Origin: Vibrio sp. FE10
Lineage (GTDB): Bacteria; Pseudomonadota; Gammaproteobacteria; Enterobacterales; Vibrionaceae
Direction of reading: 5' to 3'
Length of the DNA: 64,000 bases
NCBI RefSeq assembly: GCF_030297155.1
Contig: NZ_AP028067.1
Location: 3,224,001-3,288,000, forward strand
Below are positions 1 through 64,000 of the stretch, one piece after another (position 1 is the first letter of the stretch; every line of letters starts with the position of its first letter). Position numbers and translations under genes: made by a program. The notes below the pieces were generated by a model. It was not told the DNA's origin. It searched no databases and saw only the letters and a list, made by a program, of their open reading frames with translations.

Positions 1-1036
1 AGTTAAGGCCAAAGACATCACAGTACTAACTCGGCAACTCGCAACGATGTTAGCAACGGGTGTTCCTATCGTGCAGGCCATCAAGTTAGTCTCAGACAAC
101 CATCGCAAAGCTGAAATGAAGTCTATCTTGTCGCATATCTGTAAAGGCGTAGAAGCAGGCACTCCGATTTCAAAAGCCATGCGCACCGCAAGCCGTCACT
201 TTGATGATCTGTATACCGACTTAGTTGCGACAGGAGAACTCTCAGGAAACCTAGCGCAAGTCTTTGAACGTTTGGCGACATACCGTGAAAAAAGTGAGCA
301 ACTAAAATCTAAAGTTATAAAGGCTCTCATCTACCCAGCAATGGTTGTTGCGGTCGCCCTTACCGTTTCCTACTTAATGCTAACCATGGTCATCCCGGAG
401 TTTGAATCGATGTTTTCTGGTTTTGGAGCAGACTTACCTTGGTTCACTCAGCAAGTGCTTTATCTTTCCCACTGGATGCAGGCCTACAGTTTCTATACTG
501 CTATTGGTATTGGTTTATTAATTCTGTCCGTTCAGCAACTGCGTCAGCGATCTTACTCGATTCGACTTTCAACCAGTCGTCTTGGTTTACGCTTTCCTAT
601 CTTAGGTGCTGTCATCACTAAGGCATCAATTGCCAAGTTCAGTCGGACGCTATCAACCAGTTTTAGTTCCGGGATTCCCATCTTAACAAGCCTGAAAACA
701 ACGGCTAAAACGGCGGGTAATCTGCATTATGAATCGGCAATCATCGAGGTTCACCGTGAGACTGCCGCAGGCATGCCGATGTACATTGCAATGCGCAATA
801 CCAACGCCTTCCCAGAGATGGTTTTGCAGATGGTGATGATTGGTGAAGAGTCAGGAAACCTTGATGATATGCTCAATAAAGTCGCTTCCATTTACGAGTT
901 TGAAGTAGACAACACCGTCGATAACCTAGGTAAAATTCTCGAACCGCTGATTATTGTCTTTTTGGGTACCGTTGTTGGTGGGCTTGTTGTCGCGATGTAC
1001 TTACCGATCTTTAATCTTATGAGTGTGTTAGGATAG
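1..1036 (+). CDS. pilC: Type IV pilus inner-membrane platform protein PilC (5' end outside window)
   Basis: PilC is the polytopic inner-membrane platform of the type IV pilus (GspF/PilC family), linking the assembly ATPase to the growing pilin fibre. The open frame runs through the left edge of the window; the codons before the first internal ATG (position 47) read [14 protein letters not shown], typical of the region before the first GspF domain, so the true start lies upstream. Two GspF-type repeats are visible, with hydrophobic segments near residues 90-115 and 155-170 of the visible part and a C-terminal membrane anchor. The next gene is pilD, 68 bases downstream, as in the Vibrio pilABCD operon. 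Identification is firm; length cannot be judged. Confidence 0.95.
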
Positions 1037-1104
1037 CCAAAAGCAACTAAACACCCATGAGTAGCCAACCTCTACTCATATAGATCAAGTGGTAAAAGGA
1101 CACT

Positions 1105-1974
1105 ATGGAAGTATTTCACTACTATCCTTGGCTATTCCCCGTATTAGCTTTCATTTTTAGCCTTCTTATCGGCAGTTTTCTCAACGTCGTCATACACCGT
1201 TTACCGATTATGATGGAACGAGAATGGCAACAAGAGTGCTCGGAGTATTTCTCTCAATATAAAATTCCAGCGCCAGAGGGAAAGTTTAATCTCAGCATTC
1301 CTCGTTCTACCTGCCCAAAATGCCAAACCCAATTAAGGGTAATCGACAATATTCCTGTATTAAGCTGGCTGTTCTTAAAAGGCAAATGCCATAGCTGTGA
1401 TAATCCAATCAGTGCTCGCTACCCTTTGGTCGAACTGCTTACCGCAATCCTTTGTACCGTAGTCGCTAGTCATTTTGGTTTCAGTTACTACGCCATCGCC
1501 CTGATCTTTTTCACCTTTGCATTGATTACCGCAACCTTTATCGATCTCGATACCATGCTGCTGCCAGATCAAATTACTCTACCTTTAGTTTGGTCTGGTA
1601 TTGCTTTAGCTCTGTTTAACGTCAGCCCAGTATCGCTTCAAGATTCAGTGATTGGTGCAATGGCTGGCTACCTAGCCCTATGGTCCGTTTATTGGCTGTT
1701 CAAGCTACTAACGGGCAAAGAAGGCATGGGTTACGGCGACTTCAAGCTTTTGGCTGCGCTTGGCGCATGGCTTGGCTGGCAGCACCTACCAATGATCATT
1801 CTTTTGTCGTCGCTGGTCGGTTTGGTTTTCGGCTTGATTCAACTTCGCTTGAAACAACAAGGCATAGATAAAGCCTTCCCATTTGGTCCTTACCTAGCGA
1901 TTGCTGGTTGGGTAAGCCTATTGTGGGGCAATGACATCATGGGTTGGTATTTCACTTCTGTGCTAGGGATTTAA
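1105..1974 (+). CDS. pilD: Prepilin peptidase / N-methyltransferase PilD
   Basis: PilD (VcpD) cleaves and N-methylates type IV prepilins and type II secretion pseudopilins at the inner membrane. The 289-residue protein has the expected length. An N-terminal membrane segment is followed by the cytoplasmic cysteine motif (CPKC, then CHSC, residues about 71-97). Both catalytic aspartate regions are present: [10 protein letters not shown] near residue 146 and the [11 protein letters not shown] motif near 206. About seven further hydrophobic segments follow. It ends two bases before coaE, so the genes are probably cotranscribed with pilC. Because type II secretion also depends on this enzyme, the gene serves two systems. 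Confidence 0.97.
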
Positions 1975-1976
1975 TC

Positions 1977-2591
1977 ATGGCAATCATTATCGGATTAAGT
2001 GGTGGTATCGCCAGTGGCAAAACCACGGTAGCCAACCTATTCAATGAGCATTTCAATATTGATATTGTCGATGCTGATATCGTGGCACGTGAAGTGGTGG
2101 CATTGGGCAGCGAAGGCCTAAAGCAGATCGCTACTCATTTTGGTGAAGACATATTGATCGAAGATGGGACACTAAACCGAGCTAAACTGCGCGAAGTGAT
2201 CTTCTCTGAACCCACCGAAAAACAGTGGCTCAATGATCTTCTTCATCCAATGATCCGCAACAAAATTGACAGTGACCTGTCTAAAGTCACATCCCCTTAT
2301 GCTTTATTAGTTGCACCGCTATTGGTTGAAAACCAAATGCAAGGTATGGCCGATCGCGTTTTAATCGTTGATGTGCCTACAGAAGTGCAAATAGAACGCA
2401 CAATGAGTCGTGACAATGTTTCGAAGGAACAGGTTGCCGCAATTTTAAAATCACAAGCTTCAAGAGAACAGCGCTTAGCAGTTGCAGATGACGTGATTAA
2501 AAACCATACTAAAAACCAAGAACTTTTGCCTCAAATCACAGATTTACATCAAAAGTATCTGGCAATCAGTACAGTAGATGGGTCAGAATAG
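1977..2591 (+). CDS. coaE: Dephospho-CoA kinase
   Basis: CoaE phosphorylates dephospho-CoA on the 3'-hydroxyl of the ribose, the last step of coenzyme A synthesis in the cytosol. The P-loop GGIASGKTT lies at the N-terminus, followed by the DADIVAREV substrate-binding motif and a C-terminal adenylate-kinase-like lid region. I place the start at ATG 1977, giving MAIIIGLSGG as in homologues (204 residues), rather than an upstream in-frame start inside pilD. The gap to pilD is two bases, so translation is likely coupled. The position between pilD and zapD is the normal gammaproteobacterial arrangement. Confidence 0.96.
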   Translation: MAIIIGLSGGIASGKTTVANLFNEHFNIDIVDADIVAREVVALGSEGLKQIATHFGEDILIEDGTLNRAKLREVIFSEPTEKQWLNDLLHPMIRNKIDSDLSKVTSPYALLVAPLLVENQMQGMADRVLIVDVPTEVQIERTMSRDNVSKEQVAAILKSQASREQRLAVADDVIKNHTKNQELLPQITDLHQKYLAISTVDGSE

Positions 2592-2617
2592 AACTATGTT
2601 GAATGAAGGTTTGCTTG

Positions 2618-3358
2618 ATGATCACCCATAAATTTGAACATCCTCTAAATGAGAAAACAAGAATCTACTTAAGAGTTGAATCACTCTTGAGGCAGCTCCA
2701 CCTGTCTTCTACATTTTCGGATGCTCAACAGTATCAACTCTTTTTCCGTTCAATCTTTGATCTGATTGAAATATTCGAACAGATCCAACTTAAGAGTGAA
2801 CTGGCGAAAGACATTGAGAAACAACGTGTAACCTACAAGAGTTGGTTAGATGTTGAAGGTGTCGATCAAGAGATGCTAACGTCGTTACTCAATGATATTG
2901 GCAACATCTATCGCGAACTGATGCAGGCCGAACGTTTTGGGCAATCCCTAAAAGAAGACCGCTTCCTGAGTGCGATTCGTCAACGCTTTAATTTACCCGG
3001 TGGTTCGTGCTGCTTTGATTTACCCGCACTGCATTATTGGCTGCACCTACCTCTCGATAAAAAAATGAGAGATGCCAAAGCATGGATGGACAGCCTACAA
3101 CCGCTGTATGAAGCGCTGACACTGTGGTTAAAGCTCACCAGAGAGACTGGTCACTTTAAAGAGCAAATCGCTCGTGCAGGCTTCTTCCAGAGCGATGCTG
3201 ATGAAGCGAATATCCTTCGCCTTTCTATTCCAATGCAATACGGCGCCTACCCGATGATCTCGGGCCATAAGAACCGTTTTGCCGTTAAGTTCATGAGTTT
3301 TGAAACAGGCCAAGCCTGTACTCAAGATATCGAATTTGAATTGGCTATCTGCACCTAA
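2618..3358 (+). CDS. zapD: Cell division protein ZapD
   Basis: ZapD (YacF, DUF1342) binds the C-terminal tail of FtsZ and cross-links FtsZ filaments at the division ring. The protein matches the E. coli family along its length: [16 protein letters not shown] near the start, the [20 protein letters not shown] block near the middle and [12 protein letters not shown] near the end. ATG 2618 is chosen because GAAGGT lies about eight bases upstream and homologues start close to HKFEHPLNE; an in-frame ATG at 2603 would add five residues. It follows coaE by 26 bases and precedes yacG, the usual order. Confidence 0.95.
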
Positions 3359-3439
3359 TTAATTTCCTTTTATAGTTTGGCTTGAGTCCTCACTCGAGCC
3401 TAAACTCTTTCTTACAATACCCTCTAATTAAGAATCAAT

Positions 3440-3637
3440 ATGTCGAAAAAAATCACCATCGTAAAATGCCCTCAATGTAATACCGACGTTGAATGGGGCG
3501 AGCAAAGCCCACATCGCCCGTTTTGCAGCAAGCAATGTCAGATGATTGATTTCGGTGAATGGGCAGACGAAGAGAACAGCATCGCTGGCGCACCAGACAT
3601 GTCAGATAGCGATGGTTGGTCGGAAGACCCGCATTAA
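3440..3637 (+). CDS. yacG: DNA gyrase inhibitor YacG (zinc-binding)
   Basis: YacG is a small zinc protein that binds GyrB and inhibits gyrase. The 65-residue protein has the family's four-cysteine zinc site: CPQC at residues 10-13 and CSKQC at about 29-33, followed by [11 protein letters not shown], the segment known to contact GyrB, and an acidic tail. It closes the pilD-coaE-zapD-yacG run. Its TAA stop at 3635-3637 is followed without any gap by a 27-copy heptamer array, so its mRNA 3' end must contain that repeat unless transcription stops inside it. Confidence 0.95.
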
Positions 3638-3826
3638 GCGAGTAGCGAGTAGCGAGTAGCGAGTAGCGAGTAGCGAGTAGCGAGTAGCGAGTAGCGAGTA
3701 GCGAGTAGCGAGTAGCGAGTAGCGAGTAGCGAGTAGCGAGTAGCGAGTAGCGAGTAGCGAGTAGCGAGTAGCGAGTAGCGAGTAGCGAGTAGCGAGTAGC
3801 GAGTAGCGAGTAGCGAGTAGCGAGTA
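3638..3826 (+). repeat. Perfect heptamer tandem array, 27 copies of GCGAGTA
   Basis: The 189 bases are 27 uninterrupted copies of GCGAGTA with no substitution, starting at the base after the yacG stop codon. Because seven is not a multiple of three, the plus strand has a TAG in every frame every 21 bases, whereas the minus strand is open in all three frames and would read a repeated Tyr-Ser-Leu-Leu-Ala-Thr-Arg. No start codon lies inside it. The perfect copies suggest recent expansion by slippage, and copy number probably differs between strains. Confidence 0.99.
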
Positions 3827-3833
3827 AATTTTG

Positions 3834-3864
3834 AAGGGTTGACGTTTTACGTCAATCCTTTTTT
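3834..3864 (+). terminator. Rho-independent terminator after yacG and the heptamer array
   Basis: GGGTTGACG and CGTCAATCC form a nine-base-pair stem (one G-T pair) with a short loop, followed by TTTTTT on the plus strand. It lies eight bases beyond the last heptamer, so the array would be part of the transcribed 3' region of the pil-coaE-zapD-yacG transcript. Confidence 0.85.
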
Positions 3865-3889
3865 ATTGCCGGTAATAGGTTATTGGTAG

Positions 3890-3929
3890 AGATTCCCTAC
3901 TCCTTCCTTCGTCAGTCTAGGGAATGACG
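3890..3929. repeat. Dispersed repeat, right-arm copy (AGATTCCC...GGGAATGACG)
   Basis: This 40-base unit begins AGATTCCCTA and ends TAGGGAATGACG. The same unit occurs at 41100-41139 and, diverged, at 45333-45373. It is related as an inverse copy to units that begin CGTCATTCCC or CGTCATCCTC and end GGGAATCT or GGGGATCT. It lies in the 514-base gene-free region between yacG and rplS, which also holds the heptamer array, two terminators and a second copy at 4030-4069. Confidence 0.85.
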
Positions 3930-4029
3930 GTTTTTGTAGGCTATTAAGTTCTATTTATCACTGCCGCCTTAAACGCAGCCCACTTCCAATAAATACCATC
4001 ACCCGACTACGTGATTCCAGTTATCTATT

Positions 4030-4069
4030 CGTCATCCTCAAGAGCGAGGCGCAAGCGGGTTGGGGATCT
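4030..4069. repeat. Dispersed repeat, left-arm copy (CGTCATCCTC...GGGGATCT)
   Basis: This unit begins CGTCATCCTCAAGAGCGA and ends GGTTGGGGATCT. It nearly matches the left half of the composite element at 45279-45373 and is about 100 bases from the right-arm copy at 3890-3929. Here the arms are in the opposite order to the composites at 41.0 and 45.3 kb. Confidence 0.85.
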
Positions 4070-4100
4070 CTTATCTACGATAACTCTAAATAGCAGGCAC

Positions 4101-4133
4101 AAAAAAGCGGAGCCAAATGGCTCCGCTTTTATC
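4101..4133 (-). terminator. Terminator of the rpsP-rimM-trmD-rplS operon
   Basis: On the minus strand AAGCGGAGCC and GGCTCCGCTT form a ten-base-pair stem with a short ATTT-type loop followed by a run of T residues. It lies about 20 bases beyond the rplS stop codon. Confidence 0.9.
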
Positions 4134-4151
4134 GATAGAATGCAAAAAGAA

Positions 4152-4505
4152 TTACTTCTTAGTAAGCTTCTCTTTAATACGAGCTGACTTACCAGAACGC
4201 TCACGTAGGTAGTACAACTTGGCACGACGTACTGCACCACGGCGTTTAACTTCGATGCTATCAACCATTGGAGAGTGAGTTTGGAACGCACGCTCTACAC
4301 CTTCACCGTTCGAAATCTTACGAACTGTGAATGCAGAGTGAAGACCACGGTTACGAATAGCGATTACAACGCCTTCGAAAGCCTGTAGACGCTCACGGTC
4401 ACCTTCTTTTACCTTAACCTTAACTACAACAGTGTCACCTGGTGCGAATTTAGGAAGGTCTGATTTTAGTTGCTCTTCTTCAAGAGCCTTGATGATGTTG
4501 CTCAT
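4152..4505 (-). CDS. rplS: 50S ribosomal protein L19
   Basis: L19 sits at the 30S-50S interface of the ribosome. The 117 residues agree with the family's usual length, with the conserved [23 protein letters not shown] stretch split across the SH3-like fold and the basic C-terminus containing [18 protein letters not shown]. It is the last gene of rpsP-rimM-trmD-rplS, 59 bases after trmD, and a strong terminator follows at 4101-4133. Identification is certain. Confidence 0.98.
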
Positions 4506-4564
4506 TTGTATAAATTCCTAGAATAAACTGATACTAAATTTAATAGGTTACTGCTTGCTTTTCG

Positions 4565-5305
4565 TTAAGAGCGTTGCTCTTTAATGAATTCAGCCAGTAA
4601 TTGTTCCTGTTCGTCAGTCAGAGCTAGGTTTTCCAGGAGTTCTGGTCTTCTTAGCCAAGTTCGGCCCAACGATTGTTTCAATCGCCAGCGACGAATGTCC
4701 TTATGGTTTCCAGACTTGAGTACCGAGGGCACATCTTTATCGTCTAGCACCTCAGGGCGCGTATAATGGGGACAATCTAGCAAACCATTTGCAAAAGAAT
4801 CTTCTTCTGCTGAAGCGAAATCTCCAAGTACACCCGGAACAAACCGAGATACTGAATCAATCAACGTCATGGCTGGCAGTTCACCACCCGTCATCACAAA
4901 ATCTCCAATCGACCATTCTTCGTCGACTTCAGATTGAATGATGCGCTCATCTACCCCTTCATAGCGACCACAAATAAGAAGCAAGTTCTCGTTCGTTGCC
5001 AGCTCTTCAACACCTTGTTGGTCGAGTTTACGACCTTGAGGTGAAAGGTAGATAACCTTCGTCTTTCCCGGTGCTGCCTGTTTGGCTGTTTGGATAGCGT
5101 CGCGCAAAGGCTGAACCATCATTAACATGCCAGGACCACCACCGTAAGGTCTGTCATCAACAGTGCGATGTTTATCATGAGTGAAATCACGAGGATTCCA
5201 TGTCTCAATAGATAAAAGACCTTTTTTAACCGCTTGACCTGTTACTCCGAAATCAGTAACAGAACGGAACATTTCAGGAAACAGGCTAATTACGCCAACC
5301 CACAT
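4565..5305 (-). CDS. trmD: tRNA (guanine-37-N1)-methyltransferase TrmD
   Basis: TrmD methylates N1 of G37 next to the anticodon and prevents +1 frameshifting. It is a SPOUT-family homodimer using S-adenosylmethionine. The 246 residues cover the family: [11 protein letters not shown] at the N-terminus, [11 protein letters not shown], the trefoil-knot elements YLSPQGR and [14 protein letters not shown], and [13 protein letters not shown]. It lies 26 bases after rimM and 59 before rplS in the standard ribosomal operon. Confidence 0.98.
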
Positions 5306-5331
5306 GTGTTCTCTCGCTCTGTAATTTGGAG

Positions 5332-5886
5332 TTAGAATCCAGGATCCCAGTCAACTTCGATCCGGCGAGCTTCGCGATCAACTTTCTTGATCACTTGCTC
5401 TTCAAGGTACGGGATTAACCGTTCCTTTTGGCCAAAAGCATCTTTAAGATTTGCTTTGATTACTAGAACATCGTTCGAGCCAGTTTCTAATAGGTCAGTA
5501 ACCTCACCAAGGTTGTAACCTTTAGTGGTAAAAACTTGCATACCGAACAATTCGCGCCAGTAGAATTCATCTTCTGACAATTCAGGTAATGAAGCAGGGT
5601 CAATAGCAATTTCAAAGTTGGTCATCAGTTGCGCGTCTTCACGTACATCTAATCCCGCTAGCTTACATACATAGCCTTGGCCATGACGTTTCCAGCTTTC
5701 AACTTTATACTCAACCCACTCGCCCTTTAGCTTTAAATACCAAGGACTGTAATCAAATATGCTTTCAGCATTGTCTGTGTAGGAGAACACTTTAAGCCAG
5801 CCACGAATACCATAGGTAGACCCAAGTTTACCCATAACAATTCTTTCGTTTTGCTCGCTCATCGTTTCTTTACCCTTCATCGACAT
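5332..5886 (-). CDS. rimM: Ribosome maturation factor RimM
   Basis: RimM binds ribosomal protein S19 and assists assembly of the 30S head. The protein carries the N-terminal RimM barrel ([20 protein letters not shown]) and the C-terminal PRC barrel ([22 protein letters not shown]). Two starts are plausible: ATG 5886 gives 184 residues, and ATG 5862 gives 176 and has a better ribosome site (AAGGG about ten bases upstream). The longer form is listed because Vibrio homologues are usually annotated with the [10 protein letters not shown] leader. Second gene of the operon. Confidence 0.95.
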
Positions 5887-5912
5887 AAGCTATTTCTCTT
5901 TTTAAAAAAGAA

Positions 5913-6161
5913 TTAAGCCGCTTTTTGAGCGTCTTTAACTAGCTTAGCTACGCGGTCAGATAGAGATGCGCCTTGACCAACCCAGTGGTTAACACGATCT
6001 AGGTCTAGACGTAGACCTTCTTCTTGACCTTGAGCAGTAGGGTTAAAGAAACCTACTTTCTCGATGAAACGGCCAGTTACAGAGTTACGGCTATCCGCAA
6101 CTACGATTTGATAAAATGGGCGCTTCTTTGCACCGTGACGTGCCAAACGAATGGTTACCAT
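5913..6161 (-). CDS. rpsP: 30S ribosomal protein S16
   Basis: S16 is an early-binding 30S assembly protein. The 82 residues start [20 protein letters not shown], the family signature, and include [17 protein letters not shown] good ribosome site, AGAGGA, precedes the ATG. It is the first gene of rpsP-rimM-trmD-rplS; a likely promoter lies at 6248-6275 and a leader hairpin at 6196-6222. Confidence 0.98.
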
Positions 6162-6195
6162 GTCGTCCTCTTTGCTTTCTTAATAAAATAATTAA

Positions 6196-6222
6196 CCCCA
6201 AGTATAAGTAAATAGCTTGGGG
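6196..6222 (-). other. Leader hairpin upstream of rpsP
   Basis: CCCCAAG and CTTGGGG form a perfect seven-base-pair stem with a 13-base loop, followed on the minus strand by an A/T-rich run (TTAATTATTTTATTA) before the rpsP ribosome site. It may be a weak terminator for ffh read-through or a leader control element for the ribosomal operon. The sequence alone does not choose between them. Confidence 0.5.
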
Positions 6223-6247
6223 TCTCGTGCCAAATTAAAGCCCCGGA

Positions 6248-6275
6248 ATTTTACTCTTATTCCGGTGCAATGCAA
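6248..6275 (-). promoter_or_regulatory. Candidate sigma-70 promoter of the rpsP operon
   Basis: On the minus strand TTGCAT (-35, 6270-6275) and TAAAAT (-10, 6248-6253) are separated by 16 bases. Transcription would start near 6241, about 80 bases before rpsP, placing the hairpin at 6196-6222 in the leader. This is a pattern match only. Confidence 0.55.
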
Positions 6276-6373
6276 GGGCTTTAGCTATTTTTTCACCAAC
6301 ATAGCCACCGTACACTTTCTGTGACACGGCTAACACTATGAAAAGTAACGTAGCTAAAGCTTACATTTGTAGA

Positions 6374-7768
6374 TTATCGGCCAAACGGGTTAAAACCACC
6401 ACCCATTCCGCCCATACCTCCACCGCCGCCCATCATGCCCTGCATGTTGCGCATCATGCCTTTCATTCCACCCTTCTGCATTTTCTTCATCATCTTCTGC
6501 ATTTGAGTGAACTGTTTCAGCATACGGTTTACATCTTGTACTTGAGTGCCAGAACCTGCAGCAATACGCTTCTTGCGTGAGCCTTTGATTAGGTCAGGAC
6601 GTTGGCGCTCTTTCATTGTCATAGAGTTGATGATCGCTTCCATTTGCTTGAACATCTTATCATCAACTTTATCTTTTACGTTGTCCGGCAGCTGAGACAT
6701 GCCTGGAAGCTTATCCATCATGCCCATCATGCCGCCCATGTTCTGCATTTGTCCTAGCTGTTCACGGAAGTCTTCAAGGTCAAAGCCTTTCTTCTCTTTG
6801 AACTTCTTAGCCAGTTTCTCTGCTTTCTCGGTATCAACGTTTTTCTGTAGGTCTTCAATAAGAGACAGTACGTCGCCCATACCAAGGATACGAGAAGCAA
6901 CACGATCTGGGTGGAACGGTTCTAGTGCGTCAGTTTTTTCACCAACACCCAAGAATTTAATCGGTTTACCTGTGATATGACGAACAGATAGTGCAGCACC
7001 ACCACGCGCATCACCATCCACTTTCGTTAAGATAACACCAGTAAGTGGTAGCGTATCGCCAAAGGCTTTTGCAGTATTCGCAGCATCTTGACCTGTCATT
7101 GCATCAACAACGAACAGTGTCTCTACTGGGTTAATTGCAGTATGAAGCTCTTTGATCTCGCCCATCATCTCTTCATCGATAGCCAAACGACCGGCAGTAT
7201 CGACAATGAGTACGTCGTAGAATTTCTTCTTCGCGTGGTCGATTGCAGCGTTTGCAATATCAAGAGGCTTTTGATCAGCTGAAGATGGGAAGAAGTCGAC
7301 ACCAACATCGCTTGCTAAGGTTTCAAGCTGTTTGATCGCCGCTGGACGGTAAACGTCGGCAGACACAACCAAAACTTTCTTCTTGTCACGTTCAGTCAGG
7401 AGCTTAGATAGCTTACCTACCGATGTGGTTTTACCCGCACCTTGTAGACCCGCCATTAAGATAACTGCTGGCGGTTGTGCAGCTAGGTCAAGAGCCTCGT
7501 TGGACTCGCCCATCACAGCTTCAAGTTCAGCTTGAACGATCTTAATGAATTCTTGGCCAGGTGTTAGAGATTTAGATACCTCAACACCCACAGCGCCTTC
7601 TTTTACGCGCTTAACAAAATCACGGACAACTGGCAGTGCAACGTCGGCTTCAAGTAGCGCCATACGTACTTCACGCAGCGTCTCTTTAATATTGTCTTCG
7701 GTCAGGCGACCTTTACCGCTGATATTCTTCAGCGTTTTGGATAGACGATCCGTTAAATTATCAAACAT
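6374..7768 (-). CDS. ffh: Signal recognition particle protein Ffh
   Basis: Ffh binds 4.5S RNA and signal sequences emerging from the ribosome and delivers the complex to FtsY. The N domain is followed by the G domain with GLQGAGKTT, DTAGR and TKVDGDARGG, and then the methionine-rich M domain, which ends in a run of Met/Gly-rich repeats and NPFGR. I place the start at ATG 7768 (MFDNLTDRLSK, 464 residues) as in E. coli. An in-frame TTG at 7786 would add six residues with no well-placed ribosome site. It is divergent from ypjD and upstream of rpsP on the same strand. Confidence 0.97.
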   Translation of the reverse strand: MFDNLTDRLSKTLKNISGKGRLTEDNIKETLREVRMALLEADVALPVVRDFVKRVKEGAVGVEVSKSLTPGQEFIKIVQAELEAVMGESNEALDLAAQPPAVILMAGLQGAGKTTSVGKLSKLLTERDKKKVLVVSADVYRPAAIKQLETLASDVGVDFFPSSADQKPLDIANAAIDHAKKKFYDVLIVDTAGRLAIDEEMMGEIKELHTAINPVETLFVVDAMTGQDAANTAKAFGDTLPLTGVILTKVDGDARGGAALSVRHITGKPIKFLGVGEKTDALEPFHPDRVASRILGMGDVLSLIEDLQKNVDTEKAEKLAKKFKEKKGFDLEDFREQLGQMQNMGGMMGMMDKLPGMSQLPDNVKDKVDDKMFKQMEAIINSMTMKERQRPDLIKGSRKKRIAAGSGTQVQDVNRMLKQFTQMQKMMKKMQKGGMKGMMRNMQGMMGGGGGMGGMGGGFNPFGR

Positions 7769-7959
7769 AGTTTTCTCTTCGCTCAATCCTGCGACTATTA
7801 CTGTGAGTATACATTAGCGTGGATTAGAGTCATACCCGTTGTAGAGCGTTAATCATCCACGCTTGTGATGTGAGACATTGTTCCCTTGGAATTGAGTGAG
7901 GTTCACCATAGCCCCAAAGAGCGATGCAAGGTATAATTCGTCAATTAGTAATCATTTAA

Positions 7960-8763
7960 ATGGATACCATGGACAGTCTTATTGCGATCGCAGCAGCCTT
8001 TCTTTATACAATGGCGATTTCCACGATCATTCCAGGTCTCGTGCACCAAACAGGAATCCGTGTAAAAACGGTGTTTATCAGCGCATTACTTGCTTTAGCT
8101 TTCCATGCTTGGTTGCTTGGCGATTTAATCTTTAATGCCAGTGGCCAAAACCTCAGTATCTTGAACGTTGCTTCATTGATCAGTTTAATCATCTCTTTGG
8201 TGATGAGCGGTGCTATGCTCAAAACCCGATTGTGGTTCATCTTGCCCGTCGTTTATAGCTTCGCTGCGCTTAACTTGATGGCTGCCACTTTTCTTCCGAG
8301 CACCTTCATCAAACATCTAGAGAATGACCCAAAACTGCTTGTGCACATCTCTTTGGCGCTCTTCTCATACGCGACACTGACTATCGGCGCGCTATATGCT
8401 CTGCAACTCGCGTGGCTCGATCACAAACTTAAAAAGAAAAAAGCGTTAGTAATAAACCCTAACCTACCTCCATTAATGATGGTGGAAAGACAACTTTTCA
8501 AGATCATTCTTATCGGTAATGGTTTATTAACGGGTACCTTGCTGACTGGCCTTATCTTCGTACAAGATATGTTTGCTCAAGGAAAGGCGCACAAAGCCGT
8601 GTTGTCTTTTATTGCTTGGGTTATCTACTCCATCCTTCTTTGGGGTCATTATCAAAAAGGTTGGCGTGGACAAAAAGTCACTTGGTTCGCCCTTGCGGGT
8701 GCCAGTATGCTCACATTAGCCTACTTCGGTAGCCGCTTCGTTCAGGAAATCATCCTGAATTAG
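7960..8763 (+). CDS. ypjD: Inner membrane protein YpjD (cytochrome c assembly-like)
   Basis: The protein is hydrophobic, with about eight membrane segments, and matches E. coli YpjD throughout (PGLVHQTGIR, NLSILNVASLISL, LLVHISLALFSYATLTIGALYALQLAW, AYFGSRFVQ). The family shares the cytochrome c assembly (CcmC/CcsA-like) fold and holds conserved histidines, but its exact function is not settled. It is divergent from ffh and followed by corB, an arrangement conserved in gammaproteobacteria. A second in-frame ATG at 7969 could also be used. Confidence 0.92.
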   Translation: MDTMDSLIAIAAAFLYTMAISTIIPGLVHQTGIRVKTVFISALLALAFHAWLLGDLIFNASGQNLSILNVASLISLIISLVMSGAMLKTRLWFILPVVYSFAALNLMAATFLPSTFIKHLENDPKLLVHISLALFSYATLTIGALYALQLAWLDHKLKKKKALVINPNLPPLMMVERQLFKIILIGNGLLTGTLLTGLIFVQDMFAQGKAHKAVLSFIAWVIYSILLWGHYQKGWRGQKVTWFALAGASMLTLAYFGSRFVQEIILN

Positions 8764-8773
8764 TCTGTAAAAT

Positions 8774-8802
8774 AAAGGCAAGGTCTCACACACCTTGCCT
8801 TT
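8774..8802 (+). terminator. Terminator between ypjD and corB
   Basis: AAAGGCAAGG and CCTTGCCTTT form a perfect ten-base-pair stem with a nine-base loop, starting ten bases after the ypjD stop. The T run after the stem is short (TTAAAA), so it may be leaky. Confidence 0.75.
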
Positions 8803-8890
8803 AAAATATTGAGTCCGTTAGATTCAATTGACATCTCGACCATGTTCGGTCATAAATTAATCAAGATACACAAATAGGAAAAGAATAGTT

Positions 8891-10162
8891 TTGGACGACA
8901 TATCAACGGGTATCTTATTTGCGCTACTCGCGTGTCTCATCGTAATTTCTGGTTATTTCTCTGGTTCTGAAACGGGCATGATGTCCCTGAACCGCTACCG
9001 TTTAAAGCACTTAGCCAGTACGGGCCATAAAGGTGCCAAACGCGTAGAAAAACTTCTGAGTCGCCCAGACAGATTGATCGGCCTCATTCTCATCGGCAAC
9101 AATCTCGTCAACATTCTTGCATCTGCGATCGCTACGATTCTTGGTATGCGTATCTATGGGGATATCGGCGTTGCAATCGCAACCGGAGCCCTGACCCTAG
9201 TGATCCTCGTATTTGCTGAGGTTACTCCAAAAACCATCGCCTCACTTTTCCCAGAACGAGTGTCTTACGCCAGCAGTATTCTATTAATGATACTGATGAA
9301 GGTGCTGTCTCCACTGGTTATCTTGGTTAACTTTATTACTAACGGCTTCATTCGTATCCTAGGTGTCAAAGCCAGCCATGATGCGACCGACCACTTGAGC
9401 TCAGAAGAGCTTAGAACCGTAGTAAATGAAGCGGGAACCCTGATACCTCAGCGTCACCAAGATATGTTGGTGTCTATTCTAGATTTAGAGCACGTCACCG
9501 TGAATGACATCATGGTGCCGCGTAATGAGATCACCGGCATCGACATCAATGATGACTGGAAGTCTATCGTCCGTCAGCTAACCCACTCTCCTCATGGTCG
9601 TGTCGTGCTATACCGCGATCAGATAGATGAAGTGGTTGGTATGTTGAGGCTGCGTGAAGCTTATCGCTTGATGCTTGAAAAGAACGAGTTCAATAAAGAG
9701 ACACTGCTGCGTGCCGCAGATGAAATCTACTTTATTCCTGAAGCGACGCCACTCAATATTCAACTGCTTAAATTCCAACGCAACAAACAGCGTATTGGCT
9801 TGATCGTCGATGAGTATGGCGATATCAACGGCTTGGTCACGCTAGAAGATATTCTTGAAGAGATCGTGGGCGAATTTACGACTTCTATTGCACCGAGCTT
9901 ATCTGAAGAGATCACACCACAAAGTGATGGTAGCTTCTTGATTGAAGGCAGCGCCAATATCCGAGATATTAACAAAGGCTTGCAGTGGAAATTGCCAACT
10001 GACGGCCCAAGAACACTCAATGGCCTGATATTAGAACATCTAGAAGATATCCCAGAAAGTCACCTCAGTGTTGAGGTTGCCAGCCACCCGATGGAAATCG
10101 TTGAACTCGAAGAGAACCGCATCAAACTAGTGCGCGTGTTTCCACAGGTAGCCAACGGGTAA
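8891..10162 (+). CDS. corB: CorB/YfjD-type CNNM membrane protein with CBS domains
   Basis: This family (DUF21/CNNM, CorB in Salmonella) is implicated in magnesium/cobalt export. The protein has three to four N-terminal membrane segments with the DUF21 motif SGSETGMMSLNRYRLKHL, a CBS pair (MVPRNEITGIDIND... and VDEYGDINGLVTLEDILEEIVGEF), and a C-terminal CorC/HlyC domain (SANIRDINKGLQWKLP). Length, 423 residues, is typical. The start is TTG, supported by an AGGAAAAG ribosome site and by conservation of the N-terminus. Neighbours ypjD and ffh are the usual ones. Older hemolysin annotations for this family are misleading. Confidence 0.93.
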   Translation: MDDISTGILFALLACLIVISGYFSGSETGMMSLNRYRLKHLASTGHKGAKRVEKLLSRPDRLIGLILIGNNLVNILASAIATILGMRIYGDIGVAIATGALTLVILVFAEVTPKTIASLFPERVSYASSILLMILMKVLSPLVILVNFITNGFIRILGVKASHDATDHLSSEELRTVVNEAGTLIPQRHQDMLVSILDLEHVTVNDIMVPRNEITGIDINDDWKSIVRQLTHSPHGRVVLYRDQIDEVVGMLRLREAYRLMLEKNEFNKETLLRAADEIYFIPEATPLNIQLLKFQRNKQRIGLIVDEYGDINGLVTLEDILEEIVGEFTTSIAPSLSEEITPQSDGSFLIEGSANIRDINKGLQWKLPTDGPRTLNGLILEHLEDIPESHLSVEVASHPMEIVELEENRIKLVRVFPQVANG

Positions 10163-10181
10163 TCGCGACTCGACGAAAAAC

Positions 10182-10212
10182 AAAAGGCCCGGTTCATTGA
10201 ACCGGGCCTTTT
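10182..10212. terminator. Bidirectional terminator between corB and luxS
   Basis: AAAAGGCCCGGTTC and GAACCGGGCCTTTT form a perfect 14-base-pair stem with a three-base loop. It has T residues after the stem on both strands, so it can end corB and the convergent luxS transcript. Confidence 0.93.
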
Positions 10213-10239
10213 AGTATCTAACTCTTTTAGTATCTAGCT

Positions 10240-10279
10240 CGCTCTGCCTCTAGAGTGAAATGTATCTAGAGGCAGAGCG
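10240..10279. repeat. 15-base-pair perfect inverted repeat downstream of luxS
   Basis: CGCTCTGCCTCTAGA and its exact complement are separated by ten bases. No T run follows on the minus strand, so this is not an ordinary terminator. It would form a stable hairpin in the luxS mRNA 3' region just before the terminator at 10182-10212. Confidence 0.9.
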
Positions 10280-10302
10280 TATTCAAAGTGAACTAACAAT
10301 GA

Positions 10303-10821
10303 CTAGTCGATTTTAAGCTCTTGAAGCATCGACTCTGGCAATGCCAGTTCATCATTTTTGTTTACAGAGATACCAGCAGCAATGATCGCTTTGGCGATAT
10401 CTTTCGCTTCATCCAAAGAGTGCATTGCCGCAGTACCACATTGGTATTCGTTCAGCTCAGGGATCTTATTTTGATTCTCAACTTTCAGCACATCTTGCAT
10501 TGCAGCCAACCAACCGTCTGCCACTTGTTGCTCTGAAGGCGTACCAATTAGGCTCATGTAGAAACCAGTACGACAGCCCATAGGTGAAATATCGATGATC
10601 TCCACATCTGAACCGTTCAATTGATTACGCATGAATCCAGCGTATAGATGCTCTAGAGTATGGATACCTTTTTCAGATAGGATATCTTTGTTTGGTGCAG
10701 TAAAACGCAGGTCAAATACCGTGATGGTATCCCCTTTTGGGGTTTGCATTGTTTTCGCAACACGAACTGCCGGGGCGTTCATGCGTGTATGATCAACAGT
10801 AAAACTATCTAATAAAGGCAT
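10303..10821 (-). CDS. luxS: S-ribosylhomocysteine lyase LuxS
   Basis: LuxS splits S-ribosylhomocysteine into homocysteine and 4,5-dihydroxypentane-2,3-dione, the precursor of autoinducer-2. The 172-residue protein has the iron/zinc site [12 protein letters not shown] (HxxEH near residue 54), the conserved cysteine in [12 protein letters not shown] near 84, and the third metal ligand in [11 protein letters not shown] near residue 128. It sits 24 bases after a lipoprotein gene, itself ten bases after gshA; the three probably form one transcript. In vibrios this makes the autoinducer-2 sensed through LuxPQ. Confidence 0.98.
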
Positions 10822-10845
10822 TGCTATTCTCCATGACGGTTGGCT

Positions 10846-11496
10846 TTAGAAAAACCAACTTCGATTGTCTTCTAGTTCTTTGCGGCACTGTTTAAGTTGC
10901 CAGCCATAATCTTTTGCTTGCTGTTCGACTTTGCGGGCCACCTTAATCAAAGATGGTTTGCTGTTATACGATTTACGCTTAAAACCACCGCGACCTTCAT
11001 GATAAGCCAAGTACTGGTTATATGGGTCCCAAAGTGAAACCCCTAACTGACGACGCGTCTCGCTGGTGTACCAGCCAATAAACATCAGTGCATCGTCAAA
11101 GTTGGTTCTTGAACCACCATTGTTGGTTGCCTTCTGGAAATCTTCCCAAGCAGGATCTTGAGCTTGTGCATAACCATAAGCACTGCTCACACGACCCCAT
11201 GGAATGAAACCCAGAATGTAATCTTTTGGTGGGCGCGCATCATGACGAAAGCTACTCTCTTGCTTAACAAAAGCCATCGCTACGTTGATCGGCGTTCCCC
11301 ACTCTTCTTGCATATCTAACGCATCTTCGTACCACGAAGGGTGCTCTCTAAAGATACTACAGATGTTACTTTGCTCTTTAGGCGGTGGTGTTGCACAGCC
11401 AACCAACAGGCTAGAGACAACACCAACAGTCACTACGGGCAGCCACTTTCCACTTACACGAGTGGACAGGCCTAATAAGGCTTGCTTCCTTTCCAC
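10846..11496 (-). CDS. Lipoprotein with lytic-transglycosylase-like fold
   Basis: This 216-residue protein has a signal peptide ending in a lipobox (SSLLVGC, cysteine near residue 34), so it is probably a lipoprotein. The mature part contains AFVKQESSF, resembling the catalytic-glutamate region of soluble lytic transglycosylases, then SSAYGYAQAQDPAWEDF and YLAYHEGRGGF. That pattern suggests a lysozyme-like fold acting on, or binding, peptidoglycan. The gene lies between gshA and luxS, an arrangement conserved in vibrios. Enzymatic activity is inferred, not shown. Confidence 0.8.
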   Translation of the reverse strand: MERKQALLGLSTRVSGKWLPVVTVGVVSSLLVGCATPPPKEQSNICSIFREHPSWYEDALDMQEEWGTPINVAMAFVKQESSFRHDARPPKDYILGFIPWGRVSSAYGYAQAQDPAWEDFQKATNNGGSRTNFDDALMFIGWYTSETRRQLGVSLWDPYNQYLAYHEGRGGFKRKSYNSKPSLIKVARKVEQQAKDYGWQLKQCRKELEDNRSWFF

Positions 11497-11506
11497 CGAA
11501 GTCTCG

Positions 11507-13075
11507 CTATGCTTTTAAATACGAAAAATAATCCGTTAAGAAGCTGTCAAAATCTTGTGTGCTTGCTTCTTCACTTTGTTGCTGAGCGATCATTGAGCGT
11601 TGAACTTCCGCTTCCATCAACTCAGCTGAGTAAACTTTATATTGGTGCGCTTTGTGTTGTTGAGCGTAGGTTTTTCCTAACGCACAAGCAACTTTACCCA
11701 AGCCACCTAATCTTTTGGTCTCTTCAAGTAGCTGACCTGAAATCGTCAATTCTGGGTTATCGATCCAAGTTTCAAGCGTATCGCATGTTTCTTGGTAAGC
11801 TCGACCACCTTGCTCTGCGTCCATCATTTCGGCAATAGAGCGTAGATCTTTGAAGACACGCTTCGCCCAGTCTTGTAGAGACAGTCTTTCTCCATCACAA
11901 CCGATTTTCAGCTCTAAACCAACCTGACGACCTTCTAAGATCACCTTGTTCCAGTTATCGCGCCAGCATTCAAGTTCGCAGTTATCCATCTCAGCAGAGT
12001 CGGTTAACACACTCCAAGTTAGGAATAAATCTAAGAAGCGAACTTGTTGCTCATTGATACCAATTGAGCTGAATGGGTTTACGTCTAAAGAGCGAACCTC
12101 GATGTACTCAACACCAGCACGAGCCAGTGCTTCAGATGGCTTCTCACCACTTTTAGCAACACGCTTAGGACGAATTGGCGCATAAAGCTCGTTCTCGATT
12201 TGAAGAACGTTGCTATTTAACTGACGGTATTCACCATCAACTTTGGTACCAATTTCGGCAAACTCTTCCGATGGTGTGCGAATCGCTTGGTTCAATCCCT
12301 CTAGGTACTGGTCTAGGCTATTAAAGCCAATTTTCAATACACTTTGAGCACTGTTGGTGTAGCCAAGATCGCTCAGACGTAGTGCCGTTGCTTTTGGCAG
12401 ATACAGCGTCTCGCCAATCTTTTCAAAAGGTAGCTTTGTCTCTCTTCCTTTGATGAAAGAAGGACATAGTGCAGGTGAAGCACCGAAGAAATAAGGAATT
12501 AACCAGCCAAAACGGTAATAATTACGAATCAAGCCAAAGTAAGCATCGGACTTGGATTCACAACGCACTTCTTCGGTTTGCTCTCCAAACAAGCTATCCC
12601 AAAAACTATCTGGGAAAGAGAAGTTGAAGTGAACTCCTGAAATAATCTGCATCAGGCTACCGTAACGACGTTTTAAGCCTTCACGATATAGCGTCTTCAT
12701 CTTGCCGTTGTTAGAGGTGCCGTATTGCGCTAGCTGAATATAATCTTCACTGCCTACATAACAAGGCATAGAAAGCGGCCACATCTTTTCGCCATCTAAC
12801 TTGGTTTGTGTGAAATGGTGGATATCAGACAACTGATTCAAAAGCGTCGGAACGTCGTTAGAAACAGGCGTAATAAACTCCAGTAGCGACTCAGAAAAAT
12901 CGGTCGTTACCCATCCGTTCATCAACGCAGATCCCAAAGCCTTTGGGTGCGGCCCAGTCGCAAGATGCCCATCTTCCGTGTAGCGTAACGTTTCCCTTTC
13001 AACACCACGACCAAATTGAGAGAAGGTCTTAGGGTTGGTTGCAACTTGCTTTAGTCGCGCAGCAAAATCAGTCAA
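11507..13075 (-). CDS. gshA: Glutamate-cysteine ligase GshA
   Basis: GshA joins glutamate and cysteine, the rate-limiting step of glutathione synthesis. At 522 residues it is a proteobacterial type-1 enzyme, with [15 protein letters not shown] near residue 23, [43 protein letters not shown] and [15 protein letters not shown]. The start codon is TTG, as in E. coli gshA. It lies ten bases upstream of the lipoprotein gene and is likely cotranscribed with luxS. Confidence 0.97.
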
Positions 13076-13174
13076 AATTCAGTTCACTTATCTTATATCG
13101 TTCTGATTAGAACTATCATAAATTAGGTCGGAGGAGAAAAATAGAGTCTTTTCCCTCCCCCTTTAATGTGTACT

Positions 13175-16033
13175 CTAACGAATGATTTCAAGCTCTTCTA
13201 TTGGAATATCTAACTTTTCTAGTTGAGGACGAAGCGAAGCCGCGTCGCCAACAACAATTATTTGATAATCATTCGGGTCAAACCATTTCTTAGATAGCTC
13301 GTTTAATGTCTCTTTTGAGACTGTTTCAACTATCTGATTACGTTGTTGTAGGTAATCTTCATCAAGGCTCAGCGCAACAATATTACTCAACAATCCAGCC
13401 TTTTGACTTGGTGTTTCGTATTTAAGCGCATCTTGTTGACCGACGGCAAGGCGCATAAATTTCACCTCTTCGTCAGTTAATCCACTTTGACTAAATTCAT
13501 TCAGCTCAGAGATAAACTCTTGAATCGATGGAACCGTCGCATTGGCTCTTACTTGAGCACTGAATACTACCGCACCAGTTTCACGCGTACTGGCGAAGTA
13601 ACCACTCGCACCGTAAGTGTAGGCTTTGTCCTCACGCAGGTTCTGGTTGATACGACTATTGAAGTTACCCGCTAAATTGAAGTTAGCCAACTGGCTCAAA
13701 TACAACTCACCGGTCGCATCAAAAGGTAAACCTTTACGCACCAAACGAACAATACTTTGCGGCGCACCCGGTTTATCCACTAAATACAGATGCTGTCCTG
13801 AAAGCTCTTTGATGATCTGCGGACGCGTTAGTGGTGCCGCATCGCCTTGCCACTGTTCAAAGAATTGTAGCTGTTTCCCCACCTCTTTCTTCGAGATGTC
13901 TCCCACAACAACAAGATTGGCACCTTCTGGTGTGTAATGTTGGCCATAGAATTTTTTCACGTCATCTAAGGTCAGTTGCGATAGAGACGCTTTCGTGCCA
14001 TCGCTGGCTCTAGCAAAAATACTGTCACCAAATAGCACTTCACGGGTTGCTTGAGAAGCCATCCAGCTTGGTTGTTGGTGCTGATAGACAACGCCTTCAA
14101 GCATCTGCTTCTTAACCCGTTCGAAGTCTTGCTCATCAAACTTAGGTTCAAACAGAACCTCTTGCACGATCGCTAACGTTTGAGGCAGGTTTTTCTCTAG
14201 CGTTGAAACCGAGATATCCGTGGTATAACTTCCGGCGCTAATGCTGACACTGCTGCCAAGCTTATCTAAGGTTGCCTGTAGCTCTTCAACCGTTCGCTTC
14301 GTCGAACCTTCTTCCATCATAGAAGCCGTTAAGTTCGCTAAGCCTTCTTGTCCTTTACGAACATAGCGTTCGCCTGCAGGCAGTTGAATTTGTAGCTGTA
14401 CTGTCGGCGTTTCACTGGTCACAGTACCAATCAAGTCAGTGCCGTTCGCAAAGTGCATGCGATACAGTTCAGGCATGGTCGCTTCAACACCAAAGTTCAC
14501 TTCTGGCATCACGCTGCGATCAAATGTGTTCGGTGCTTTTCTGAAATCAAGCTGATCTTCAGTGACCTTGGCATATTCAGGTAACGTGCGAGCTGGAGTG
14601 GTGAATGTAGCTTCACGAACCGCGAGATCGAGCTGCTTCTTAGGAACAACACTCAAGGTAACCTTATGCTTACCCTCGATGAAATCTTGATAAGCCTTGC
14701 TGACGCTTTCTGGTGTTACCGCTCGGATTTGATCGAGTTGCGATTCAATACGATCCGGTTGACCATAGAAGGTCTGATTCGAAGCCAGTTGTGACACTTT
14801 CCCTTTCACACTTTGCAGAGCGAAAACCGCATCCGCTTCAGCCATACCGGTAATTTGGTCTAAGCGCTCTTGTTCAACACCCTCTTTCGAGAACTGCTCT
14901 AAGGTATCCATCAACTCTTTGTTAAGAACCGTCAAATCACCTTTTTTACCAGAGTCGCCCATCGCATAAACATACATGGTACAAGCCAATTCAGCACAGT
15001 CATGGAAGGAACCTGCACTCACCGCTTTTTGCGTCTTAACCAAGTTTTGATATAGGTAACTGTTGGTACCAGAACCTAAAACATTAGACAGTGCATTTAG
15101 CGAAGCTTGTGTTTCTTCACCACGATACGTCGTTGGCCAACCGACCAGTACCATCGGCTGACGAATATTATCTTTTAGGGTGATGTACTTATCTTCAGTC
15201 AGCACTGCAGGTTGTTTCTCAGCAGCCTTAACTTCAGGGCCTTGAGGGATTGGACCAAAGTACTTGTTAACCCACTCTAGCGTGTCATCAACATCGATAT
15301 CACCACCGATAGTCAACACAGCATTATTGGGGCCATACCAGCGTAGGAAGAAGGCTTTAAGATCATTCACATCCACACGGTCTAAGTCTTCAACATAACC
15401 GATTGGTTGCCACGAATACGGGTGCCCTTCAGGGTAAAGCGCTTCACCCATGCGTTCCCACATTAAGCCATAAGGGCGATTTTCGTAGCTTTGTGCTCGC
15501 TCGTTCTTAACCGTGCCTCTTTGCACTTCAAATTTCTTCTGAGAAACCGCATCCAACAAGAAGCCCATACGATCCGATTCCAACCACAACATTTTCTCAA
15601 GTTGATTAGAAGGAACGGTTTCAAAGTAGTTGGTACGGTCACGGTTGGTGGTGCCGTTTAACGAGCCACCAGCCTCGGTAATGATCTTAAAGTGCTGTTG
15701 GTCACCGACGTTTTCAGAGCCTTGGAACATCATGTGCTCAAAGAAGTGAGCAAAGCCTGACTTACCAATCTGCTCACGTGCAGAACCTACGTGATAAGTA
15801 ACATCAACATGCACCAGTGGATCGGAATCGTCAGGAGAAAGAATAACGGTCAGGCCATTTTCAAGCTGATATTTCGCATACGGAATCACGACTTTATCTT
15901 TAGAAGGCTTAACTTCTTCTAATAAAGTGACACCTTCAGGTAGCGAAGAAAAGAAGGGTGTTGAGCTAGGTACATTGTAAGAACAGCCAGCAATGGCGAT
16001 AAGAGAAAATGTACCAAGTAAAACCTTTTTCAT
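13175..16033 (-). CDS. M16 (insulinase-family) zinc protease, predicted lipoprotein
   Basis: The protein is 952 residues with two M16 halves. The first contains the inverted zinc motif HFFEHMMF (HxxEH, near residue 95) and a downstream glutamate-rich helix; the second half (after about residue 500) is the inactive partner domain. A signal peptide ends in a lipobox (LIAIAGC, cysteine at 17), so it is probably anchored to a membrane on the periplasmic side. It starts nine bases after yqaA, in a likely operon with yqaA and the oxidoreductase. The substrate is unknown; M16 enzymes generally degrade small peptides. Confidence 0.92.
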   Translation of the reverse strand: MKKVLLGTFSLIAIAGCSYNVPSSTPFFSSLPEGVTLLEEVKPSKDKVVIPYAKYQLENGLTVILSPDDSDPLVHVDVTYHVGSAREQIGKSGFAHFFEHMMFQGSENVGDQQHFKIITEAGGSLNGTTNRDRTNYFETVPSNQLEKMLWLESDRMGFLLDAVSQKKFEVQRGTVKNERAQSYENRPYGLMWERMGEALYPEGHPYSWQPIGYVEDLDRVDVNDLKAFFLRWYGPNNAVLTIGGDIDVDDTLEWVNKYFGPIPQGPEVKAAEKQPAVLTEDKYITLKDNIRQPMVLVGWPTTYRGEETQASLNALSNVLGSGTNSYLYQNLVKTQKAVSAGSFHDCAELACTMYVYAMGDSGKKGDLTVLNKELMDTLEQFSKEGVEQERLDQITGMAEADAVFALQSVKGKVSQLASNQTFYGQPDRIESQLDQIRAVTPESVSKAYQDFIEGKHKVTLSVVPKKQLDLAVREATFTTPARTLPEYAKVTEDQLDFRKAPNTFDRSVMPEVNFGVEATMPELYRMHFANGTDLIGTVTSETPTVQLQIQLPAGERYVRKGQEGLANLTASMMEEGSTKRTVEELQATLDKLGSSVSISAGSYTTDISVSTLEKNLPQTLAIVQEVLFEPKFDEQDFERVKKQMLEGVVYQHQQPSWMASQATREVLFGDSIFARASDGTKASLSQLTLDDVKKFYGQHYTPEGANLVVVGDISKKEVGKQLQFFEQWQGDAAPLTRPQIIKELSGQHLYLVDKPGAPQSIVRLVRKGLPFDATGELYLSQLANFNLAGNFNSRINQNLREDKAYTYGASGYFASTRETGAVVFSAQVRANATVPSIQEFISELNEFSQSGLTDEEVKFMRLAVGQQDALKYETPSQKAGLLSNIVALSLDEDYLQQRNQIVETVSKETLNELSKKWFDPNDYQIIVVGDAASLRPQLEKLDIPIEELEIIR

Positions 16034-16042
16034 AGGTTCTCC

Positions 16043-16504
16043 TTAGAAAAAACCGAAGTAGATAGCAGCAAGTAAGCTGTAGCGAGCGGCTTTGCCAATC
16101 GCTATCAAAATAACGCTAGGGATAAATTTCATTCTCAGCCAGCCTGCAGCCAGACACAAAGGATCACCAATGATGGGTAACCAACTAAATAACAATGTCC
16201 AGTAACCATAACGGCTCAGCCAAGCCATAGCCTTATGACCATGCTTTTCAGATTGAGTTCGATTAGGCAACCACAAACCAATCCAATAGTTGGTCAGGCC
16301 GCCTAAGGTATTACCAAGTGTCGCCAGCAGAATGATCGATGATGTTGAGAACTGATCCAAGCTCAATGCCGCAACCAGGCTTGCTTCTGAACCGCCGGGC
16401 AATAACGTGGCGCTCAAGAAGCCACTGATGAAAAGCACCCACAGCGCTGAGTCAGAGAACCACAGCGCTATGTTTTCAAACAGAGAATTAAAAAACTCTA
16501 GCAC
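16043..16504 (-). CDS. yqaA: YqaA-family (DedA-like) inner membrane protein
   Basis: The 153-residue protein has about four hydrophobic segments and the family features FISGFLSATLLPGGSEASL, GNTLGGLTNYWIG and WLPIIGDPLCLAAGWLRM. It belongs to the SNARE-associated/DedA-like (VTT) superfamily, whose members are proposed lipid or membrane-homeostasis transporters; YqaA itself has no established role. It lies seven bases from the oxidoreductase gene and nine from the M16 gene, suggesting one transcript. Confidence 0.88.
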   Translation of the reverse strand: MLEFFNSLFENIALWFSDSALWVLFISGFLSATLLPGGSEASLVAALSLDQFSTSSIILLATLGNTLGGLTNYWIGLWLPNRTQSEKHGHKAMAWLSRYGYWTLLFSWLPIIGDPLCLAAGWLRMKFIPSVILIAIGKAARYSLLAAIYFGFF

Positions 16505-16510
16505 TGCCTA

Positions 16511-17464
16511 TCAACCTTCTTGCATTTTAAGTAGTACCTTGCCTCTGGTATGTCCGGTTTCAACCTGTAGATGAGCTGACTGCGCTTCGTCTAACTGGTA
16601 GATACCTTGAATTTCTGTTTTGAGCAAACCGACACTGACCATGTACAGCATGGTGTCCATTTGCTCTGGGTTTGGCTCAACCAGCATACCTGACGCAGTA
16701 AAGCCTAATAATGTTGCTTTTTCGCAGATCAATTCAGCAGATAAAGTTGGGACTGTCACAACTCTTGCGCCATCTTTTAGACACTTCAATGCATCGAGAG
16801 CGGTGTCGCCACCAACCAAATCAATCAGCACATCAACATCAGATACTCTTTCTGATGCTGGCGCAAACTTATAGTTAATCGCATGAGCGCCCAGCGTTGC
16901 TAAGTAATCAAGATTCGCTTCGCTACAAGTGGTGTAAACCTCGGCTTTCGCTGCCACCGCGATTTGAACCGCTAGATGACCAACGCCGCCTGCACCCGCT
17001 AAGATGAGTACACGGTCGCCCTCTTTCACTTCAGCCTTGTTGAGTGCCTGTGCTGCCGTTTGACTGGCTAGTGGTAATGCCGCAGCCGCTTCTAGAGTGA
17101 CCGAATCAGGAACCATGCTTAATGCAGCCTCTGGAACACACACATATTGGCTGTAACCGCCGCCTTGTAATGGGAAGCCAATAAAGCCGGCTACGTTATC
17201 ACCAACAGTAAAACGCTCTGCCTGTTCGCCTAGCGTGACAATTTGCCCTGAAATGTCGTAACCAGGCACCCAAGGAAGGTTATCTTTGTTCTGTGCTGCA
17301 GCCCAACCAAGGCCAGCACGGGTTTTGACATCAATCGGATTAATGCCTGAAAAAGAAACTTTAACCACGACCTCCCCGGCTTTAGGCTCAGGAATAGCAC
17401 TGGTTTGAATACTTAGGTTTTCGACGCCGCCGAATTGAGTAATCGCAATCTGTTTGTTTTCCAT
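16511..17464 (-). CDS. Medium-chain NADPH-dependent oxidoreductase (quinone reductase-like)
   Basis: The 317-residue protein is a zinc-independent medium-chain dehydrogenase/reductase. The N-terminal GroES-like domain (GEVVVKVSFSGINPIDVKTR, GYDISGQIV) is followed by a Rossmann domain with ILAGAGGVGHLAVQIA near residue 150. The structural-zinc cysteines are absent, as in quinone oxidoreductases and zeta-crystallins. I place the start at ATG 17464 (MENKQIAI), which has AAGGA upstream; an in-frame extension to 17560 lacks support. First gene of a probable operon with yqaA and the M16 protease. Substrate not predictable. Confidence 0.88.
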   Translation of the reverse strand: MENKQIAITQFGGVENLSIQTSAIPEPKAGEVVVKVSFSGINPIDVKTRAGLGWAAAQNKDNLPWVPGYDISGQIVTLGEQAERFTVGDNVAGFIGFPLQGGGYSQYVCVPEAALSMVPDSVTLEAAAALPLASQTAAQALNKAEVKEGDRVLILAGAGGVGHLAVQIAVAAKAEVYTTCSEANLDYLATLGAHAINYKFAPASERVSDVDVLIDLVGGDTALDALKCLKDGARVVTVPTLSAELICEKATLLGFTASGMLVEPNPEQMDTMLYMVSVGLLKTEIQGIYQLDEAQSAHLQVETGHTRGKVLLKMQEG

Positions 17465-17523
17465 TTCCACATTTCCTTGATTGATAAAAGCCCTAGTGAG
17501 CAAACACCCTAATTGATAAAAAG

Positions 17524-17547
17524 AAAGGGATGCGAAAGCATCCCTTT
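17524..17547 (-). terminator. Terminator of the oadGAB operon
   Basis: AAAGGGATGC and GCATCCCTTT form a perfect ten-base-pair stem with a stable tetraloop. On the minus strand it is followed by CTTTTTATC. It lies about 90 bases beyond the oadB stop codon and before the oxidoreductase gene. Confidence 0.88.
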
Positions 17548-17635
17548 GACTATAAACCATTTAATAAGGCGAAGTTAACCGCTCATTCGTAAATTGACGA
17601 CCAATTAACGTAACGATACATGACCCAGCAGTTCA

Positions 17636-18766
17636 TTAGCCGACTAGCGCTAATAGAATACCGGCGGCAACCGCACTACCAAGTACACCTGCCACGTTCG
17701 GCCCCATCGCATGCATCAACAAGAAATTCTGAGGGTTTGCCTCAAGACCGACCTTGTTTACAACACGAGCTGCCATCGGAACCGCTGATACACCAGCTGC
17801 GCCAATCAATGGGTTAATATCTTCTTTAGAGAAGCGATTAAGTAGCTTAGCCATTAATACGCCACCCGCCGTACCGATACTGAACGCCACCGCACCTAAA
17901 CCTAAAATACCCAGTGTCTCTAAGTTCAAGAACGTATCCGCTTGAAGCTTAGAACCAACACCTAGACCTAGGAAAATAGTCACGACGTTAATCAGTTCGT
18001 TTTGAGCTGTTTTTGAAAGACGATCAACCACACCCGCTTCACGCATTAAGTTACCTAAACAGAACATACCCACTAGAGGTGTTGCTGAAGGTAGGAACAG
18101 AATCGTCATCAGTAGTACAGCAAGCGGGAAAAGGATCTTCTCAGCTTTACCAACGTGACGTAACTGCGCCATTTTAATCTTACGTTCTTCAGGCGTCGTT
18201 AACGCTTTCATGATTGGCGGCTGAATAATAGGAACCAACGCCATGTAGCTATAAGCCGCTACCGCAATGGCACCTAATAAATCAGGAGACAACTTACTCG
18301 CCAAGAAGATCGCGGTTGGGCCATCGGCACCACCAATGATCGCAATCGAAGAAGCATCGGCCATCGAGAATTCCATTCCTGGAACATAGTTCAGCAAGAT
18401 CGCGCCAAATAGCGTTGCGAAGATACCAAACTGAGCCGCAGCTCCTAGCCATAACGTTTTAGGGTTCGCAATCAACGCACCGAAGTCCGTCATTGCACCA
18501 ACACCCATAAAGATCAGCAGTGGGAAAATACCCGTTTCAATACCAATGTAGTAAACGTAATAAAGCAAACCACCAGGATCAGTAAACCCAGCATTTGGAA
18601 TATTTGCTAATACGGCACCAAAACCAATCGGTAATAGAAGTAACGGTTCAAATCCTTTACGAATTGCCAAAAACAACAGTAAGCAACCGACCAACATCAT
18701 ACAGATCTGGCCGAACTCAAAGTTAGCAATACCTGTTTCAGACCATAAGGTCATCAATCCTTCCAT
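17636..18766 (-). CDS. oadB: Oxaloacetate decarboxylase, beta subunit (sodium pump)
   Basis: OadB is the membrane subunit that couples decarboxylation of carboxybiotin to sodium export. It has about nine to eleven hydrophobic segments with [39 protein letters not shown], the sodium-site motif [16 protein letters not shown] and the C-terminal [14 protein letters not shown]. At 376 residues it is the shorter form; the classical enzyme is around 430. It starts nine bases after oadA. An alternative ATG at 18754 also has a ribosome site. Confidence 0.95.
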
Positions 18767-18775
18767 GGGACTCCC

Positions 18776-20566
18776 TTACGCTAAGCTTAGTAGTGGAGCG
18801 CCTACAGTAACTGCATCGCCTTCTTTAACATTCAACTCTTGAACGATACCACCACGAGCAGCACGAACTTCCGTTTCCATCTTCATCGCTTCCAAGATCA
18901 GTAGCACATCACCTTCAGCCACCTCAGCGCCCGGCTGAACGATAACTTTGAAGATATTGCCCGCTAACGGAGCTGGAACGGCTTCTGCATCAGAAGCCGC
19001 AGCTGGTGCTGCTTGAGCCGCTTGTGCTGGTTTTGCTGATGGAGATACCGATGTCAGTTCACCTTGAGGGCCAACTTCAACATCATAAACCTGCCCGTCA
19101 ACCTTCACGCTGTAGCTTTCAATACTACCAGAAGCTTGTACCGGAGCTGCCGCAACTGGAGCTGCCGTTTCTGCAGTCGGTGCAGGTTCAAATGCTTCAG
19201 GATTACGACGGTTCTTAAGGAACTTAAGGCCGACTTGTGGGAAGAGTGCGTAAGTTAGTACATCATCAACGGTATCTTCAGCGAGTGAAATGCCATCTGA
19301 TTTCGCTTTTTCTAAAAGGTCCGTCGTTAACGTATCCATTTCAGACTTAAGTAAATCAGCAGGACGACATGTGATTGGCTCAGCACCATCTAGCACTTTC
19401 GCTTGCAGTTCAGCATCAACCTCAGCAGGAGCTTGACCGTACTCGCCTTTCAACAGACCCGCAGTCTCTTTAGTGATGCTCTTATAGCGCTCACCCGTTA
19501 GAACGTTGATAACCGCTTGAGTACCGACGATTTGAGAAGTAGGTGTTACCAAAGGAATGTAACCTAATTCTTTACGTACGCGAGGGATCTCTTCAAGCAC
19601 TTCGTCCATACGATCGGCTGCGCCTTGCTCTTTAAGCTGACCTTCCATGTTGGTTAACATGCCGCCAGGAACTTGAGCAATCAAGATGCGAGAATCCACA
19701 CCTTTTAACTGACCTTCCCATTTCGCGTACTTTTTACGTACATCACGGAAGTAAGCCGCGATGGGTTCGATCTGATCAAGCTTAAGATTGGTGTCGCGCT
19801 CTGTGCCTTCCAACATAGCAACAACCGTTTCGGTTGGCGTATGGCCGTAAGTGCAGCTCATAGAAGAGATTGCGGTGTCTAGAATATCAATGCCAGCCTC
19901 AACAGCTTTAACGGCTGTAGCGGTTGAGAGACCCGTTGTCGCATGGCTGTGCAGCGCTAGAGGTACATCACAAGACGCTTTGATGCGAGTGATTAGCTCT
20001 TCCGCTTCATAAGGCTTTAATAAACCTGACATATCTTTGATACATAGTGAATGACAGCCTAGGTCTTCCAAGCGCTTAGCAAGATCAACCCACGTATCTG
20101 AGTTGTGTACTGGGCTGGTTGTGTAAGACAACGTACCTTGAGCGTGGCCGCCAACATCAATCGTTGCTTTCACTGCCGTTTCAAAGTTACGAACATCATT
20201 CATCGCATCAAAAATACGGAATACGTCCATGCCGTTCTTATGGGCACGTTCAACAAACTTTTCAACTACGTCATCCGCGTAGTGGCGGTAACCTAATAAA
20301 TTTTGACCACGCAGTAGCATCTGCATTGGTGTGTTTGGCATCGCTTTTTTCAGCTCACGCAAACGCTCCCACGGATCTTCTCCAAGAAAACGGATACACG
20401 AATCAAACGTCGCGCCACCCCAAGTCTCTAAAGACCAGTAACCGACTTTATCCAGTTCTGCCGCAATAGGCAGCATATCTTCGATACGCATACGTGTAGC
20501 AAATAGTGACTGGTGCGCGTCACGAAGTACCACATCAGTGATAGCTAGTGGTTTAGACATGCTCAT
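18776..20566 (-). CDS. oadA: Oxaloacetate decarboxylase, alpha subunit (biotin-carrying)
   Basis: OadA transfers the carboxyl group of oxaloacetate to its own biotin, releasing pyruvate. The N-terminal carboxyltransferase barrel contains [16 protein letters not shown] and metal ligands in LHSHATTG; a Pro/Ala-rich linker (about residues 485-525) leads to the biotinyl domain with the biotin-accepting lysine in EAMKMET near residue 562. At 596 residues it has the usual length. An AAGGAG site precedes the start, and ATG 20560 is an alternative start with better spacing. Middle gene of oadGAB. Confidence 0.97.
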
Positions 20567-20591
20567 AAACTCCTTTTTAATCCTTTAAATG

Positions 20592-20849
20592 CTACTTAGC
20601 AGTAGACGCACGGTATTGGTGAACCGCGGCCGAAATTGCTGCCACTACCTGTGGACTAACAGCAGAAGGGTTTGATTGTGATTTTTTAATTTTTTTAGGT
20701 GCTGCGATCGGTTCAGGTACTTCTTCTGGTACCAGTTTTGACATCAACCGAACGAGGTAAACTAGAATAGTTAGGAAAATAAAGACAACGGACATTCCCG
20801 TTATCATTAGAGTTGCTGCATCTCCTAGCAGGCTTCCAATATTAGTCAT
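20592..20849 (-). CDS. oadG: Oxaloacetate decarboxylase, gamma subunit
   Basis: OadG is the small membrane subunit that holds the OadA-OadB complex together and aids catalysis. The 85-residue protein has one N-terminal membrane helix (MITGMSVVFIFLTILVYLV) and a short cytoplasmic tail with AAISAAVHQYR, the typical C-terminus. Start at ATG 20849 (MTNIGSLLG) is preceded by AAAGGA seven bases upstream; an in-frame extension to 20915 crosses the untranslated leader and is not supported. First gene of the operon. Confidence 0.93.
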   Translation of the reverse strand: MTNIGSLLGDAATLMITGMSVVFIFLTILVYLVRLMSKLVPEEVPEPIAAPKKIKKSQSNPSAVSPQVVAAISAAVHQYRASTAK

Positions 20850-20917
20850 GTTGCTTCCTTTCTTCGTCATCCTGACATAGGTGCAGGATTTCAGCGAATA
20901 GTGATCCCGACCCATGG

Positions 20918-20945
20918 ATTATCTCGATTGGTAAAAGTTTGTCAA
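20918..20945 (-). promoter_or_regulatory. Candidate sigma-70 promoter of oadGAB
   Basis: On the minus strand a consensus TTGACA (20940-20945) is separated by 16 bases from GATAAT (20918-20923). Transcription would start near 20911, about 60 bases before oadG. The rest of the 374-base gap to the tRNA cluster (20946-21184) is A/T-rich, and I see nothing else convincing in it. Confidence 0.72.
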
Positions 20946-21184
20946 TTTTGTTTAAGGTTCTGTTACGGATAACGCACACATAAGGTTAATTATTCGCCTA
21001 TCAGATCACATAAATCTGTCAAATGAGTCATTTTTAGATATTTAAACTGTGACTTAAACGGGGCTTTTCGGAGAAATGATATGAGAAAGGTGGAATAATA
21101 AAGAAGCAATCAAGAATTACTTTAAATACAACAAGTTAAAAAACCGTAAATTTAACATTGTTGCAACAAATTTACAGCGGGCAT

Positions 21185-21212
21185 AAAAAAAGCCTCGTAA
21201 AAACGAGGCTTT
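21185..21212 (-). terminator. Terminator of the tRNA operon
   Basis: On the minus strand AAAGCCTCG and CGAGGCTTT form a nine-base-pair stem with a six-base loop followed by a T run. It lies 12 bases beyond the last arginine tRNA. Confidence 0.9.
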
Positions 21213-21223
21213 CTCTAATAATG

Positions 21224-21300
21224 TGGTGCGCCCTGGAGGATTCGAACCTCCGACCGCCTGGTTCGTAGCCAGGTACTCTATCCAGCTGAGCTAAGGGCGC
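21224..21300 (-). tRNA. tRNA-Arg (anticodon ACG)
   Basis: Minus-strand cloverleaf of 77 bases: acceptor GCGCCCT pairs with AGGGCGC followed by encoded CCA; D arm AGCTCAGCTGGATAGAGT; anticodon loop CTACGAA; T arm with GTTCGAATC. The A34 of ACG is normally deaminated to inosine to read CGN codons. Last gene of the operon; five further identical genes lie upstream. The arrangement matches the E. coli serV-argVYZQ locus beside csrA. Confidence 0.98.
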
Positions 21301-21371
21301 AACGGTTTCGATATTGAGCATAAAGTTAAAACTAAACATTCAACATCAGGATTAATAAAAACCCTAAATAG

Positions 21372-21448
21372 TGGTGCGCCCTGGAGGATTCGAACCTCCG
21401 ACCGCCTGGTTCGTAGCCAGGTACTCTATCCAGCTGAGCTAAGGGCGC
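21372..21448 (-). tRNA. tRNA-Arg (anticodon ACG)
   Basis: Identical in sequence to the gene at 21224-21300, including encoded CCA. It is separated from that gene by a 71-base spacer nearly identical to the other spacers. Confidence 0.98.
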
Positions 21449-21532
21449 AACGGTTTCGATATTGAGCATAAAGCTAAGACAATAAAGCCAAACTAAACAT
21501 TCAACATCAGGATTAATGAAAACCCTAAATAG

Positions 21533-21609
21533 TGGTGCGCCCTGGAGGATTCGAACCTCCGACCGCCTGGTTCGTAGCCAGGTACTCTATCCAGCTGAGC
21601 TAAGGGCGC
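21533..21609 (-). tRNA. tRNA-Arg (anticodon ACG)
   Basis: Identical copy of the 77-base arginine tRNA with encoded CCA. The 84-base spacer on its 3' side carries a 13-base insertion relative to the 71-base spacer form. Confidence 0.98.
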
Positions 21610-21697
21610 AACGGTTTCGATATTGAACTGTTAGTTAAGGCAATAAAGCAGTTAAAACTAAACATTCAACATCAGGATTAATGAAAACCCTAAATAG

Positions 21698-21774
21698 TGG
21701 TGCGCCCTGGAGGATTCGAACCTCCGACCGCCTGGTTCGTAGCCAGGTACTCTATCCAGCTGAGCTAAGGGCGC
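21698..21774 (-). tRNA. tRNA-Arg (anticodon ACG)
   Basis: Identical copy of the 77-base arginine tRNA with encoded CCA. The spacer on its 3' side is 88 bases, the longest of the four near-identical spacers. Confidence 0.98.
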
Positions 21775-21845
21775 AACGGTTTCGATATTGAGCATAAAGT
21801 TAAAACTAAACATTCAACATCAGGATTAATGAAAACCCTAAATAG

Positions 21846-21922
21846 TGGTGCGCCCTGGAGGATTCGAACCTCCGACCGCCTGGTTCGTAGCCAGGTACTC
21901 TATCCAGCTGAGCTAAGGGCGC
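21846..21922 (-). tRNA. tRNA-Arg (anticodon ACG)
   Basis: Identical copy of the 77-base arginine tRNA with encoded CCA. The spacer upstream of it (21923-22007) is unrelated to the other spacers and separates it from a serine tRNA. Confidence 0.98.
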
Positions 21923-22007
21923 ACGGTATCTTCAAGTGAAGAAGTTGTGAAATATATCACATTCTTGTTTCTACGAAACAAAAAAAAGGCCATAGGCCTG
22001 TAATGAA

Positions 22008-22100
22008 TGGCGGTGAGGGAGGGATTCGAACCCTCGATGCGGCTACAAACCACATACTCCCTTAGCAGGGGAGCGCCTTCGGCCACTCGGCCACCTCACC
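22008..22100 (-). tRNA. tRNA-Ser (anticodon GCU)
   Basis: Minus-strand 93-base tRNA with a long variable arm, as expected for serine. The acceptor GGTGAGG pairs with CCTCACC followed by GCCA; the anticodon loop is CTGCTAA (anticodon GCT), reading AGC/AGU. It sits between two arginine tRNAs. It differs from the other serine copy at one D-region base. Confidence 0.97.
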
Positions 22101-22148
22101 TAATTCATTATTCTTATCCATTACTTCTTAACAAAGTAATCTAAAGAA

Positions 22149-22225
22149 TGGTGCGCCCTGGAGGATTCGAACCTCCGACCGCCTGGTTCGTAGCCAGGTA
22201 CTCTATCCAGCTGAGCTAAGGGCGC
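22149..22225 (-). tRNA. tRNA-Arg (anticodon ACG)
   Basis: Sixth identical 77-base arginine tRNA, lying between the two serine tRNAs. Its flanks differ from the four-unit array, so the Ser-Arg pair may itself have been duplicated. Confidence 0.98.
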
Positions 22226-22271
22226 ACATTGTTACTTCTGTGTTTGCTTGCAAATTCAAACGTGCAAGAAA

Positions 22272-22364
22272 TGGCGGTGAGGGAGGGATTCGAACCCTCG
22301 ATGCGGCTACAAACCACATACTCCCTTAGCAGGGGAGCGCCTTCGGCCTCTCGGCCACCTCACC
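22272..22364 (-). tRNA. tRNA-Ser (anticodon GCU)
   Basis: First gene of the tRNA operon. Same 93-base serine tRNA as at 22008-22100, with GAGAGGCCG in the D arm where the other copy has GAGTGGCCG. A strong promoter lies just upstream at 22380-22407. Confidence 0.97.
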
Positions 22365-22379
22365 GTCTTGCGGAGGCAC

Positions 22380-22407
22380 ATATTACGTTTTACCGAAAAT
22401 ATGTCAA
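22380..22407 (-). promoter_or_regulatory. Sigma-70 promoter of the Ser/Arg tRNA operon
   Basis: On the minus strand a perfect TTGACA (22402-22407) and TAATAT (22380-22385) are 16 bases apart. A G/C-rich discriminator (GTGCCTCCGC) lies between the -10 and the first tRNA. That pattern is typical of stable-RNA promoters repressed by ppGpp; relA is also in this window. The rest of the 476-base gap up to csrA (22408-22795) shows no gene I can support. Confidence 0.85.
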
Positions 22408-22795
22408 ACACTTTATTGAAAAAAACCGGACAAAAACATTCAACCGTTTGCAATTTAATCAAAGCGCTTGCAAATTGAACTTATAACATCCAATTAGCGC
22501 TTTTTCCCTTAAAAATTAAGGTGAAAGATTGGCAATAATTAACAGCGGAAAACAATTATCTAATTTATCTCGCAGCAAGTGTCACTGCTGTTTGCACCAT
22601 ACTACGGGATGCTCTATTTCGCCATAGGGAAAGTCAGTAAAACTTGAACTGCGGCAAACAAATATCGTGTTGCCTCAATAAGAGTTAACTCAAGCGGTGT
22701 GGCTTTTCTATCTCAAGCATTCAGCTCAGCATCTTCAACTAAGCCAGTTATTGAACTAACCAATCACTAAGTTGTGATTCTGCTGTCCCAAGATC

Positions 22796-22821
22796 AAAAA
22801 AGGCTAGCAACAATGCTAGCC
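22796..22821 (-). terminator. Terminator of csrA
   Basis: On the minus strand GGCTAGCA and TGCTAGCC form a perfect eight-base-pair stem with a four-base loop followed by TTTTTT. It lies about 20 bases after the csrA stop. Confidence 0.92.
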
Positions 22822-22840
22822 CCTCTTCTACGCAAAAGTA

Positions 22841-23038
22841 TTAGTAGTTGCCAGATGCAACGTTACCATTACCTTTTTCAGCTTGAATGCGCATGTAGAT
22901 CTCTTCACGGTGAACAGATACTTCTTTAGGTGCGTTAACACCAATACGTACTTGGTTACCTTTAACGCCTAGTACAGTAACTGTTACTTCATCACCAATC
23001 ATCAGTGTTTCGCCAACACGGCGAGTCAAAATTAGCAT
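22841..23038 (-). CDS. csrA: Carbon storage regulator CsrA
   Basis: CsrA is a dimeric RNA-binding protein that binds GGA-containing hairpins near ribosome sites and represses or stabilises target mRNAs. The 65 residues start [24 protein letters not shown], the family signature (shown here only in part: [13 protein letters not shown]), and include the RNA-contacting [10 protein letters not shown] segment near residue 42. A strong AAGGAG site precedes the start. In vibrios CsrA activity is titrated by CsrB-type RNAs controlled by VarS/VarA, and the VarS gene is also in this window. Location between lysC and the Ser/Arg tRNAs is classic. Confidence 0.98.
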
Positions 23039-23130
23039 TCTTTGCTCCTTGAGTAATCTCTAAATTTATCTAGCTACGAGAGCATTATCCAACAAAAGTT
23101 ATATTTTCGTAAACTATCGATTGAGTTTAT

Positions 23131-24312
23131 TTAACCAAAATGCACTTCTTTTTTAAGATAACCCTGTGTTTCACGCGCTACGATGTATGCATTGTGTAAT
23201 ATGTTAGCAGCCATATCGACTTGCGTTGGTGATATCACCAAAGTTAAAGACTGCTGCTGCAATAAGTGATGTTGTACATCAATTTCGCCTTCAGACAACA
23301 ATCCATGTGAACTGACCACAATTTCTTGTGTTCGGCTTCCTACCACAGTTAACAAACTAACATATTCACTATTACGGATTTTTTCAGCAAAAACTAGTTT
23401 TAATTTAGCACTTATGTCCGGTTTGATAATGAGCGCTGCCCGTTCTGTTTCCTCGATCACACTACAGACTTCGATCCCTAACAACTGGCAATGCGACATG
23501 AGAGACGGTAAATCTTGATTCAAACACTCGATGCGAACCATATCTCTTTGAATGGCTATCCCAGCAATATCATTCAAACAGTCATTACCTGCGATAAGAG
23601 TTCCCTCGCCTTCTTCAAAGCTTGAAAGCACTCTCAATGGTACATTGTGTCGCCACGCATGCTGAACACATGGAAGGTGCAAAACCTTAGCGCCTCTGCG
23701 AGCCATTTCTTCCATAGAGGGAAAGTCTAAGGTATCTAATTTCTTAGATTGCTTAACCACTCTAGGGTCGCAGGAATATACGCCATCAACATCGGTATAT
23801 ATCTGACACTCTTTCGCTTGCAGCGCACCCGCCAACGCAACGGCCGTGGTGTCTGAACCACCTCGCCCTAAGGTTGTAATATCACCTTTAGCGTTAACGC
23901 CTTGAAAACCTGCAACAATGACTATCTGGTCATCATCTAACAGCGCTTTAATAGGAGCGGTATCAATACGCTCAATCGTCGCATTATTATGATTAGAATC
24001 GGTGTGTATCTTGGCTTGATAGCCAGTCATCGATGTCGCTTCATAACCCAACTTGTGCAACGTCATCGCTAACAAAGCCATGGAAACTTGTTCTCCAGCC
24101 GTTAACAGCACATCCAACTCTCTAGCGTTTGGTACGCTATCAACTTGTGAAGCTAAGTTAACTAACCGATTTGTTTCACCTGACATAGCAGAAACGACAA
24201 CCAGGATCTGGTTCCCTTCATTTTTCGCTTCAATGATTTTTTCTGCTACATGATGGATTCGTTCTATTGAACCCACCGACGTTCCACCAAATTTCTGCAC
24301 GATAAGAGGCAT
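23131..24312 (-). CDS. lysC: Aspartate kinase
   Basis: Aspartokinase phosphorylates aspartate, the entry to lysine, threonine and methionine synthesis. The kinase domain starts IVQKFGGTSVGS and contains GRGGSDTTAVALA near residue 150; two ACT domains for allosteric feedback follow after about residue 260. ATG 24312 is chosen because AAGGG lies well placed upstream; a GTG six bases earlier is also in frame. Monofunctional, 393 residues, no homoserine dehydrogenase domain. No lysine riboswitch is visible upstream: the gap to alaS holds two terminator hairpins. Which end-product regulates it cannot be read from the sequence. Confidence 0.93.
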   Translation of the reverse strand: MPLIVQKFGGTSVGSIERIHHVAEKIIEAKNEGNQILVVVSAMSGETNRLVNLASQVDSVPNARELDVLLTAGEQVSMALLAMTLHKLGYEATSMTGYQAKIHTDSNHNNATIERIDTAPIKALLDDDQIVIVAGFQGVNAKGDITTLGRGGSDTTAVALAGALQAKECQIYTDVDGVYSCDPRVVKQSKKLDTLDFPSMEEMARRGAKVLHLPCVQHAWRHNVPLRVLSSFEEGEGTLIAGNDCLNDIAGIAIQRDMVRIECLNQDLPSLMSHCQLLGIEVCSVIEETERAALIIKPDISAKLKLVFAEKIRNSEYVSLLTVVGSRTQEIVVSSHGLLSEGEIDVQHHLLQQQSLTLVISPTQVDMAANILHNAYIVARETQGYLKKEVHFG

Positions 24313-24390
24313 TTTCACCCTTCCTCACCTTCCCAAGACCAATGTCTATATATGACAAAAAAACACATACTCCGCGTCATGGCGAAGCAA

Positions 24391-24440
24391 TAAAAAATTA
24401 ACCAAGGAGTCTAACGTTACCATTAGACTTCTTGGTTAAT
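24391..24440 (-). terminator. Second terminator in the alaS-lysC gap
   Basis: An 18-base-pair stem (24397-24414 with 24423-24440, one mismatch) is followed on the minus strand by TTTTTT. It is the second strong hairpin after alaS, about 85 bases before lysC, so lysC must have its own promoter or depend on read-through. Confidence 0.85.
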
Positions 24441-24483
24441 CTCAATCAAACCTTTTTCAGACGTTCTTCCAATAGGCAAAATA

Positions 24484-24515
24484 AAAGATGCCCAATCAGT
24501 TGATTGGGCATCTTT
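24484..24515 (-). terminator. Terminator of alaS
   Basis: AAAGATGCCCAATCA and its complement form a 15-base-pair inverted repeat with almost no loop. On the minus strand TTTTATTTTG follows. It lies just beyond the alaS stop codon. Confidence 0.92.
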
Positions 24516-24532
24516 GTATCAATTACTTAAGC

Positions 24533-27115
24533 TTAAAGACGCTCTTCTAGCCAAATACGTACTGATTTAAGCGCTTCAGGTAGTGCTTCAACATCTGTAC
24601 CACCCGCTTGAGCCATATCTGGACGACCGCCGCCTTTACCGCCAATTTGCTCAGCAACCATCTTAACGAGGTCACCAGCTTTTACTTTGCCGATAAGGTC
24701 TTTGGTTACGCCAGCAATTAAGCCAACTTTACCGTCTGCTACGTTCGCAATCAGGATGATGCCACTACCCACTTGGTTTTTAGCATTATCAACCATAGTA
24801 CGTAGGTTCTTGTTGTCTGCGCCTTCAATTGCAGCAACCAGAACTTTAGTCCCTGAGATGTCTTCCACTTTACCCATGATGTTTGCACCTTCAGCTGCAG
24901 CCATCTTTTCTTTAAGTAGTTGGATTTCTTTCTCTAGCGATTTCGCTTTCTTAGCCGATTCAGCCAGTTTTTCTTCGTAAGCGTTAGCTTGAGCATCAAC
25001 TGCATCTAGAGCAGCTTCACCCGTTACCGCTTCAATACGACGAATACCGGCAGCGATACCACCTTCAGAAGTGATCTTGAATAGACCGATATCACCCGTG
25101 TTGCTCGCGTGGATACCACCACAAAGCTCAGTAGAGAAATCGCCCATCGACAAAACGCGAACTTCATCATCGTACTTCTCGCCAAACAGTGCCATCGCAC
25201 CTTTCTCTTTCGCTGACTCGATGTCCATGATGTTCGTTTCAATCACATGGTTCTTACGAACTTGTGCGTTAACTAGACGCTCGACTTCTTTAATCTGTGC
25301 TGGTGTTACCGCTTCAAGGTTAGAGAAGTCAAAACGTAGGTTGTCTGGCTTAACTAAAGAACCTTTCTGAGCAACGTGCTCACCTAGCACTTCGCGCAAT
25401 GCAGAGTGAAGTAAGTGAGTTGCAGAGTGATTCAGTGAGATAGCAGCACGACGCTCAGCATCAACGCGCGCTTCTACTTTATCGCCTTGAGCAAACACAC
25501 CTTCAACGAGCTCGCCGTGGTGTGCAAATGCATTACCTAGCTTCTGAGTGTCTTGTACTTTGAACAGACCCGACGCAGTGCTTAGCGTACCAGCGTCACC
25601 ACATTGACCGCCTGACTCAGCGTAGAATGGTGTCTCTTCAAGGATGATGATTGCTTTGTCGCCAGCCGATAGTGAAGATACTTCTTCGCCGTCAACGAAT
25701 AACGCAGAAATCTCACCAGCACCTTCAGTACCTGTGTAACCACAGAACTCAGTGTTAGTGTCTACTTTGATCGTTGCGTTGTAATCAGTACCGAACTGAC
25801 CCGCTTCACGTGCACGCTTACGCTGTGCTTCCATCGCCTTCTCAAAACCTTCTTCATCGATAGTAAAGTCGCGTTCGCGAGCTACATCGTTAGTAAGGTC
25901 AGCTGGGAAGCCGTATGTATCGTAAAGTTTGAATACTGTTTCACCGTCAAGCTCTTTGCCTTCAAGTGCGTCTAATGCGTCGTTAAGGATAACCATGCCG
26001 CGCTCTAGCGTGCGACCAAAGTTCTCTTCTTCGATGCGAAGTACTTTTTCAACAAGCTCTTGCTGTTTCTTAAGCTCTTCAGCCGCAGAACCCATCACTT
26101 CAGCCAGTACGCCCACAAGTTTGTGGAAGAACACGCCTTGTGCACCAATCTTGTTACCGTGACGAACTGCACGACGAATAATACGACGTAGAACGTAGCC
26201 ACGACCTTCGTTTGAAGGCATTACGCCATCAGCGATTAGGAATGAACAAGAACGGATGTGGTCAGCAATAACGCGTAGCGATTGGTTAGATAGGTCGTCA
26301 TGACCAACAACTTCAGCTGTCGCTTTAATTAGCTTTTGGAATACATCAATTTCGTAGTTAGAGTGAACGCCCTGCATGATTGCAGAGATACGCTCAATAC
26401 CCATACCAGTATCTACAGCTGGCTTAGGTAGCGGTTCCATAGTGCCGTCAGCGTGACGGTTGAACTGCATGAATACGTTGTTCCAGATCTCGATGAAACG
26501 GTCACCATCTTCTTCAGGTGTACCAGGACGGCCCCCCCAAATGTGCTCACCGTGATCGTAGAAGATTTCAGTACATGGACCACAAGGACCTGTGTCACCC
26601 ATTGTCCAGAAGTTGTCAGATTCAAACTTCTTGCCGCCTTCTTTGTCGCCGATGCGAACAATCTTGTCAGCTGGGATGCCTACTTTTTTGTTCCAGATTT
26701 CGAATGCTTCGTCATCTGTCTCGTAAACCGTTACTAACAGGCGGTCTTTTGGTAGACCTAGTGTTTCAGTCAGGAATTCCCAAGCAAACCCAATCGCTTC
26801 TTCTTTGAAGTAATCACCAAAGCTGAAGTTACCTAGCATTTCGAAGAATGTGTGGTGACGAGCCGTGAAACCTACATTTTCAAGGTCATTGTGTTTACCA
26901 CCCGCACGTACACAACGCTGAGCCGTAGTTGCTCGAGTGTAGGCACGTTTTTCGGCGCCTAAGAAGCAATCTTTGAATTGGTTCATACCTGCATTAGTAA
27001 ATAGCAGGGTTGGATCGTTATGTGGAACTAACGATGAACTGTCTACGATTTGGTGTTCTTTGCTCTCAAAGAACTTAAGGAACGCGTTGCGAACCTCATC
27101 AGTGCTCATGTACAT
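24533..27115 (-). CDS. alaS: Alanyl-tRNA synthetase
   Basis: AlaS charges tRNA-Ala, recognising the G3-U70 pair, and edits mischarged serine or glycine. At 860 residues it has the family length. The class II catalytic core begins with [17 protein letters not shown]; the editing domain carries the zinc ligands [11 protein letters not shown] and [13 protein letters not shown] (near residues 563 and 666); a coiled-coil and C-Ala domain close the protein. AGGA lies eight bases upstream of ATG 27115. Its order alaS-lysC-csrA-tRNAs is conserved; recX, often between recA and alaS, is absent. Confidence 0.97.
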
Positions 27116-27334
27116 GCAGCTCTTCCTGAAAATAGTCGAGTTAGAATTTTGCCGTATTGTAGATCATGGTTAAGGCTTCGACTAGTTTTCTTGTAGAAAA
27201 GACACCCTTGGGCAGGATTTTAGTTGGAATTCGATAAAATGAAGAATATTCCACTAGCTCAGGTAGAGAACACACAAAGAAAATGGATGAGACAGGGAGA
27301 TAGTTGCTCTTAAAGGCTAAGGAACTCGGAAGGC

Positions 27335-27823
27335 TTAACGCTTGGTACAAATGTGATTGAACTCTTCACTATTGCTGGATGAATACAAGTAAAGAAAATC
27401 ACCGTCCAATTCAATGTCATATTGGATAGTGAACCCTTTATACAAAGACTGATTACGATTAATCATGTCATCTGGGTGTTTATGTCTGAAGTTCACTTCA
27501 TTGAAAACCATCTCTAGGAGGTTGTCATGCAGCGTATATTTCCCCACAAATACGACTTCCGCGGTTTCAACGGCGCCTTGTTGATTCTGGGTTTGAATTC
27601 TATCGCTGACAAAAAAATCTTCATCAGAGCTAAATGAATACAGCATAAATTCATTTAATTCGGAGTATTGCACATATGATGGTGTGACAAATCCCATTTG
27701 CTTGAAATTGCATGCCCACTGACTCCCGCGCAAAGCTAGCGGAGGCGTGCTCAATACGATGGCGAGAATAAGCCCCCCTATCGTTGAAAGCGTAACAAAA
27801 ATGGCTAACTTTACTTTTATCAA
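27335..27823 (-). CDS. Unknown membrane-anchored extracytoplasmic protein
   Basis: I do not recognise this 162-residue protein. It has one N-terminal membrane segment (about residues 5-25) and an extracytoplasmic part rich in aromatic and beta-prone residues (for example TAEVVFVGKYTLHDNLLEMVF, GFTIQYDIELDGDFLYLY), with only two cysteines, one just after the membrane segment (Cys38) and one four residues from the end (Cys159). A disulfide-closed small beta-barrel fits. The size and layout resemble ToxS/VtrC-type partners of ToxR-like regulators, one of which lies 1.3 kb away. The start is uncertain: no ATG is available, TTG 27823 is the best in frame, and a 13-base tandem repeat lies directly upstream. 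Confidence 0.65.
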   Translation of the reverse strand: MIKVKLAIFVTLSTIGGLILAIVLSTPPLALRGSQWACNFKQMGFVTPSYVQYSELNEFMLYSFSSDEDFFVSDRIQTQNQQGAVETAEVVFVGKYTLHDNLLEMVFNEVNFRHKHPDDMINRNQSLYKGFTIQYDIELDGDFLYLYSSSNSEEFNHICTKR

Positions 27824-27837
27824 GGAAGAACACCGAT

Positions 27838-27889
27838 ATCTAATTCAACAATCTAATTCAATAATCTAATTCAATAATCCAGTTCACTC
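27838..27889. repeat. 13-base tandem repeat, three copies plus a degenerate fourth
   Basis: ATCTAATTCAACA is followed by two copies of ATCTAATTCAATA and then by the diverged ATCCAGTTCACTC. The array lies 15 bases upstream of the TTG start of the unknown membrane protein, in its leader or promoter region. Changes in copy number would alter spacing there. Confidence 0.9.
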
Positions 27890-28033
27890 GTTGGACATTG
27901 TTCTACAAGCAACTGAATTATAAGCGTAGACCGAATTGAGCTTGGGTTCTAAAAAACGAAATCAACGTGTTATCGTTATCCGTAAAATAGTGAAACCTTG
28001 ATGCCCAAAATTCACCAAGGTTTCAAATCATCA

Positions 28034-28540
28034 TTAAGCCTTTAAAGCTTCAATGATAGCGCTGTAGTTTGGCTCTTCAGTCACTTCAGCGACCAATTCA
28101 CTGTGTACCACAACGTTGTTTGCATCCAACAGGATAATTGCGCGAGCTGACAAACCAGACAAAGCATGCTCTTCGAATTGAGTACCAAAGGCTTTTAGTA
28201 GCTCAGGGTTCTTGAATACTGATAGCTGCTCAACACCTGTCACTGCTTCTTTCTCTTGGAAACGAGCAAGTGCGAATGGCAGATCGGTTGAAACCGTGTA
28301 GATATCTACAGAATCTGATTTCAGTTCCGCTAACTCAGAGATAGCTTTAGTGCTGCTTGAGCATACTGGCGTATCAACACTTGGGAACAAGTAAATCAGT
28401 TTAAACTCAGCCGCTTTGTCTGAGATAGTTAACGGAGCTAGCGATACTGTTGTCATCGAAGGTGTTGTCAGTACTTCGCCCTTTTGTGGGAAATCACCCG
28501 CTAGTGCAATCTTGTCGCCTAAAAATGTCACTGTGTTCAT
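28034..28540 (-). CDS. tpx: Thiol peroxidase (Tpx-type peroxiredoxin) with a single cysteine
   Basis: The 168-residue protein has exactly the length of E. coli Tpx and its architecture: an N-terminal beta-hairpin, the peroxidatic motif SVDTPVCSSST with Cys60, STDLPFALARF, and the C-terminal LVAEVTEEPNYSAIIEALKA. Tpx normally reduces hydroperoxides using a resolving cysteine at position 95; here that position is Gln95 and no second cysteine exists in the protein. It should therefore work as a one-cysteine enzyme needing an external thiol partner. An AAAGGA ribosome site precedes the ATG. It lies in the accessory-looking stretch between alaS and recA. Confidence 0.9.
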   Translation of the reverse strand: MNTVTFLGDKIALAGDFPQKGEVLTTPSMTTVSLAPLTISDKAAEFKLIYLFPSVDTPVCSSSTKAISELAELKSDSVDIYTVSTDLPFALARFQEKEAVTGVEQLSVFKNPELLKAFGTQFEEHALSGLSARAIILLDANNVVVHSELVAEVTEEPNYSAIIEALKA

Positions 28541-28710
28541 TATTTCTTCCTTTCAATGTAATTATAATCTTGCTGTTCTAGCTGACTGTGTTGCCTTTGT
28601 TTAAAGACATTCAAATCAAACATGAACATCTTTAATTTATATTTCACTTAGAAATTGAACCTCAGGAGTCAGCGTAAATATCTGACAACCTTCAAATTCA
28701 AAATCTACGT

Positions 28711-28989
28711 TTAGACAACTTCAATGACTTTTCTAATTGAAGTCAGAATAGGAACGGCATCATCAAAACCAACAGAAAGTGAAAAATCGATCTCTTCATC
28801 GATATATTGTTGTGCAACCTTTACTAAGGTCACCTTATCGCGTTGCTCAAGGCTTTTATCAGTGTCGGTAAAAATCTTTATTAAAGACTTAACGACATCC
28901 AATTGAAAAGACTCAACGGAGGTCACTTCTTTGTACTCTTCTAACAGGGTCTTCACTGATTCCGAGTTTTTCTGTTTAATTTCGGGCAT
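28711..28989 (-). CDS. Small unknown helical protein
   Basis: This 92-residue, acidic protein is not recognised. It has no signal peptide, membrane segment or cysteine and is predicted by eye to be nearly all alpha-helical (VESFQLDVVKSLIKIF, DKVTLVKVAQQYIDEEI, DAVPILTSIRKVIEVV). Upstream, TAGG lies almost against the ATG, so the ribosome site is poor and the start is uncertain. It lies between tpx and the divergent ToxR-like gene, with 170-180 bases free on each side. Coding status is plausible from composition and length only. Confidence 0.55.
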   Translation of the reverse strand: MPEIKQKNSESVKTLLEEYKEVTSVESFQLDVVKSLIKIFTDTDKSLEQRDKVTLVKVAQQYIDEEIDFSLSVGFDDAVPILTSIRKVIEVV

Positions 28990-29168
28990 CCTATTTACCT
29001 ATAAAACAACAATTAGTAATCGAGCTATCATCAAAACTCGTGGCGGCATAACGTTAGCAACCACCTTTGGCTTTCGCTACAAACCATTGCCAAACAAAAA
29101 TATAACCAGATAACTAAATGTAATTTTTATATAACCAATGACGTTTTACAGTTACAGACTGGCCTCCT

Positions 29169-30131
29169 ATGCTTAAAGTACCGCCCGCAAAAGCCAACAT
29201 GAACACTGCATACAAGCCCATGAATCACACAAGTAATATCACTGACCACATCGTTATCAATAACAAAATGAGGACGATCACACAGATTCTGTCTGATACT
29301 ACGATCAGCATGCGCCCGTTGCCGTTTAAGGTTCTTGTGTATCTGTTAGAGCACCAAGATCAGTGCATATCTCGAGACGAATTATTTGAAGAGTGTTGGC
29401 AAGGTGTACTGGTCACCGATCAGTCACTGACCAACACCATTAGCTACATTAGAAAGGTCATCAAAAATTTAGACACTGATGAGTTAGAGCTCAAAACGAT
29501 AAGTAAGAAAGGATACTCACTTTCAGTCATCCCAAATAAGCAATCTCAAGCACCAAATGCCCCTCAAACTGAAAACCGAGATGTGACAGAAGCAATGCCT
29601 GAGGCTGGTATTTTAGGTAATGCGTTAGGAGTTGGGTTTGAAGTAGAAGTTGATAAAAGAACTGATCACCTACGACAACCAATCAACAACGAACAAGCCA
29701 ACCCAAGATTCCCTCATCAATTTGCGATAAGTTTATGTGCTCTATGGTTTGGCATCATTCTGGTCGCCTATTACTTTATTCATTACAGCAATGAACAAGC
29801 GCCATTCCTGAACAAAGAGCGCTACCAACCCTATCAATTCGGCAGTGCGACGCTTTACCTCAGTGACGATTCACAGAAGGTATCTTCAACTGAAATGAAG
29901 GTCTATATAGATGGCTTAGAACTGTCGCAATGCAATGTAAAAAGTATCTACATTCGAGTTAGCAATTCAGCATACAGAGACAACATTGTTTCGATGTATG
30001 CCTTTGTCTTTACCAACAATAGAAAAAGCCAAAACATATTTAAGCAGAAGCTAGATAACATCAATCTCTATCACTCCATCATTACACCGTTACTGAACTC
30101 TTTTTACTGTAAGGGTAAGCCTCAAAAGTGA
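29169..30131 (+). CDS. ToxR-like membrane-anchored transcription regulator
   Basis: The 320-residue protein has the ToxR layout. A winged helix-turn-helix of the OmpR/ToxR type occupies about residues 30-120 (MRPLPFKVLVYLLEH, RDELFEECWQG, TNTISYIRKVIKNL, TISKKGYSLSV). A flexible linker follows, then a single membrane helix (about 186-206) and a periplasmic domain with two cysteines (255 and 314) that could pair. Such proteins bind DNA while sensing the periplasm, usually with a ToxS/TcpH/VtrC-type partner. No partner follows directly; the membrane-anchored unknown protein at 27.3-27.8 kb is the only local candidate. The start is uncertain: ATGs at 29169, 29199, 29220 and 29268 all lack a good ribosome site. 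Regulon unknown. Confidence 0.85.
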   Translation: MLKVPPAKANMNTAYKPMNHTSNITDHIVINNKMRTITQILSDTTISMRPLPFKVLVYLLEHQDQCISRDELFEECWQGVLVTDQSLTNTISYIRKVIKNLDTDELELKTISKKGYSLSVIPNKQSQAPNAPQTENRDVTEAMPEAGILGNALGVGFEVEVDKRTDHLRQPINNEQANPRFPHQFAISLCALWFGIILVAYYFIHYSNEQAPFLNKERYQPYQFGSATLYLSDDSQKVSSTEMKVYIDGLELSQCNVKSIYIRVSNSAYRDNIVSMYAFVFTNNRKSQNIFKQKLDNINLYHSIITPLLNSFYCKGKPQK

Positions 30132-30204
30132 TTAGGGTTTAAGGTTTAGGGAATGAAGAAATGAAATCGCACGATACAACTCAAAACTAAATCCGCCCCA
30201 ATAA

Positions 30205-30234
30205 AAAAGCCCCGCATAAAATATGCGAGGCTTT
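30205..30234 (-). terminator. Terminator of recA
   Basis: On the minus strand AAAGCCTCGCATA and TATGCGGGGCTTT pair with one mismatch, followed by TTTTTATT. It lies about 55 bases beyond the recA stop, and also faces the end of the ToxR-like gene on the plus strand. Confidence 0.88.
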
Positions 30235-30288
30235 CTACTCTTTCAAAACGGATGTTTCTTTAAAACACCCGCTCTATAAAACGTTAGC

Positions 30289-31329
30289 TTATAGCTCTTC
30301 GTTTTCTTCTTCTTTCTCTGCGCCTTTCTCTTCAAGAACAGCAGGAGTCAGTAGCAATTCACGAAGCTTAGTGTCAAGTTCCAGAGCGATCTCTGGGTTT
30401 TCACGTAGGTGCTTACAAGAGTTCGATTTACCTTGGCCGATCTTGTCGCCTTTGTAGCTGTACCAAGCGCCCGCTTTCTCTACTAGCTTATTCTTAACAC
30501 CTAAATCGATAAGCTCACCTTCGCGGTTGAAGCCTTTACCGTAAAGGATTTGAGTTTCAGCTTGTTTGAATGGTGCAGCAATCTTGTTCTTAACAACCTT
30601 GATACGAGTCTCGTTACCAACAACTTCATCACCATCTTTGATTGCACCAGTACGGCGGATATCAAGACGAACAGATGCGTAGAACTTAAGTGCATTACCA
30701 CCTGTTGTTGTTTCTGGGTTACCAAACATTACACCAATCTTCATACGGATTTGGTTAATGAAGATAGCCATACAGTTAGACTGCTTAAGGTTACCTGTTA
30801 GCTTACGCATTGCTTGAGAAAGCATACGTGCTTGAAGACCCATGTGGCTATCGCCCATTTCGCCTTCGATCTCAGCTTTAGGTGTTAGTGCAGCAACCGA
30901 GTCAATAACAAGAACATCAATAGCACCTGAACGAGCCAATGCATCACAGATTTCTAGAGCTTGTTCCCCCGTATCTGGTTGAGATACAAGCAAAGCATCG
31001 ATATCAACACCAAGCTTTTGAGCGTAGATAGGGTCAAGTGCGTGTTCCGCATCAACGAATGCACACGTTTTGCCTACTTTCTGCGCTGCAGCAATAAGCT
31101 CAAGCGTTAGCGTTGTTTTACCTGATGATTCTGGACCGTAAACTTCAACGATACGTCCCATCGGTAGGCCACCAGCACCCAGTGCGATATCTAGAGATAG
31201 AGAACCTGTAGAAATAGTTTCTACGTCCATTGTACGGTTATCACCAAGACGCATGATCGAACCTTTACCAAATTGCTTTTCAATCTGACCAAGGGCTGCG
31301 GCTAACGCTTTTTGTTTATTCTCGTCCAT
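30289..31329 (-). CDS. recA: Recombinase RecA
   Basis: RecA forms filaments on single-stranded DNA, catalyses strand exchange and triggers LexA self-cleavage. Walker [10 protein letters not shown] (near residue 67), Walker [10 protein letters not shown], loop L1/L2 ([36 protein letters not shown]) and an acidic C-terminal tail ([12 protein letters not shown]) are all present in 346 residues. ATG 31329 is chosen with GGAG seven bases upstream; a GTG 12 bases earlier is in frame but less likely. A LexA box overlaps the promoter at 31412-31439. recX does not follow. Confidence 0.98.
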
Positions 31330-31411
31330 TTCTATCTCCACATAATCGGTTGTCTCAACAAGCGACTTAGAATCTATTTCTAACCCACAAAGGGGTGACT
31401 AATTGGCTTTT

Positions 31412-31439
31412 ATTATACTGTTGATTCATACAGTGTCTA
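31412..31439 (-). promoter_or_regulatory. recA promoter with LexA (SOS) box
   Basis: The 20 bases 31416-31435 read TACTGTTGATTCATACAGTG, matching the LexA consensus CTG-N10-CAG with its flanking TA. On the minus strand TAGACA (31434-31439) and TATAAT (31412-31417) form a promoter with a 16-base spacer, so LexA would sit directly over the promoter. It lies 83 bases upstream of the recA start. Confidence 0.93.
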
Positions 31440-31468
31440 TACCTGTGTGAAAATAATTTGTACAAATG

Positions 31469-31963
31469 TTATTTGTCTTCCATTGATAGGTAATCATAAA
31501 TAACTTGCAGGGCATGGTGCGTGGCTTGTTGGCGTACTTGTGATCTATCGCCTGTAAAAACATGCGTTGCTACTTTGTTCCATCCATTTGCAGCCTTCCA
31601 AGCAAAACAGACTGTACCAACGGGCTTCTCTTCTGTGCCGCCGCCAGGGCCAGCAATGCCGCTGATCGATACAGAAATAGTGCCGTTTGAATGTTGCAGC
31701 GCCCCGTGAGCCATTTCTATAACCACCGGCTCACTCACGGCACCAAACTCAACTAAGGTTTCAAGCTGAACACCAATCATCTCTTGTTTCGCTTCATTAC
31801 TGTAGGTCACGAAAGCACGGTCAAACCAAGCCGAGCTACCAGCAATATCGGTTACCGCGCTAGCAACGCCACCGCCAGTGCAAGATTCAGCCGTCACTAA
31901 TACATGTTTATGTTTCGCAAGTAAGTGTCCGAGTTTTTCACTAAGAGCTTGAGTCGTCTGCAT
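31469..31963 (-). CDS. pncC: Nicotinamide-nucleotide amidase (CinA C-terminal family)
   Basis: PncC deamidates nicotinamide mononucleotide to nicotinic acid mononucleotide in pyridine-nucleotide recycling. The 164-residue protein is the stand-alone CinA C-terminal domain (YgaD/PncC), with [21 protein letters not shown] near residue 25 (shown here as its start), the [15 protein letters not shown] block and [21 protein letters not shown] near 110. It is divergent from mutS and upstream of recA, the E. coli arrangement. Confidence 0.93.
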
Positions 31964-32086
31964 CTTTGGCTTCCCTTATCTAGATGTATATCATTTGGAT
32001 TTGCATCTTTTCGCATGTGTCGCTTTTCGCACGAAACGCTTTCACGTATCCTAAGCCGCAATAGAAATAAACGAAAGAAGTTAACT

Positions 32087-34648
32087 GTGAAAGCCGATCA
32101 AAAACATACTCCTATGATGCAGCAGTACCTAAAACTAAAAGCAGAAAATCCAGAAATTTTGCTGTTCTACCGCATGGGAGATTTCTACGAGCTTTTCTAC
32201 GATGATGCTAAAAAGGCCTCTCAACTCCTCGATATTTCGCTAACCAAGCGTGGCTCTTCAAACGGTGAGCCTATTCCTATGGCTGGCGTTCCATACCACG
32301 CCGTTGAAGGTTACCTGGCGAAGTTAGTGCAGTTGGGCGAGTCCGTAGCGATTTGTGAGCAGATTGGTAATCCAGCAACTTCAAAGGGCCCGGTTGATCG
32401 CGCTGTCGTAAGAATAGTGACACCGGGAACTGTAACGGATGAAGCATTGCTTTCTGAGCGTATTGATAACTTAATTGCCTCCATTTACCACCACAATGGT
32501 AAATTTGGCTACGCGACGCTTGATATTACTTCTGGCCGATTCCAGCTATGTGAGCCGGAAACCGAAGAAGCGATGGCGGCAGAGCTACAAAGAACATCAC
32601 CACGTGAACTGCTATTCCCTGAAGATTTCGAACCCGTAAATTTGATGGCAAGTCGTAATGGCAATCGCCGTCGTCCGGTATGGGAATTTGAATTAGATAC
32701 CGCCAAGCAACAACTCAATCAACAATTTGGTACTCGTGATCTCGTTGGTTTTGGCGTTGAAAGCGCAAAACTAGGTTTATGCGCTGCGGGCTGTTTGATT
32801 CAATATGTAAAAGACACGCAACGTACTGCTCTTCCACATATCCGTTCACTTACAATGGATAAGCAAGATCACTCAGTGATCCTTGATGCGGCTACTCGCC
32901 GTAATTTGGAGATTACCCAAAATCTTAGTGGCGGCACAGACAACACCCTAGCCGAAGTACTTGATCACACTGCGACTGCTATGGGTAGCCGCATGCTTAA
33001 GCGTTGGTTGCATCAACCCATGCGTAATATTTCAGCTCTTGATCAACGCTTAGATGCGATTGGTGAAATGAAAGAGTTGGCTCTGTTTACTGAGTTACAA
33101 CCAACGCTGAAACAGATCGGTGATATCGAGCGTATTCTTGCGCGTCTTGCCCTTCGTTCTGCTCGTCCACGTGATATGGCTCGACTTCGCCAAGCAATGG
33201 AATACCTACCAGAGCTTGCAGAAACGCTGACGCAACTTAAGCACCCATACCTGACTCAGCTTGCTCAGTATGCATCTCCTGTGGATGAAGTATCAGAGCT
33301 GCTTGAGCGTGCTATCAAAGAAAACCCACCGGTGGTGATCCGCGATGGCGGTGTGATAGCTGAAGGCTACAACGCAGAACTCGACGAATGGCGCGACCTT
33401 GCAGCGGGTGCAACCGAGTTTTTGGATAAGCTTGAGCAAGAAGAGCGTGAACGTCACGGTATCGACACGCTTAAAGTTGGCTACAACAACGTACACGGTT
33501 TCTTCATTCAAGTTAGCCGCGGACAAAGCCATCTTGTGCCACCACACTATGTTCGCCGTCAAACACTGAAAAATGCAGAACGCTACATAATTCCTGAGCT
33601 GAAAGAGCACGAAGACAAAGTTCTCAGCTCTAAATCGAAAGCTCTAGCTATCGAGAAGAAGTTATGGGAAGAGCTGTTTGATTTGTTACTGCCTTATCTA
33701 GAGCGACTACAAAACATTGCTTCTTCAGTGTCTCAACTGGATGTTCTACAAAACTTAGCTGAGCGTGCAGACACCCTTGATTACTGTCGTCCAACCATGA
33801 CAGAGTCTGCTGGTGTACACATTCAGGCGGGCCGTCACCCTGTTGTTGAACAAGTGATGGACGAACCGTTTATTGCGAACCCTATCGACCTCAATGATCA
33901 ACGTAAGATGCTGATCATCACGGGTCCAAACATGGGTGGTAAGTCGACCTACATGCGTCAGACCGCACTCATTGCGCTGATGGCTCACATCGGTTGTTAT
34001 GTTCCAGCAGAAAGCGCAACGATTGGTTCTATCGACCGTATCTTTACGCGTATTGGCGCATCCGATGATTTGGCTTCGGGTCGTTCAACCTTCATGGTTG
34101 AGATGACAGAAACCGCGAATATTCTGCACAACGCAACACCAAATAGCCTTGTGTTAATGGATGAAATCGGTCGTGGTACCAGTACTTACGATGGTCTATC
34201 TCTAGCTTGGGCAAGTGCTGAATGGCTAGCCAATCAAATCAATGCGATGACACTATTTGCAACGCACTACTTTGAGCTAACTGAGCTACCTAACCAAATT
34301 CCAACCTTAGCGAACGTACACTTAGATGCGGTTGAACACGGTGACAGCATTGCCTTTATGCATGCGGTTCAAGAAGGTGCAGCAAGTAAATCTTACGGCC
34401 TTGCGGTTGCTGGATTAGCTGGTGTACCTAAAGCGGTGATCAAAAACGCACGTGCGAAGCTGACTCAGCTAGAGGCATTGAGTATCGACTCTCCGACATC
34501 AAAGCCAAGTGGCGTTGATATCGCGAACCAACTGAGCCTGATACCTGAACCAAGCGAAGTAGAACAAGCACTTGCGAATGTTGATCCCGATGATCTAACC
34601 CCTCGCCAAGCATTAGAAGAACTCTACCGCTTGAAGAAGTTGCTTTAG
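32087..34648 (+). CDS. mutS: DNA mismatch repair protein MutS
   Basis: MutS recognises base mismatches and small loops and recruits MutL. With the GTG start at 32087 the protein is 853 residues, the same as E. coli; the upstream open frame overlaps pncC and the intergenic region and is not part of the gene. The mismatch-binding motif [11 protein letters not shown] (Phe-X-Glu) lies near residue 35; the ATPase contains [17 protein letters not shown] near 612, DELGRGT-like [12 protein letters not shown] near 692, and a C-terminal tetramer region. It is convergent with rpoS. Confidence 0.97.
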
Positions 34649-34724
34649 TCTCTTTCCAAATAGCTGGTTATTGTCGTTTTGTACTGTCGTTTGAGTGGGC
34701 AGCATCAAATACAAAAGCCATAAA

Positions 34725-34755
34725 CAAAAAAACGCTGACTTAAAGTCAGCGTTTT
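34725..34755. terminator. Bidirectional terminator between mutS and rpoS
   Basis: ACGCTGAC and GTCAGCGT pair, extended by A and T runs on both sides, so it can end mutS on the plus strand and rpoS on the minus strand. Confidence 0.92.
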
Positions 34756-34792
34756 TATTTGTCTTCTATTCAAAGAAACATCATCAGTTCAT

Positions 34793-35773
34793 TTAGTCGT
34801 TTTCTACGTTGAACAGATTTTCCATGTTCAAGCCTTGCTTGATTAGAATCTCACGTAGACGACGAAGACCTTCAACTTGGATTTGACGAACACGTTCACG
34901 AGTCAGGCTGATTTCACGGCCTACTTCTTCTAATGTTGACGGTTCGTAGCCAAGTAATCCAAAGCGACGCGCAAGCACCTCTTTCTGCTTAGGATTCAGC
35001 TCATCAAGCCAGAAAATCAACGAGTTCTTGATATCGCTATCTTGAGTTGAAACCTCTGGATCTGAATTGTTGATGTCCGGAATAATATCCAGTAGCGCTT
35101 TCTCACCATCACCACCAATCGGCGTATCAACGGAGCTCACTCTTTCGTTTAGACGAAGCATCTTACTCACATCACCAACTGGTTTATCTAGCTTAGAAGC
35201 GATCTCTTCAGCCGTTGGTTCGTGGTCAAGTTTTTGTGATAGCTCTCGCGCAGTACGCAGGTAGATGTTCAGCTCTTTCACAACATGAATTGGCAAACGG
35301 ATAGTGCGAGTCTGATTCATTAGTGCACGTTCAATGGTTTGACGAATCCACCATGTCGCGTAAGTTGAGAAGCGGAAGCCACGCTCTGGGTCAAACTTCT
35401 CTACGGCGCGAATCAAACCTAGGTTGCCTTCTTCAATAAGATCGAGAAGTGCAAGACCACGGTTGCTATAACGACGAGAAATTTTTACCACCAAACGCAG
35501 GTTACTTTCGATCATGCGTTTGCGTGCTGCTTCATCACCGCGTAGAGCTCGACGTGCATAAAGCACTTCTTCTTCAGCGGTTAATAGTGGTGAGAAACCG
35601 ATTTCGCCTAAGTAGAGTTGAGTAGCATCTAAACTCTTAGATGTAACTTCAGTCTCTTCTTTCGTTTCGGCTTTCTTTTTGACTGTTCGTTTTGCTTTTC
35701 CAAGAGCTTCCGGTTCCGTGGTTGCTTGGTTAAGATCGAACTCTTCTTTGGTTACTGCATTGCTTATACTCAT
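34793..35773 (-). CDS. rpoS: RNA polymerase sigma factor RpoS
   Basis: RpoS (sigma-38) directs stationary-phase and general stress transcription. The 326-residue protein has the region 1.2-2 block ([29 protein letters not shown], here described by its start), the core-binding [18 protein letters not shown], the -10 recognition [16 protein letters not shown] and the -35 helix-turn-helix [22 protein letters not shown] 35773 is preceded by a very strong GGGGGAGG site. It follows nlpD, inside which its main promoter usually lies. Confidence 0.97.
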
Positions 35774-35870
35774 AACGCCTCCCCCTGGCGAAATTAGCAT
35801 GACATTACAACTTCATATGTCGCTAAATGACTGTGTCACTCCATACAATACGTAATTTTGCATACTGTAT

Positions 35871-36785
35871 TTAAGGTAAATATCGTTTTGGATTTACGGA
35901 TTTACCTTGGTAACGAATCTCAAAGTGCAGCCTAACACTGCTGGCTCCAGAGCTTCCCATTGTTGCAATCTTCTGCCCTGGTTTCACACTTTGCCCTTCA
36001 GATACTAATAGTCGGTCGTTATGCGCGTATGCACTTAAGTAATTATCATTGTGCTTCACAATCACTAGATTGCCGTAGCCACGTAGTGCATTACCCGAAT
36101 AAACAACCGTTCCCCCTGCAGTAGATACTATTGGCTGACCTCGCTGTCCTGCTATGTCTATGCCTTTATTTCCTTGTTCGCCTACAGAGAAATTCTTTAT
36201 TACTCTCCCTTTAGTTGGCCATAACCATTTGGATACTTTATCACTTGTTGGTTTGGTGGACGGTGTAACATTCTGTTTACCTTTAGACCCAACATACTCC
36301 TTTGATTTGGATTGTTCAACCTTCTTTGGTGGATCTTTTTTCACCGGTTTGGCGGAAGTTTGCGCAGGCTTGGAATTAGAGTTTTTACTCTTTGCTGACG
36401 TGGTTTTTGGCTTACTGCTCGCAGACGCTGTCGTGGCCGCGGCTGCAGGAGCTACCACAGCAGCCGCAACGACCGTTGATTTACCATACGCTGGCGCGCT
36501 ATAGCTAGGACGCCATAACTTAAGCTTCTGTCCGGGATGAATAGTGTAAGGTGCTGCGAGGTTGTTATAACTCACAAGGTCTTTGACGTCTTTATTGGTG
36601 ACATAAGCAATGAAATAAAGGGTATCGCCTTTTTTGACTTCATAGTAACTGCCACGATAACTACCACGATCGATCGATGAGTAATTTTTGTTTAGGCTAG
36701 AAACTGGCGCAGGCGAGTTAGCCGCACACCCAACAAGTGCACAGCTAAGTAACAAAGTACTTCCTTTAAAAACCTTCGAACGCAT
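35871..36785 (-). CDS. nlpD: Murein hydrolase activator NlpD (lipoprotein)
   Basis: NlpD is an outer-membrane lipoprotein that activates the amidase AmiC at the division septum. The signal peptide ends in the lipobox ALVGC (cysteine at 20). A LysM peptidoglycan-binding domain follows (YEVKKGDTLYFIAYVT... IHPGQKLKL, about residues 48-90), then a long Ala/Ser/Lys-rich linker and a C-terminal M23 domain (about 195-304). The M23 zinc site is degenerate: the usual histidine in the GHxGxD motif is Asn (GNKGIDIAG), as expected for an activator without its own hydrolase activity. It precedes rpoS. Confidence 0.95.
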   Translation of the reverse strand: MRSKVFKGSTLLLSCALVGCAANSPAPVSSLNKNYSSIDRGSYRGSYYEVKKGDTLYFIAYVTNKDVKDLVSYNNLAAPYTIHPGQKLKLWRPSYSAPAYGKSTVVAAAVVAPAAAATTASASSKPKTTSAKSKNSNSKPAQTSAKPVKKDPPKKVEQSKSKEYVGSKGKQNVTPSTKPTSDKVSKWLWPTKGRVIKNFSVGEQGNKGIDIAGQRGQPIVSTAGGTVVYSGNALRGYGNLVIVKHNDNYLSAYAHNDRLLVSEGQSVKPGQKIATMGSSGASSVRLHFEIRYQGKSVNPKRYLP

Positions 36786-36820
36786 CGACTATCTATCCAC
36801 CTACACCATTAGTCTTGTTA

Positions 36821-37447
36821 TTAAGCTAGCTCACCAGGAACAAGAGGTACAAACCTTACCATTTCAATCACGCTGGATAAGAACTCATCACCATGGCGAA
36901 CGATTTTCAGCAACTGTTGTTCATCATCACCAACAGGAATCAACAAGCGACCACCATCTTTCAGCTGCTGTAGGAGTGCTTGAGGGATCGACTCCGCTGC
37001 TGCTGTTACAATAATGGCATCAAAAGGCGCCTTTGCAGCCCAGCCTTGCCAACCATCACCATGTTTGGTTGATATGTTGTAGAAATCGAGCTGTTTGAGA
37101 CGACGCTTAGCATCCCATTGCAATGATTTAATTCTTTCAACCGAATACACATGATCAACCAGTTGAGCCAAGACGGCCGTTTGATAGCCAGAACCCGTAC
37201 CGATTTCTAAAACACGGCTATTTTGCTGTAATTCTAGCAACTCTGTCATCTTAGCGACAATGTACGGCTGAGAAATCGTCTGGCCCTGTCCGATAGGAAG
37301 CGCATTATTATCATAGGCTTGATGATACATCGCCTGTGATAAAAAGCTCTCTCTCGGCAGTTGATAAATAGCATCAAGAACCTTTTGATCCTGAATACCA
37401 TTTTCAATCAGAAAAGTAATTAAGCGCTCTGCTTGAGGATTACTCAC
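36821..37447 (-). CDS. pcm: Protein-L-isoaspartate O-methyltransferase
   Basis: Pcm methylates abnormal isoaspartyl residues in aged proteins, allowing their repair. The 208 residues include the S-adenosylmethionine motif [16 protein letters not shown] near residue 80, with [13 protein letters not shown] before it, [21 protein letters not shown] and a conserved C-terminus. The start is GTG, directly abutting the surE TAA stop. The order surE-pcm-nlpD-rpoS is standard. Confidence 0.96.
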
Positions 37448-38191
37448 TTACTTCTCCCCTAACCATGTTGTCATCGCACCTAGCGACTCATGCGCTGTCA
37501 GGTCAACTTGTAACGGTGTTACTGACACAAAGCCATGCTCGATAGCGTAAAAATCGGTGCCTTCACCCGCGTCTTGCTCTTTACCTGGAGGGCCAAGCCA
37601 ATAGATATCATGACCGCGTGGATCTTTTTGCTTAATCATATCTTCAGCATGATGACGAGCACCTAGGCGTGTCACCTGAGTGCCAGACAATTGCTCTAAA
37701 GCTAAATCAGGGATATTAACGTTTAACAGGCGATTGGTTGGGATTGGGTTTACTAAATGTTGTTCGACGATACGGCGAGCAATAGCCGCCGCTGTCTTAA
37801 AATGTTTTTTACCCACCAGAGAAAACGCCACCGATTGAACGCCTAAAAAGTGCCCTTCCATTGCGGCTGCCACTGTACCTGAATAAAGCACATCGTCACC
37901 CAAGTTAGCACCATGATTAATACCCGTTAATACCAGATCGGGCATATCATTCTTTAGCAGTTCATTTAACGCAAAATGTACACAGTCGGTCGGTGTTCCT
38001 TGTACCGAATATGTATTTTCGGTAATTTCTTGAACACGTAAAGGCTGTTCTAAAGTTAATGAATTTGAAGCGCCCGAGCGATTACGGTCAGGTGCAACAA
38101 TGATAATTTCAGCAAGATCACGTAATTCATTGGCCAGCTCATGAATACCTTGAGCGTGCACACCATCATCGTTGCTGAGTAAAATCTTCAT
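37448..38191 (-). CDS. surE: 5'/3'-nucleotidase SurE
   Basis: SurE is a metal-dependent phosphatase of nucleoside monophosphates, and of short polyphosphate, linked to stationary-phase survival. The protein (247 residues from ATG 38191) has the metal-binding N-terminus [16 protein letters not shown], the [11 protein letters not shown] motif and [31 protein letters not shown] lies eight bases before the chosen ATG; an upstream in-frame start at 38221 lacks support. It abuts pcm and follows truD. Confidence 0.95.
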
Positions 38192-38267
38192 CTTGTATCC
38201 TTTCTTTTGTTCCAATGCCAAGTCACTTAATTTCCGATATCAAGTGACTTCGCTCCAAGCAGAATCG

Positions 38268-39314
38268 TTATTGCTCGTAGCTTCTCTCTACGTGAACTTC
38301 TTCAACCAATTCACGAACAATAGCGGTTGCGAAACAACCCGCATCAAGAGAGAACTTAAGAGTGACATTGTCTTCGTTCACTTCCCAGGCTAAACCCATC
38401 GGCTTCAACGAAGCTTCACGGCGATCATGGCGCATACGGTTGCCACAAATAAGAGCCATTAGGTCTGGTTCAGCATCAAGATGTTTCTGCTCTAGAGCTT
38501 GAGATTCATCGGTCGTCGGTAACGCATTATCTCCGGCCAAAGCAACGGTAATAAACGCAGAGTCGTTCGCGACATCTTGATTTACCGTTTCGATATTGTC
38601 TGCCGTCACAGCTAATTGCGCGCCGTCTTTAACAACGATATCGCCAACCAATGCCGACGCAAACGCATCTTGCTCAATACGCTCAGAAAGGATTAAGTTG
38701 TAGATCCAAGAACGAGCGGCAGATAGATACAAGCTGCGCTTATTTTGATTACGCGTACGAACGTTTTCACGACCCCAACGACGAGCTTCAGATAAGTTGT
38801 TACCTTCATTACCGAAGCGCTGAGCACCGAAGTAATTTGGCACGCCGACTTGAGCGACTTTTTCTAAACGTTTTACCACATCATCACAGTCCGTTACTTC
38901 AGACAAAGTTAGCTCGAATTGGTTGCCAACTAAATCGCCTGGACGTAACTTTTTGTTGTGACGTGCTGTCGCCAAGATCTCAATGCTTGGGTATTGTGCA
39001 AGAAAAGCAGAAAAATCAGGTTCACCTTTTGGTAGATGCACGCTCAACCACTGTTCTGTCACAGCATGACGGTCTTTCAAACCAGCCCAGCTCACGTCTT
39101 TCGACTTAACACCACACGCTTTAGCCAGCTCGTTTGCTACGAAGCTCGTGTTCTCACCAGTTTTACGAATACGCACCATTAGGTGCTCGCCTTCACCAGT
39201 AAACTCAAAACCCAAGTCTTCATTAACGACAAAGTGTTCGGCTTTTGCTTTTAGTTTTGCTTTCGCAGTTGGTTTACCGTTTAGGTAAGCCAATGAAGAT
39301 AAAATATCTGACAT
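38268..39314 (-). CDS. truD: tRNA pseudouridine-13 synthase TruD
   Basis: TruD converts U13 of tRNA-Glu and others to pseudouridine. It has the family's N-terminal HFVVNEDLGFEFTGEGEH and the catalytic-aspartate motif SWAGLKDRHAVTEQW near residue 80; the inserted TRUD domain and the RFGNEGNNL motif follow. ATG 39314 (MSDILSSLAYLNGKP) is chosen by similarity; a GTG at 39344 that would overlap ispF is possible. 348 residues, standard length. The ispD-ispF-truD-surE order is conserved. Confidence 0.94.
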   Translation of the reverse strand: MSDILSSLAYLNGKPTAKAKLKAKAEHFVVNEDLGFEFTGEGEHLMVRIRKTGENTSFVANELAKACGVKSKDVSWAGLKDRHAVTEQWLSVHLPKGEPDFSAFLAQYPSIEILATARHNKKLRPGDLVGNQFELTLSEVTDCDDVVKRLEKVAQVGVPNYFGAQRFGNEGNNLSEARRWGRENVRTRNQNKRSLYLSAARSWIYNLILSERIEQDAFASALVGDIVVKDGAQLAVTADNIETVNQDVANDSAFITVALAGDNALPTTDESQALEQKHLDAEPDLMALICGNRMRHDRREASLKPMGLAWEVNEDNVTLKFSLDAGCFATAIVRELVEEVHVERSYEQ

Positions 39315-39336
39315 GCTGTTCTTTTCGTGTTGGTGC

Positions 39337-39819
39337 TTACGCACTTTTAGTAATTAGGACCACCGCTTCACATGCGATGCCCTCTTTGCGACCTGTAAAA
39401 CCTAAACGCTCGGTAGTCGTGGCTTTTACATTCACATTGCTAATGCTTGTTTCTAAATCTTGAGCAATGGCTTGGCACATAGAGTCTATATGAGGAGCCA
39501 TCTTTGGAGCTTGCGCCATGATAGTAATATCCGCATTACCAATCACATAACCTTGCTCTTTTACTCGACGGTAAACATCTTTAAGTAATTCGCGGCTATC
39601 TGCGCCTTTCCATTCATCATCCGTATCAGGGAAATGACGACCAATATCACCGGCTGCAATCGAACCCAGTAAAGCATCGCATAATGCGTGCAGGGCAACA
39701 TCACCGTCTGAGTGTGCGATAAGACCCTGTTCATAAGGGACGCTCACGCCACCAATAATTACCGGGCCTTCACCACCAAATTTGTGTACATCAAAGCCAT
39801 GGCCAATACGAATCATCAT
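39337..39819 (-). CDS. ispF: 2-C-methyl-D-erythritol 2,4-cyclodiphosphate synthase
   Basis: IspF forms the cyclic diphosphate intermediate of the MEP isoprenoid pathway. The 160 residues begin with the metal site [16 protein letters not shown] and include [35 protein letters not shown] and a C-terminal [15 protein letters not shown]. Its ATG overlaps the ispD stop codon by one base (TAATG), so translation is coupled. A second in-frame ATG lies three bases downstream. Confidence 0.97.
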
Positions 39820-40520
39820 TATTCCTTATTCTGACTTAAATAGAACTCAGCCAAAGCCAAATCTTCAGGCTGAGTAATCTTAAAATTATCTGAACGCCCA
39901 GCAATCAGTGCTGGTGATAAACCTTTCCACTCAAACGCAGACGCTTCATCGGTAATTGAAACACCTTGTTGCAAAGCTTCACTCAAGACCTTCCGTAAAG
40001 GCTTAGATCGGAACATCTGAGGGGTAAGCGCATGCCAGAGATCGACGCGATCGACCGTGTGTTCAATTTGTCCTTGCGCACCACGTTTCATTGTATCGCG
40101 AACAGGCGCAGCTAAAATCGCACCAACATCATGGGTCATAGCACCAGAGATCAGTTTGTCGATGTCGCTCAATTGGATACAAGGCCTAGCGGCATCATGC
40201 ACCATCACCCAATCACTGAGTTGCTGTTGAGCAATATAATCCAAAGCAGAAAGTACCGAGTCGGCTCTTTCCGTTCCACCGGAAACTCTGATCACCTGTG
40301 GATTAAGGTTAAGCGGTAATTCAGGGTAATAAGGGTCATCGTCGCTGACCGCTACCACGATTTTAGACACTTGAGGATGAGACAACAGTTTCTCAACGGT
40401 GTGCTCTAAAATCGTTTTACCGTGAATTTGAAGATATTGCTTGGGACGGTCTGCCTTCATTCGGCTGCCGACGCCCGCAGCGGGGACCACAGCAATAACG
40501 CTTTGAAGTTGGTTCGACAT
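39819..40520 (-). CDS. ispD: 2-C-methyl-D-erythritol 4-phosphate cytidylyltransferase
   Basis: IspD attaches CMP to methylerythritol phosphate in the MEP pathway. The 233 residues show the nucleotide-binding [19 protein letters not shown] at the N-terminus, VHDAARPCI, and [10 protein letters not shown] near the C-terminus. It overlaps ftsB and ispF by one base each (TAATG junctions), typical of this coupled operon. Confidence 0.97.
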
Positions 40521-40801
40521 TAATGAGATTCCTCACCAATAATACGATAAAACGTTTCGCCTTCTTTCACCATTCCAAGCTCATGACGTGCGCGCTCTTC
40601 TATCGCGTCTAAGCCTTGGCGTAGATCGTCGATTTCCGCAAACATCTCAGCATTACGCAGATGAAGTTTTTCATTTACTTGCTGCTGAACTTGGATTTCG
40701 TTGTTCACACCGTAGTAATCAGAAATACCATTTTTACCGAGCCACAGTGTGTGTTGTAGCCAGCCAAACACTATGAGCAGTACTAAAGCAAAAATTCGCA
40801 T
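40520..40801 (-). CDS. ftsB: Cell division protein FtsB
   Basis: FtsB forms a complex with FtsL and FtsQ that links early and late division proteins. The 93 residues consist of a short cytoplasmic end, one membrane segment ([19 protein letters not shown]), a coiled coil (about 28-65, with [18 protein letters not shown]) and the conserved [21 protein letters not shown] tail (given here as its start). First gene of ftsB-ispD-ispF-truD. Confidence 0.95.
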
Positions 40802-40937
40802 AACACCTTTCGCCGGTTGAAAAAGAAGGAACTAGAATAAGGCACATATATACCATAATGAGCTTATTGGTGCGAGATATGTGGTGTCAGGGAATCAATA
40901 AGTCGGGGAATTATTGTTATGCGAAACCTGTGTTGAG

Positions 40938-40975
40938 AGTCCCGACTCCCTCCTTCATCAGCCTAGGGAGTCATG
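40938..40975. repeat. Diverged dispersed repeat, right-arm type
   Basis: AGTCCCGACTCCCTCC... ending CTAGGGAGTCATG resembles the right-arm unit of the paired element (AGATTCCC...TAGGGAATGACG) with several substitutions. It lies in the 411-base gap between ftsB and eno together with the complete paired element at 41039-41139; nothing else is visible in that gap except the eno terminator. Confidence 0.7.
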
Positions 40976-41038
40976 AATTAGATAAACCAATACCTGCAAA
41001 AGAGAAAACGACACACATTGCCCAACGACATCTAACCA

Positions 41039-41139
41039 CGTCATTCCCAAGAAGGAGGAACGACTGAGTTGGGAATCTATCACGCTTAACGTAAGCAAGA
41101 GATTCCCTATGCCTTCCTCCGTCAGTCTAGGGAATGACG
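41039..41139. repeat. Complete paired dispersed repeat element
   Basis: The left unit starts CGTCATTCCCAAGAAGG and ends TTGGGAATCT; the right unit starts AGATTCCCTATGCC and ends TAGGGAATGACG. The two units are inverse copies separated by about 20 bases, so the ~100-base element can fold into a long imperfect hairpin. The same design is present at 45279-45373, and single arms at 3890-3929 and 4030-4069. Confidence 0.88.
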
Positions 41140-41150
41140 AATTTTAGGCA

Positions 41151-41182
41151 AAAAAAACGCCCTACCGAAGTAGAGCGTTTTC
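41151..41182 (-). terminator. Terminator of eno
   Basis: On the minus strand AACGCTCTAC and GTAGGGCGTT pair (one mismatch) around a CTTCGG-type tetraloop, followed by a run of seven T residues. Confidence 0.92.
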
Positions 41183-41212
41183 AAAAGCTTTAAGCTAATA
41201 ATTCAGAGTGAA

Positions 41213-42568
<1,356 letters not shown>

Positions 42569-42592
42569 TTACGCAGCTACCTGTATTCCTTT

Positions 42593-44305
<1,713 letters not shown>

Positions 44306-44365
44306 TTATCGCCACAACGTGAAATCTATCACACTGCAATTTTTTATTTTTTGCTTCAAATCAAT

Positions 44366-45181
44366 TCATGATAAAAGCTTTGATGATCTTTTCTCCGCCA
44401 CTTTGACTTCATCCCACATGGAATCAAGCTGTTGTAGAGAAAAGTCGGTCAAAATTTTATCTTGCTGACGAACTTTTTGTTCCACACCTTTAAAGCGGCG
44501 TGAAAATTTCAGATTGGCTTTATTGAGAGCCGTTTCTGGATTTTTACCTAAATGTCGCACTAAATTGACGGTAGCAAACAATAAATCACCCAGTTCTTCT
44601 TCAACTAAATCTTCGTTTGGCGTTACTTGAAGCGCTTCTTCTAACACCTCATCAACTTCCTCTAAAACCTTATCTGCGACTGGGCCAATAGAGTCCCAAT
44701 CAAAGCCAAATTTCGCGACTTGCTTTTGAATTTTTGTAGCACGCGAAAGTGCAGGTAGAGAGTTTGGTATTGAGTCTAGAATACTTTCCTGAGTTTTTCC
44801 TGCCTGTGCTTTTTCTTTGGCTTTTTCAGCTTCCCAGTTGGCATTAATTTCTTCATCACTGGCAAATTCTGTATCAGAAAATACATGAGGATGACGGCGA
44901 GTCAGCTTCTCATTAATTCCGTCGACCACATCAGAGAACTCAAACAAGCCCTGCTCTTTTGCTAGCTGGCTATAGAAGATCACCTGAAACAACAGGTCGC
45001 CCAACTCTTCTTGTAGATTCGGCCAGTCTTTATTGTGAATCGCATCCACCACTTCGTAGGTCTCTTCGATAGTATGCGGCACAATTGTTTCAAAATTTTG
45101 TTTCAAATCCCAAGGACAGCCACCTTCAGGATCGCGCAGCTTAGCCATAATCTGTTCAAGTTGTTCAATCGGGTGATTCAT
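44366..45181 (-). CDS. mazG: Nucleoside triphosphate pyrophosphohydrolase MazG
   Basis: MazG hydrolyses nucleoside triphosphates to monophosphates and has been linked to lowering ppGpp. The 271-residue protein (ATG 45181, with AGGA upstream) carries two MazG domains; metal-binding residues are visible in [19 protein letters not shown] and [12 protein letters not shown], and again in [10 protein letters not shown] and [16 protein letters not shown]. It follows relA. No mazEF toxin-antitoxin pair lies between, unlike E. coli. Confidence 0.95.
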
Positions 45182-45235
45182 CGTTTTCTTCCTATTCACT
45201 GTCTTTGATTTTTAAATTTAAACTTCACTAAAACT

Positions 45236-45268
45236 AAAAAAGGTGAGCAGCCAAAACCACTCACCTTT
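45236..45268 (-). terminator. Terminator of relA
   Basis: On the minus strand AAAGGTGAG and CTCACCTTT form a nine-base-pair stem with a 12-base loop, followed by TTTT. It lies about 240 bases after the relA stop and 55 bases before mazG, so mazG probably has its own promoter. Confidence 0.8.
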
Positions 45269-45278
45269 CTATTTTTCC

Positions 45279-45373
45279 AGTCATCCTCAAGAGCGAAGAA
45301 TGAGCGAGTTGGGGATCTCAAATCGCTTGGCGAGATTCCCTATCACGTTCGTCCCTCACTGTAGGGAATGACG
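45279..45373. repeat. Complete paired dispersed repeat element
   Basis: The left unit starts GTCATCCTCAAGAGCGA and ends TTGGGGATCT; the right unit starts AGATTCCCTATCACG and ends TAGGGAATGACG. They are inverse copies about 15 bases apart, as at 41039-41139. It occupies part of the 329-base mazG-relA gap, which otherwise holds the relA terminator; from 45374 to 45510 I see nothing further. Confidence 0.87.
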
Positions 45374-45510
45374 ACTATCTTTGTTTTACTAAGTAATTGG
45401 TTCTTCTAACAAGGCAACAAACTTACGAGACTTCTGAGCATAGCTTGCCTATGTGATGAAGCGAGTATAGTGCAGTTAACACGGTTAGAAAGCCAAGTAC
45501 GACGTAAAAA

Positions 45511-47736
45511 CTAGCCTAGTCTTTTGACGCTCATTACATCTTTGATTTGTTCTACTCTGCTTGTTACGCGACTCAGAATCTCAATATTGGTCACTTCCAA
45601 ATCGAAATCCATCACTGACAGCTGACGTTTATAGTCAATACGGCTCTTCATTGTCGTCACACTGACTTTTTCGTTCAAGAACAAGGATGTGATGTCTTTC
45701 AACAAGCCGGTACGTTCTAGCGCCTCTACACGCAGCGTTAAGATATACGAGCCTACGAAACCATCGCCCCACACAGTATCGATGATACGTTCGGGAGCAT
45801 GCAGGTTAAGCTCACTCAACTGTTCGCAATCGCTGCGGTGTACTGAGATACCACGCCCTTGAGTAATGTAACCTTTGATCACATCGCCAGGGATAGGCTG
45901 ACAACAACGAGCCAAATGGGTCATTAGGTTATCAACACCTTCAACAACGACGGCATCCTTTTTCGGACGACTTTGATGCGCTGGCTTATTGTCAGATTCA
46001 AGCAACTTCTCGAGCGCTTTCTTATCTTCTTCTTCCGCCGTTGGCTTGTTGACCAAAGCATTGATGTGATTAACGACTTGGTTGATACGTAAATCGCCGC
46101 TACCAATACCCGCATACAATTCATCTGGAGTGTTGACGTTGAATCGTTTCAGCGCGTATTGCTCGGCATCTTTCAGTGTTGCGCCGACTCTGCCTAGCTC
46201 GACTTCTAAGATATCTCGTCCAGCTTCGAGGTTTTTCTCACGACTCTGAGCACGGAACCAAGCGTTAATTTTTGCACGAGCTCGACTTGAATGAACAAAA
46301 CCTGTGGTCGGGTTTAGCCAATCACGTGATGGATTCGGTTCTTTTTGAGTGATGATCTCAACTTGATCACCCATCGCCAACTTATGAGTAAACGGAACGA
46401 TTCGACCTGCCACTTTGGCACCGATACAACGGTGTCCAACCATCGAGTGGATGTGGTAAGCAAAATCCAACGGTGTTGCACCCATTGGTAAATCGACCAC
46501 ATCACCGCGTGGTGTAAAGGCATAGACACGATCATCAAAGACTTGGCTACGTACTTCATCCAGCATTTCGCCAGAATCCGACATCTCTTCTTGCCAGTCG
46601 ATAAGCTTACGCAACCAGGTGATTTTCTCATCGTAGCCACTGCGTACGCCGCTAGATGCACCTTCTTTGTATTTCCAGTGCGCAGCAACGCCCAATTCAG
46701 AATCTTCATGCATCTGCTTGGTTCGAATCTGAATTTCAATGGTCTTGCCTTCAGGGCCAAGAACTACGGTATGAATCGACTGATAACCATTTGGCTTAGG
46801 ATTCGCCACGTAGTCATCAAATTCACTGGGTAGATGTTTGTATTTGGTGTGAACCACACCTAATCCGGCATAACAGTCTTGCAGCTGGTCTGCGATAATA
46901 CGCACCGCACGCACGTCAAAAAGCTCATCAAACTCTAAGCCTTTTTTCTGCATTTTGCGCCAGATACTGTAGATGTGTTTTGGTCGACCGCTGACTTCAG
47001 CATTGATGCTTGAACGGTTCATTTCTGACGTGAGATCGTCAACAAAGTCGGTGATGTATTGTTCGCGCACGATACGTCGCTCAGACAGCTGTTTAGCAAT
47101 CTGCTTATAGGTATCGGGTTGTTGGTAGCGGAAAGCGTAATCTTCAATTTCCCACTTTAGCTGACCAATACCGAGACGGTTTGCAAGAGGCGCATAGATG
47201 TTGGCACACTCTTTTGCTGCCGCACGGCGCACAGCATCAGGGGCCTTTTTTACTTCTATTAGGTTACAAATTCGCTCTGCTAGTTTGATGACTACGCAGC
47301 GGAAATCATCCACCATTGCCAATAGCATTCGTCGAACATTATCGACTTGACCCGAGGCTGCACTGCCTTCAAGGGTCACATTTAGCTGGCCCAAAGCCGC
47401 CATTTCTTCCACGCCATCAATCAGCTTTACGGTCTCCTTTCCGTAACTTTCTTCAAACGCTTCACGCTCAAAAACACCGCTTGATACGACTGGGAAGAGT
47501 TGTGCCGCCACTAAAGTAGCGCGATCCATCGACAAGGTGACCAAGATTTCGATCATCTCGCGACCACGCCAAAGCAAAAGTTCACCTTGCTCGTGATCTT
47601 TTAATAGCTCTTCACAGTGACGATAAACTTTGGTCAGTTTATTCGAGGTTTTTGCGTCTTGATTCAGTGACGCAATCCAATTATCTAGCTCAAACTGTTC
47701 GCTTGGGTTTAAATGTGCGCTTCGTACCGCAACCAT
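45511..47736 (-). CDS. relA: (p)ppGpp synthetase RelA
   Basis: RelA makes pppGpp/ppGpp on ribosomes stalled with uncharged tRNA. The 741-residue protein has a degenerate HD domain (no HD pair where SpoT has one; LIDGVEEMAAL instead), the synthetase domain (FDVRAVRIIADQLQDCYAGLG, KPNGYQSIHTVVLGPEG), a TGS domain (VYAFTPRGDVVDLPMGATPLDF), a zinc-finger-like domain with HLARCCQPIPGD and a C-terminal ACT domain. ATG 47736 fits homologues; ATG 47739 is also possible. It lies downstream of rlmD, as in E. coli. Confidence 0.97.
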   Translation of the reverse strand: MVAVRSAHLNPSEQFELDNWIASLNQDAKTSNKLTKVYRHCEELLKDHEQGELLLWRGREMIEILVTLSMDRATLVAAQLFPVVSSGVFEREAFEESYGKETVKLIDGVEEMAALGQLNVTLEGSAASGQVDNVRRMLLAMVDDFRCVVIKLAERICNLIEVKKAPDAVRRAAAKECANIYAPLANRLGIGQLKWEIEDYAFRYQQPDTYKQIAKQLSERRIVREQYITDFVDDLTSEMNRSSINAEVSGRPKHIYSIWRKMQKKGLEFDELFDVRAVRIIADQLQDCYAGLGVVHTKYKHLPSEFDDYVANPKPNGYQSIHTVVLGPEGKTIEIQIRTKQMHEDSELGVAAHWKYKEGASSGVRSGYDEKITWLRKLIDWQEEMSDSGEMLDEVRSQVFDDRVYAFTPRGDVVDLPMGATPLDFAYHIHSMVGHRCIGAKVAGRIVPFTHKLAMGDQVEIITQKEPNPSRDWLNPTTGFVHSSRARAKINAWFRAQSREKNLEAGRDILEVELGRVGATLKDAEQYALKRFNVNTPDELYAGIGSGDLRINQVVNHINALVNKPTAEEEDKKALEKLLESDNKPAHQSRPKKDAVVVEGVDNLMTHLARCCQPIPGDVIKGYITQGRGISVHRSDCEQLSELNLHAPERIIDTVWGDGFVGSYILTLRVEALERTGLLKDITSLFLNEKVSVTTMKSRIDYKRQLSVMDFDLEVTNIEILSRVTSRVEQIKDVMSVKRLG

Positions 47737-47770
47737 CATGCCTTCCTAGTTATTATGTTTTATACCCAAT

Positions 47771-47813
47771 TCAATATGACTAACTGGTTCCAAGTTAGTT
47801 CGACTCATATTGA
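47771..47813. repeat. Imperfect inverted repeat between relA and rlmD
   Basis: TCAATATGACTAACT and AGTTAG...TCATATTGA pair with a short bulge around GGTTCCA, forming a hairpin of about 15 pairs. It lies upstream of relA in the 136-base gap after rlmD. No T run follows on the minus strand, so a regulatory or repeat origin is as likely as termination. Confidence 0.5.
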
Positions 47814-47872
47814 TATCGGTGCAGGCAGTCCCGCACCTTTGTAATACATTTTTAAGCCTTATTTAAGGACTT

Positions 47873-49192
47873 CTAAGCCTTGATAAAGAGAGCCATCGAT
47901 TCGAGATGACTGGTATGAGGGAACATGTCCAACATGCCTAGCTTAGCCAATTGGTAGCCTTGTTTTTTCAAGCTCTCTGAATCTCTAGCTAGAGTAGCAG
48001 GATTACACGAAACATAAACCACACGCTTCGCTCCTAACCCTGAAATTTGATCAACGATCCCACTCGCTCCTGCACGTGCTGGATCAAGTAAGATTTTATC
48101 AAATCTTTCTTTTGCCCAAGGTTGTGAAGACAGTTCTTCTTCAAGGTTCGCTTGGTAGAATTCTGTATTACTTAATTGATTCAGAGCTGCGTTAGACGTT
48201 GCCTGCTGAACCATTTCATCGACACCTTCAACACCCACCACAAACGCAGATTGTTGTGCGATAGGTAGACTGAAGTTTCCTAAGCCACAAAACAGGTCGA
48301 GCACTCGCTCATCAGCTTGAGGCTCTAACCATTCAATCGCTTGAGCTACCATCTGTTGATTGACCTTTTGATTCACTTGAATGAAGTGGTTTGGTTCAAA
48401 AGGTAACGTTACGCCAGTTTCGTTATAGCTTGGCGTATCACCCACCAAACGAATCAACTTGTCTGTTTCTGGCATAGAATACAGCGTAGCGCCTTCTGCC
48501 TGAGCCAGCTCAATCAAAGATTGCTCATCTTTTTCAACCAAAGGCTTAAGGTGGCGTAGCACCATGACTGGACCAGTATCCCCGATCACTAATTCAACGT
48601 GTCCTAAAGAAGTAAGGTTGCTGAAAGTATTCAGTAAACTTTTCAGCTTTGGCAGCAAGGCATTGAGGCGAGGGTCAAGCACCGCACAATCGGTAATATT
48701 TTCAATCTGCTTGCTTTGCTTTTTACGGAAACCAAACTGAAGTTTCTGTGTTTTCTTATCAACAAACAAGCTGATGCGCGCACGGCGGCGATAACCTGTG
48801 TCATCACCAATAATCGGTTCAACAACGTCTGTTTTATCCGTTTGATATTGGCTCATCAAGTGGTTCAAAGACTGCGCTTTATGTTCTACCTGAGAAGAGT
48901 AGCCAAGGTGCTGGAGATGACAACCACCGCACTGATTAAAATGTTTACAGAAAGGCTTCAAACGCAGTTCGCTTGGCTCCAGTAATTTAATCAGTTTTGC
49001 TCGCGCAAATTTACTCTTACTCTCGATGAGCTGAATTACAACCTGCTCACCCGGCAATGCACCATCAATGAAAACGGGCTTATTTTTCTGATAAGCAATA
49101 CCTGCCCCATTGTGATCCATTCGTTCAACCAAAACCGATTGGTGCTTGGTCTCGAATTGAGTTTTCTTTTTTGATTGAAAAAAACGTGCCAT
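47873..49192 (-). CDS. rlmD: 23S rRNA (uracil-1939-C5)-methyltransferase RlmD
   Basis: RlmD (RumA) methylates U1939 of 23S rRNA. The 439-residue protein has an N-terminal TRAM domain, an iron-sulfur cluster site ([14 protein letters not shown] near residue 80, with another cysteine at about 165), the S-adenosylmethionine motif [16 protein letters not shown] near 295, and the catalytic cysteine in [14 protein letters not shown] near 395. It precedes relA and is divergent from barA, as in E. coli. Confidence 0.95.
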
Positions 49193-49357
49193 TGCTTGTG
49201 CCTAATGTATCTTTTAATAAGTAATTTGTATCCAGGACTCACTATTATGTCTTGGAATCATTGTCGAACGTCACGGCTTTGATTAAGCTTACCGTTCACT
49301 TAACCGCCATTGTGCGCGTTATTTTCCCATATCCAGACCTCGATGTAATTAAAGAAC

Positions 49358-52171
49358 ATGACCAGATATGGCTTAAGAGCCCGTGTAATTACCTTAACTC
49401 TAGCTCCAACCCTAATTATTGGGCTGCTATTGAGTGCATTTTTCTCATTTAACCGCTATCAAGACCTTGAGGGTCAGGTGGTTAACACTGGTACTAGCAT
49501 TATAGAACCGCTTGCGATTGCGAGCGCATCTGGCATGCAACTCGAAAGTCGAGAGTCTGTTCGCCAACTCATCAGCTATGCACATCGAAAAAACTCTAAC
49601 CTTGTGCGCAGTATCGCGGTGTTTGATGAACGCCATGAGTTGTTCGTAACCTCAAACTTCCACCCCGACTTTGAAAGCCTCACTTATCCCAAAGATAAGC
49701 CGATACCGCATTTGAGCTCGTCGAACCTGCTCGATAACACGCTGATTCTCAGGACGCCCATCATCGCTGAGGGGCAATACATCAACTCAGCCAACGGGCA
49801 ATCACAAGCGAACCAAGCGATTGGCTATATCGCGATTGAACTCGACTTATCTTCATTACGATTACAGCAGTATCAAGAGGTGTTCTCTGCTTTCTTGGTG
49901 TTGATTCTGGGACTTGGTTTATCGGGCGTGTTTGCGTTCCGCTTAATGCACGATGTAACTCAACCGATCACGCACATGAAAAACATGGTTGACCGGATTC
50001 GACGAGGTCATCTCGATGTACGTATCGAAGGCAAGATGCATGGTGAGCTAGATTCACTGAAAAACGGTATCAACGCGATGGCGGTATCGCTATCAGAATA
50101 TCACGTCGAGATGCAGCACAGCATCGACCAAGCAACGTCTGATCTGCGTGAAACCCTAGAGCAATTAGAGATTCAAAACGTTGAGTTAGACATTGCGAAA
50201 AAACGCGCTCAAGAAGCAGCTCGTGTTAAGTCTGAGTTCTTGGCTAACATGTCTCACGAATTGAGAACACCGCTCAACGGTGTGATTGGCTTTACTCGTC
50301 AGATGCTTAAAACCCACTTATCGACCAGCCAAACAGACTACTTGCAGACCATTGAGCGCTCTGCCAACAACCTACTAAGCATCATCAACGATATTCTCGA
50401 TTTCTCGAAGTTGGAAGCTGGTAAATTAGCGCTCGAGAACATCCCATTTGAATTCCAAGCCAGCCTTGAAGAGGTTGTGAACCTTCAAGCGACCAATGCT
50501 CATGAGAAAGGCCTAGAGCTGACGCTTAAAATTGATCCGAAAGTGCCACCAGGCGTGGTTGGTGATCCGCTGCGTATTCAACAGATCCTAACCAACCTTG
50601 TTGGTAACTCAATCAAGTTTACCGAACGTGGCAACATTGACATCAGTGTTGAACTTCGTTCTCAGACCGAAGACAACATCGAGCTTCAATTCATGGTTCG
50701 AGACACCGGTATAGGTATCTCGGAGCGTCAACAAGCTCAGCTATTCCAAGCCTTCAGCCAAGCGGATGCGAGTATCTCTCGTCGTTATGGTGGTACCGGC
50801 CTTGGTCTCGTTATCACACAGAAATTGGTAAGCCAGATGGGCGGTGAGATCAGCCTAACCAGTCGCCTGCACCAAGGCTCAACCTTCTGGTTTACTTTAA
50901 GATTATCAACGACTGATATGCCAATGACCGAGCTTATCGAAACTCAATGTCTACAAGACAAACAGTTGTTGTTGATCGAGCCAAACATGCAAGCCGCCTC
51001 GATTACTCAGCAGATCTTGACCCAAGAAGGGCTGGTCGTCACTTACCGTTCGGTGATGCCTGACGAAAGCACCTCTTATGACTACGTATTGCTAAACCTT
51101 GCCGCGAACCAAGAATACCAACTTGATACCGTCAGTGGCTGGGCAATTGGTGCGAAGAAAATTGCTCAGAACGTCATTATTGGTACTCCAAGTACCGAAC
51201 TTGCATTAGGCGAGCAATTGATGAAAGAGGTCGATGTTCAATGCATTACCAAGCCTCTCTCTCGTAAGAAGCTGCTGCAAACTCTGATCTCTAATCAAGC
51301 ACCAACCTTGATTGCTCCAGCGATTGAAACGCACTCAGAAGAGAAACTACCGTTAACAGTACTGGCGGTAGACGATAACCCAGCCAACCTTAAGTTGATT
51401 ACTGCGTTATTGAAAGAGCGTGTGGAAACCGTGATCAGCTGTACTAACGGTCAACAGGCAATCGACAAAGCGACCACCACACCGTTTGATATCATCTTCA
51501 TGGATATCCAAATGCCACAAATGGATGGCGTGACCGCTTGTCAGCACATTAAGAAACTCGCTAACAATGCCAATACACCGATTATCGCGGTAACCGCGCA
51601 CGCCATGACGGGTGAGCGAGATCGATTGCTCGCTGCGGGTATGGATGACTACCTGACCAAGCCTATCGAAGAGCATGTATTACAGCAGGTTCTACTCCAC
51701 TGGAGTCCGGCTTCAGAGGTTGAGCATATCGATAAGATAGACCCTGAACATCCAGCCGTCGCAGTTGAGATCGATAGTAGTCAGCCACAAGAAACAGAAG
51801 CGAACGTGCACAAAAACATCATCATTGATTGGCAAGCCGCAATGAAGCAGGCCGCTAACAAAGAGGATCTTGCACGCGATATGCTGCGAATGTTAGTGGA
51901 CTTTATTCCTGAGGTTTATGAAGCCGCAGAGAAAGCGATAGAAGACAACGACTTCCCAGTTGAAGAACTGATACATATCATCCACAAAATGCACGGCAGC
52001 AGCTCATACAGCGGCGTACCAAGGCTAAAATCGGTATGTGCAACGATAGAGAAAGAGTTGCGCTCAGGCACTTCCATTGAGGCGATTGAGCCAGAGCTGT
52101 TTGAATTGCAGGATGAATTAGACAAGGTTCAGGCAACAGCGATCCATTACTTGCAGCCGATTAACAGTTAA
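49358..52171 (+). CDS. barA: Hybrid sensor histidine kinase VarS/BarA
   Basis: VarS/BarA phosphorylates the response regulator VarA/UvrY, which activates CsrB-type RNAs that sequester CsrA. The 937 residues hold two membrane segments (about 8-30 and 175-195) around a periplasmic sensor, a HAMP domain (196-250), a histidine kinase domain with His300 in MSHELRTPLNG, ATPase motifs (NSIKFTERG, DTGIGI, GGTGLGL), a degenerate receiver-like segment (about 530-650), a receiver domain with Asp716, and a phosphotransfer domain with a histidine near 876. It is divergent from rlmD. The stop codon is followed by a heptamer repeat. Confidence 0.96.
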   Translation: MTRYGLRARVITLTLAPTLIIGLLLSAFFSFNRYQDLEGQVVNTGTSIIEPLAIASASGMQLESRESVRQLISYAHRKNSNLVRSIAVFDERHELFVTSNFHPDFESLTYPKDKPIPHLSSSNLLDNTLILRTPIIAEGQYINSANGQSQANQAIGYIAIELDLSSLRLQQYQEVFSAFLVLILGLGLSGVFAFRLMHDVTQPITHMKNMVDRIRRGHLDVRIEGKMHGELDSLKNGINAMAVSLSEYHVEMQHSIDQATSDLRETLEQLEIQNVELDIAKKRAQEAARVKSEFLANMSHELRTPLNGVIGFTRQMLKTHLSTSQTDYLQTIERSANNLLSIINDILDFSKLEAGKLALENIPFEFQASLEEVVNLQATNAHEKGLELTLKIDPKVPPGVVGDPLRIQQILTNLVGNSIKFTERGNIDISVELRSQTEDNIELQFMVRDTGIGISERQQAQLFQAFSQADASISRRYGGTGLGLVITQKLVSQMGGEISLTSRLHQGSTFWFTLRLSTTDMPMTELIETQCLQDKQLLLIEPNMQAASITQQILTQEGLVVTYRSVMPDESTSYDYVLLNLAANQEYQLDTVSGWAIGAKKIAQNVIIGTPSTELALGEQLMKEVDVQCITKPLSRKKLLQTLISNQAPTLIAPAIETHSEEKLPLTVLAVDDNPANLKLITALLKERVETVISCTNGQQAIDKATTTPFDIIFMDIQMPQMDGVTACQHIKKLANNANTPIIAVTAHAMTGERDRLLAAGMDDYLTKPIEEHVLQQVLLHWSPASEVEHIDKIDPEHPAVAVEIDSSQPQETEANVHKNIIIDWQAAMKQAANKEDLARDMLRMLVDFIPEVYEAAEKAIEDNDFPVEELIHIIHKMHGSSSYSGVPRLKSVCATIEKELRSGTSIEAIEPELFELQDELDKVQATAIHYLQPINS

Positions 52172-52172
52172 A

Positions 52173-52202
52173 AGTTGGCAGTTGGCAGTTGGCAGTTGGC
52201 AG
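52173..52202 (+). repeat. Heptamer tandem repeat, four copies of AGTTGGC
   Basis: Four perfect copies of AGTTGGC plus AG follow the barA stop codon with a single base between. The last barA serine codon, the stop and that base (AGT TAA A) are in phase with the heptamer and share its first four bases, so the array seems to extend from the end of the gene. Confidence 0.95.
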
Positions 52203-52226
52203 GAAACTGTAACGCGTTCAGATAAT

Positions 52227-52259
52227 AAAAAAGCAGAGCCATGAGCTCTGCTTTTTTTT
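52227..52259. terminator. Bidirectional terminator between barA and acpS
   Basis: AAAAAAGCAGAGC and GCTCTGCTTTTTT pair with a five-base loop. T runs are present on both strands, ending barA on the plus strand and the acpS transcript on the minus strand. Confidence 0.92.
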
Positions 52260-52299
52260 ACTGGAATATTTGGTCAGTGTTAATCGATTCGTTCAGTAC

Positions 52300-52343
52300 C
52301 TAAACACATTCGTAACTAAACATGCTCGTAGTCTAAACACATG
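52300..52343. repeat. Imperfect 16-18-base tandem repeat downstream of acpS
   Basis: CTAAACACATTCGTA, CTAAACATGCTCGTAGT and CTAAACACATGGCTC follow one another with small differences. They lie in the short gap between the barA terminator and the acpS stop codon. Origin unknown; it may be a degraded tandem array. Confidence 0.6.
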
Positions 52344-52357
52344 GCTCAATTCAAAGC

Positions 52358-52738
52358 TCACGACTCAAGTAATACCGTCGCCACCGCGTAGTGGCGCTCA
52401 TCGGAAATCGTCAGATGAATCGACTTTGTTCCATTCGCCAATGCGATTTCCTGAGCTTTTTTATGCAAGTTCAAAACTGGCTTGCCATGCTCATCGTTCG
52501 ATATTTCAAAATCGTGAAAGGTAACACCAAGCGCGATACCAGTACCGAGCGCTTTCGATGCCGCTTCTTTAGCCGCAAAACGCTTCGCAAGGTAACGCCC
52601 TTTTTGCTTAAGCTGCTGGAATACTTCAAATTCAGAATCCGTCAAAATACGTTTAGCGAAAGCCTCACCACTTCGTGACAGTGCTCTTTCTACACGTTCT
52701 ATTTCTGCGATATCTGTACCTAATCCAACAACAGCCAT
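52358..52738 (-). CDS. acpS: Holo-[acyl-carrier-protein] synthase
   Basis: AcpS transfers 4'-phosphopantetheine from CoA to acyl carrier protein. The 126 residues contain the magnesium-binding [13 protein letters not shown] at the N-terminus and [17 protein letters not shown] near residue 55, both family signatures. It follows pdxJ by 92 bases, an arrangement conserved with recO and era. Confidence 0.96.
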
Positions 52739-52792
52739 GTTTACCTTACTATCAAACTTCGATTTATTGATTCTATTGGTTTTTGATTAACC

Positions 52793-52827
52793 ACTTAACA
52801 CTTAACACTTAACACTTAACACTTAAC
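52793..52827 (-). repeat. Heptamer tandem repeat, five copies (ACTTAAC on plus; GTTAAGT in gene direction)
   Basis: Five perfect heptamers lie three bases beyond the pdxJ stop codon (TAG at 52831-52833, minus strand). Read in the direction of pdxJ and rotated, the unit is AGTGTTA, so it shares the AGT-NNNN form of the arrays after yacG (AGTAGCG) and barA (AGTTGGC). A degenerate sixth copy follows. Confidence 0.95.
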
Positions 52828-52830
52828 AAG

Positions 52831-53568
52831 CTAGGCGTTGTTACGCGCTGTTTCCATGATTGCTTTCATGTCTGCAACGGCTTTGTTCAAGCCATCAAAC
52901 ACTGCGCGTCCCATGATAGAGTGACCGATGTTCAACTCGTAGATCTCTGGAAGTGCCGCAATAGGTGCTACGTTGTGGTAAGTCAGGCCATGACCCGCAT
53001 TCACTGTAATACCTAAGTCATCTGCGTAGCTTGCGCCTGCAGCAATCTTTTTAAGCTCATCTTGCTGATCTTCTTCTGTTTTCGCATCAGCGTAATGACC
53101 AGTGTGAAGCTCAATAAACGGTGCACCACATGCTTTTGCTGCATCGATTTGCTCACGATCTGCATCGATAAATAGAGAGACCTTAATACCTGCAGCCGAC
53201 AGTTTTTCCGTCGCCGCTTTGATCTTCTCTAGTTGACCGACAACATCCAAGCCACCTTCAGTCGTTAGCTCTTCACGTTTTTCTGGAACCAAGCAAACGA
53301 ACTCAGGATTGGTATCAAGTGCGATTTGAACCATCTCGTCCGTCACGGCCATCTCAAGATTCATGCGAGTTTGAATTGTCTCAGCAAGAATGCGTACATC
53401 ACGGTCAACGATATGACGGCGATCTTCGCGTAGGTGAATTGTGATGCCGTCAGCACCAGCACGTTCAGCAATTTCAGCTGCGTGTACTGGGTCTGGATAT
53501 TTAGTACCACGTGCATTACGTAGTGTTGCAATATGGTCGATATTAACGCCTAAAAGGATTGAGCTCAT
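52831..53568 (-). CDS. pdxJ: Pyridoxine 5'-phosphate synthase PdxJ
   Basis: PdxJ condenses 1-deoxyxylulose 5-phosphate with 3-amino-2-oxopropyl phosphate to form pyridoxine phosphate. The 245-residue TIM-barrel protein begins [18 protein letters not shown] and includes [20 protein letters not shown] and [12 protein letters not shown], the phosphate- and substrate-binding segments. Its start overlaps the recO stop by four bases (ATGA), so the two are translationally coupled. Confidence 0.97.
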
Positions 53569-54293
53569 TTTCCAATACTCCGTGCTCTAGAGAGGGCTAT
53601 TGTTGGCATAAATAGCTCTCTACTTTTTAATGGTTTGCCGCCAAGATACGGCTTTAAGGCTATGCGTGTAAAGCGTTTTGCCGCTTTTAACTGCTCTTTA
53701 GTGATAAACCTACGTTCACTGATTGCGATAAGTTCATCGCCCATAAAAGTTAGGTTATCTCGACGCACTGATGCGATAAAACCTTTCTGCTCTCGATAAC
53801 GATAAGTCATGCTCGGATCAATCGGCTCACCGGTACCCGCACAGTGTAAAAAGTCGACGCCATACCCCATAGCGGAAAGTAGAGCCAATTCAAAACGACG
53901 TAGCGCTGGCTCAGGATTCTCATTATGAGCGAGTTCTGTTAAGGCATGAAGATAGTCGTGAAAAAATGCGGGCATAGCCACTTCGGCCATCAACACTCGC
54001 CCAACTAACTCATTGACGTACATTGCTGAGTACAGATTGATACCGGCAAGAGGAAGCCCCAAGCTGATTGGTTCAGCTTGGCGCAACGTTTTCATTGAAC
54101 CATTGCCGGACCACTTAAGCAGCAGAGGCGTAAAAGGTTGCAATGCACCTTTCAAATTAGAACGCTTACTCCGCGCACCTTTAGACATCAACGTCACCCG
54201 ACCGTACTCTTCACTGAAGACGTCCAGAATCAGGCTCGACTCACTGTATGGTCGACGGTGCAACACAAAGCATCGCTGTAACCCTTCGCTCAA
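53565..54293 (-). CDS. recO: DNA repair protein RecO
   Basis: RecO, with RecR, helps load RecA onto SSB-coated single strands in the RecF pathway. The protein matches E. coli Rec[29 protein letters not shown] near the N-terminus (given here by its start), [37 protein letters not shown] and [26 protein letters not shown] place the start at TTG 54293 (SEGLQRC follows), with AAGGG eight bases upstream. The longer frame from GTG 54335 would run through a terminator hairpin at 54320-54343. It is followed by pdxJ. Confidence 0.92.
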
Positions 54294-54319
54294 TAACTTA
54301 CCCTTCTTACAGATACAAA

Positions 54320-54343
54320 AAGAGAGAGTTCGCACTCTCTCTT
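54320..54343 (-). terminator. Terminator between era and recO
   Basis: On the minus strand AAGAGAGAGT and ACTCTCTCTT form a perfect ten-base-pair stem with a TGCG/CGCA-type four-base loop, followed by TTTTTG. It lies about 50 bases after the era stop and 27 before the recO start, so recO-pdxJ expression may depend on read-through or a local promoter. Confidence 0.85.
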
Positions 54344-54395
54344 GTATTTATATTCAATTCAACTTTCTTGATATCAGAAAGTGACGTTCAATATA

Positions 54396-55367
54396 TTATA
54401 GATCGTCGATGTAGCCTAACGAGCGAAGTGCACGCTCATCGTCAGCCCAACCAGACTTAACTTTAACCCAAGTCTCTAGGTAAACCTTACGACCGAATAG
54501 TTCTTCCATATCGATACGAGCTTCACGACCAATCGTTTTGATCTTCTCGCCCGCTTTACCAATTACCATCTTCTTCTGACCAGTACGTTCAACAAGAATC
54601 AAAGCATTGATGTGGAAACCATCGTTATCTGGGTTGTAATCAAAACGCTCGATTTCAACCGTTACTGAGTAAGGTAGCTCTTCGCCTGTGAATCGCATCA
54701 GTTTTTCACGGATGATTTCAGAGGCCATAAAGCGCTGTGAACGATCCGTTACGTACTCTTCAGGGAAGTGGTGCGTCGCTTTTGGTAAAGAGTTACGAAC
54801 GTGCTTACGCAGTACATCGATATTCTTACCTTGCTTCGCCGAGATTGGCACAACATCAAGGAAGTCCATCTTCTTAGACACTTCCATCATGTGTTGCATT
54901 ACGTCGGTACGATCTTGAACGTTGTCTACCTTGTTAATACAAAGGACAACTGGGAAATCTGTTTTTCTCAGCTTGTTCAGTACCATTTCATCGTCGTCAG
55001 TCCAGTGAGTACCGTCCACAAGGAAAAATACTAGGTTCACATCGCTCAGTGAGCTGTTCGCCGCACGGTTCATCAAACGGTTGATTGCACGCTTTTCTTC
55101 AATATGAAGTCCAGGAGTATCAACGTAGATCGCTTGGTAATCACCTTCAGTTTCTACGCCCATAATACGGTGACGTGTCGTCTGAGGTTTACGTGATGTG
55201 ATCGAGATTTTCTGACCCAAAATATGGTTCAGAAGCGTCGATTTACCTACGTTTGGTCGACCCACAATAGCGATGAAGCCACAGTGTTGGTTTTCCGGTA
55301 GGCCCGTTTTTTTGCTATCAGATGAAAAGAATGCATCGATATCGAAATCTTGATTGTTATCAGACAT
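54396..55367 (-). CDS. era: GTPase Era
   Basis: Era is an essential GTPase that binds the 3' end of 16S rRNA during 30S maturation. G-domain motifs are GRPNVGKST (G1), DTPGLH (G3) and NKVD (G4); the C-terminal KH domain contains [22 protein letters not shown]. The N-terminus is slightly longer than in E. coli, giving 323 residues. The gene overlaps rnc by eight bases in the conserved lepB-rnc-era-recO order. Confidence 0.97.
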
Positions 55368-56037
55368 TGCTTAGTTGCTCTAATGCTGTTTCAGCAGCCG
55401 CTTGTTCTGCCTTGCGGCGGCTAGTGCCTTTACCGATAACAGGTTTATCCACACCTGCCACTTCACACTCAACCGTAAACTCTTGGTTGTGTGCTTCACC
55501 TTTAATATTAGTCACTGTGTAGACAGGTAGGGGATTTCTTCGACCTTGTAAAAACTCTTGTAAGCGAGTTTTTGGATCTTTTTGAGATACACCAGGCTGA
55601 ATAGACTCTAGGCGAGATTGGTACCAGCTTAAAATAATGCGGCGAACAACCTCGGTATCACTATCTAAATAGACAGCACCGATGATCGCTTCTACTGCAT
55701 CCGCTAGAATAGAATCACGACGGAAACCGCCACTCTTCAACTCACCTGGACCTAATTTTAAGTAATCTCCTAGTTCGAATTCACGACCTAGTTCTGCCAA
55801 TGTATGACCACGTACTAATGTTGCGCGCATGCGGCTCATATCACCTTCGTTTACCTTAGGAAAACGGTGGTAAAGATCATCAGCGATAACAAAACTTAAA
55901 ATTGAATCGCCCAGAAACTCAAGACGTTCGTTGTGTTTACCTGCGGCGCTGCGGTGAGTCAGCGCCAGATGGATAAGATCGGCATCATTAAACTGATAGC
56001 CAATCTTTCTCTCTAGTTTATCAATTGGAGAATTCAT
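55360..56037 (-). CDS. rnc: Ribonuclease III
   Basis: RNase III cuts double-stranded RNA, including rRNA precursors and the era-rnc leader. The 225 residues have the signature [12 protein letters not shown] near residue 38, catalytic acidic residues continuing in [18 protein letters not shown] near 110, and a C-terminal double-stranded RNA-binding domain ([21 protein letters not shown] ending). It lies 26 bases after lepB and overlaps era. Confidence 0.97.
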
Positions 56038-56063
56038 GCTCTCTCGATGTGTTATGTGATCGA

Positions 56064-56960
56064 TTAGTGAATCCCACCGATGCGATTAAAACGCACACCA
56101 GTAGGAATCCATGTTGGAAGTACACTGTCTGAACCGCGTTCGAATTCGAAGCTGATCCAAATAGCAACGGCCTTACCAACAAGGTTTGCTTCAGGGACAA
56201 AGCCCCAGTAACGGCTGTCAGCACTGTTGTCACGGTTATCACCCATCACAAAGTATTGGCCTTCTGGAACGATCCACTCGTTAACACCATTGCGAGGTTG
56301 ATATGCTTGCACACGATCACGGCGTAATGGGTTAACTAAAATTTGGTGCTCCACATCACCCAGCTGTTCATTCAGCTGAATCAGAGGTACACCATCTTGA
56401 ATAAATTGACTTTCTTCAACGTGACTTAGTTTCACTGGTTCACAGCTACTTGTGCCCTTCGCTTGAATGCAGACCTCTTTGCGGCTGCTGTAGCGAATTG
56501 TGTCGCCAGGCATACCAACAACACGTTTGATGTAGTCGATATTCGGCTGAGGTGGGTACTTAAATACGATTGAATCACCACGCTCTGGCTTGCCCGTTTC
56601 GACCAATTGAGTGCGCCATACCGGGTCTTTTAGACCGTACGCGTACTTCTCTACTAAGATGAAATCACCAACCAAAAGGGTTGGCATCATCGAACCAGAT
56701 GGGATTTGAAACGGTTCATAAATAAATGAACGCAAAACCAAAACAAATGCAATTACAGGGAAAATGGACACACTGTTCTCAACCCACCAAGGCTGAGCCG
56801 TAACTTTTGCGCTGGTTGCAGCGTCTAGGCCATTCGATTGTGCTTCAACGTCAGCCAATTTTTGTTGGCGTTTCTTCGCCCACACAAACTTTTCCAACGC
56901 CCATACAATGCCGGTCACTAGAGTTACGATCACTAAAATAAGCGAAAATGTATTAGCCAT
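56064..56960 (-). CDS. lepB: Signal peptidase I (LepB)
   Basis: LepB removes signal peptides from exported proteins at the periplasmic face of the inner membrane. It has two N-terminal membrane segments (about 3-22 and 68-88), the catalytic serine in [14 protein letters not shown] near residue 94, the catalytic lysine in [11 protein letters not shown] near 148 and the [17 protein letters not shown] box near 270 in order. The 298 residues fit the family. Conserved order lepA-lepB-rnc-era. Confidence 0.96.
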
Positions 56961-57057
56961 TGATATCCCTTAAATTTCATTTCTTTAAAAATAACGAAAG
57001 TGAAAGAATAGCGAGCTACTCTTCCACTTTCAATTATTCGTTTAATGCTGGATAAAG

Positions 57058-58851
57058 TTAGTCTTTACCAACATGAAGAATCGCTAAGAATGCTTCTTGA
57101 GGCAGTTCAACGTTACCGATCTGCTTCATACGTTTCTTACCTTCTTTTTGTTTCTTAAGAAGTTTCTTCTTACGACTGATATCACCACCGTAACATTTTG
57201 CGATTACGTTCTTACGCAGTTGTTTCACTGTAGAACGAGCAATGATGTGGTTACCAATCGCTGCTTGAATCGCGATATCAAACATTTGACGAGGGATGAA
57301 TTCTTTCATCTTCTCAACCAATAGACGACCACGAGACTGTGCAATGTCTTTGTGCGTAATGATAGCTAGTGCGTCAACCGTTTCGCCATTAAGCAATACG
57401 TCTACACGAACCATGTTCGACATTTCAAAACGTTGGAAGTTGTAATCCAGTGACGCATAGCCACGAGATGTTGATTTCAAACGGTCGAAGAAGTCTAGAA
57501 CCACTTCTGCCATTGGCAGGTCGTAAGTCACAGCTACTTGCTTACCGTGATAAACCATATCAACTTGAACACCACGTTTTTCTACACATAAGGTAATTAC
57601 GTTACCTAGGTAGTCAGACGGTACAAGGATATTACAACGAGCGATAGGCTCACGAATTTCTTCTACATCATTAGTCGCAGGCAGTTTAGCTGGGCTATCA
57701 ACATAAAGAATGCTGCCATCCGTTTTTACAACTTCGTACACTACGGTTGGTGCCGTTGTGATTAGGTCTAGGTCGTATTCACGCTCTAAACGCTCTTGAA
57801 TGATCTCCATGTGAAGCATTCCTAAGAAGCCACAACGGAAACCAAAGCCAAGTGCTGCTGAACTTTCTGGTTCGTAGAACAGTGATGCATCGTTCAGGCT
57901 TAGTTTGCCTAGTGCGTCACGGAAGTTTTCGTAGTCATCAGACGATACTGGGAATAGACCTGCGTATACCTGAGGCTTCACTTTTTGGAAACCAGGTAGA
58001 CGTTCTGTGCTGCCGCCTTTTGCAAGCGTCAACGTATCACCAACAGGTGCGCCAAGGATGTCTTTAATACCACAAACAACCCAACCAACTTCGCCAGTAT
58101 TTAGCTCAGTTGTGTCGATTTGCTTAGGTGTGAAGATACCTAGACGGTCAACACCCCAAACTTGGTCTGTCGACATTACTCTAATCTTGTCGTTCTTCTT
58201 CAGCTTACCGTTCTTGATACGAACCAAAGAAACAACGCCTAAGTAGTTATCGAACCAAGAGTCGATGATCAGCGCTTGTAGTGGCGCTTCTGGATCACCT
58301 TCTGGTGGTGGGATAGCCGTTACGATGTTTTCAAGAACGTCATCAACACCGATACCAGTTTTTGCAGAACAACGAGTCGCTTCCATCGCATCGATACCAA
58401 CGATCTCTTCGATTTCTTCAGCAACACGCTCAGGTTCAGCAGCAGGTAAGTCAATCTTGTTCAAGATTGGCACTACTTCCAGTTCCATTTCGATCGCGGT
58501 GTAACAGTTTGCTAGAGTTTGTGCTTCAACACCTTGACCAGCATCCACAACCAATAGCGCGCCTTCACAAGCGGCTAGAGAACGAGATACTTCGTAAGAG
58601 AAATCTACGTGTCCTGGAGTGTCGATAAAGTTAAGTTGGTAAGTTTCACCATCTTTCGCTTTGTAATCTAAAGTCACACTCTGCGCTTTAATTGTAATAC
58701 CACGCTCGCGTTCTATATCCATAGAATCGAGGACTTGAGCTGCCATCTCACGTTCACTTAACCCTCCACAAACTTGGATTAAGCGGTCAGAAAGGGTCGA
58801 CTTACCGTGGTCGATGTGGGCGATAATCGAAAAATTACGAATGTGCTTCAT
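57058..58851 (-). CDS. lepA: Elongation factor 4 (LepA)
   Basis: LepA is a ribosome-bound GTPase similar to EF-G, implicated in translation under stress and in 30S assembly. The GTPase motifs [30 protein letters not shown] and [13 protein letters not shown] are followed by EF-G-like domains and the LepA-specific C-terminal domain ([18 protein letters not shown]). At 597 residues it is standard. It lies 97 bases upstream of lepB; the 137 bases between rseC and lepA hold no feature I can support. Confidence 0.97.
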
Positions 58852-58988
58852 AGGCTTGGTGTGACTAAACTCTTTGAATAGGGATAATAAGAAAGCCGCG
58901 ACGCGTCCAATCTACAGTCAGCATTGGTGGCGGCATTTCAATCAAGTTGGCAGATTCTACCCAATTTAAGGGCAAGAAGCATCATAAA

Positions 58989-59459
58989 TTAGACGAGAGG
59001 CTCGCCTAGGATTCGAATCAAGACGACTTCTTGCTTGGATTTGTCTTCCATCGGTTTGGCTAACCGCTTCGCTAAGGCAATGCCACCAGCAGTAAACAGC
59101 GCAGCACTTAAGATAACAATGCCCTCGCCCCCTTGGAGTAAGGGTTGTAACAAGAGTTGTCCAAAACCAGCACCAATCATCAACATGAAAAGTGGGATGA
59201 GGTAAACAATCGCCGCCGACTGAAGTAGGCTTTTTTCGGGAAAGCCAATTTCTACGATTTGTCCTGCTTTAACTAAACTTTTGGTTTTCAGCTGCCAAAA
59301 CAAAGATTTATTACCGACAGCTTTAGTGACAATACCGGTTCCACAGCTTTTTTGAGAAGAACAGCTACTGCAACTGGTTTGTTGTTCGCAGCTCAGATGA
59401 ACAAAAAATTGCTTACCTTTTTGTTCGACTGAGCTGACGGTAGCAAGCGCGGTCATCAT
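58989..59459 (-). CDS. rseC: SoxR-reducing / sigma-E regulatory protein RseC
   Basis: RseC is an inner-membrane protein that modestly affects sigma-E activity and, in E. coli, helps reduce SoxR together with Rsx. The 156 residues have an N-terminal cytoplasmic cysteine cluster (CEQQTSCSSCSSQKSCGTG, residues about 24-42) and two membrane segments near 75-120. Its start overlaps the rseB stop by four bases. The second codon is also ATG. Confidence 0.92.
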   Translation of the reverse strand: MMTALATVSSVEQKGKQFFVHLSCEQQTSCSSCSSQKSCGTGIVTKAVGNKSLFWQLKTKSLVKAGQIVEIGFPEKSLLQSAAIVYLIPLFMLMIGAGFGQLLLQPLLQGGEGIVILSAALFTAGGIALAKRLAKPMEDKSKQEVVLIRILGEPLV

Positions 59460-60418
59460 TGCGCTGCAACCGAATTAGCAAACTTGATCGATTGAGCAAT
59501 ACGCTTAGCGGTTGCTGGCGGAATATCACCCACCACAGAGATCTCGCGGTCTCCATTCACTAAACTGTGTAACGTTCTGCGTCCTTGACGCACCAACTGA
59601 CCTTTCAATGAATGTTCATCTTTATCGGCAACGTACACCGAGAAACTGAATAATCCATCACTGAACAGTTGGCTCTCAACCATTTTATTGGTTGCCGCCA
59701 TAGGATAACGACTGAGTTCTTTTGACTTAAAGCCTTCCGGAATCCAAGACACTTCCCAGTTTGTTTCACTCACTAAGCCTTCAGGCAATGACAGTACTTT
59801 CGGCAGTTGAGCGCTATTTAAGCCTCCCATCGCCTCTGCAATTTTGTCATTCACCACGTAAGAAATAGTGCGGTACTGTTCTAAGACTTCACCGTCACGA
59901 TCAAGAAGATCGGCACGTAAAGGAAGATTGGTTTTTTCGTCAACCCATACGACATAAGAATAGCGAAGCCCATCTTTCGGAACCACTCGCAACACTTGTG
60001 TGGTACTTCCAGCTTCACGAGCTCGACCAACTTTAACGAAATCGTAGTAGTCGTTGAGCGCGTCAATATCTCGGTTAATCATAGGAATGACAGGTGCAAC
60101 CATACTGCCAGACTGGATAGTGAATGGTTCTGTACCCGGTTCTATATAGCTAACTTCGTCGCCACGTCGAATGACTTCGCGAACAGGGCCGCTTAAGTAA
60201 ACAAGGTGTGCTAGTTGTTGGTCGTCGTTAACTGCATGACGATAAAGCAGAGGTTCAATACTGCTCTTCTTTATCAAAATATAGGAGAGTTCGTAATTTA
60301 GATGCTGACTGGCCTCGTTCATTTGATGCAATAACGCCTTTGCAGTAATTTCCTCTGCAAAGGCCGTTGGAGACATCAAGCTGAACAGTGTCAGTGCACT
60401 GACCAGGATTTTCTTCAT
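59456..60418 (-). CDS. rseB: Sigma-E regulatory protein RseB
   Basis: RseB is a periplasmic protein that binds RseA and shields it from DegS; off-pathway lipopolysaccharide releases it. It has a cleavable signal peptide (MKKILVSALTLFSLMSPTAFA) shortened here to its ends, the MucB/RseB N-terminal domain (LNYELSYILIKKSSIEPLLYRH) and a C-terminal domain with ELSRYPMAATNKMVESQLFSDGL region. At 320 residues it is normal. Four-base overlaps with rseA and rseC indicate coupled translation. Confidence 0.95.
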   Translation of the reverse strand: MKKILVSALTLFSLMSPTAFAEEITAKALLHQMNEASQHLNYELSYILIKKSSIEPLLYRHAVNDDQQLAHLVYLSGPVREVIRRGDEVSYIEPGTEPFTIQSGSMVAPVIPMINRDIDALNDYYDFVKVGRAREAGSTTQVLRVVPKDGLRYSYVVWVDEKTNLPLRADLLDRDGEVLEQYRTISYVVNDKIAEAMGGLNSAQLPKVLSLPEGLVSETNWEVSWIPEGFKSKELSRYPMAATNKMVESQLFSDGLFSFSVYVADKDEHSLKGQLVRQGRRTLHSLVNGDREISVVGDIPPATAKRIAQSIKFANSVAAQ

Positions 60419-61038
60419 TCAATGTCCGATTCTAGATGTGCATCTTGCATTGGCGATGCATCACTGTTTAATCTTAGCTGTAACTCATAATCTTCTAACA
60501 GTGCATGAACGCGTTTGCGCTGCTCTTGCAAGTTAGCTTCAGATGCTGGTTTCTCAACAGAGTCACGCGTTAAGCTTACTGGTTCAGCAGAACCCGCAAA
60601 CGGAATCGTCTGGAGTACAGGCAGCTGTTCTGGTGCTGCTGGGTCACTGCCACCATATTGTTGAACACCTAACACAACAGCTAGAGAAACACAGGCTGCA
60701 ACGGCAACTTGTCCAAACTGTTGTAACCAAGCAGGAAGCTGGCGCTTCGCTTGTTGAGGTTTCGGTTGTTCTTCAATTGGAGCAACAACAGGTTCTACAT
60801 TCACTTGGTGCAAGTTCGACATTGAACCGTGTGCTGGCTCGCTTTCAAGCGCAGCGGCAACACTGTTAGCAATGTTCCAACCTTGACTTTCTGGCGCATC
60901 CCCACGCATTACATCACCAATTAAATGGTAATTCTGCCAGGTATCCATGCTTTCTTGATCAGACTCCAACTCTGCAATCAGAGCTTTGTCGATCATTTCT
61001 CCATCCATGAGTGTCGAAAGCTTTTCTTTATCAGCCAT
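60415..61038 (-). CDS. rseA: Anti-sigma-E factor RseA
   Basis: RseA is a single-pass inner-membrane protein whose cytoplasmic end binds and holds sigma-E; DegS and RseP cut it under envelope stress. The N-terminal domain (EKLSTLMDGEMIDKALIAEL..., with TWQNYHLIGDVMRGD) matches the family; one membrane helix lies near residue 100-120 (VAVAACVSLAVVLGV) and a periplasmic tail follows. ATG 61038 has GGTGA upstream; an in-frame start at 61050 is less likely. It lies 26 bases after rpoE. Confidence 0.94.
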   Translation of the reverse strand: MADKEKLSTLMDGEMIDKALIAELESDQESMDTWQNYHLIGDVMRGDAPESQGWNIANSVAAALESEPAHGSMSNLHQVNVEPVVAPIEEQPKPQQAKRQLPAWLQQFGQVAVAACVSLAVVLGVQQYGGSDPAAPEQLPVLQTIPFAGSAEPVSLTRDSVEKPASEANLQEQRKRVHALLEDYELQLRLNSDASPMQDAHLESDIE

Positions 61039-61064
61039 TATTTTCACCATAATTATTACAAGTT

Positions 61065-61643
61065 CTAGCGTTGTAAAAGAGGTTTAATTTTCTTTTCCAC
61101 TGCTTCACGAGCTCGGAAAATACGCGAACGTACGGTTCCTACAGGGCAATCCATTACTTCTGCAATCTCTTCGTAGCTCAAACCTTCGAGCTCACGCAGC
61201 GTCATTGCAGTTTTTAAGTCTTCTGGTAACGCTTCAATCGCACCAAAAACGACCTGTTTCAATTCTTTGGACAGCGTTAAGTTCTCAGGGTTCGATATTT
61301 CTTTTAACGCGCTGCCTGTTTCGTAATATTCTGCATCTTCTGCATCAACATCTGTTGCTGGCGGCCTTCGGCTCTGAGCAACAATATGATTTTTAGCGGT
61401 GTTCACGGCAATTCGGTACAACCATGTATAGAAGGCACTTTCGCCACGAAAATTAGGTATCGCGCGGTAAGCTTTAATAAAAGCTTCTTGTGCTACATCA
61501 GGTACATCACCAGAATTATTCACGTATCGAGAGATAAGGTTACAAACTTTATTTTGGTACTTAACCACTAGTAAGTTAAATGCCTGCTTATCTCCACTCT
61601 GCACTCGCTCAATCAACACTTGATCGGTTAGCTGCTCGTTCAT
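61065..61643 (-). CDS. rpoE: RNA polymerase sigma-E factor (RpoE)
   Basis: RpoE (sigma-24) is the extracytoplasmic-function sigma factor for envelope stress. The 192 residues contain region 2 (YQNKVCNLISRYVN, DVAQEAFIKAYRAIPNFRGESAFYTWLYRIA, given in part) and region 4 helix-turn-helix (LEGLSYEEIAEVMDCPVGTVRSRIFRAREAV). A consensus sigma-E promoter at 61743-61770 suggests autoregulation. First gene of rpoE-rseABC. Confidence 0.98.
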   Translation of the reverse strand: MNEQLTDQVLIERVQSGDKQAFNLLVVKYQNKVCNLISRYVNNSGDVPDVAQEAFIKAYRAIPNFRGESAFYTWLYRIAVNTAKNHIVAQSRRPPATDVDAEDAEYYETGSALKEISNPENLTLSKELKQVVFGAIEALPEDLKTAMTLRELEGLSYEEIAEVMDCPVGTVRSRIFRAREAVEKKIKPLLQR

Positions 61644-61742
61644 TCGAGCGGGTACTCCTATTGTTATAACCCTTACCTTCGCAGATATGGGTACTAATTA
61701 TGCGAAATGTAGTATTGACACCACCGTCTACAAGAGCACTAT

Positions 61743-61770
61743 TGTGACTAAGCCAAATACTGAAAGTTCC
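61743..61770 (-). promoter_or_regulatory. Sigma-E-dependent promoter of rpoE
   Basis: On the minus strand GGAACTT (61764-61770) and TCACA (61743-61747) are 16 bases apart, matching the GGAACTT-N16-TCnnA form of sigma-E promoters. It lies about 100 bases upstream of rpoE. The remaining part of the 389-base rpoE-nadB gap (61771-62032) must hold the divergent nadB promoter, which I cannot place. Confidence 0.85.
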
Positions 61771-62032
61771 AACTTTCTTAAAATTATTTGCCATTATTGT
61801 TTCACAATGTGATGTAATAAAAATAGCTATCCCTATTAATTTGGGGAAATTTGAGCAAAAGCAATGGTATTGAGCAATTAAATATTTCTAGATAGCTGTC
61901 TATATCTTGATTTTGCATAGCGTTTTAGGATGGCACTGCGGGGATTATAACAGTCTTACCCCAACTCCTAAAACAAGACAGAGTCAATTGAGAGTGGACA
62001 ACTCTACTATAGCCCGGGATTTAATAAGTTTT

Positions 62033-63649
62033 ATGAACGCAAACCGTGAACATCAGTGTGATGTATTAGTGGTAGGAAGTGGTGCGGCAGGCTTGTCATT
62101 AGCCTTACGTGTAGCAGAACATGCAAAAGTAATTGTATTAAGCAAAGGACCACGTAGCGAAGGATCGACGTATTACGCACAAGGTGGTATTGCCGCGGTA
62201 TTCGATGAATCAGACAGTATTGAGTCTCACGTAGAAGATACTCAAATTGCTGGTGCTGGGCTATGTGAAGAAGATACAGTTCAATTCATTGCTGAAAATG
62301 CAAAAGAGTGTGTGCAGTGGCTAATTGATGGCGGTGTTCCATTTGATAAAGATGAGAACAGCACCGAAGGTCAACCTAAATATCACCTCACTCGTGAAGG
62401 TGGACACAGCCACCGCCGAATTTTGCACGCTGCCGATGCAACTGGCATGGCGATGCAAACCTCACTACAAGACAACGTCAATAATCACCCCAACATCGAG
62501 ATCTTCGAACGCCACAATGCGCTTGATTTGATCACAGAAGATAAAGTCGGTGGTTCGAAAGACAAGGTTATCGGTGCCTACATCTGGAACCGTAACCAAG
62601 AACACGTAGAAACCGTGCGTGCTAAGTTTGTGGTACTAGCAACTGGCGGCGCTTCCAAGGTTTACCAATACACTTCGAACCCTGATGTCTCTTCAGGTGA
62701 TGGTATTGCTATTGCTTGGCGTGCAGGTTGTCGTGTCGCAAATCTCGAATTCAACCAATTCCACCCAACATGCCTATTCCACCCAGAAGCGCGTAACTTC
62801 CTTTTGACGGAAGCATTACGTGGCGAAGGCGCATATTTACGTCGCCCTGATGGTTCAAGATTCATGAAGGACTTTGACGAGCGTGGTGAACTGGCTCCTC
62901 GTGATGTGGTTGCTCGTGCGATTGACTTCGAAATGAAGCGTTTAGGCGCAGACTGTATGTATGTAGACATCAGCCACAAGCCTGAAGAATTCATCACCGC
63001 GCATTTCCCAATGATCCACACGCGTTTGATGGATTTGGGTATCGACATGACCAAAGAGCCGATCCCTATCGTACCGGCTGCCCACTACACTTGTGGTGGT
63101 GTAATGGTGAATAAGCAAGGTCAAACCGACTTAACTAACTTATATGCGATTGGCGAAGTGAGCTACACCGGCTTACACGGTGCAAACCGTATGGCTTCAA
63201 ACTCATTGCTTGAGTGTGTGGTATACGCATGGGCAGCAGCGAAAGATATTGTTGAGAACATCGACCAATCTCAACTGTGTGCTGAACTGCCTGCATGGGA
63301 TGAAAGCCAAGTCACCAACAGTGATGAAGAGGTGATCATTCAGCACAACTGGCACGAGCTAAGACTGTTCATGTGGGATTACATGGGGATTGTTCGAACG
63401 GATAAACGTCTAGAACGTGCAATGCGCCGTATTCAGATGCTGCAGCAAGAAACTCATGAGTACTACAGCTACTTTAAGGTTTCGAACAACCTGCTTGAAC
63501 TGCGTAACTTATTGCAAGTGGCTGAACTGATGGTGCGTTGTGCGATGCAACGTAAAGAGAGCCGAGGTCTGCACTATACGTTGGATTACCCAGAGCTTGC
63601 AGAAGACAGCGGCCCAACTATTCTCACACCAGAGAGAAACCAATCATAA
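62033..63649 (+). CDS. nadB: L-aspartate oxidase NadB
   Basis: NadB oxidises aspartate to iminoaspartate, the first step of de novo NAD synthesis, using FAD. It begins with the dinucleotide-binding [20 protein letters not shown], followed by [15 protein letters not shown], the active-site [29 protein letters not shown] and [22 protein letters not shown] 62033 ([10 protein letters not shown], 538 residues) is chosen by similarity; the open frame extends upstream to 61907 without support. The ribosome site is weak. It is divergent from rpoE, as in E. coli. Confidence 0.96.
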
Positions 63650-63703
63650 CCATTGGTTAAAAGTTGTTAGCGACTTAATGCGTTAACCAAAAACAATCAA
63701 ATG

Positions 63704-63731
63704 AAAGGGAGCCAAGTGCTCTCTTTTCTTT
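63704..63731. terminator. Terminator between nadB and ygfX
   Basis: AAAGGGAGC and GCTCTCTTT form a nine-base-pair stem (one G-T pair) with a five-base loop, followed on the plus strand by TCTTTTA. It lies about 55 bases past the nadB stop and could also end the convergent ygfX gene. Confidence 0.72.
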
Positions 63732-63758
63732 TATCTACGCTTTCTTTTATTTGATGCT

Positions 63759-64000
63759 CTAGTTTATCTCGCGGGCTCGTTGTAGGTTGGCGAGAAAATG
63801 TCGATACTCACGTTCATCACAACTATCTCGCCATAACAGGACTGAATGTCCACATTCAAAACTCAGCTTAACGAAAAATTGCGCCCAAACCTTATCGACG
63901 GTCTTGAGAACATAACTTTGGTCATTCAATCTAACTTCCCCATCAAGCTTGTAATCGAAACGACCTTGAGCCGCATTAACCACAACCGTATCGGTTTTGA
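63759..64000 (-). CDS. ygfX: YgfX-family inner membrane protein (5' part outside window)
   Basis: Only the C-terminal part is in the window. The frame is open to the right edge, and the codons before the first internal start (GTG 63983) continue as KTDTVV, so the gene begins beyond 64000. The visible part aligns with the cytoplasmic end of E. coli YgfX (for example NAAQG, LDGEVRLNDQSYVLKT, SVLLWRDSCDEREYRHFLANL). YgfX usually follows sdhE and has been reported as the CptA toxin affecting MreB and FtsZ. It is convergent with nadB, as in vibrios. Membrane segments would lie in the missing part. Confidence 0.85.
   Translation of the reverse strand, partial: KTDTVVVNAAQGRFDYKLDGEVRLNDQSYVLKTVDKVWAQFFVKLSFECGHSVLLWRDSCDEREYRHFLANLQRAREIN

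Follow-up and report, generated by a model that had tools for sequence, protein, structure and literature searches.

Tandem heptamer arrays behind stop codons of a Vibrio genome as probable slippage-derived, hypervariable microsatellites

The window analyzed here is a stretch of 64,000 nucleotides from a Vibrio genome of 6.0 Mb in three contigs. Its ZapD protein was 100% identical to ZapD of Vibrio lentus 10N.261.46.F8, and this strain was also the sister row of the own genome (support, 96/85) in a tree of the 1.4 kb upstream of the yacG stop. The genes and repeats at the three gene ends of interest were as follows, with coordinates counted within the window:

3440..3637, + strand: yacG (65 amino acids), upstream of the long array; NCBIfam NF001638.0, DNA gyrase inhibitor YacG, 116 bits (cut-off, 83)
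3638..3826, + strand: perfect heptamer array GCGAGTA x27 (TRF, 100% matches, and sequence)
3833..3861, + strand: terminator-like hairpin 3' of the yacG array, GAAGGGTTGACG-TTT-ACGTCAATCCTTT, 13 pairs
49358..52171, + strand: barA, sensor kinase gene; NCBIfam NF008318.0, 1424 bits
52173..52202, + strand: perfect heptamer array AGTTGGC x4.3 (TRF)
52232..52259, + strand: probable terminator hairpin 3' of the barA array, AGCAGAGC-CATGA-GCTCTGCT and then a T run (sequence reading)
52358..52738, - strand: acpS, the next gene past pdxJ; TIGR00516.1, 139 bits
52792..52828, - strand: heptamer array x5.3, CACTTAA on the + strand and TTAAGTG on the - strand (TRF and perfect-array search)
52831..53568, - strand: pdxJ; NF003623.0, 435 bits

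The identities of YacG, BarA, PdxJ, and AcpS were confirmed by NCBIfam. The original prediction placed three heptamer arrays directly behind the yacG, barA, and pdxJ stops, and all three were real, with gaps of 0, 1, and 2 bases when read on the sequence. Thus, the GCGAGTA array begins 0 bases past the yacG TAA (3635-3637; the TRF call is AGCGAGT x27.1 at 3637-3826), the AGTTGGC array begins 1 base past the barA TAA (52169-52171), and the third array lies 2 bases past the minus-strand stop of pdxJ (52831-52833), where TRF reported a heptamer tract with 97% matches at 52787-52828 and the perfect core, CACTTAA x5.3, occupies 52792-52828. The hairpin scan around the yacG array found one hairpin against a shuffle mean of 0.8, and the barA hairpin was read from the sequence and is absent from the list of the automatic scan. 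Elsewhere in the window, a minus-strand tRNA cluster at 21224-22364 holds six tRNA-Arg(acg) and two tRNA-Ser(gct) genes, with five consecutive tRNA-Arg genes spaced 148 to 165 bp, and a 13-base unit, ATCTAATTCAATA, stands in tandem at 27838-27879 (3.2 copies, 96% matches).

Genome-wide counts were made on one hundred 20-kb stretches plus the window, 2.064 Mb in total or about one third of the genome. The stretches were taken every 50 kb on C1 and every 100 kb on C2, which was covered up to 1.82 Mb and at half-steps as far as 450 kb, and C3 was represented by 20 of its 49 kb. Perfect arrays of at least three copies numbered 6, 14, 23, 10, and 4 for periods 5, 6, 7, 8, and 9, respectively; there was one of period 13 and none of periods 10 to 12 or 14 to 18. 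One order-3 Markov shuffle of the same 2.064 Mb gave 2 arrays of period 5 and none of periods 6 to 9, and with 23 heptamer arrays against 0 in the shuffle, chance does not account for them. Period 7 was also the most numerous at four copies or more (19 arrays), and all 23 heptamer units were distinct with rotations and strands counted. Among the 24 TRF period-7 rows of at least three copies, 15 were perfect and 9 were imperfect (68 to 99% matches). The gene model consisted of the longest ORFs of at least 100 amino acids, as opposed to curated annotation, and none of its ORFs contained a heptamer array, while five hexamer and three nonamer arrays lay inside ORFs, as expected from the reading frame. 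Two hexamer arrays in large ORFs were long: CAGAGC x13.3 at L098:1520-1599 and CTGGCT x11.8 at L116:15581-15651. No array of period 5 to 9 was present in 450 kb of Escherichia coli K-12, although the density in Vibrio predicts 5.0 heptamer arrays for that length. Four heptamer arrays were found in 12 loci (249 kb) of other vibrios, all from the zapD region and thus not a random sample, so that the trait extends beyond the splendidus group. At one locus of the own genome (L112:16959-17052), AGCGATC, CCATAAG, and AAATGAG arrays adjoin with one-base joints, and relatives carry other mixtures there, including a pentamer.

The period profile was examined further through runs of matching bases at fixed lags in intergenic DNA. 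Runs of at least 14 nt at lag 7 occurred 21 times, compared with none in eight simulated intergenic sets. At the other lags, such runs numbered 1 (lag 4), 3 (lag 5), 7 (lag 6), 10 (lag 8), 2 (lag 9), 0 (lags 10 to 12), 3 (lag 13), and 0 (lag 14). Short runs of 5 to 13 nt were slightly over-represented at almost every lag between 6 and 14; lag 7 was about level with lags 12 to 14 and no higher than lag 13 or 14. Since the short runs are in excess at most lags while the long runs peak at 7, expansion is period-selective, whereas the initial duplication (nucleation) is not. Only 2 seven-mer arrays were 18 to 20 nt long, and 23 were at least 22 nt long.

Placement relative to genes was calculated for 21 of the 23 heptamer arrays, the other two being near stretch ends without a complete intergenic region. 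Convergent gaps held 12 of the 21 (3.9 expected) and divergent gaps held 1 (5.1 expected); 19 were nearer a stop than a start (9.8 expected), and 5 were no more than 4 bases from a stop (0.44 expected). With the window excluded, the figures for the remaining 18 arrays were 10 convergent (3.3 expected), 1 divergent (4.5), 16 nearer a stop than a start (8.4), and 3 within 4 bases of a stop (0.39). As these values hold without the window, the location at gene 3' ends is true on independent data, in agreement with the original prediction both for the general preference and for the short distance to stops. In codirectional gaps outside the window, the stop-side preference was weak, with 6 of 7 arrays on the stop side versus 5.1 when arrays were placed at random across all gaps (803 of 2,000 replicates as high) and 3.5 when arrays were placed within their own gaps (125 of 2,000). 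Placement within own gaps also raised the number expected within 4 bases of a stop to 0.86, compared with the 3 of 18 observed (84 of 2,000).

Ordinary indels between the own genome and one relative, G011, served as a control (196 kb of HSPs). Indels of up to 6 bp were found at 13.6 to 15.6 per kb in the first 40 bases past stops, against 0 to 6.0 per kb in the 40 bases preceding starts. Outside the window, arrays of period 5 to 9 and indels of at least 7 bp, a class that includes array differences, were alike in their distance to stops: 9/43 arrays and 5/38 indels were within 4 bases, and 19/43 and 17/38, respectively, were within 30 bases. Compared with indels of up to 6 bp, arrays lay within 4 bases of a stop more often (9/43 versus 11/168; P = 0.008), but six of those nine arrays overlap the stop itself, and without them the difference was lost (3/43 versus 8/168; P = 0.40). 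The convergent share of arrays of period 5 to 9, window included, was 25/46, higher than the 29% predicted from indels of up to 6 bp (P = 0.0003) and the 40% predicted from indels of at least 7 bp (P = 0.03). This excess is probably overstated, because the G011 alignments covered only 2,969 of 6,540 convergent bases, and indels may actually be more frequent in these regions. Overall, stop-adjacency of arrays equaled that of indels of at least 7 bp and their convergent share was modestly above it, and raw stop distances, which look decisive without an indel control, lost weight once that control was applied.

Arrays at the same site differed strongly among relatives. The yacG site was compared in 30 distinct rows, own included; L163 and L175 were dropped as duplicates, and L176, whose contig ends 14 bases past the stop, was dropped from the second tree. 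An array was present in 22 of the 30 rows, and 8 had none of at least three copies. Both the unit and the copy number varied: the units were of CGAGATT type (9 rows), CGAGTAG type (6), CGAGTAA (3), CGAATAG (1), CGAGGTT type (1), CACTTAT (1), and an unrelated octamer (1). The copy number ranged from no array to 27 copies, with a lower bound of 4.1 copies for L164, which ends inside its own array. On the tree, these seven unit types plus the empty state required at least 15 unit changes and at least 7 gains or losses (16 unit and 8 presence changes with L176 kept). In most rows, the stop and the terminator hairpin were constant while the tract between them changed; the hairpin was kept in most splendidus-group rows despite the change of array and was lost or cut in L144/L175 and L171. 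The CACTTAT array of L178 was located past the terminator, not between the stop and the terminator. In the sister rows L131 (x27) and L161 (x11), one unit letter differs through all copies. More distant vibrios carried GGTGCTA, CAGCGAA, AACGGCT, TTACGGA, an octamer, or other units near the site, or none.

Near the barA end, the close relative G011 has AGCAGTT x2.9, and no array of period 5 to 12 was seen in the displayed stretch of 11 further relatives in which the end was located. In the acpS-pdxJ gap, 17 of the 18 relatives in which this gap was displayed were without an array, the sole carrier being G011 with an 8-mer, ACTTAACT, x3.6 and a 7-mer, TTACTAG, x3.4. For eight own arrays that could be aligned with their flanks to G011 stretches, copy number, unit, or presence differed in 8/8. 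Three of these had the same unit in another copy number (6.4 versus 8.4, 3.1 versus 5.1, and 4.3 versus 2.6 copies in own and G011, respectively), two had none or a remnant in G011, and the three adjoining arrays of L112 corresponded to other mixtures. TCATTGA x22.7, which ranks second in length among the arrays of the sample, has an empty site as its counterpart in G011. Local seeds were observed at two loci. The row L168 has an 8-mer, CCACTTAA, x6.9, and its sister L141 has a single-copy GCCACTTAG at the same place, which we read as the birth of an array de novo; the likely seed of the TCATTGA array is found in G076 as TCATTGGTCATT, a 5-base repeat at spacing 7.

The original prediction also noted that the three window units, read on the strand of the upstream gene, share AGT followed by four free bases. 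The three units do fit this rotation to the letter, and it would speak for a sequence-specific mechanism, such as a site-specific enzyme or a binding protein, that makes or uses AGT-NNNN arrays. However, AGT/ACT was present in only 4 of the 20 units outside the window, compared with 22.7% of intergenic heptamers, so that the over-representation of AGT named as the check did not appear. Genome-wide, AGTNNNN x5 gave 45 matches, which overlap within long arrays, against 47 for a reversed control, and the most enriched triplet among the units was AGC (9/20; P = 0.0035, uncorrected for the 32 triplet classes). For three intergenic heptamers drawn at random, the probability of having some triplet in common on either strand is 0.26. 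The AGT shared by the three window units is a coincidence, and the chance that an AGT-specific mechanism is at work is close to nil.

A shared origin of the arrays is likely, and in that respect the proposal of one generating mechanism stands. Most probably, and with few reservations on our part, the arrays are hypervariable microsatellites (VNTRs) that come from replication slippage, are period-selective at expansion, and are kept where indels are tolerated. Short direct repeats about 7 bases apart in noncoding DNA would act as seeds, and slipped-strand mispairing in the course of replication would expand them. Units of 5 to 9 bases, with a peak at 7, would grow to about 3 to 8 copies and occasionally to more than 20; fast copy turnover would leave the arrays largely uniform, and arrays would be lost and then arise again from other seeds nearby. 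Loops of 1 to 4 bases would be removed by mismatch repair, which would set a lower bound to unit size. Arrays would persist where insertions do little harm, chiefly in the stretch that separates a stop codon from the terminator or from the next convergent gene, and because they are kept chiefly there, they would look like post-stop repeats of unrelated sequence. The observations behind this reading are non-randomness, the period profile, the location, turnover between relatives, the local seeds at two loci, and the similarity to the indel profile; slippage as the actual step and the cause of the preference for seven are inferred. The convergent excess over indels, the closer stop-adjacency compared with indels of up to 6 bp, the copy numbers, which with only two arrays of 18 to 20 nt do not follow a simple decay from two copies, the imperfect TRF rows (9/24), and the triple array at L112 speak against it.

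The common role at mRNA 3' ends that was proposed along with the shared mechanism is unsupported, since indels against a close relative show a like preference and arrays are gained and lost even among close relatives. In its general form, this role would mean selection for tandem heptamers, whatever their sequence, in the interval from stop to terminator, where they might serve as an unstructured spacer or as a buffer between convergent transcription units. The strong 3'-end and convergent bias, the residual convergent excess over indels, and the presence of an array with a changing unit in 22/30 yacG rows would agree with such selection, but 8/30 of these rows and 17/18 relatives at the acpS-pdxJ gap do without an array, the indel profile is nearly the same, and the units overall did not favor RNA structure (mean permutation fraction, 0.60 over 23 units). 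We therefore consider functional 3'-end elements very unlikely. Equally low is our expectation of a dedicated period-7 expansion activity of the lineage, such as a polymerase or a repair pathway that works in steps of 7 bases and goes further than ordinary slippage. The period selectivity that appears only at expansion, the absence of arrays of period 5 to 9 from 450 kb of E. coli (5.0 heptamers expected), the triple array, and the near absence of 18- to 20-nt intermediates all point toward it; however, periods 6 and 8 expand too, and a heptamer excess in many bacteria, as described in the accessible part of PMC4692102, creates no need for a Vibrio-specific enzyme. It is unlikely, though not extremely so, that Vibrio has a period-selective process by which any short direct repeat with a spacing of about 7 is expanded into an array of 4 to 8 copies in one or a few steps, that this process prefers transcribed 3' ends and convergent gaps beyond indel tolerance, and that it repeatedly furnishes the same sites with arrays of new units. 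Formation of RNA hairpins by the units was rejected on the same mean fraction of 0.60. Four of the 23 units (AGCTAAG, ACTCAGT, AGCTATT, and AGCTAAC) are strongly self-complementary, with about one expected, and fold better than all but 2 to 3% of their letter permutations.

The arrays consist of head-to-tail units beyond chance and vary in copy number between close relatives, and they fall within a known class, that of bacterial VNTRs and over-represented heptamers; their turnover is documented unusually clearly. According to Mrazek et al. (2007), as cited in the accessible part of PMC4692102, heptamer repeats are over-represented in bacteria and slippage was proposed; period 7 was suggested there to be related to the piece of DNA that the active site of the polymerase holds. 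The Vibrio arrays share the period-7 excess and the proposed slippage with those heptamers, but, as far as PMC4692102 alone allows the comparison, they differ in their arbitrary units, in a 3'-end bias set against indels, and in the placement of selectivity at expansion. The G-quadruplex heptamers GGGNATC of Xanthomonas and Nostoc, in the same partial source, are alike in period 7, in often having at least four copies, in lying near stops, in their rarity between divergent genes, and in their variation between close relatives. In contrast, CCC/GGG occurred in 0/23 Vibrio units. TAACTGA heptamers of Beggiatoaceae, Cyanobacteria, and Bacteroidetes are likewise intergenic direct repeats of period 7, but they have one fixed unit that in BOGUAY stands mostly just upstream of starts (PMC4679880, in the part available), whereas the Vibrio arrays have many units and lie mostly downstream of stops. 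TAACTGA was not among the 23 Vibrio units, rotations and strands included, and 19/21 placed arrays, window included, were nearer a stop than a start, unlike the placement in BOGUAY. The VNTRs of Burkholderia pseudomallei are similar in their motifs of mostly 6 to 9 bp, 4 to 10 copies, mostly intergenic location, and hypervariability; however, 36.3% of those arrays are duplicated at least partly elsewhere, mostly as the motif without its flanks (PMC1853098, accessible part), and the 23 Vibrio units are all different. Within the genus, the V. cholerae MLVA locus VC0437 (gacccta; PMC6905556) and the V. parahaemolyticus 6-mer MLVA loci (PMC3265528) are alike in unit sizes of 6 to 9 and copy-number variation, although in the available parts of both sources they are chosen typing loci, unlike the arrays here. 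The V. parahaemolyticus 6-mers showed mostly single-unit changes in serial culture, a precedent that supports the slippage reading (PMC3265528, as far as accessible). Among titles and abstract openings, with subscription literature mostly outside this scope, no publication was found that describes the post-stop heptamer pattern in the splendidus group.

With slippage as the preferred explanation, an apparent code at mRNA 3' ends is replaced by a mutational pattern, and the arrays become a natural system for asking why microsatellites of bacteria are most frequent at period 7. The split between nucleation and expansion, together with one site that carries many units in close relatives, makes this question testable in laboratory strains. 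The arrays also are candidate typing loci for the splendidus group. The yacG unit AGCGAGT was considered as a widespread mobile sequence and rejected, since its 4-copy pattern occurred in 1 of 75 genomes of a class-wide sample, the own genome. The array part of the query matched several further Vibrio genomes away from yacG. In another vibrio (G044), AGCGAGT x15 stands at a different gene, directly past the end of an ORF (L158:1501-1605).
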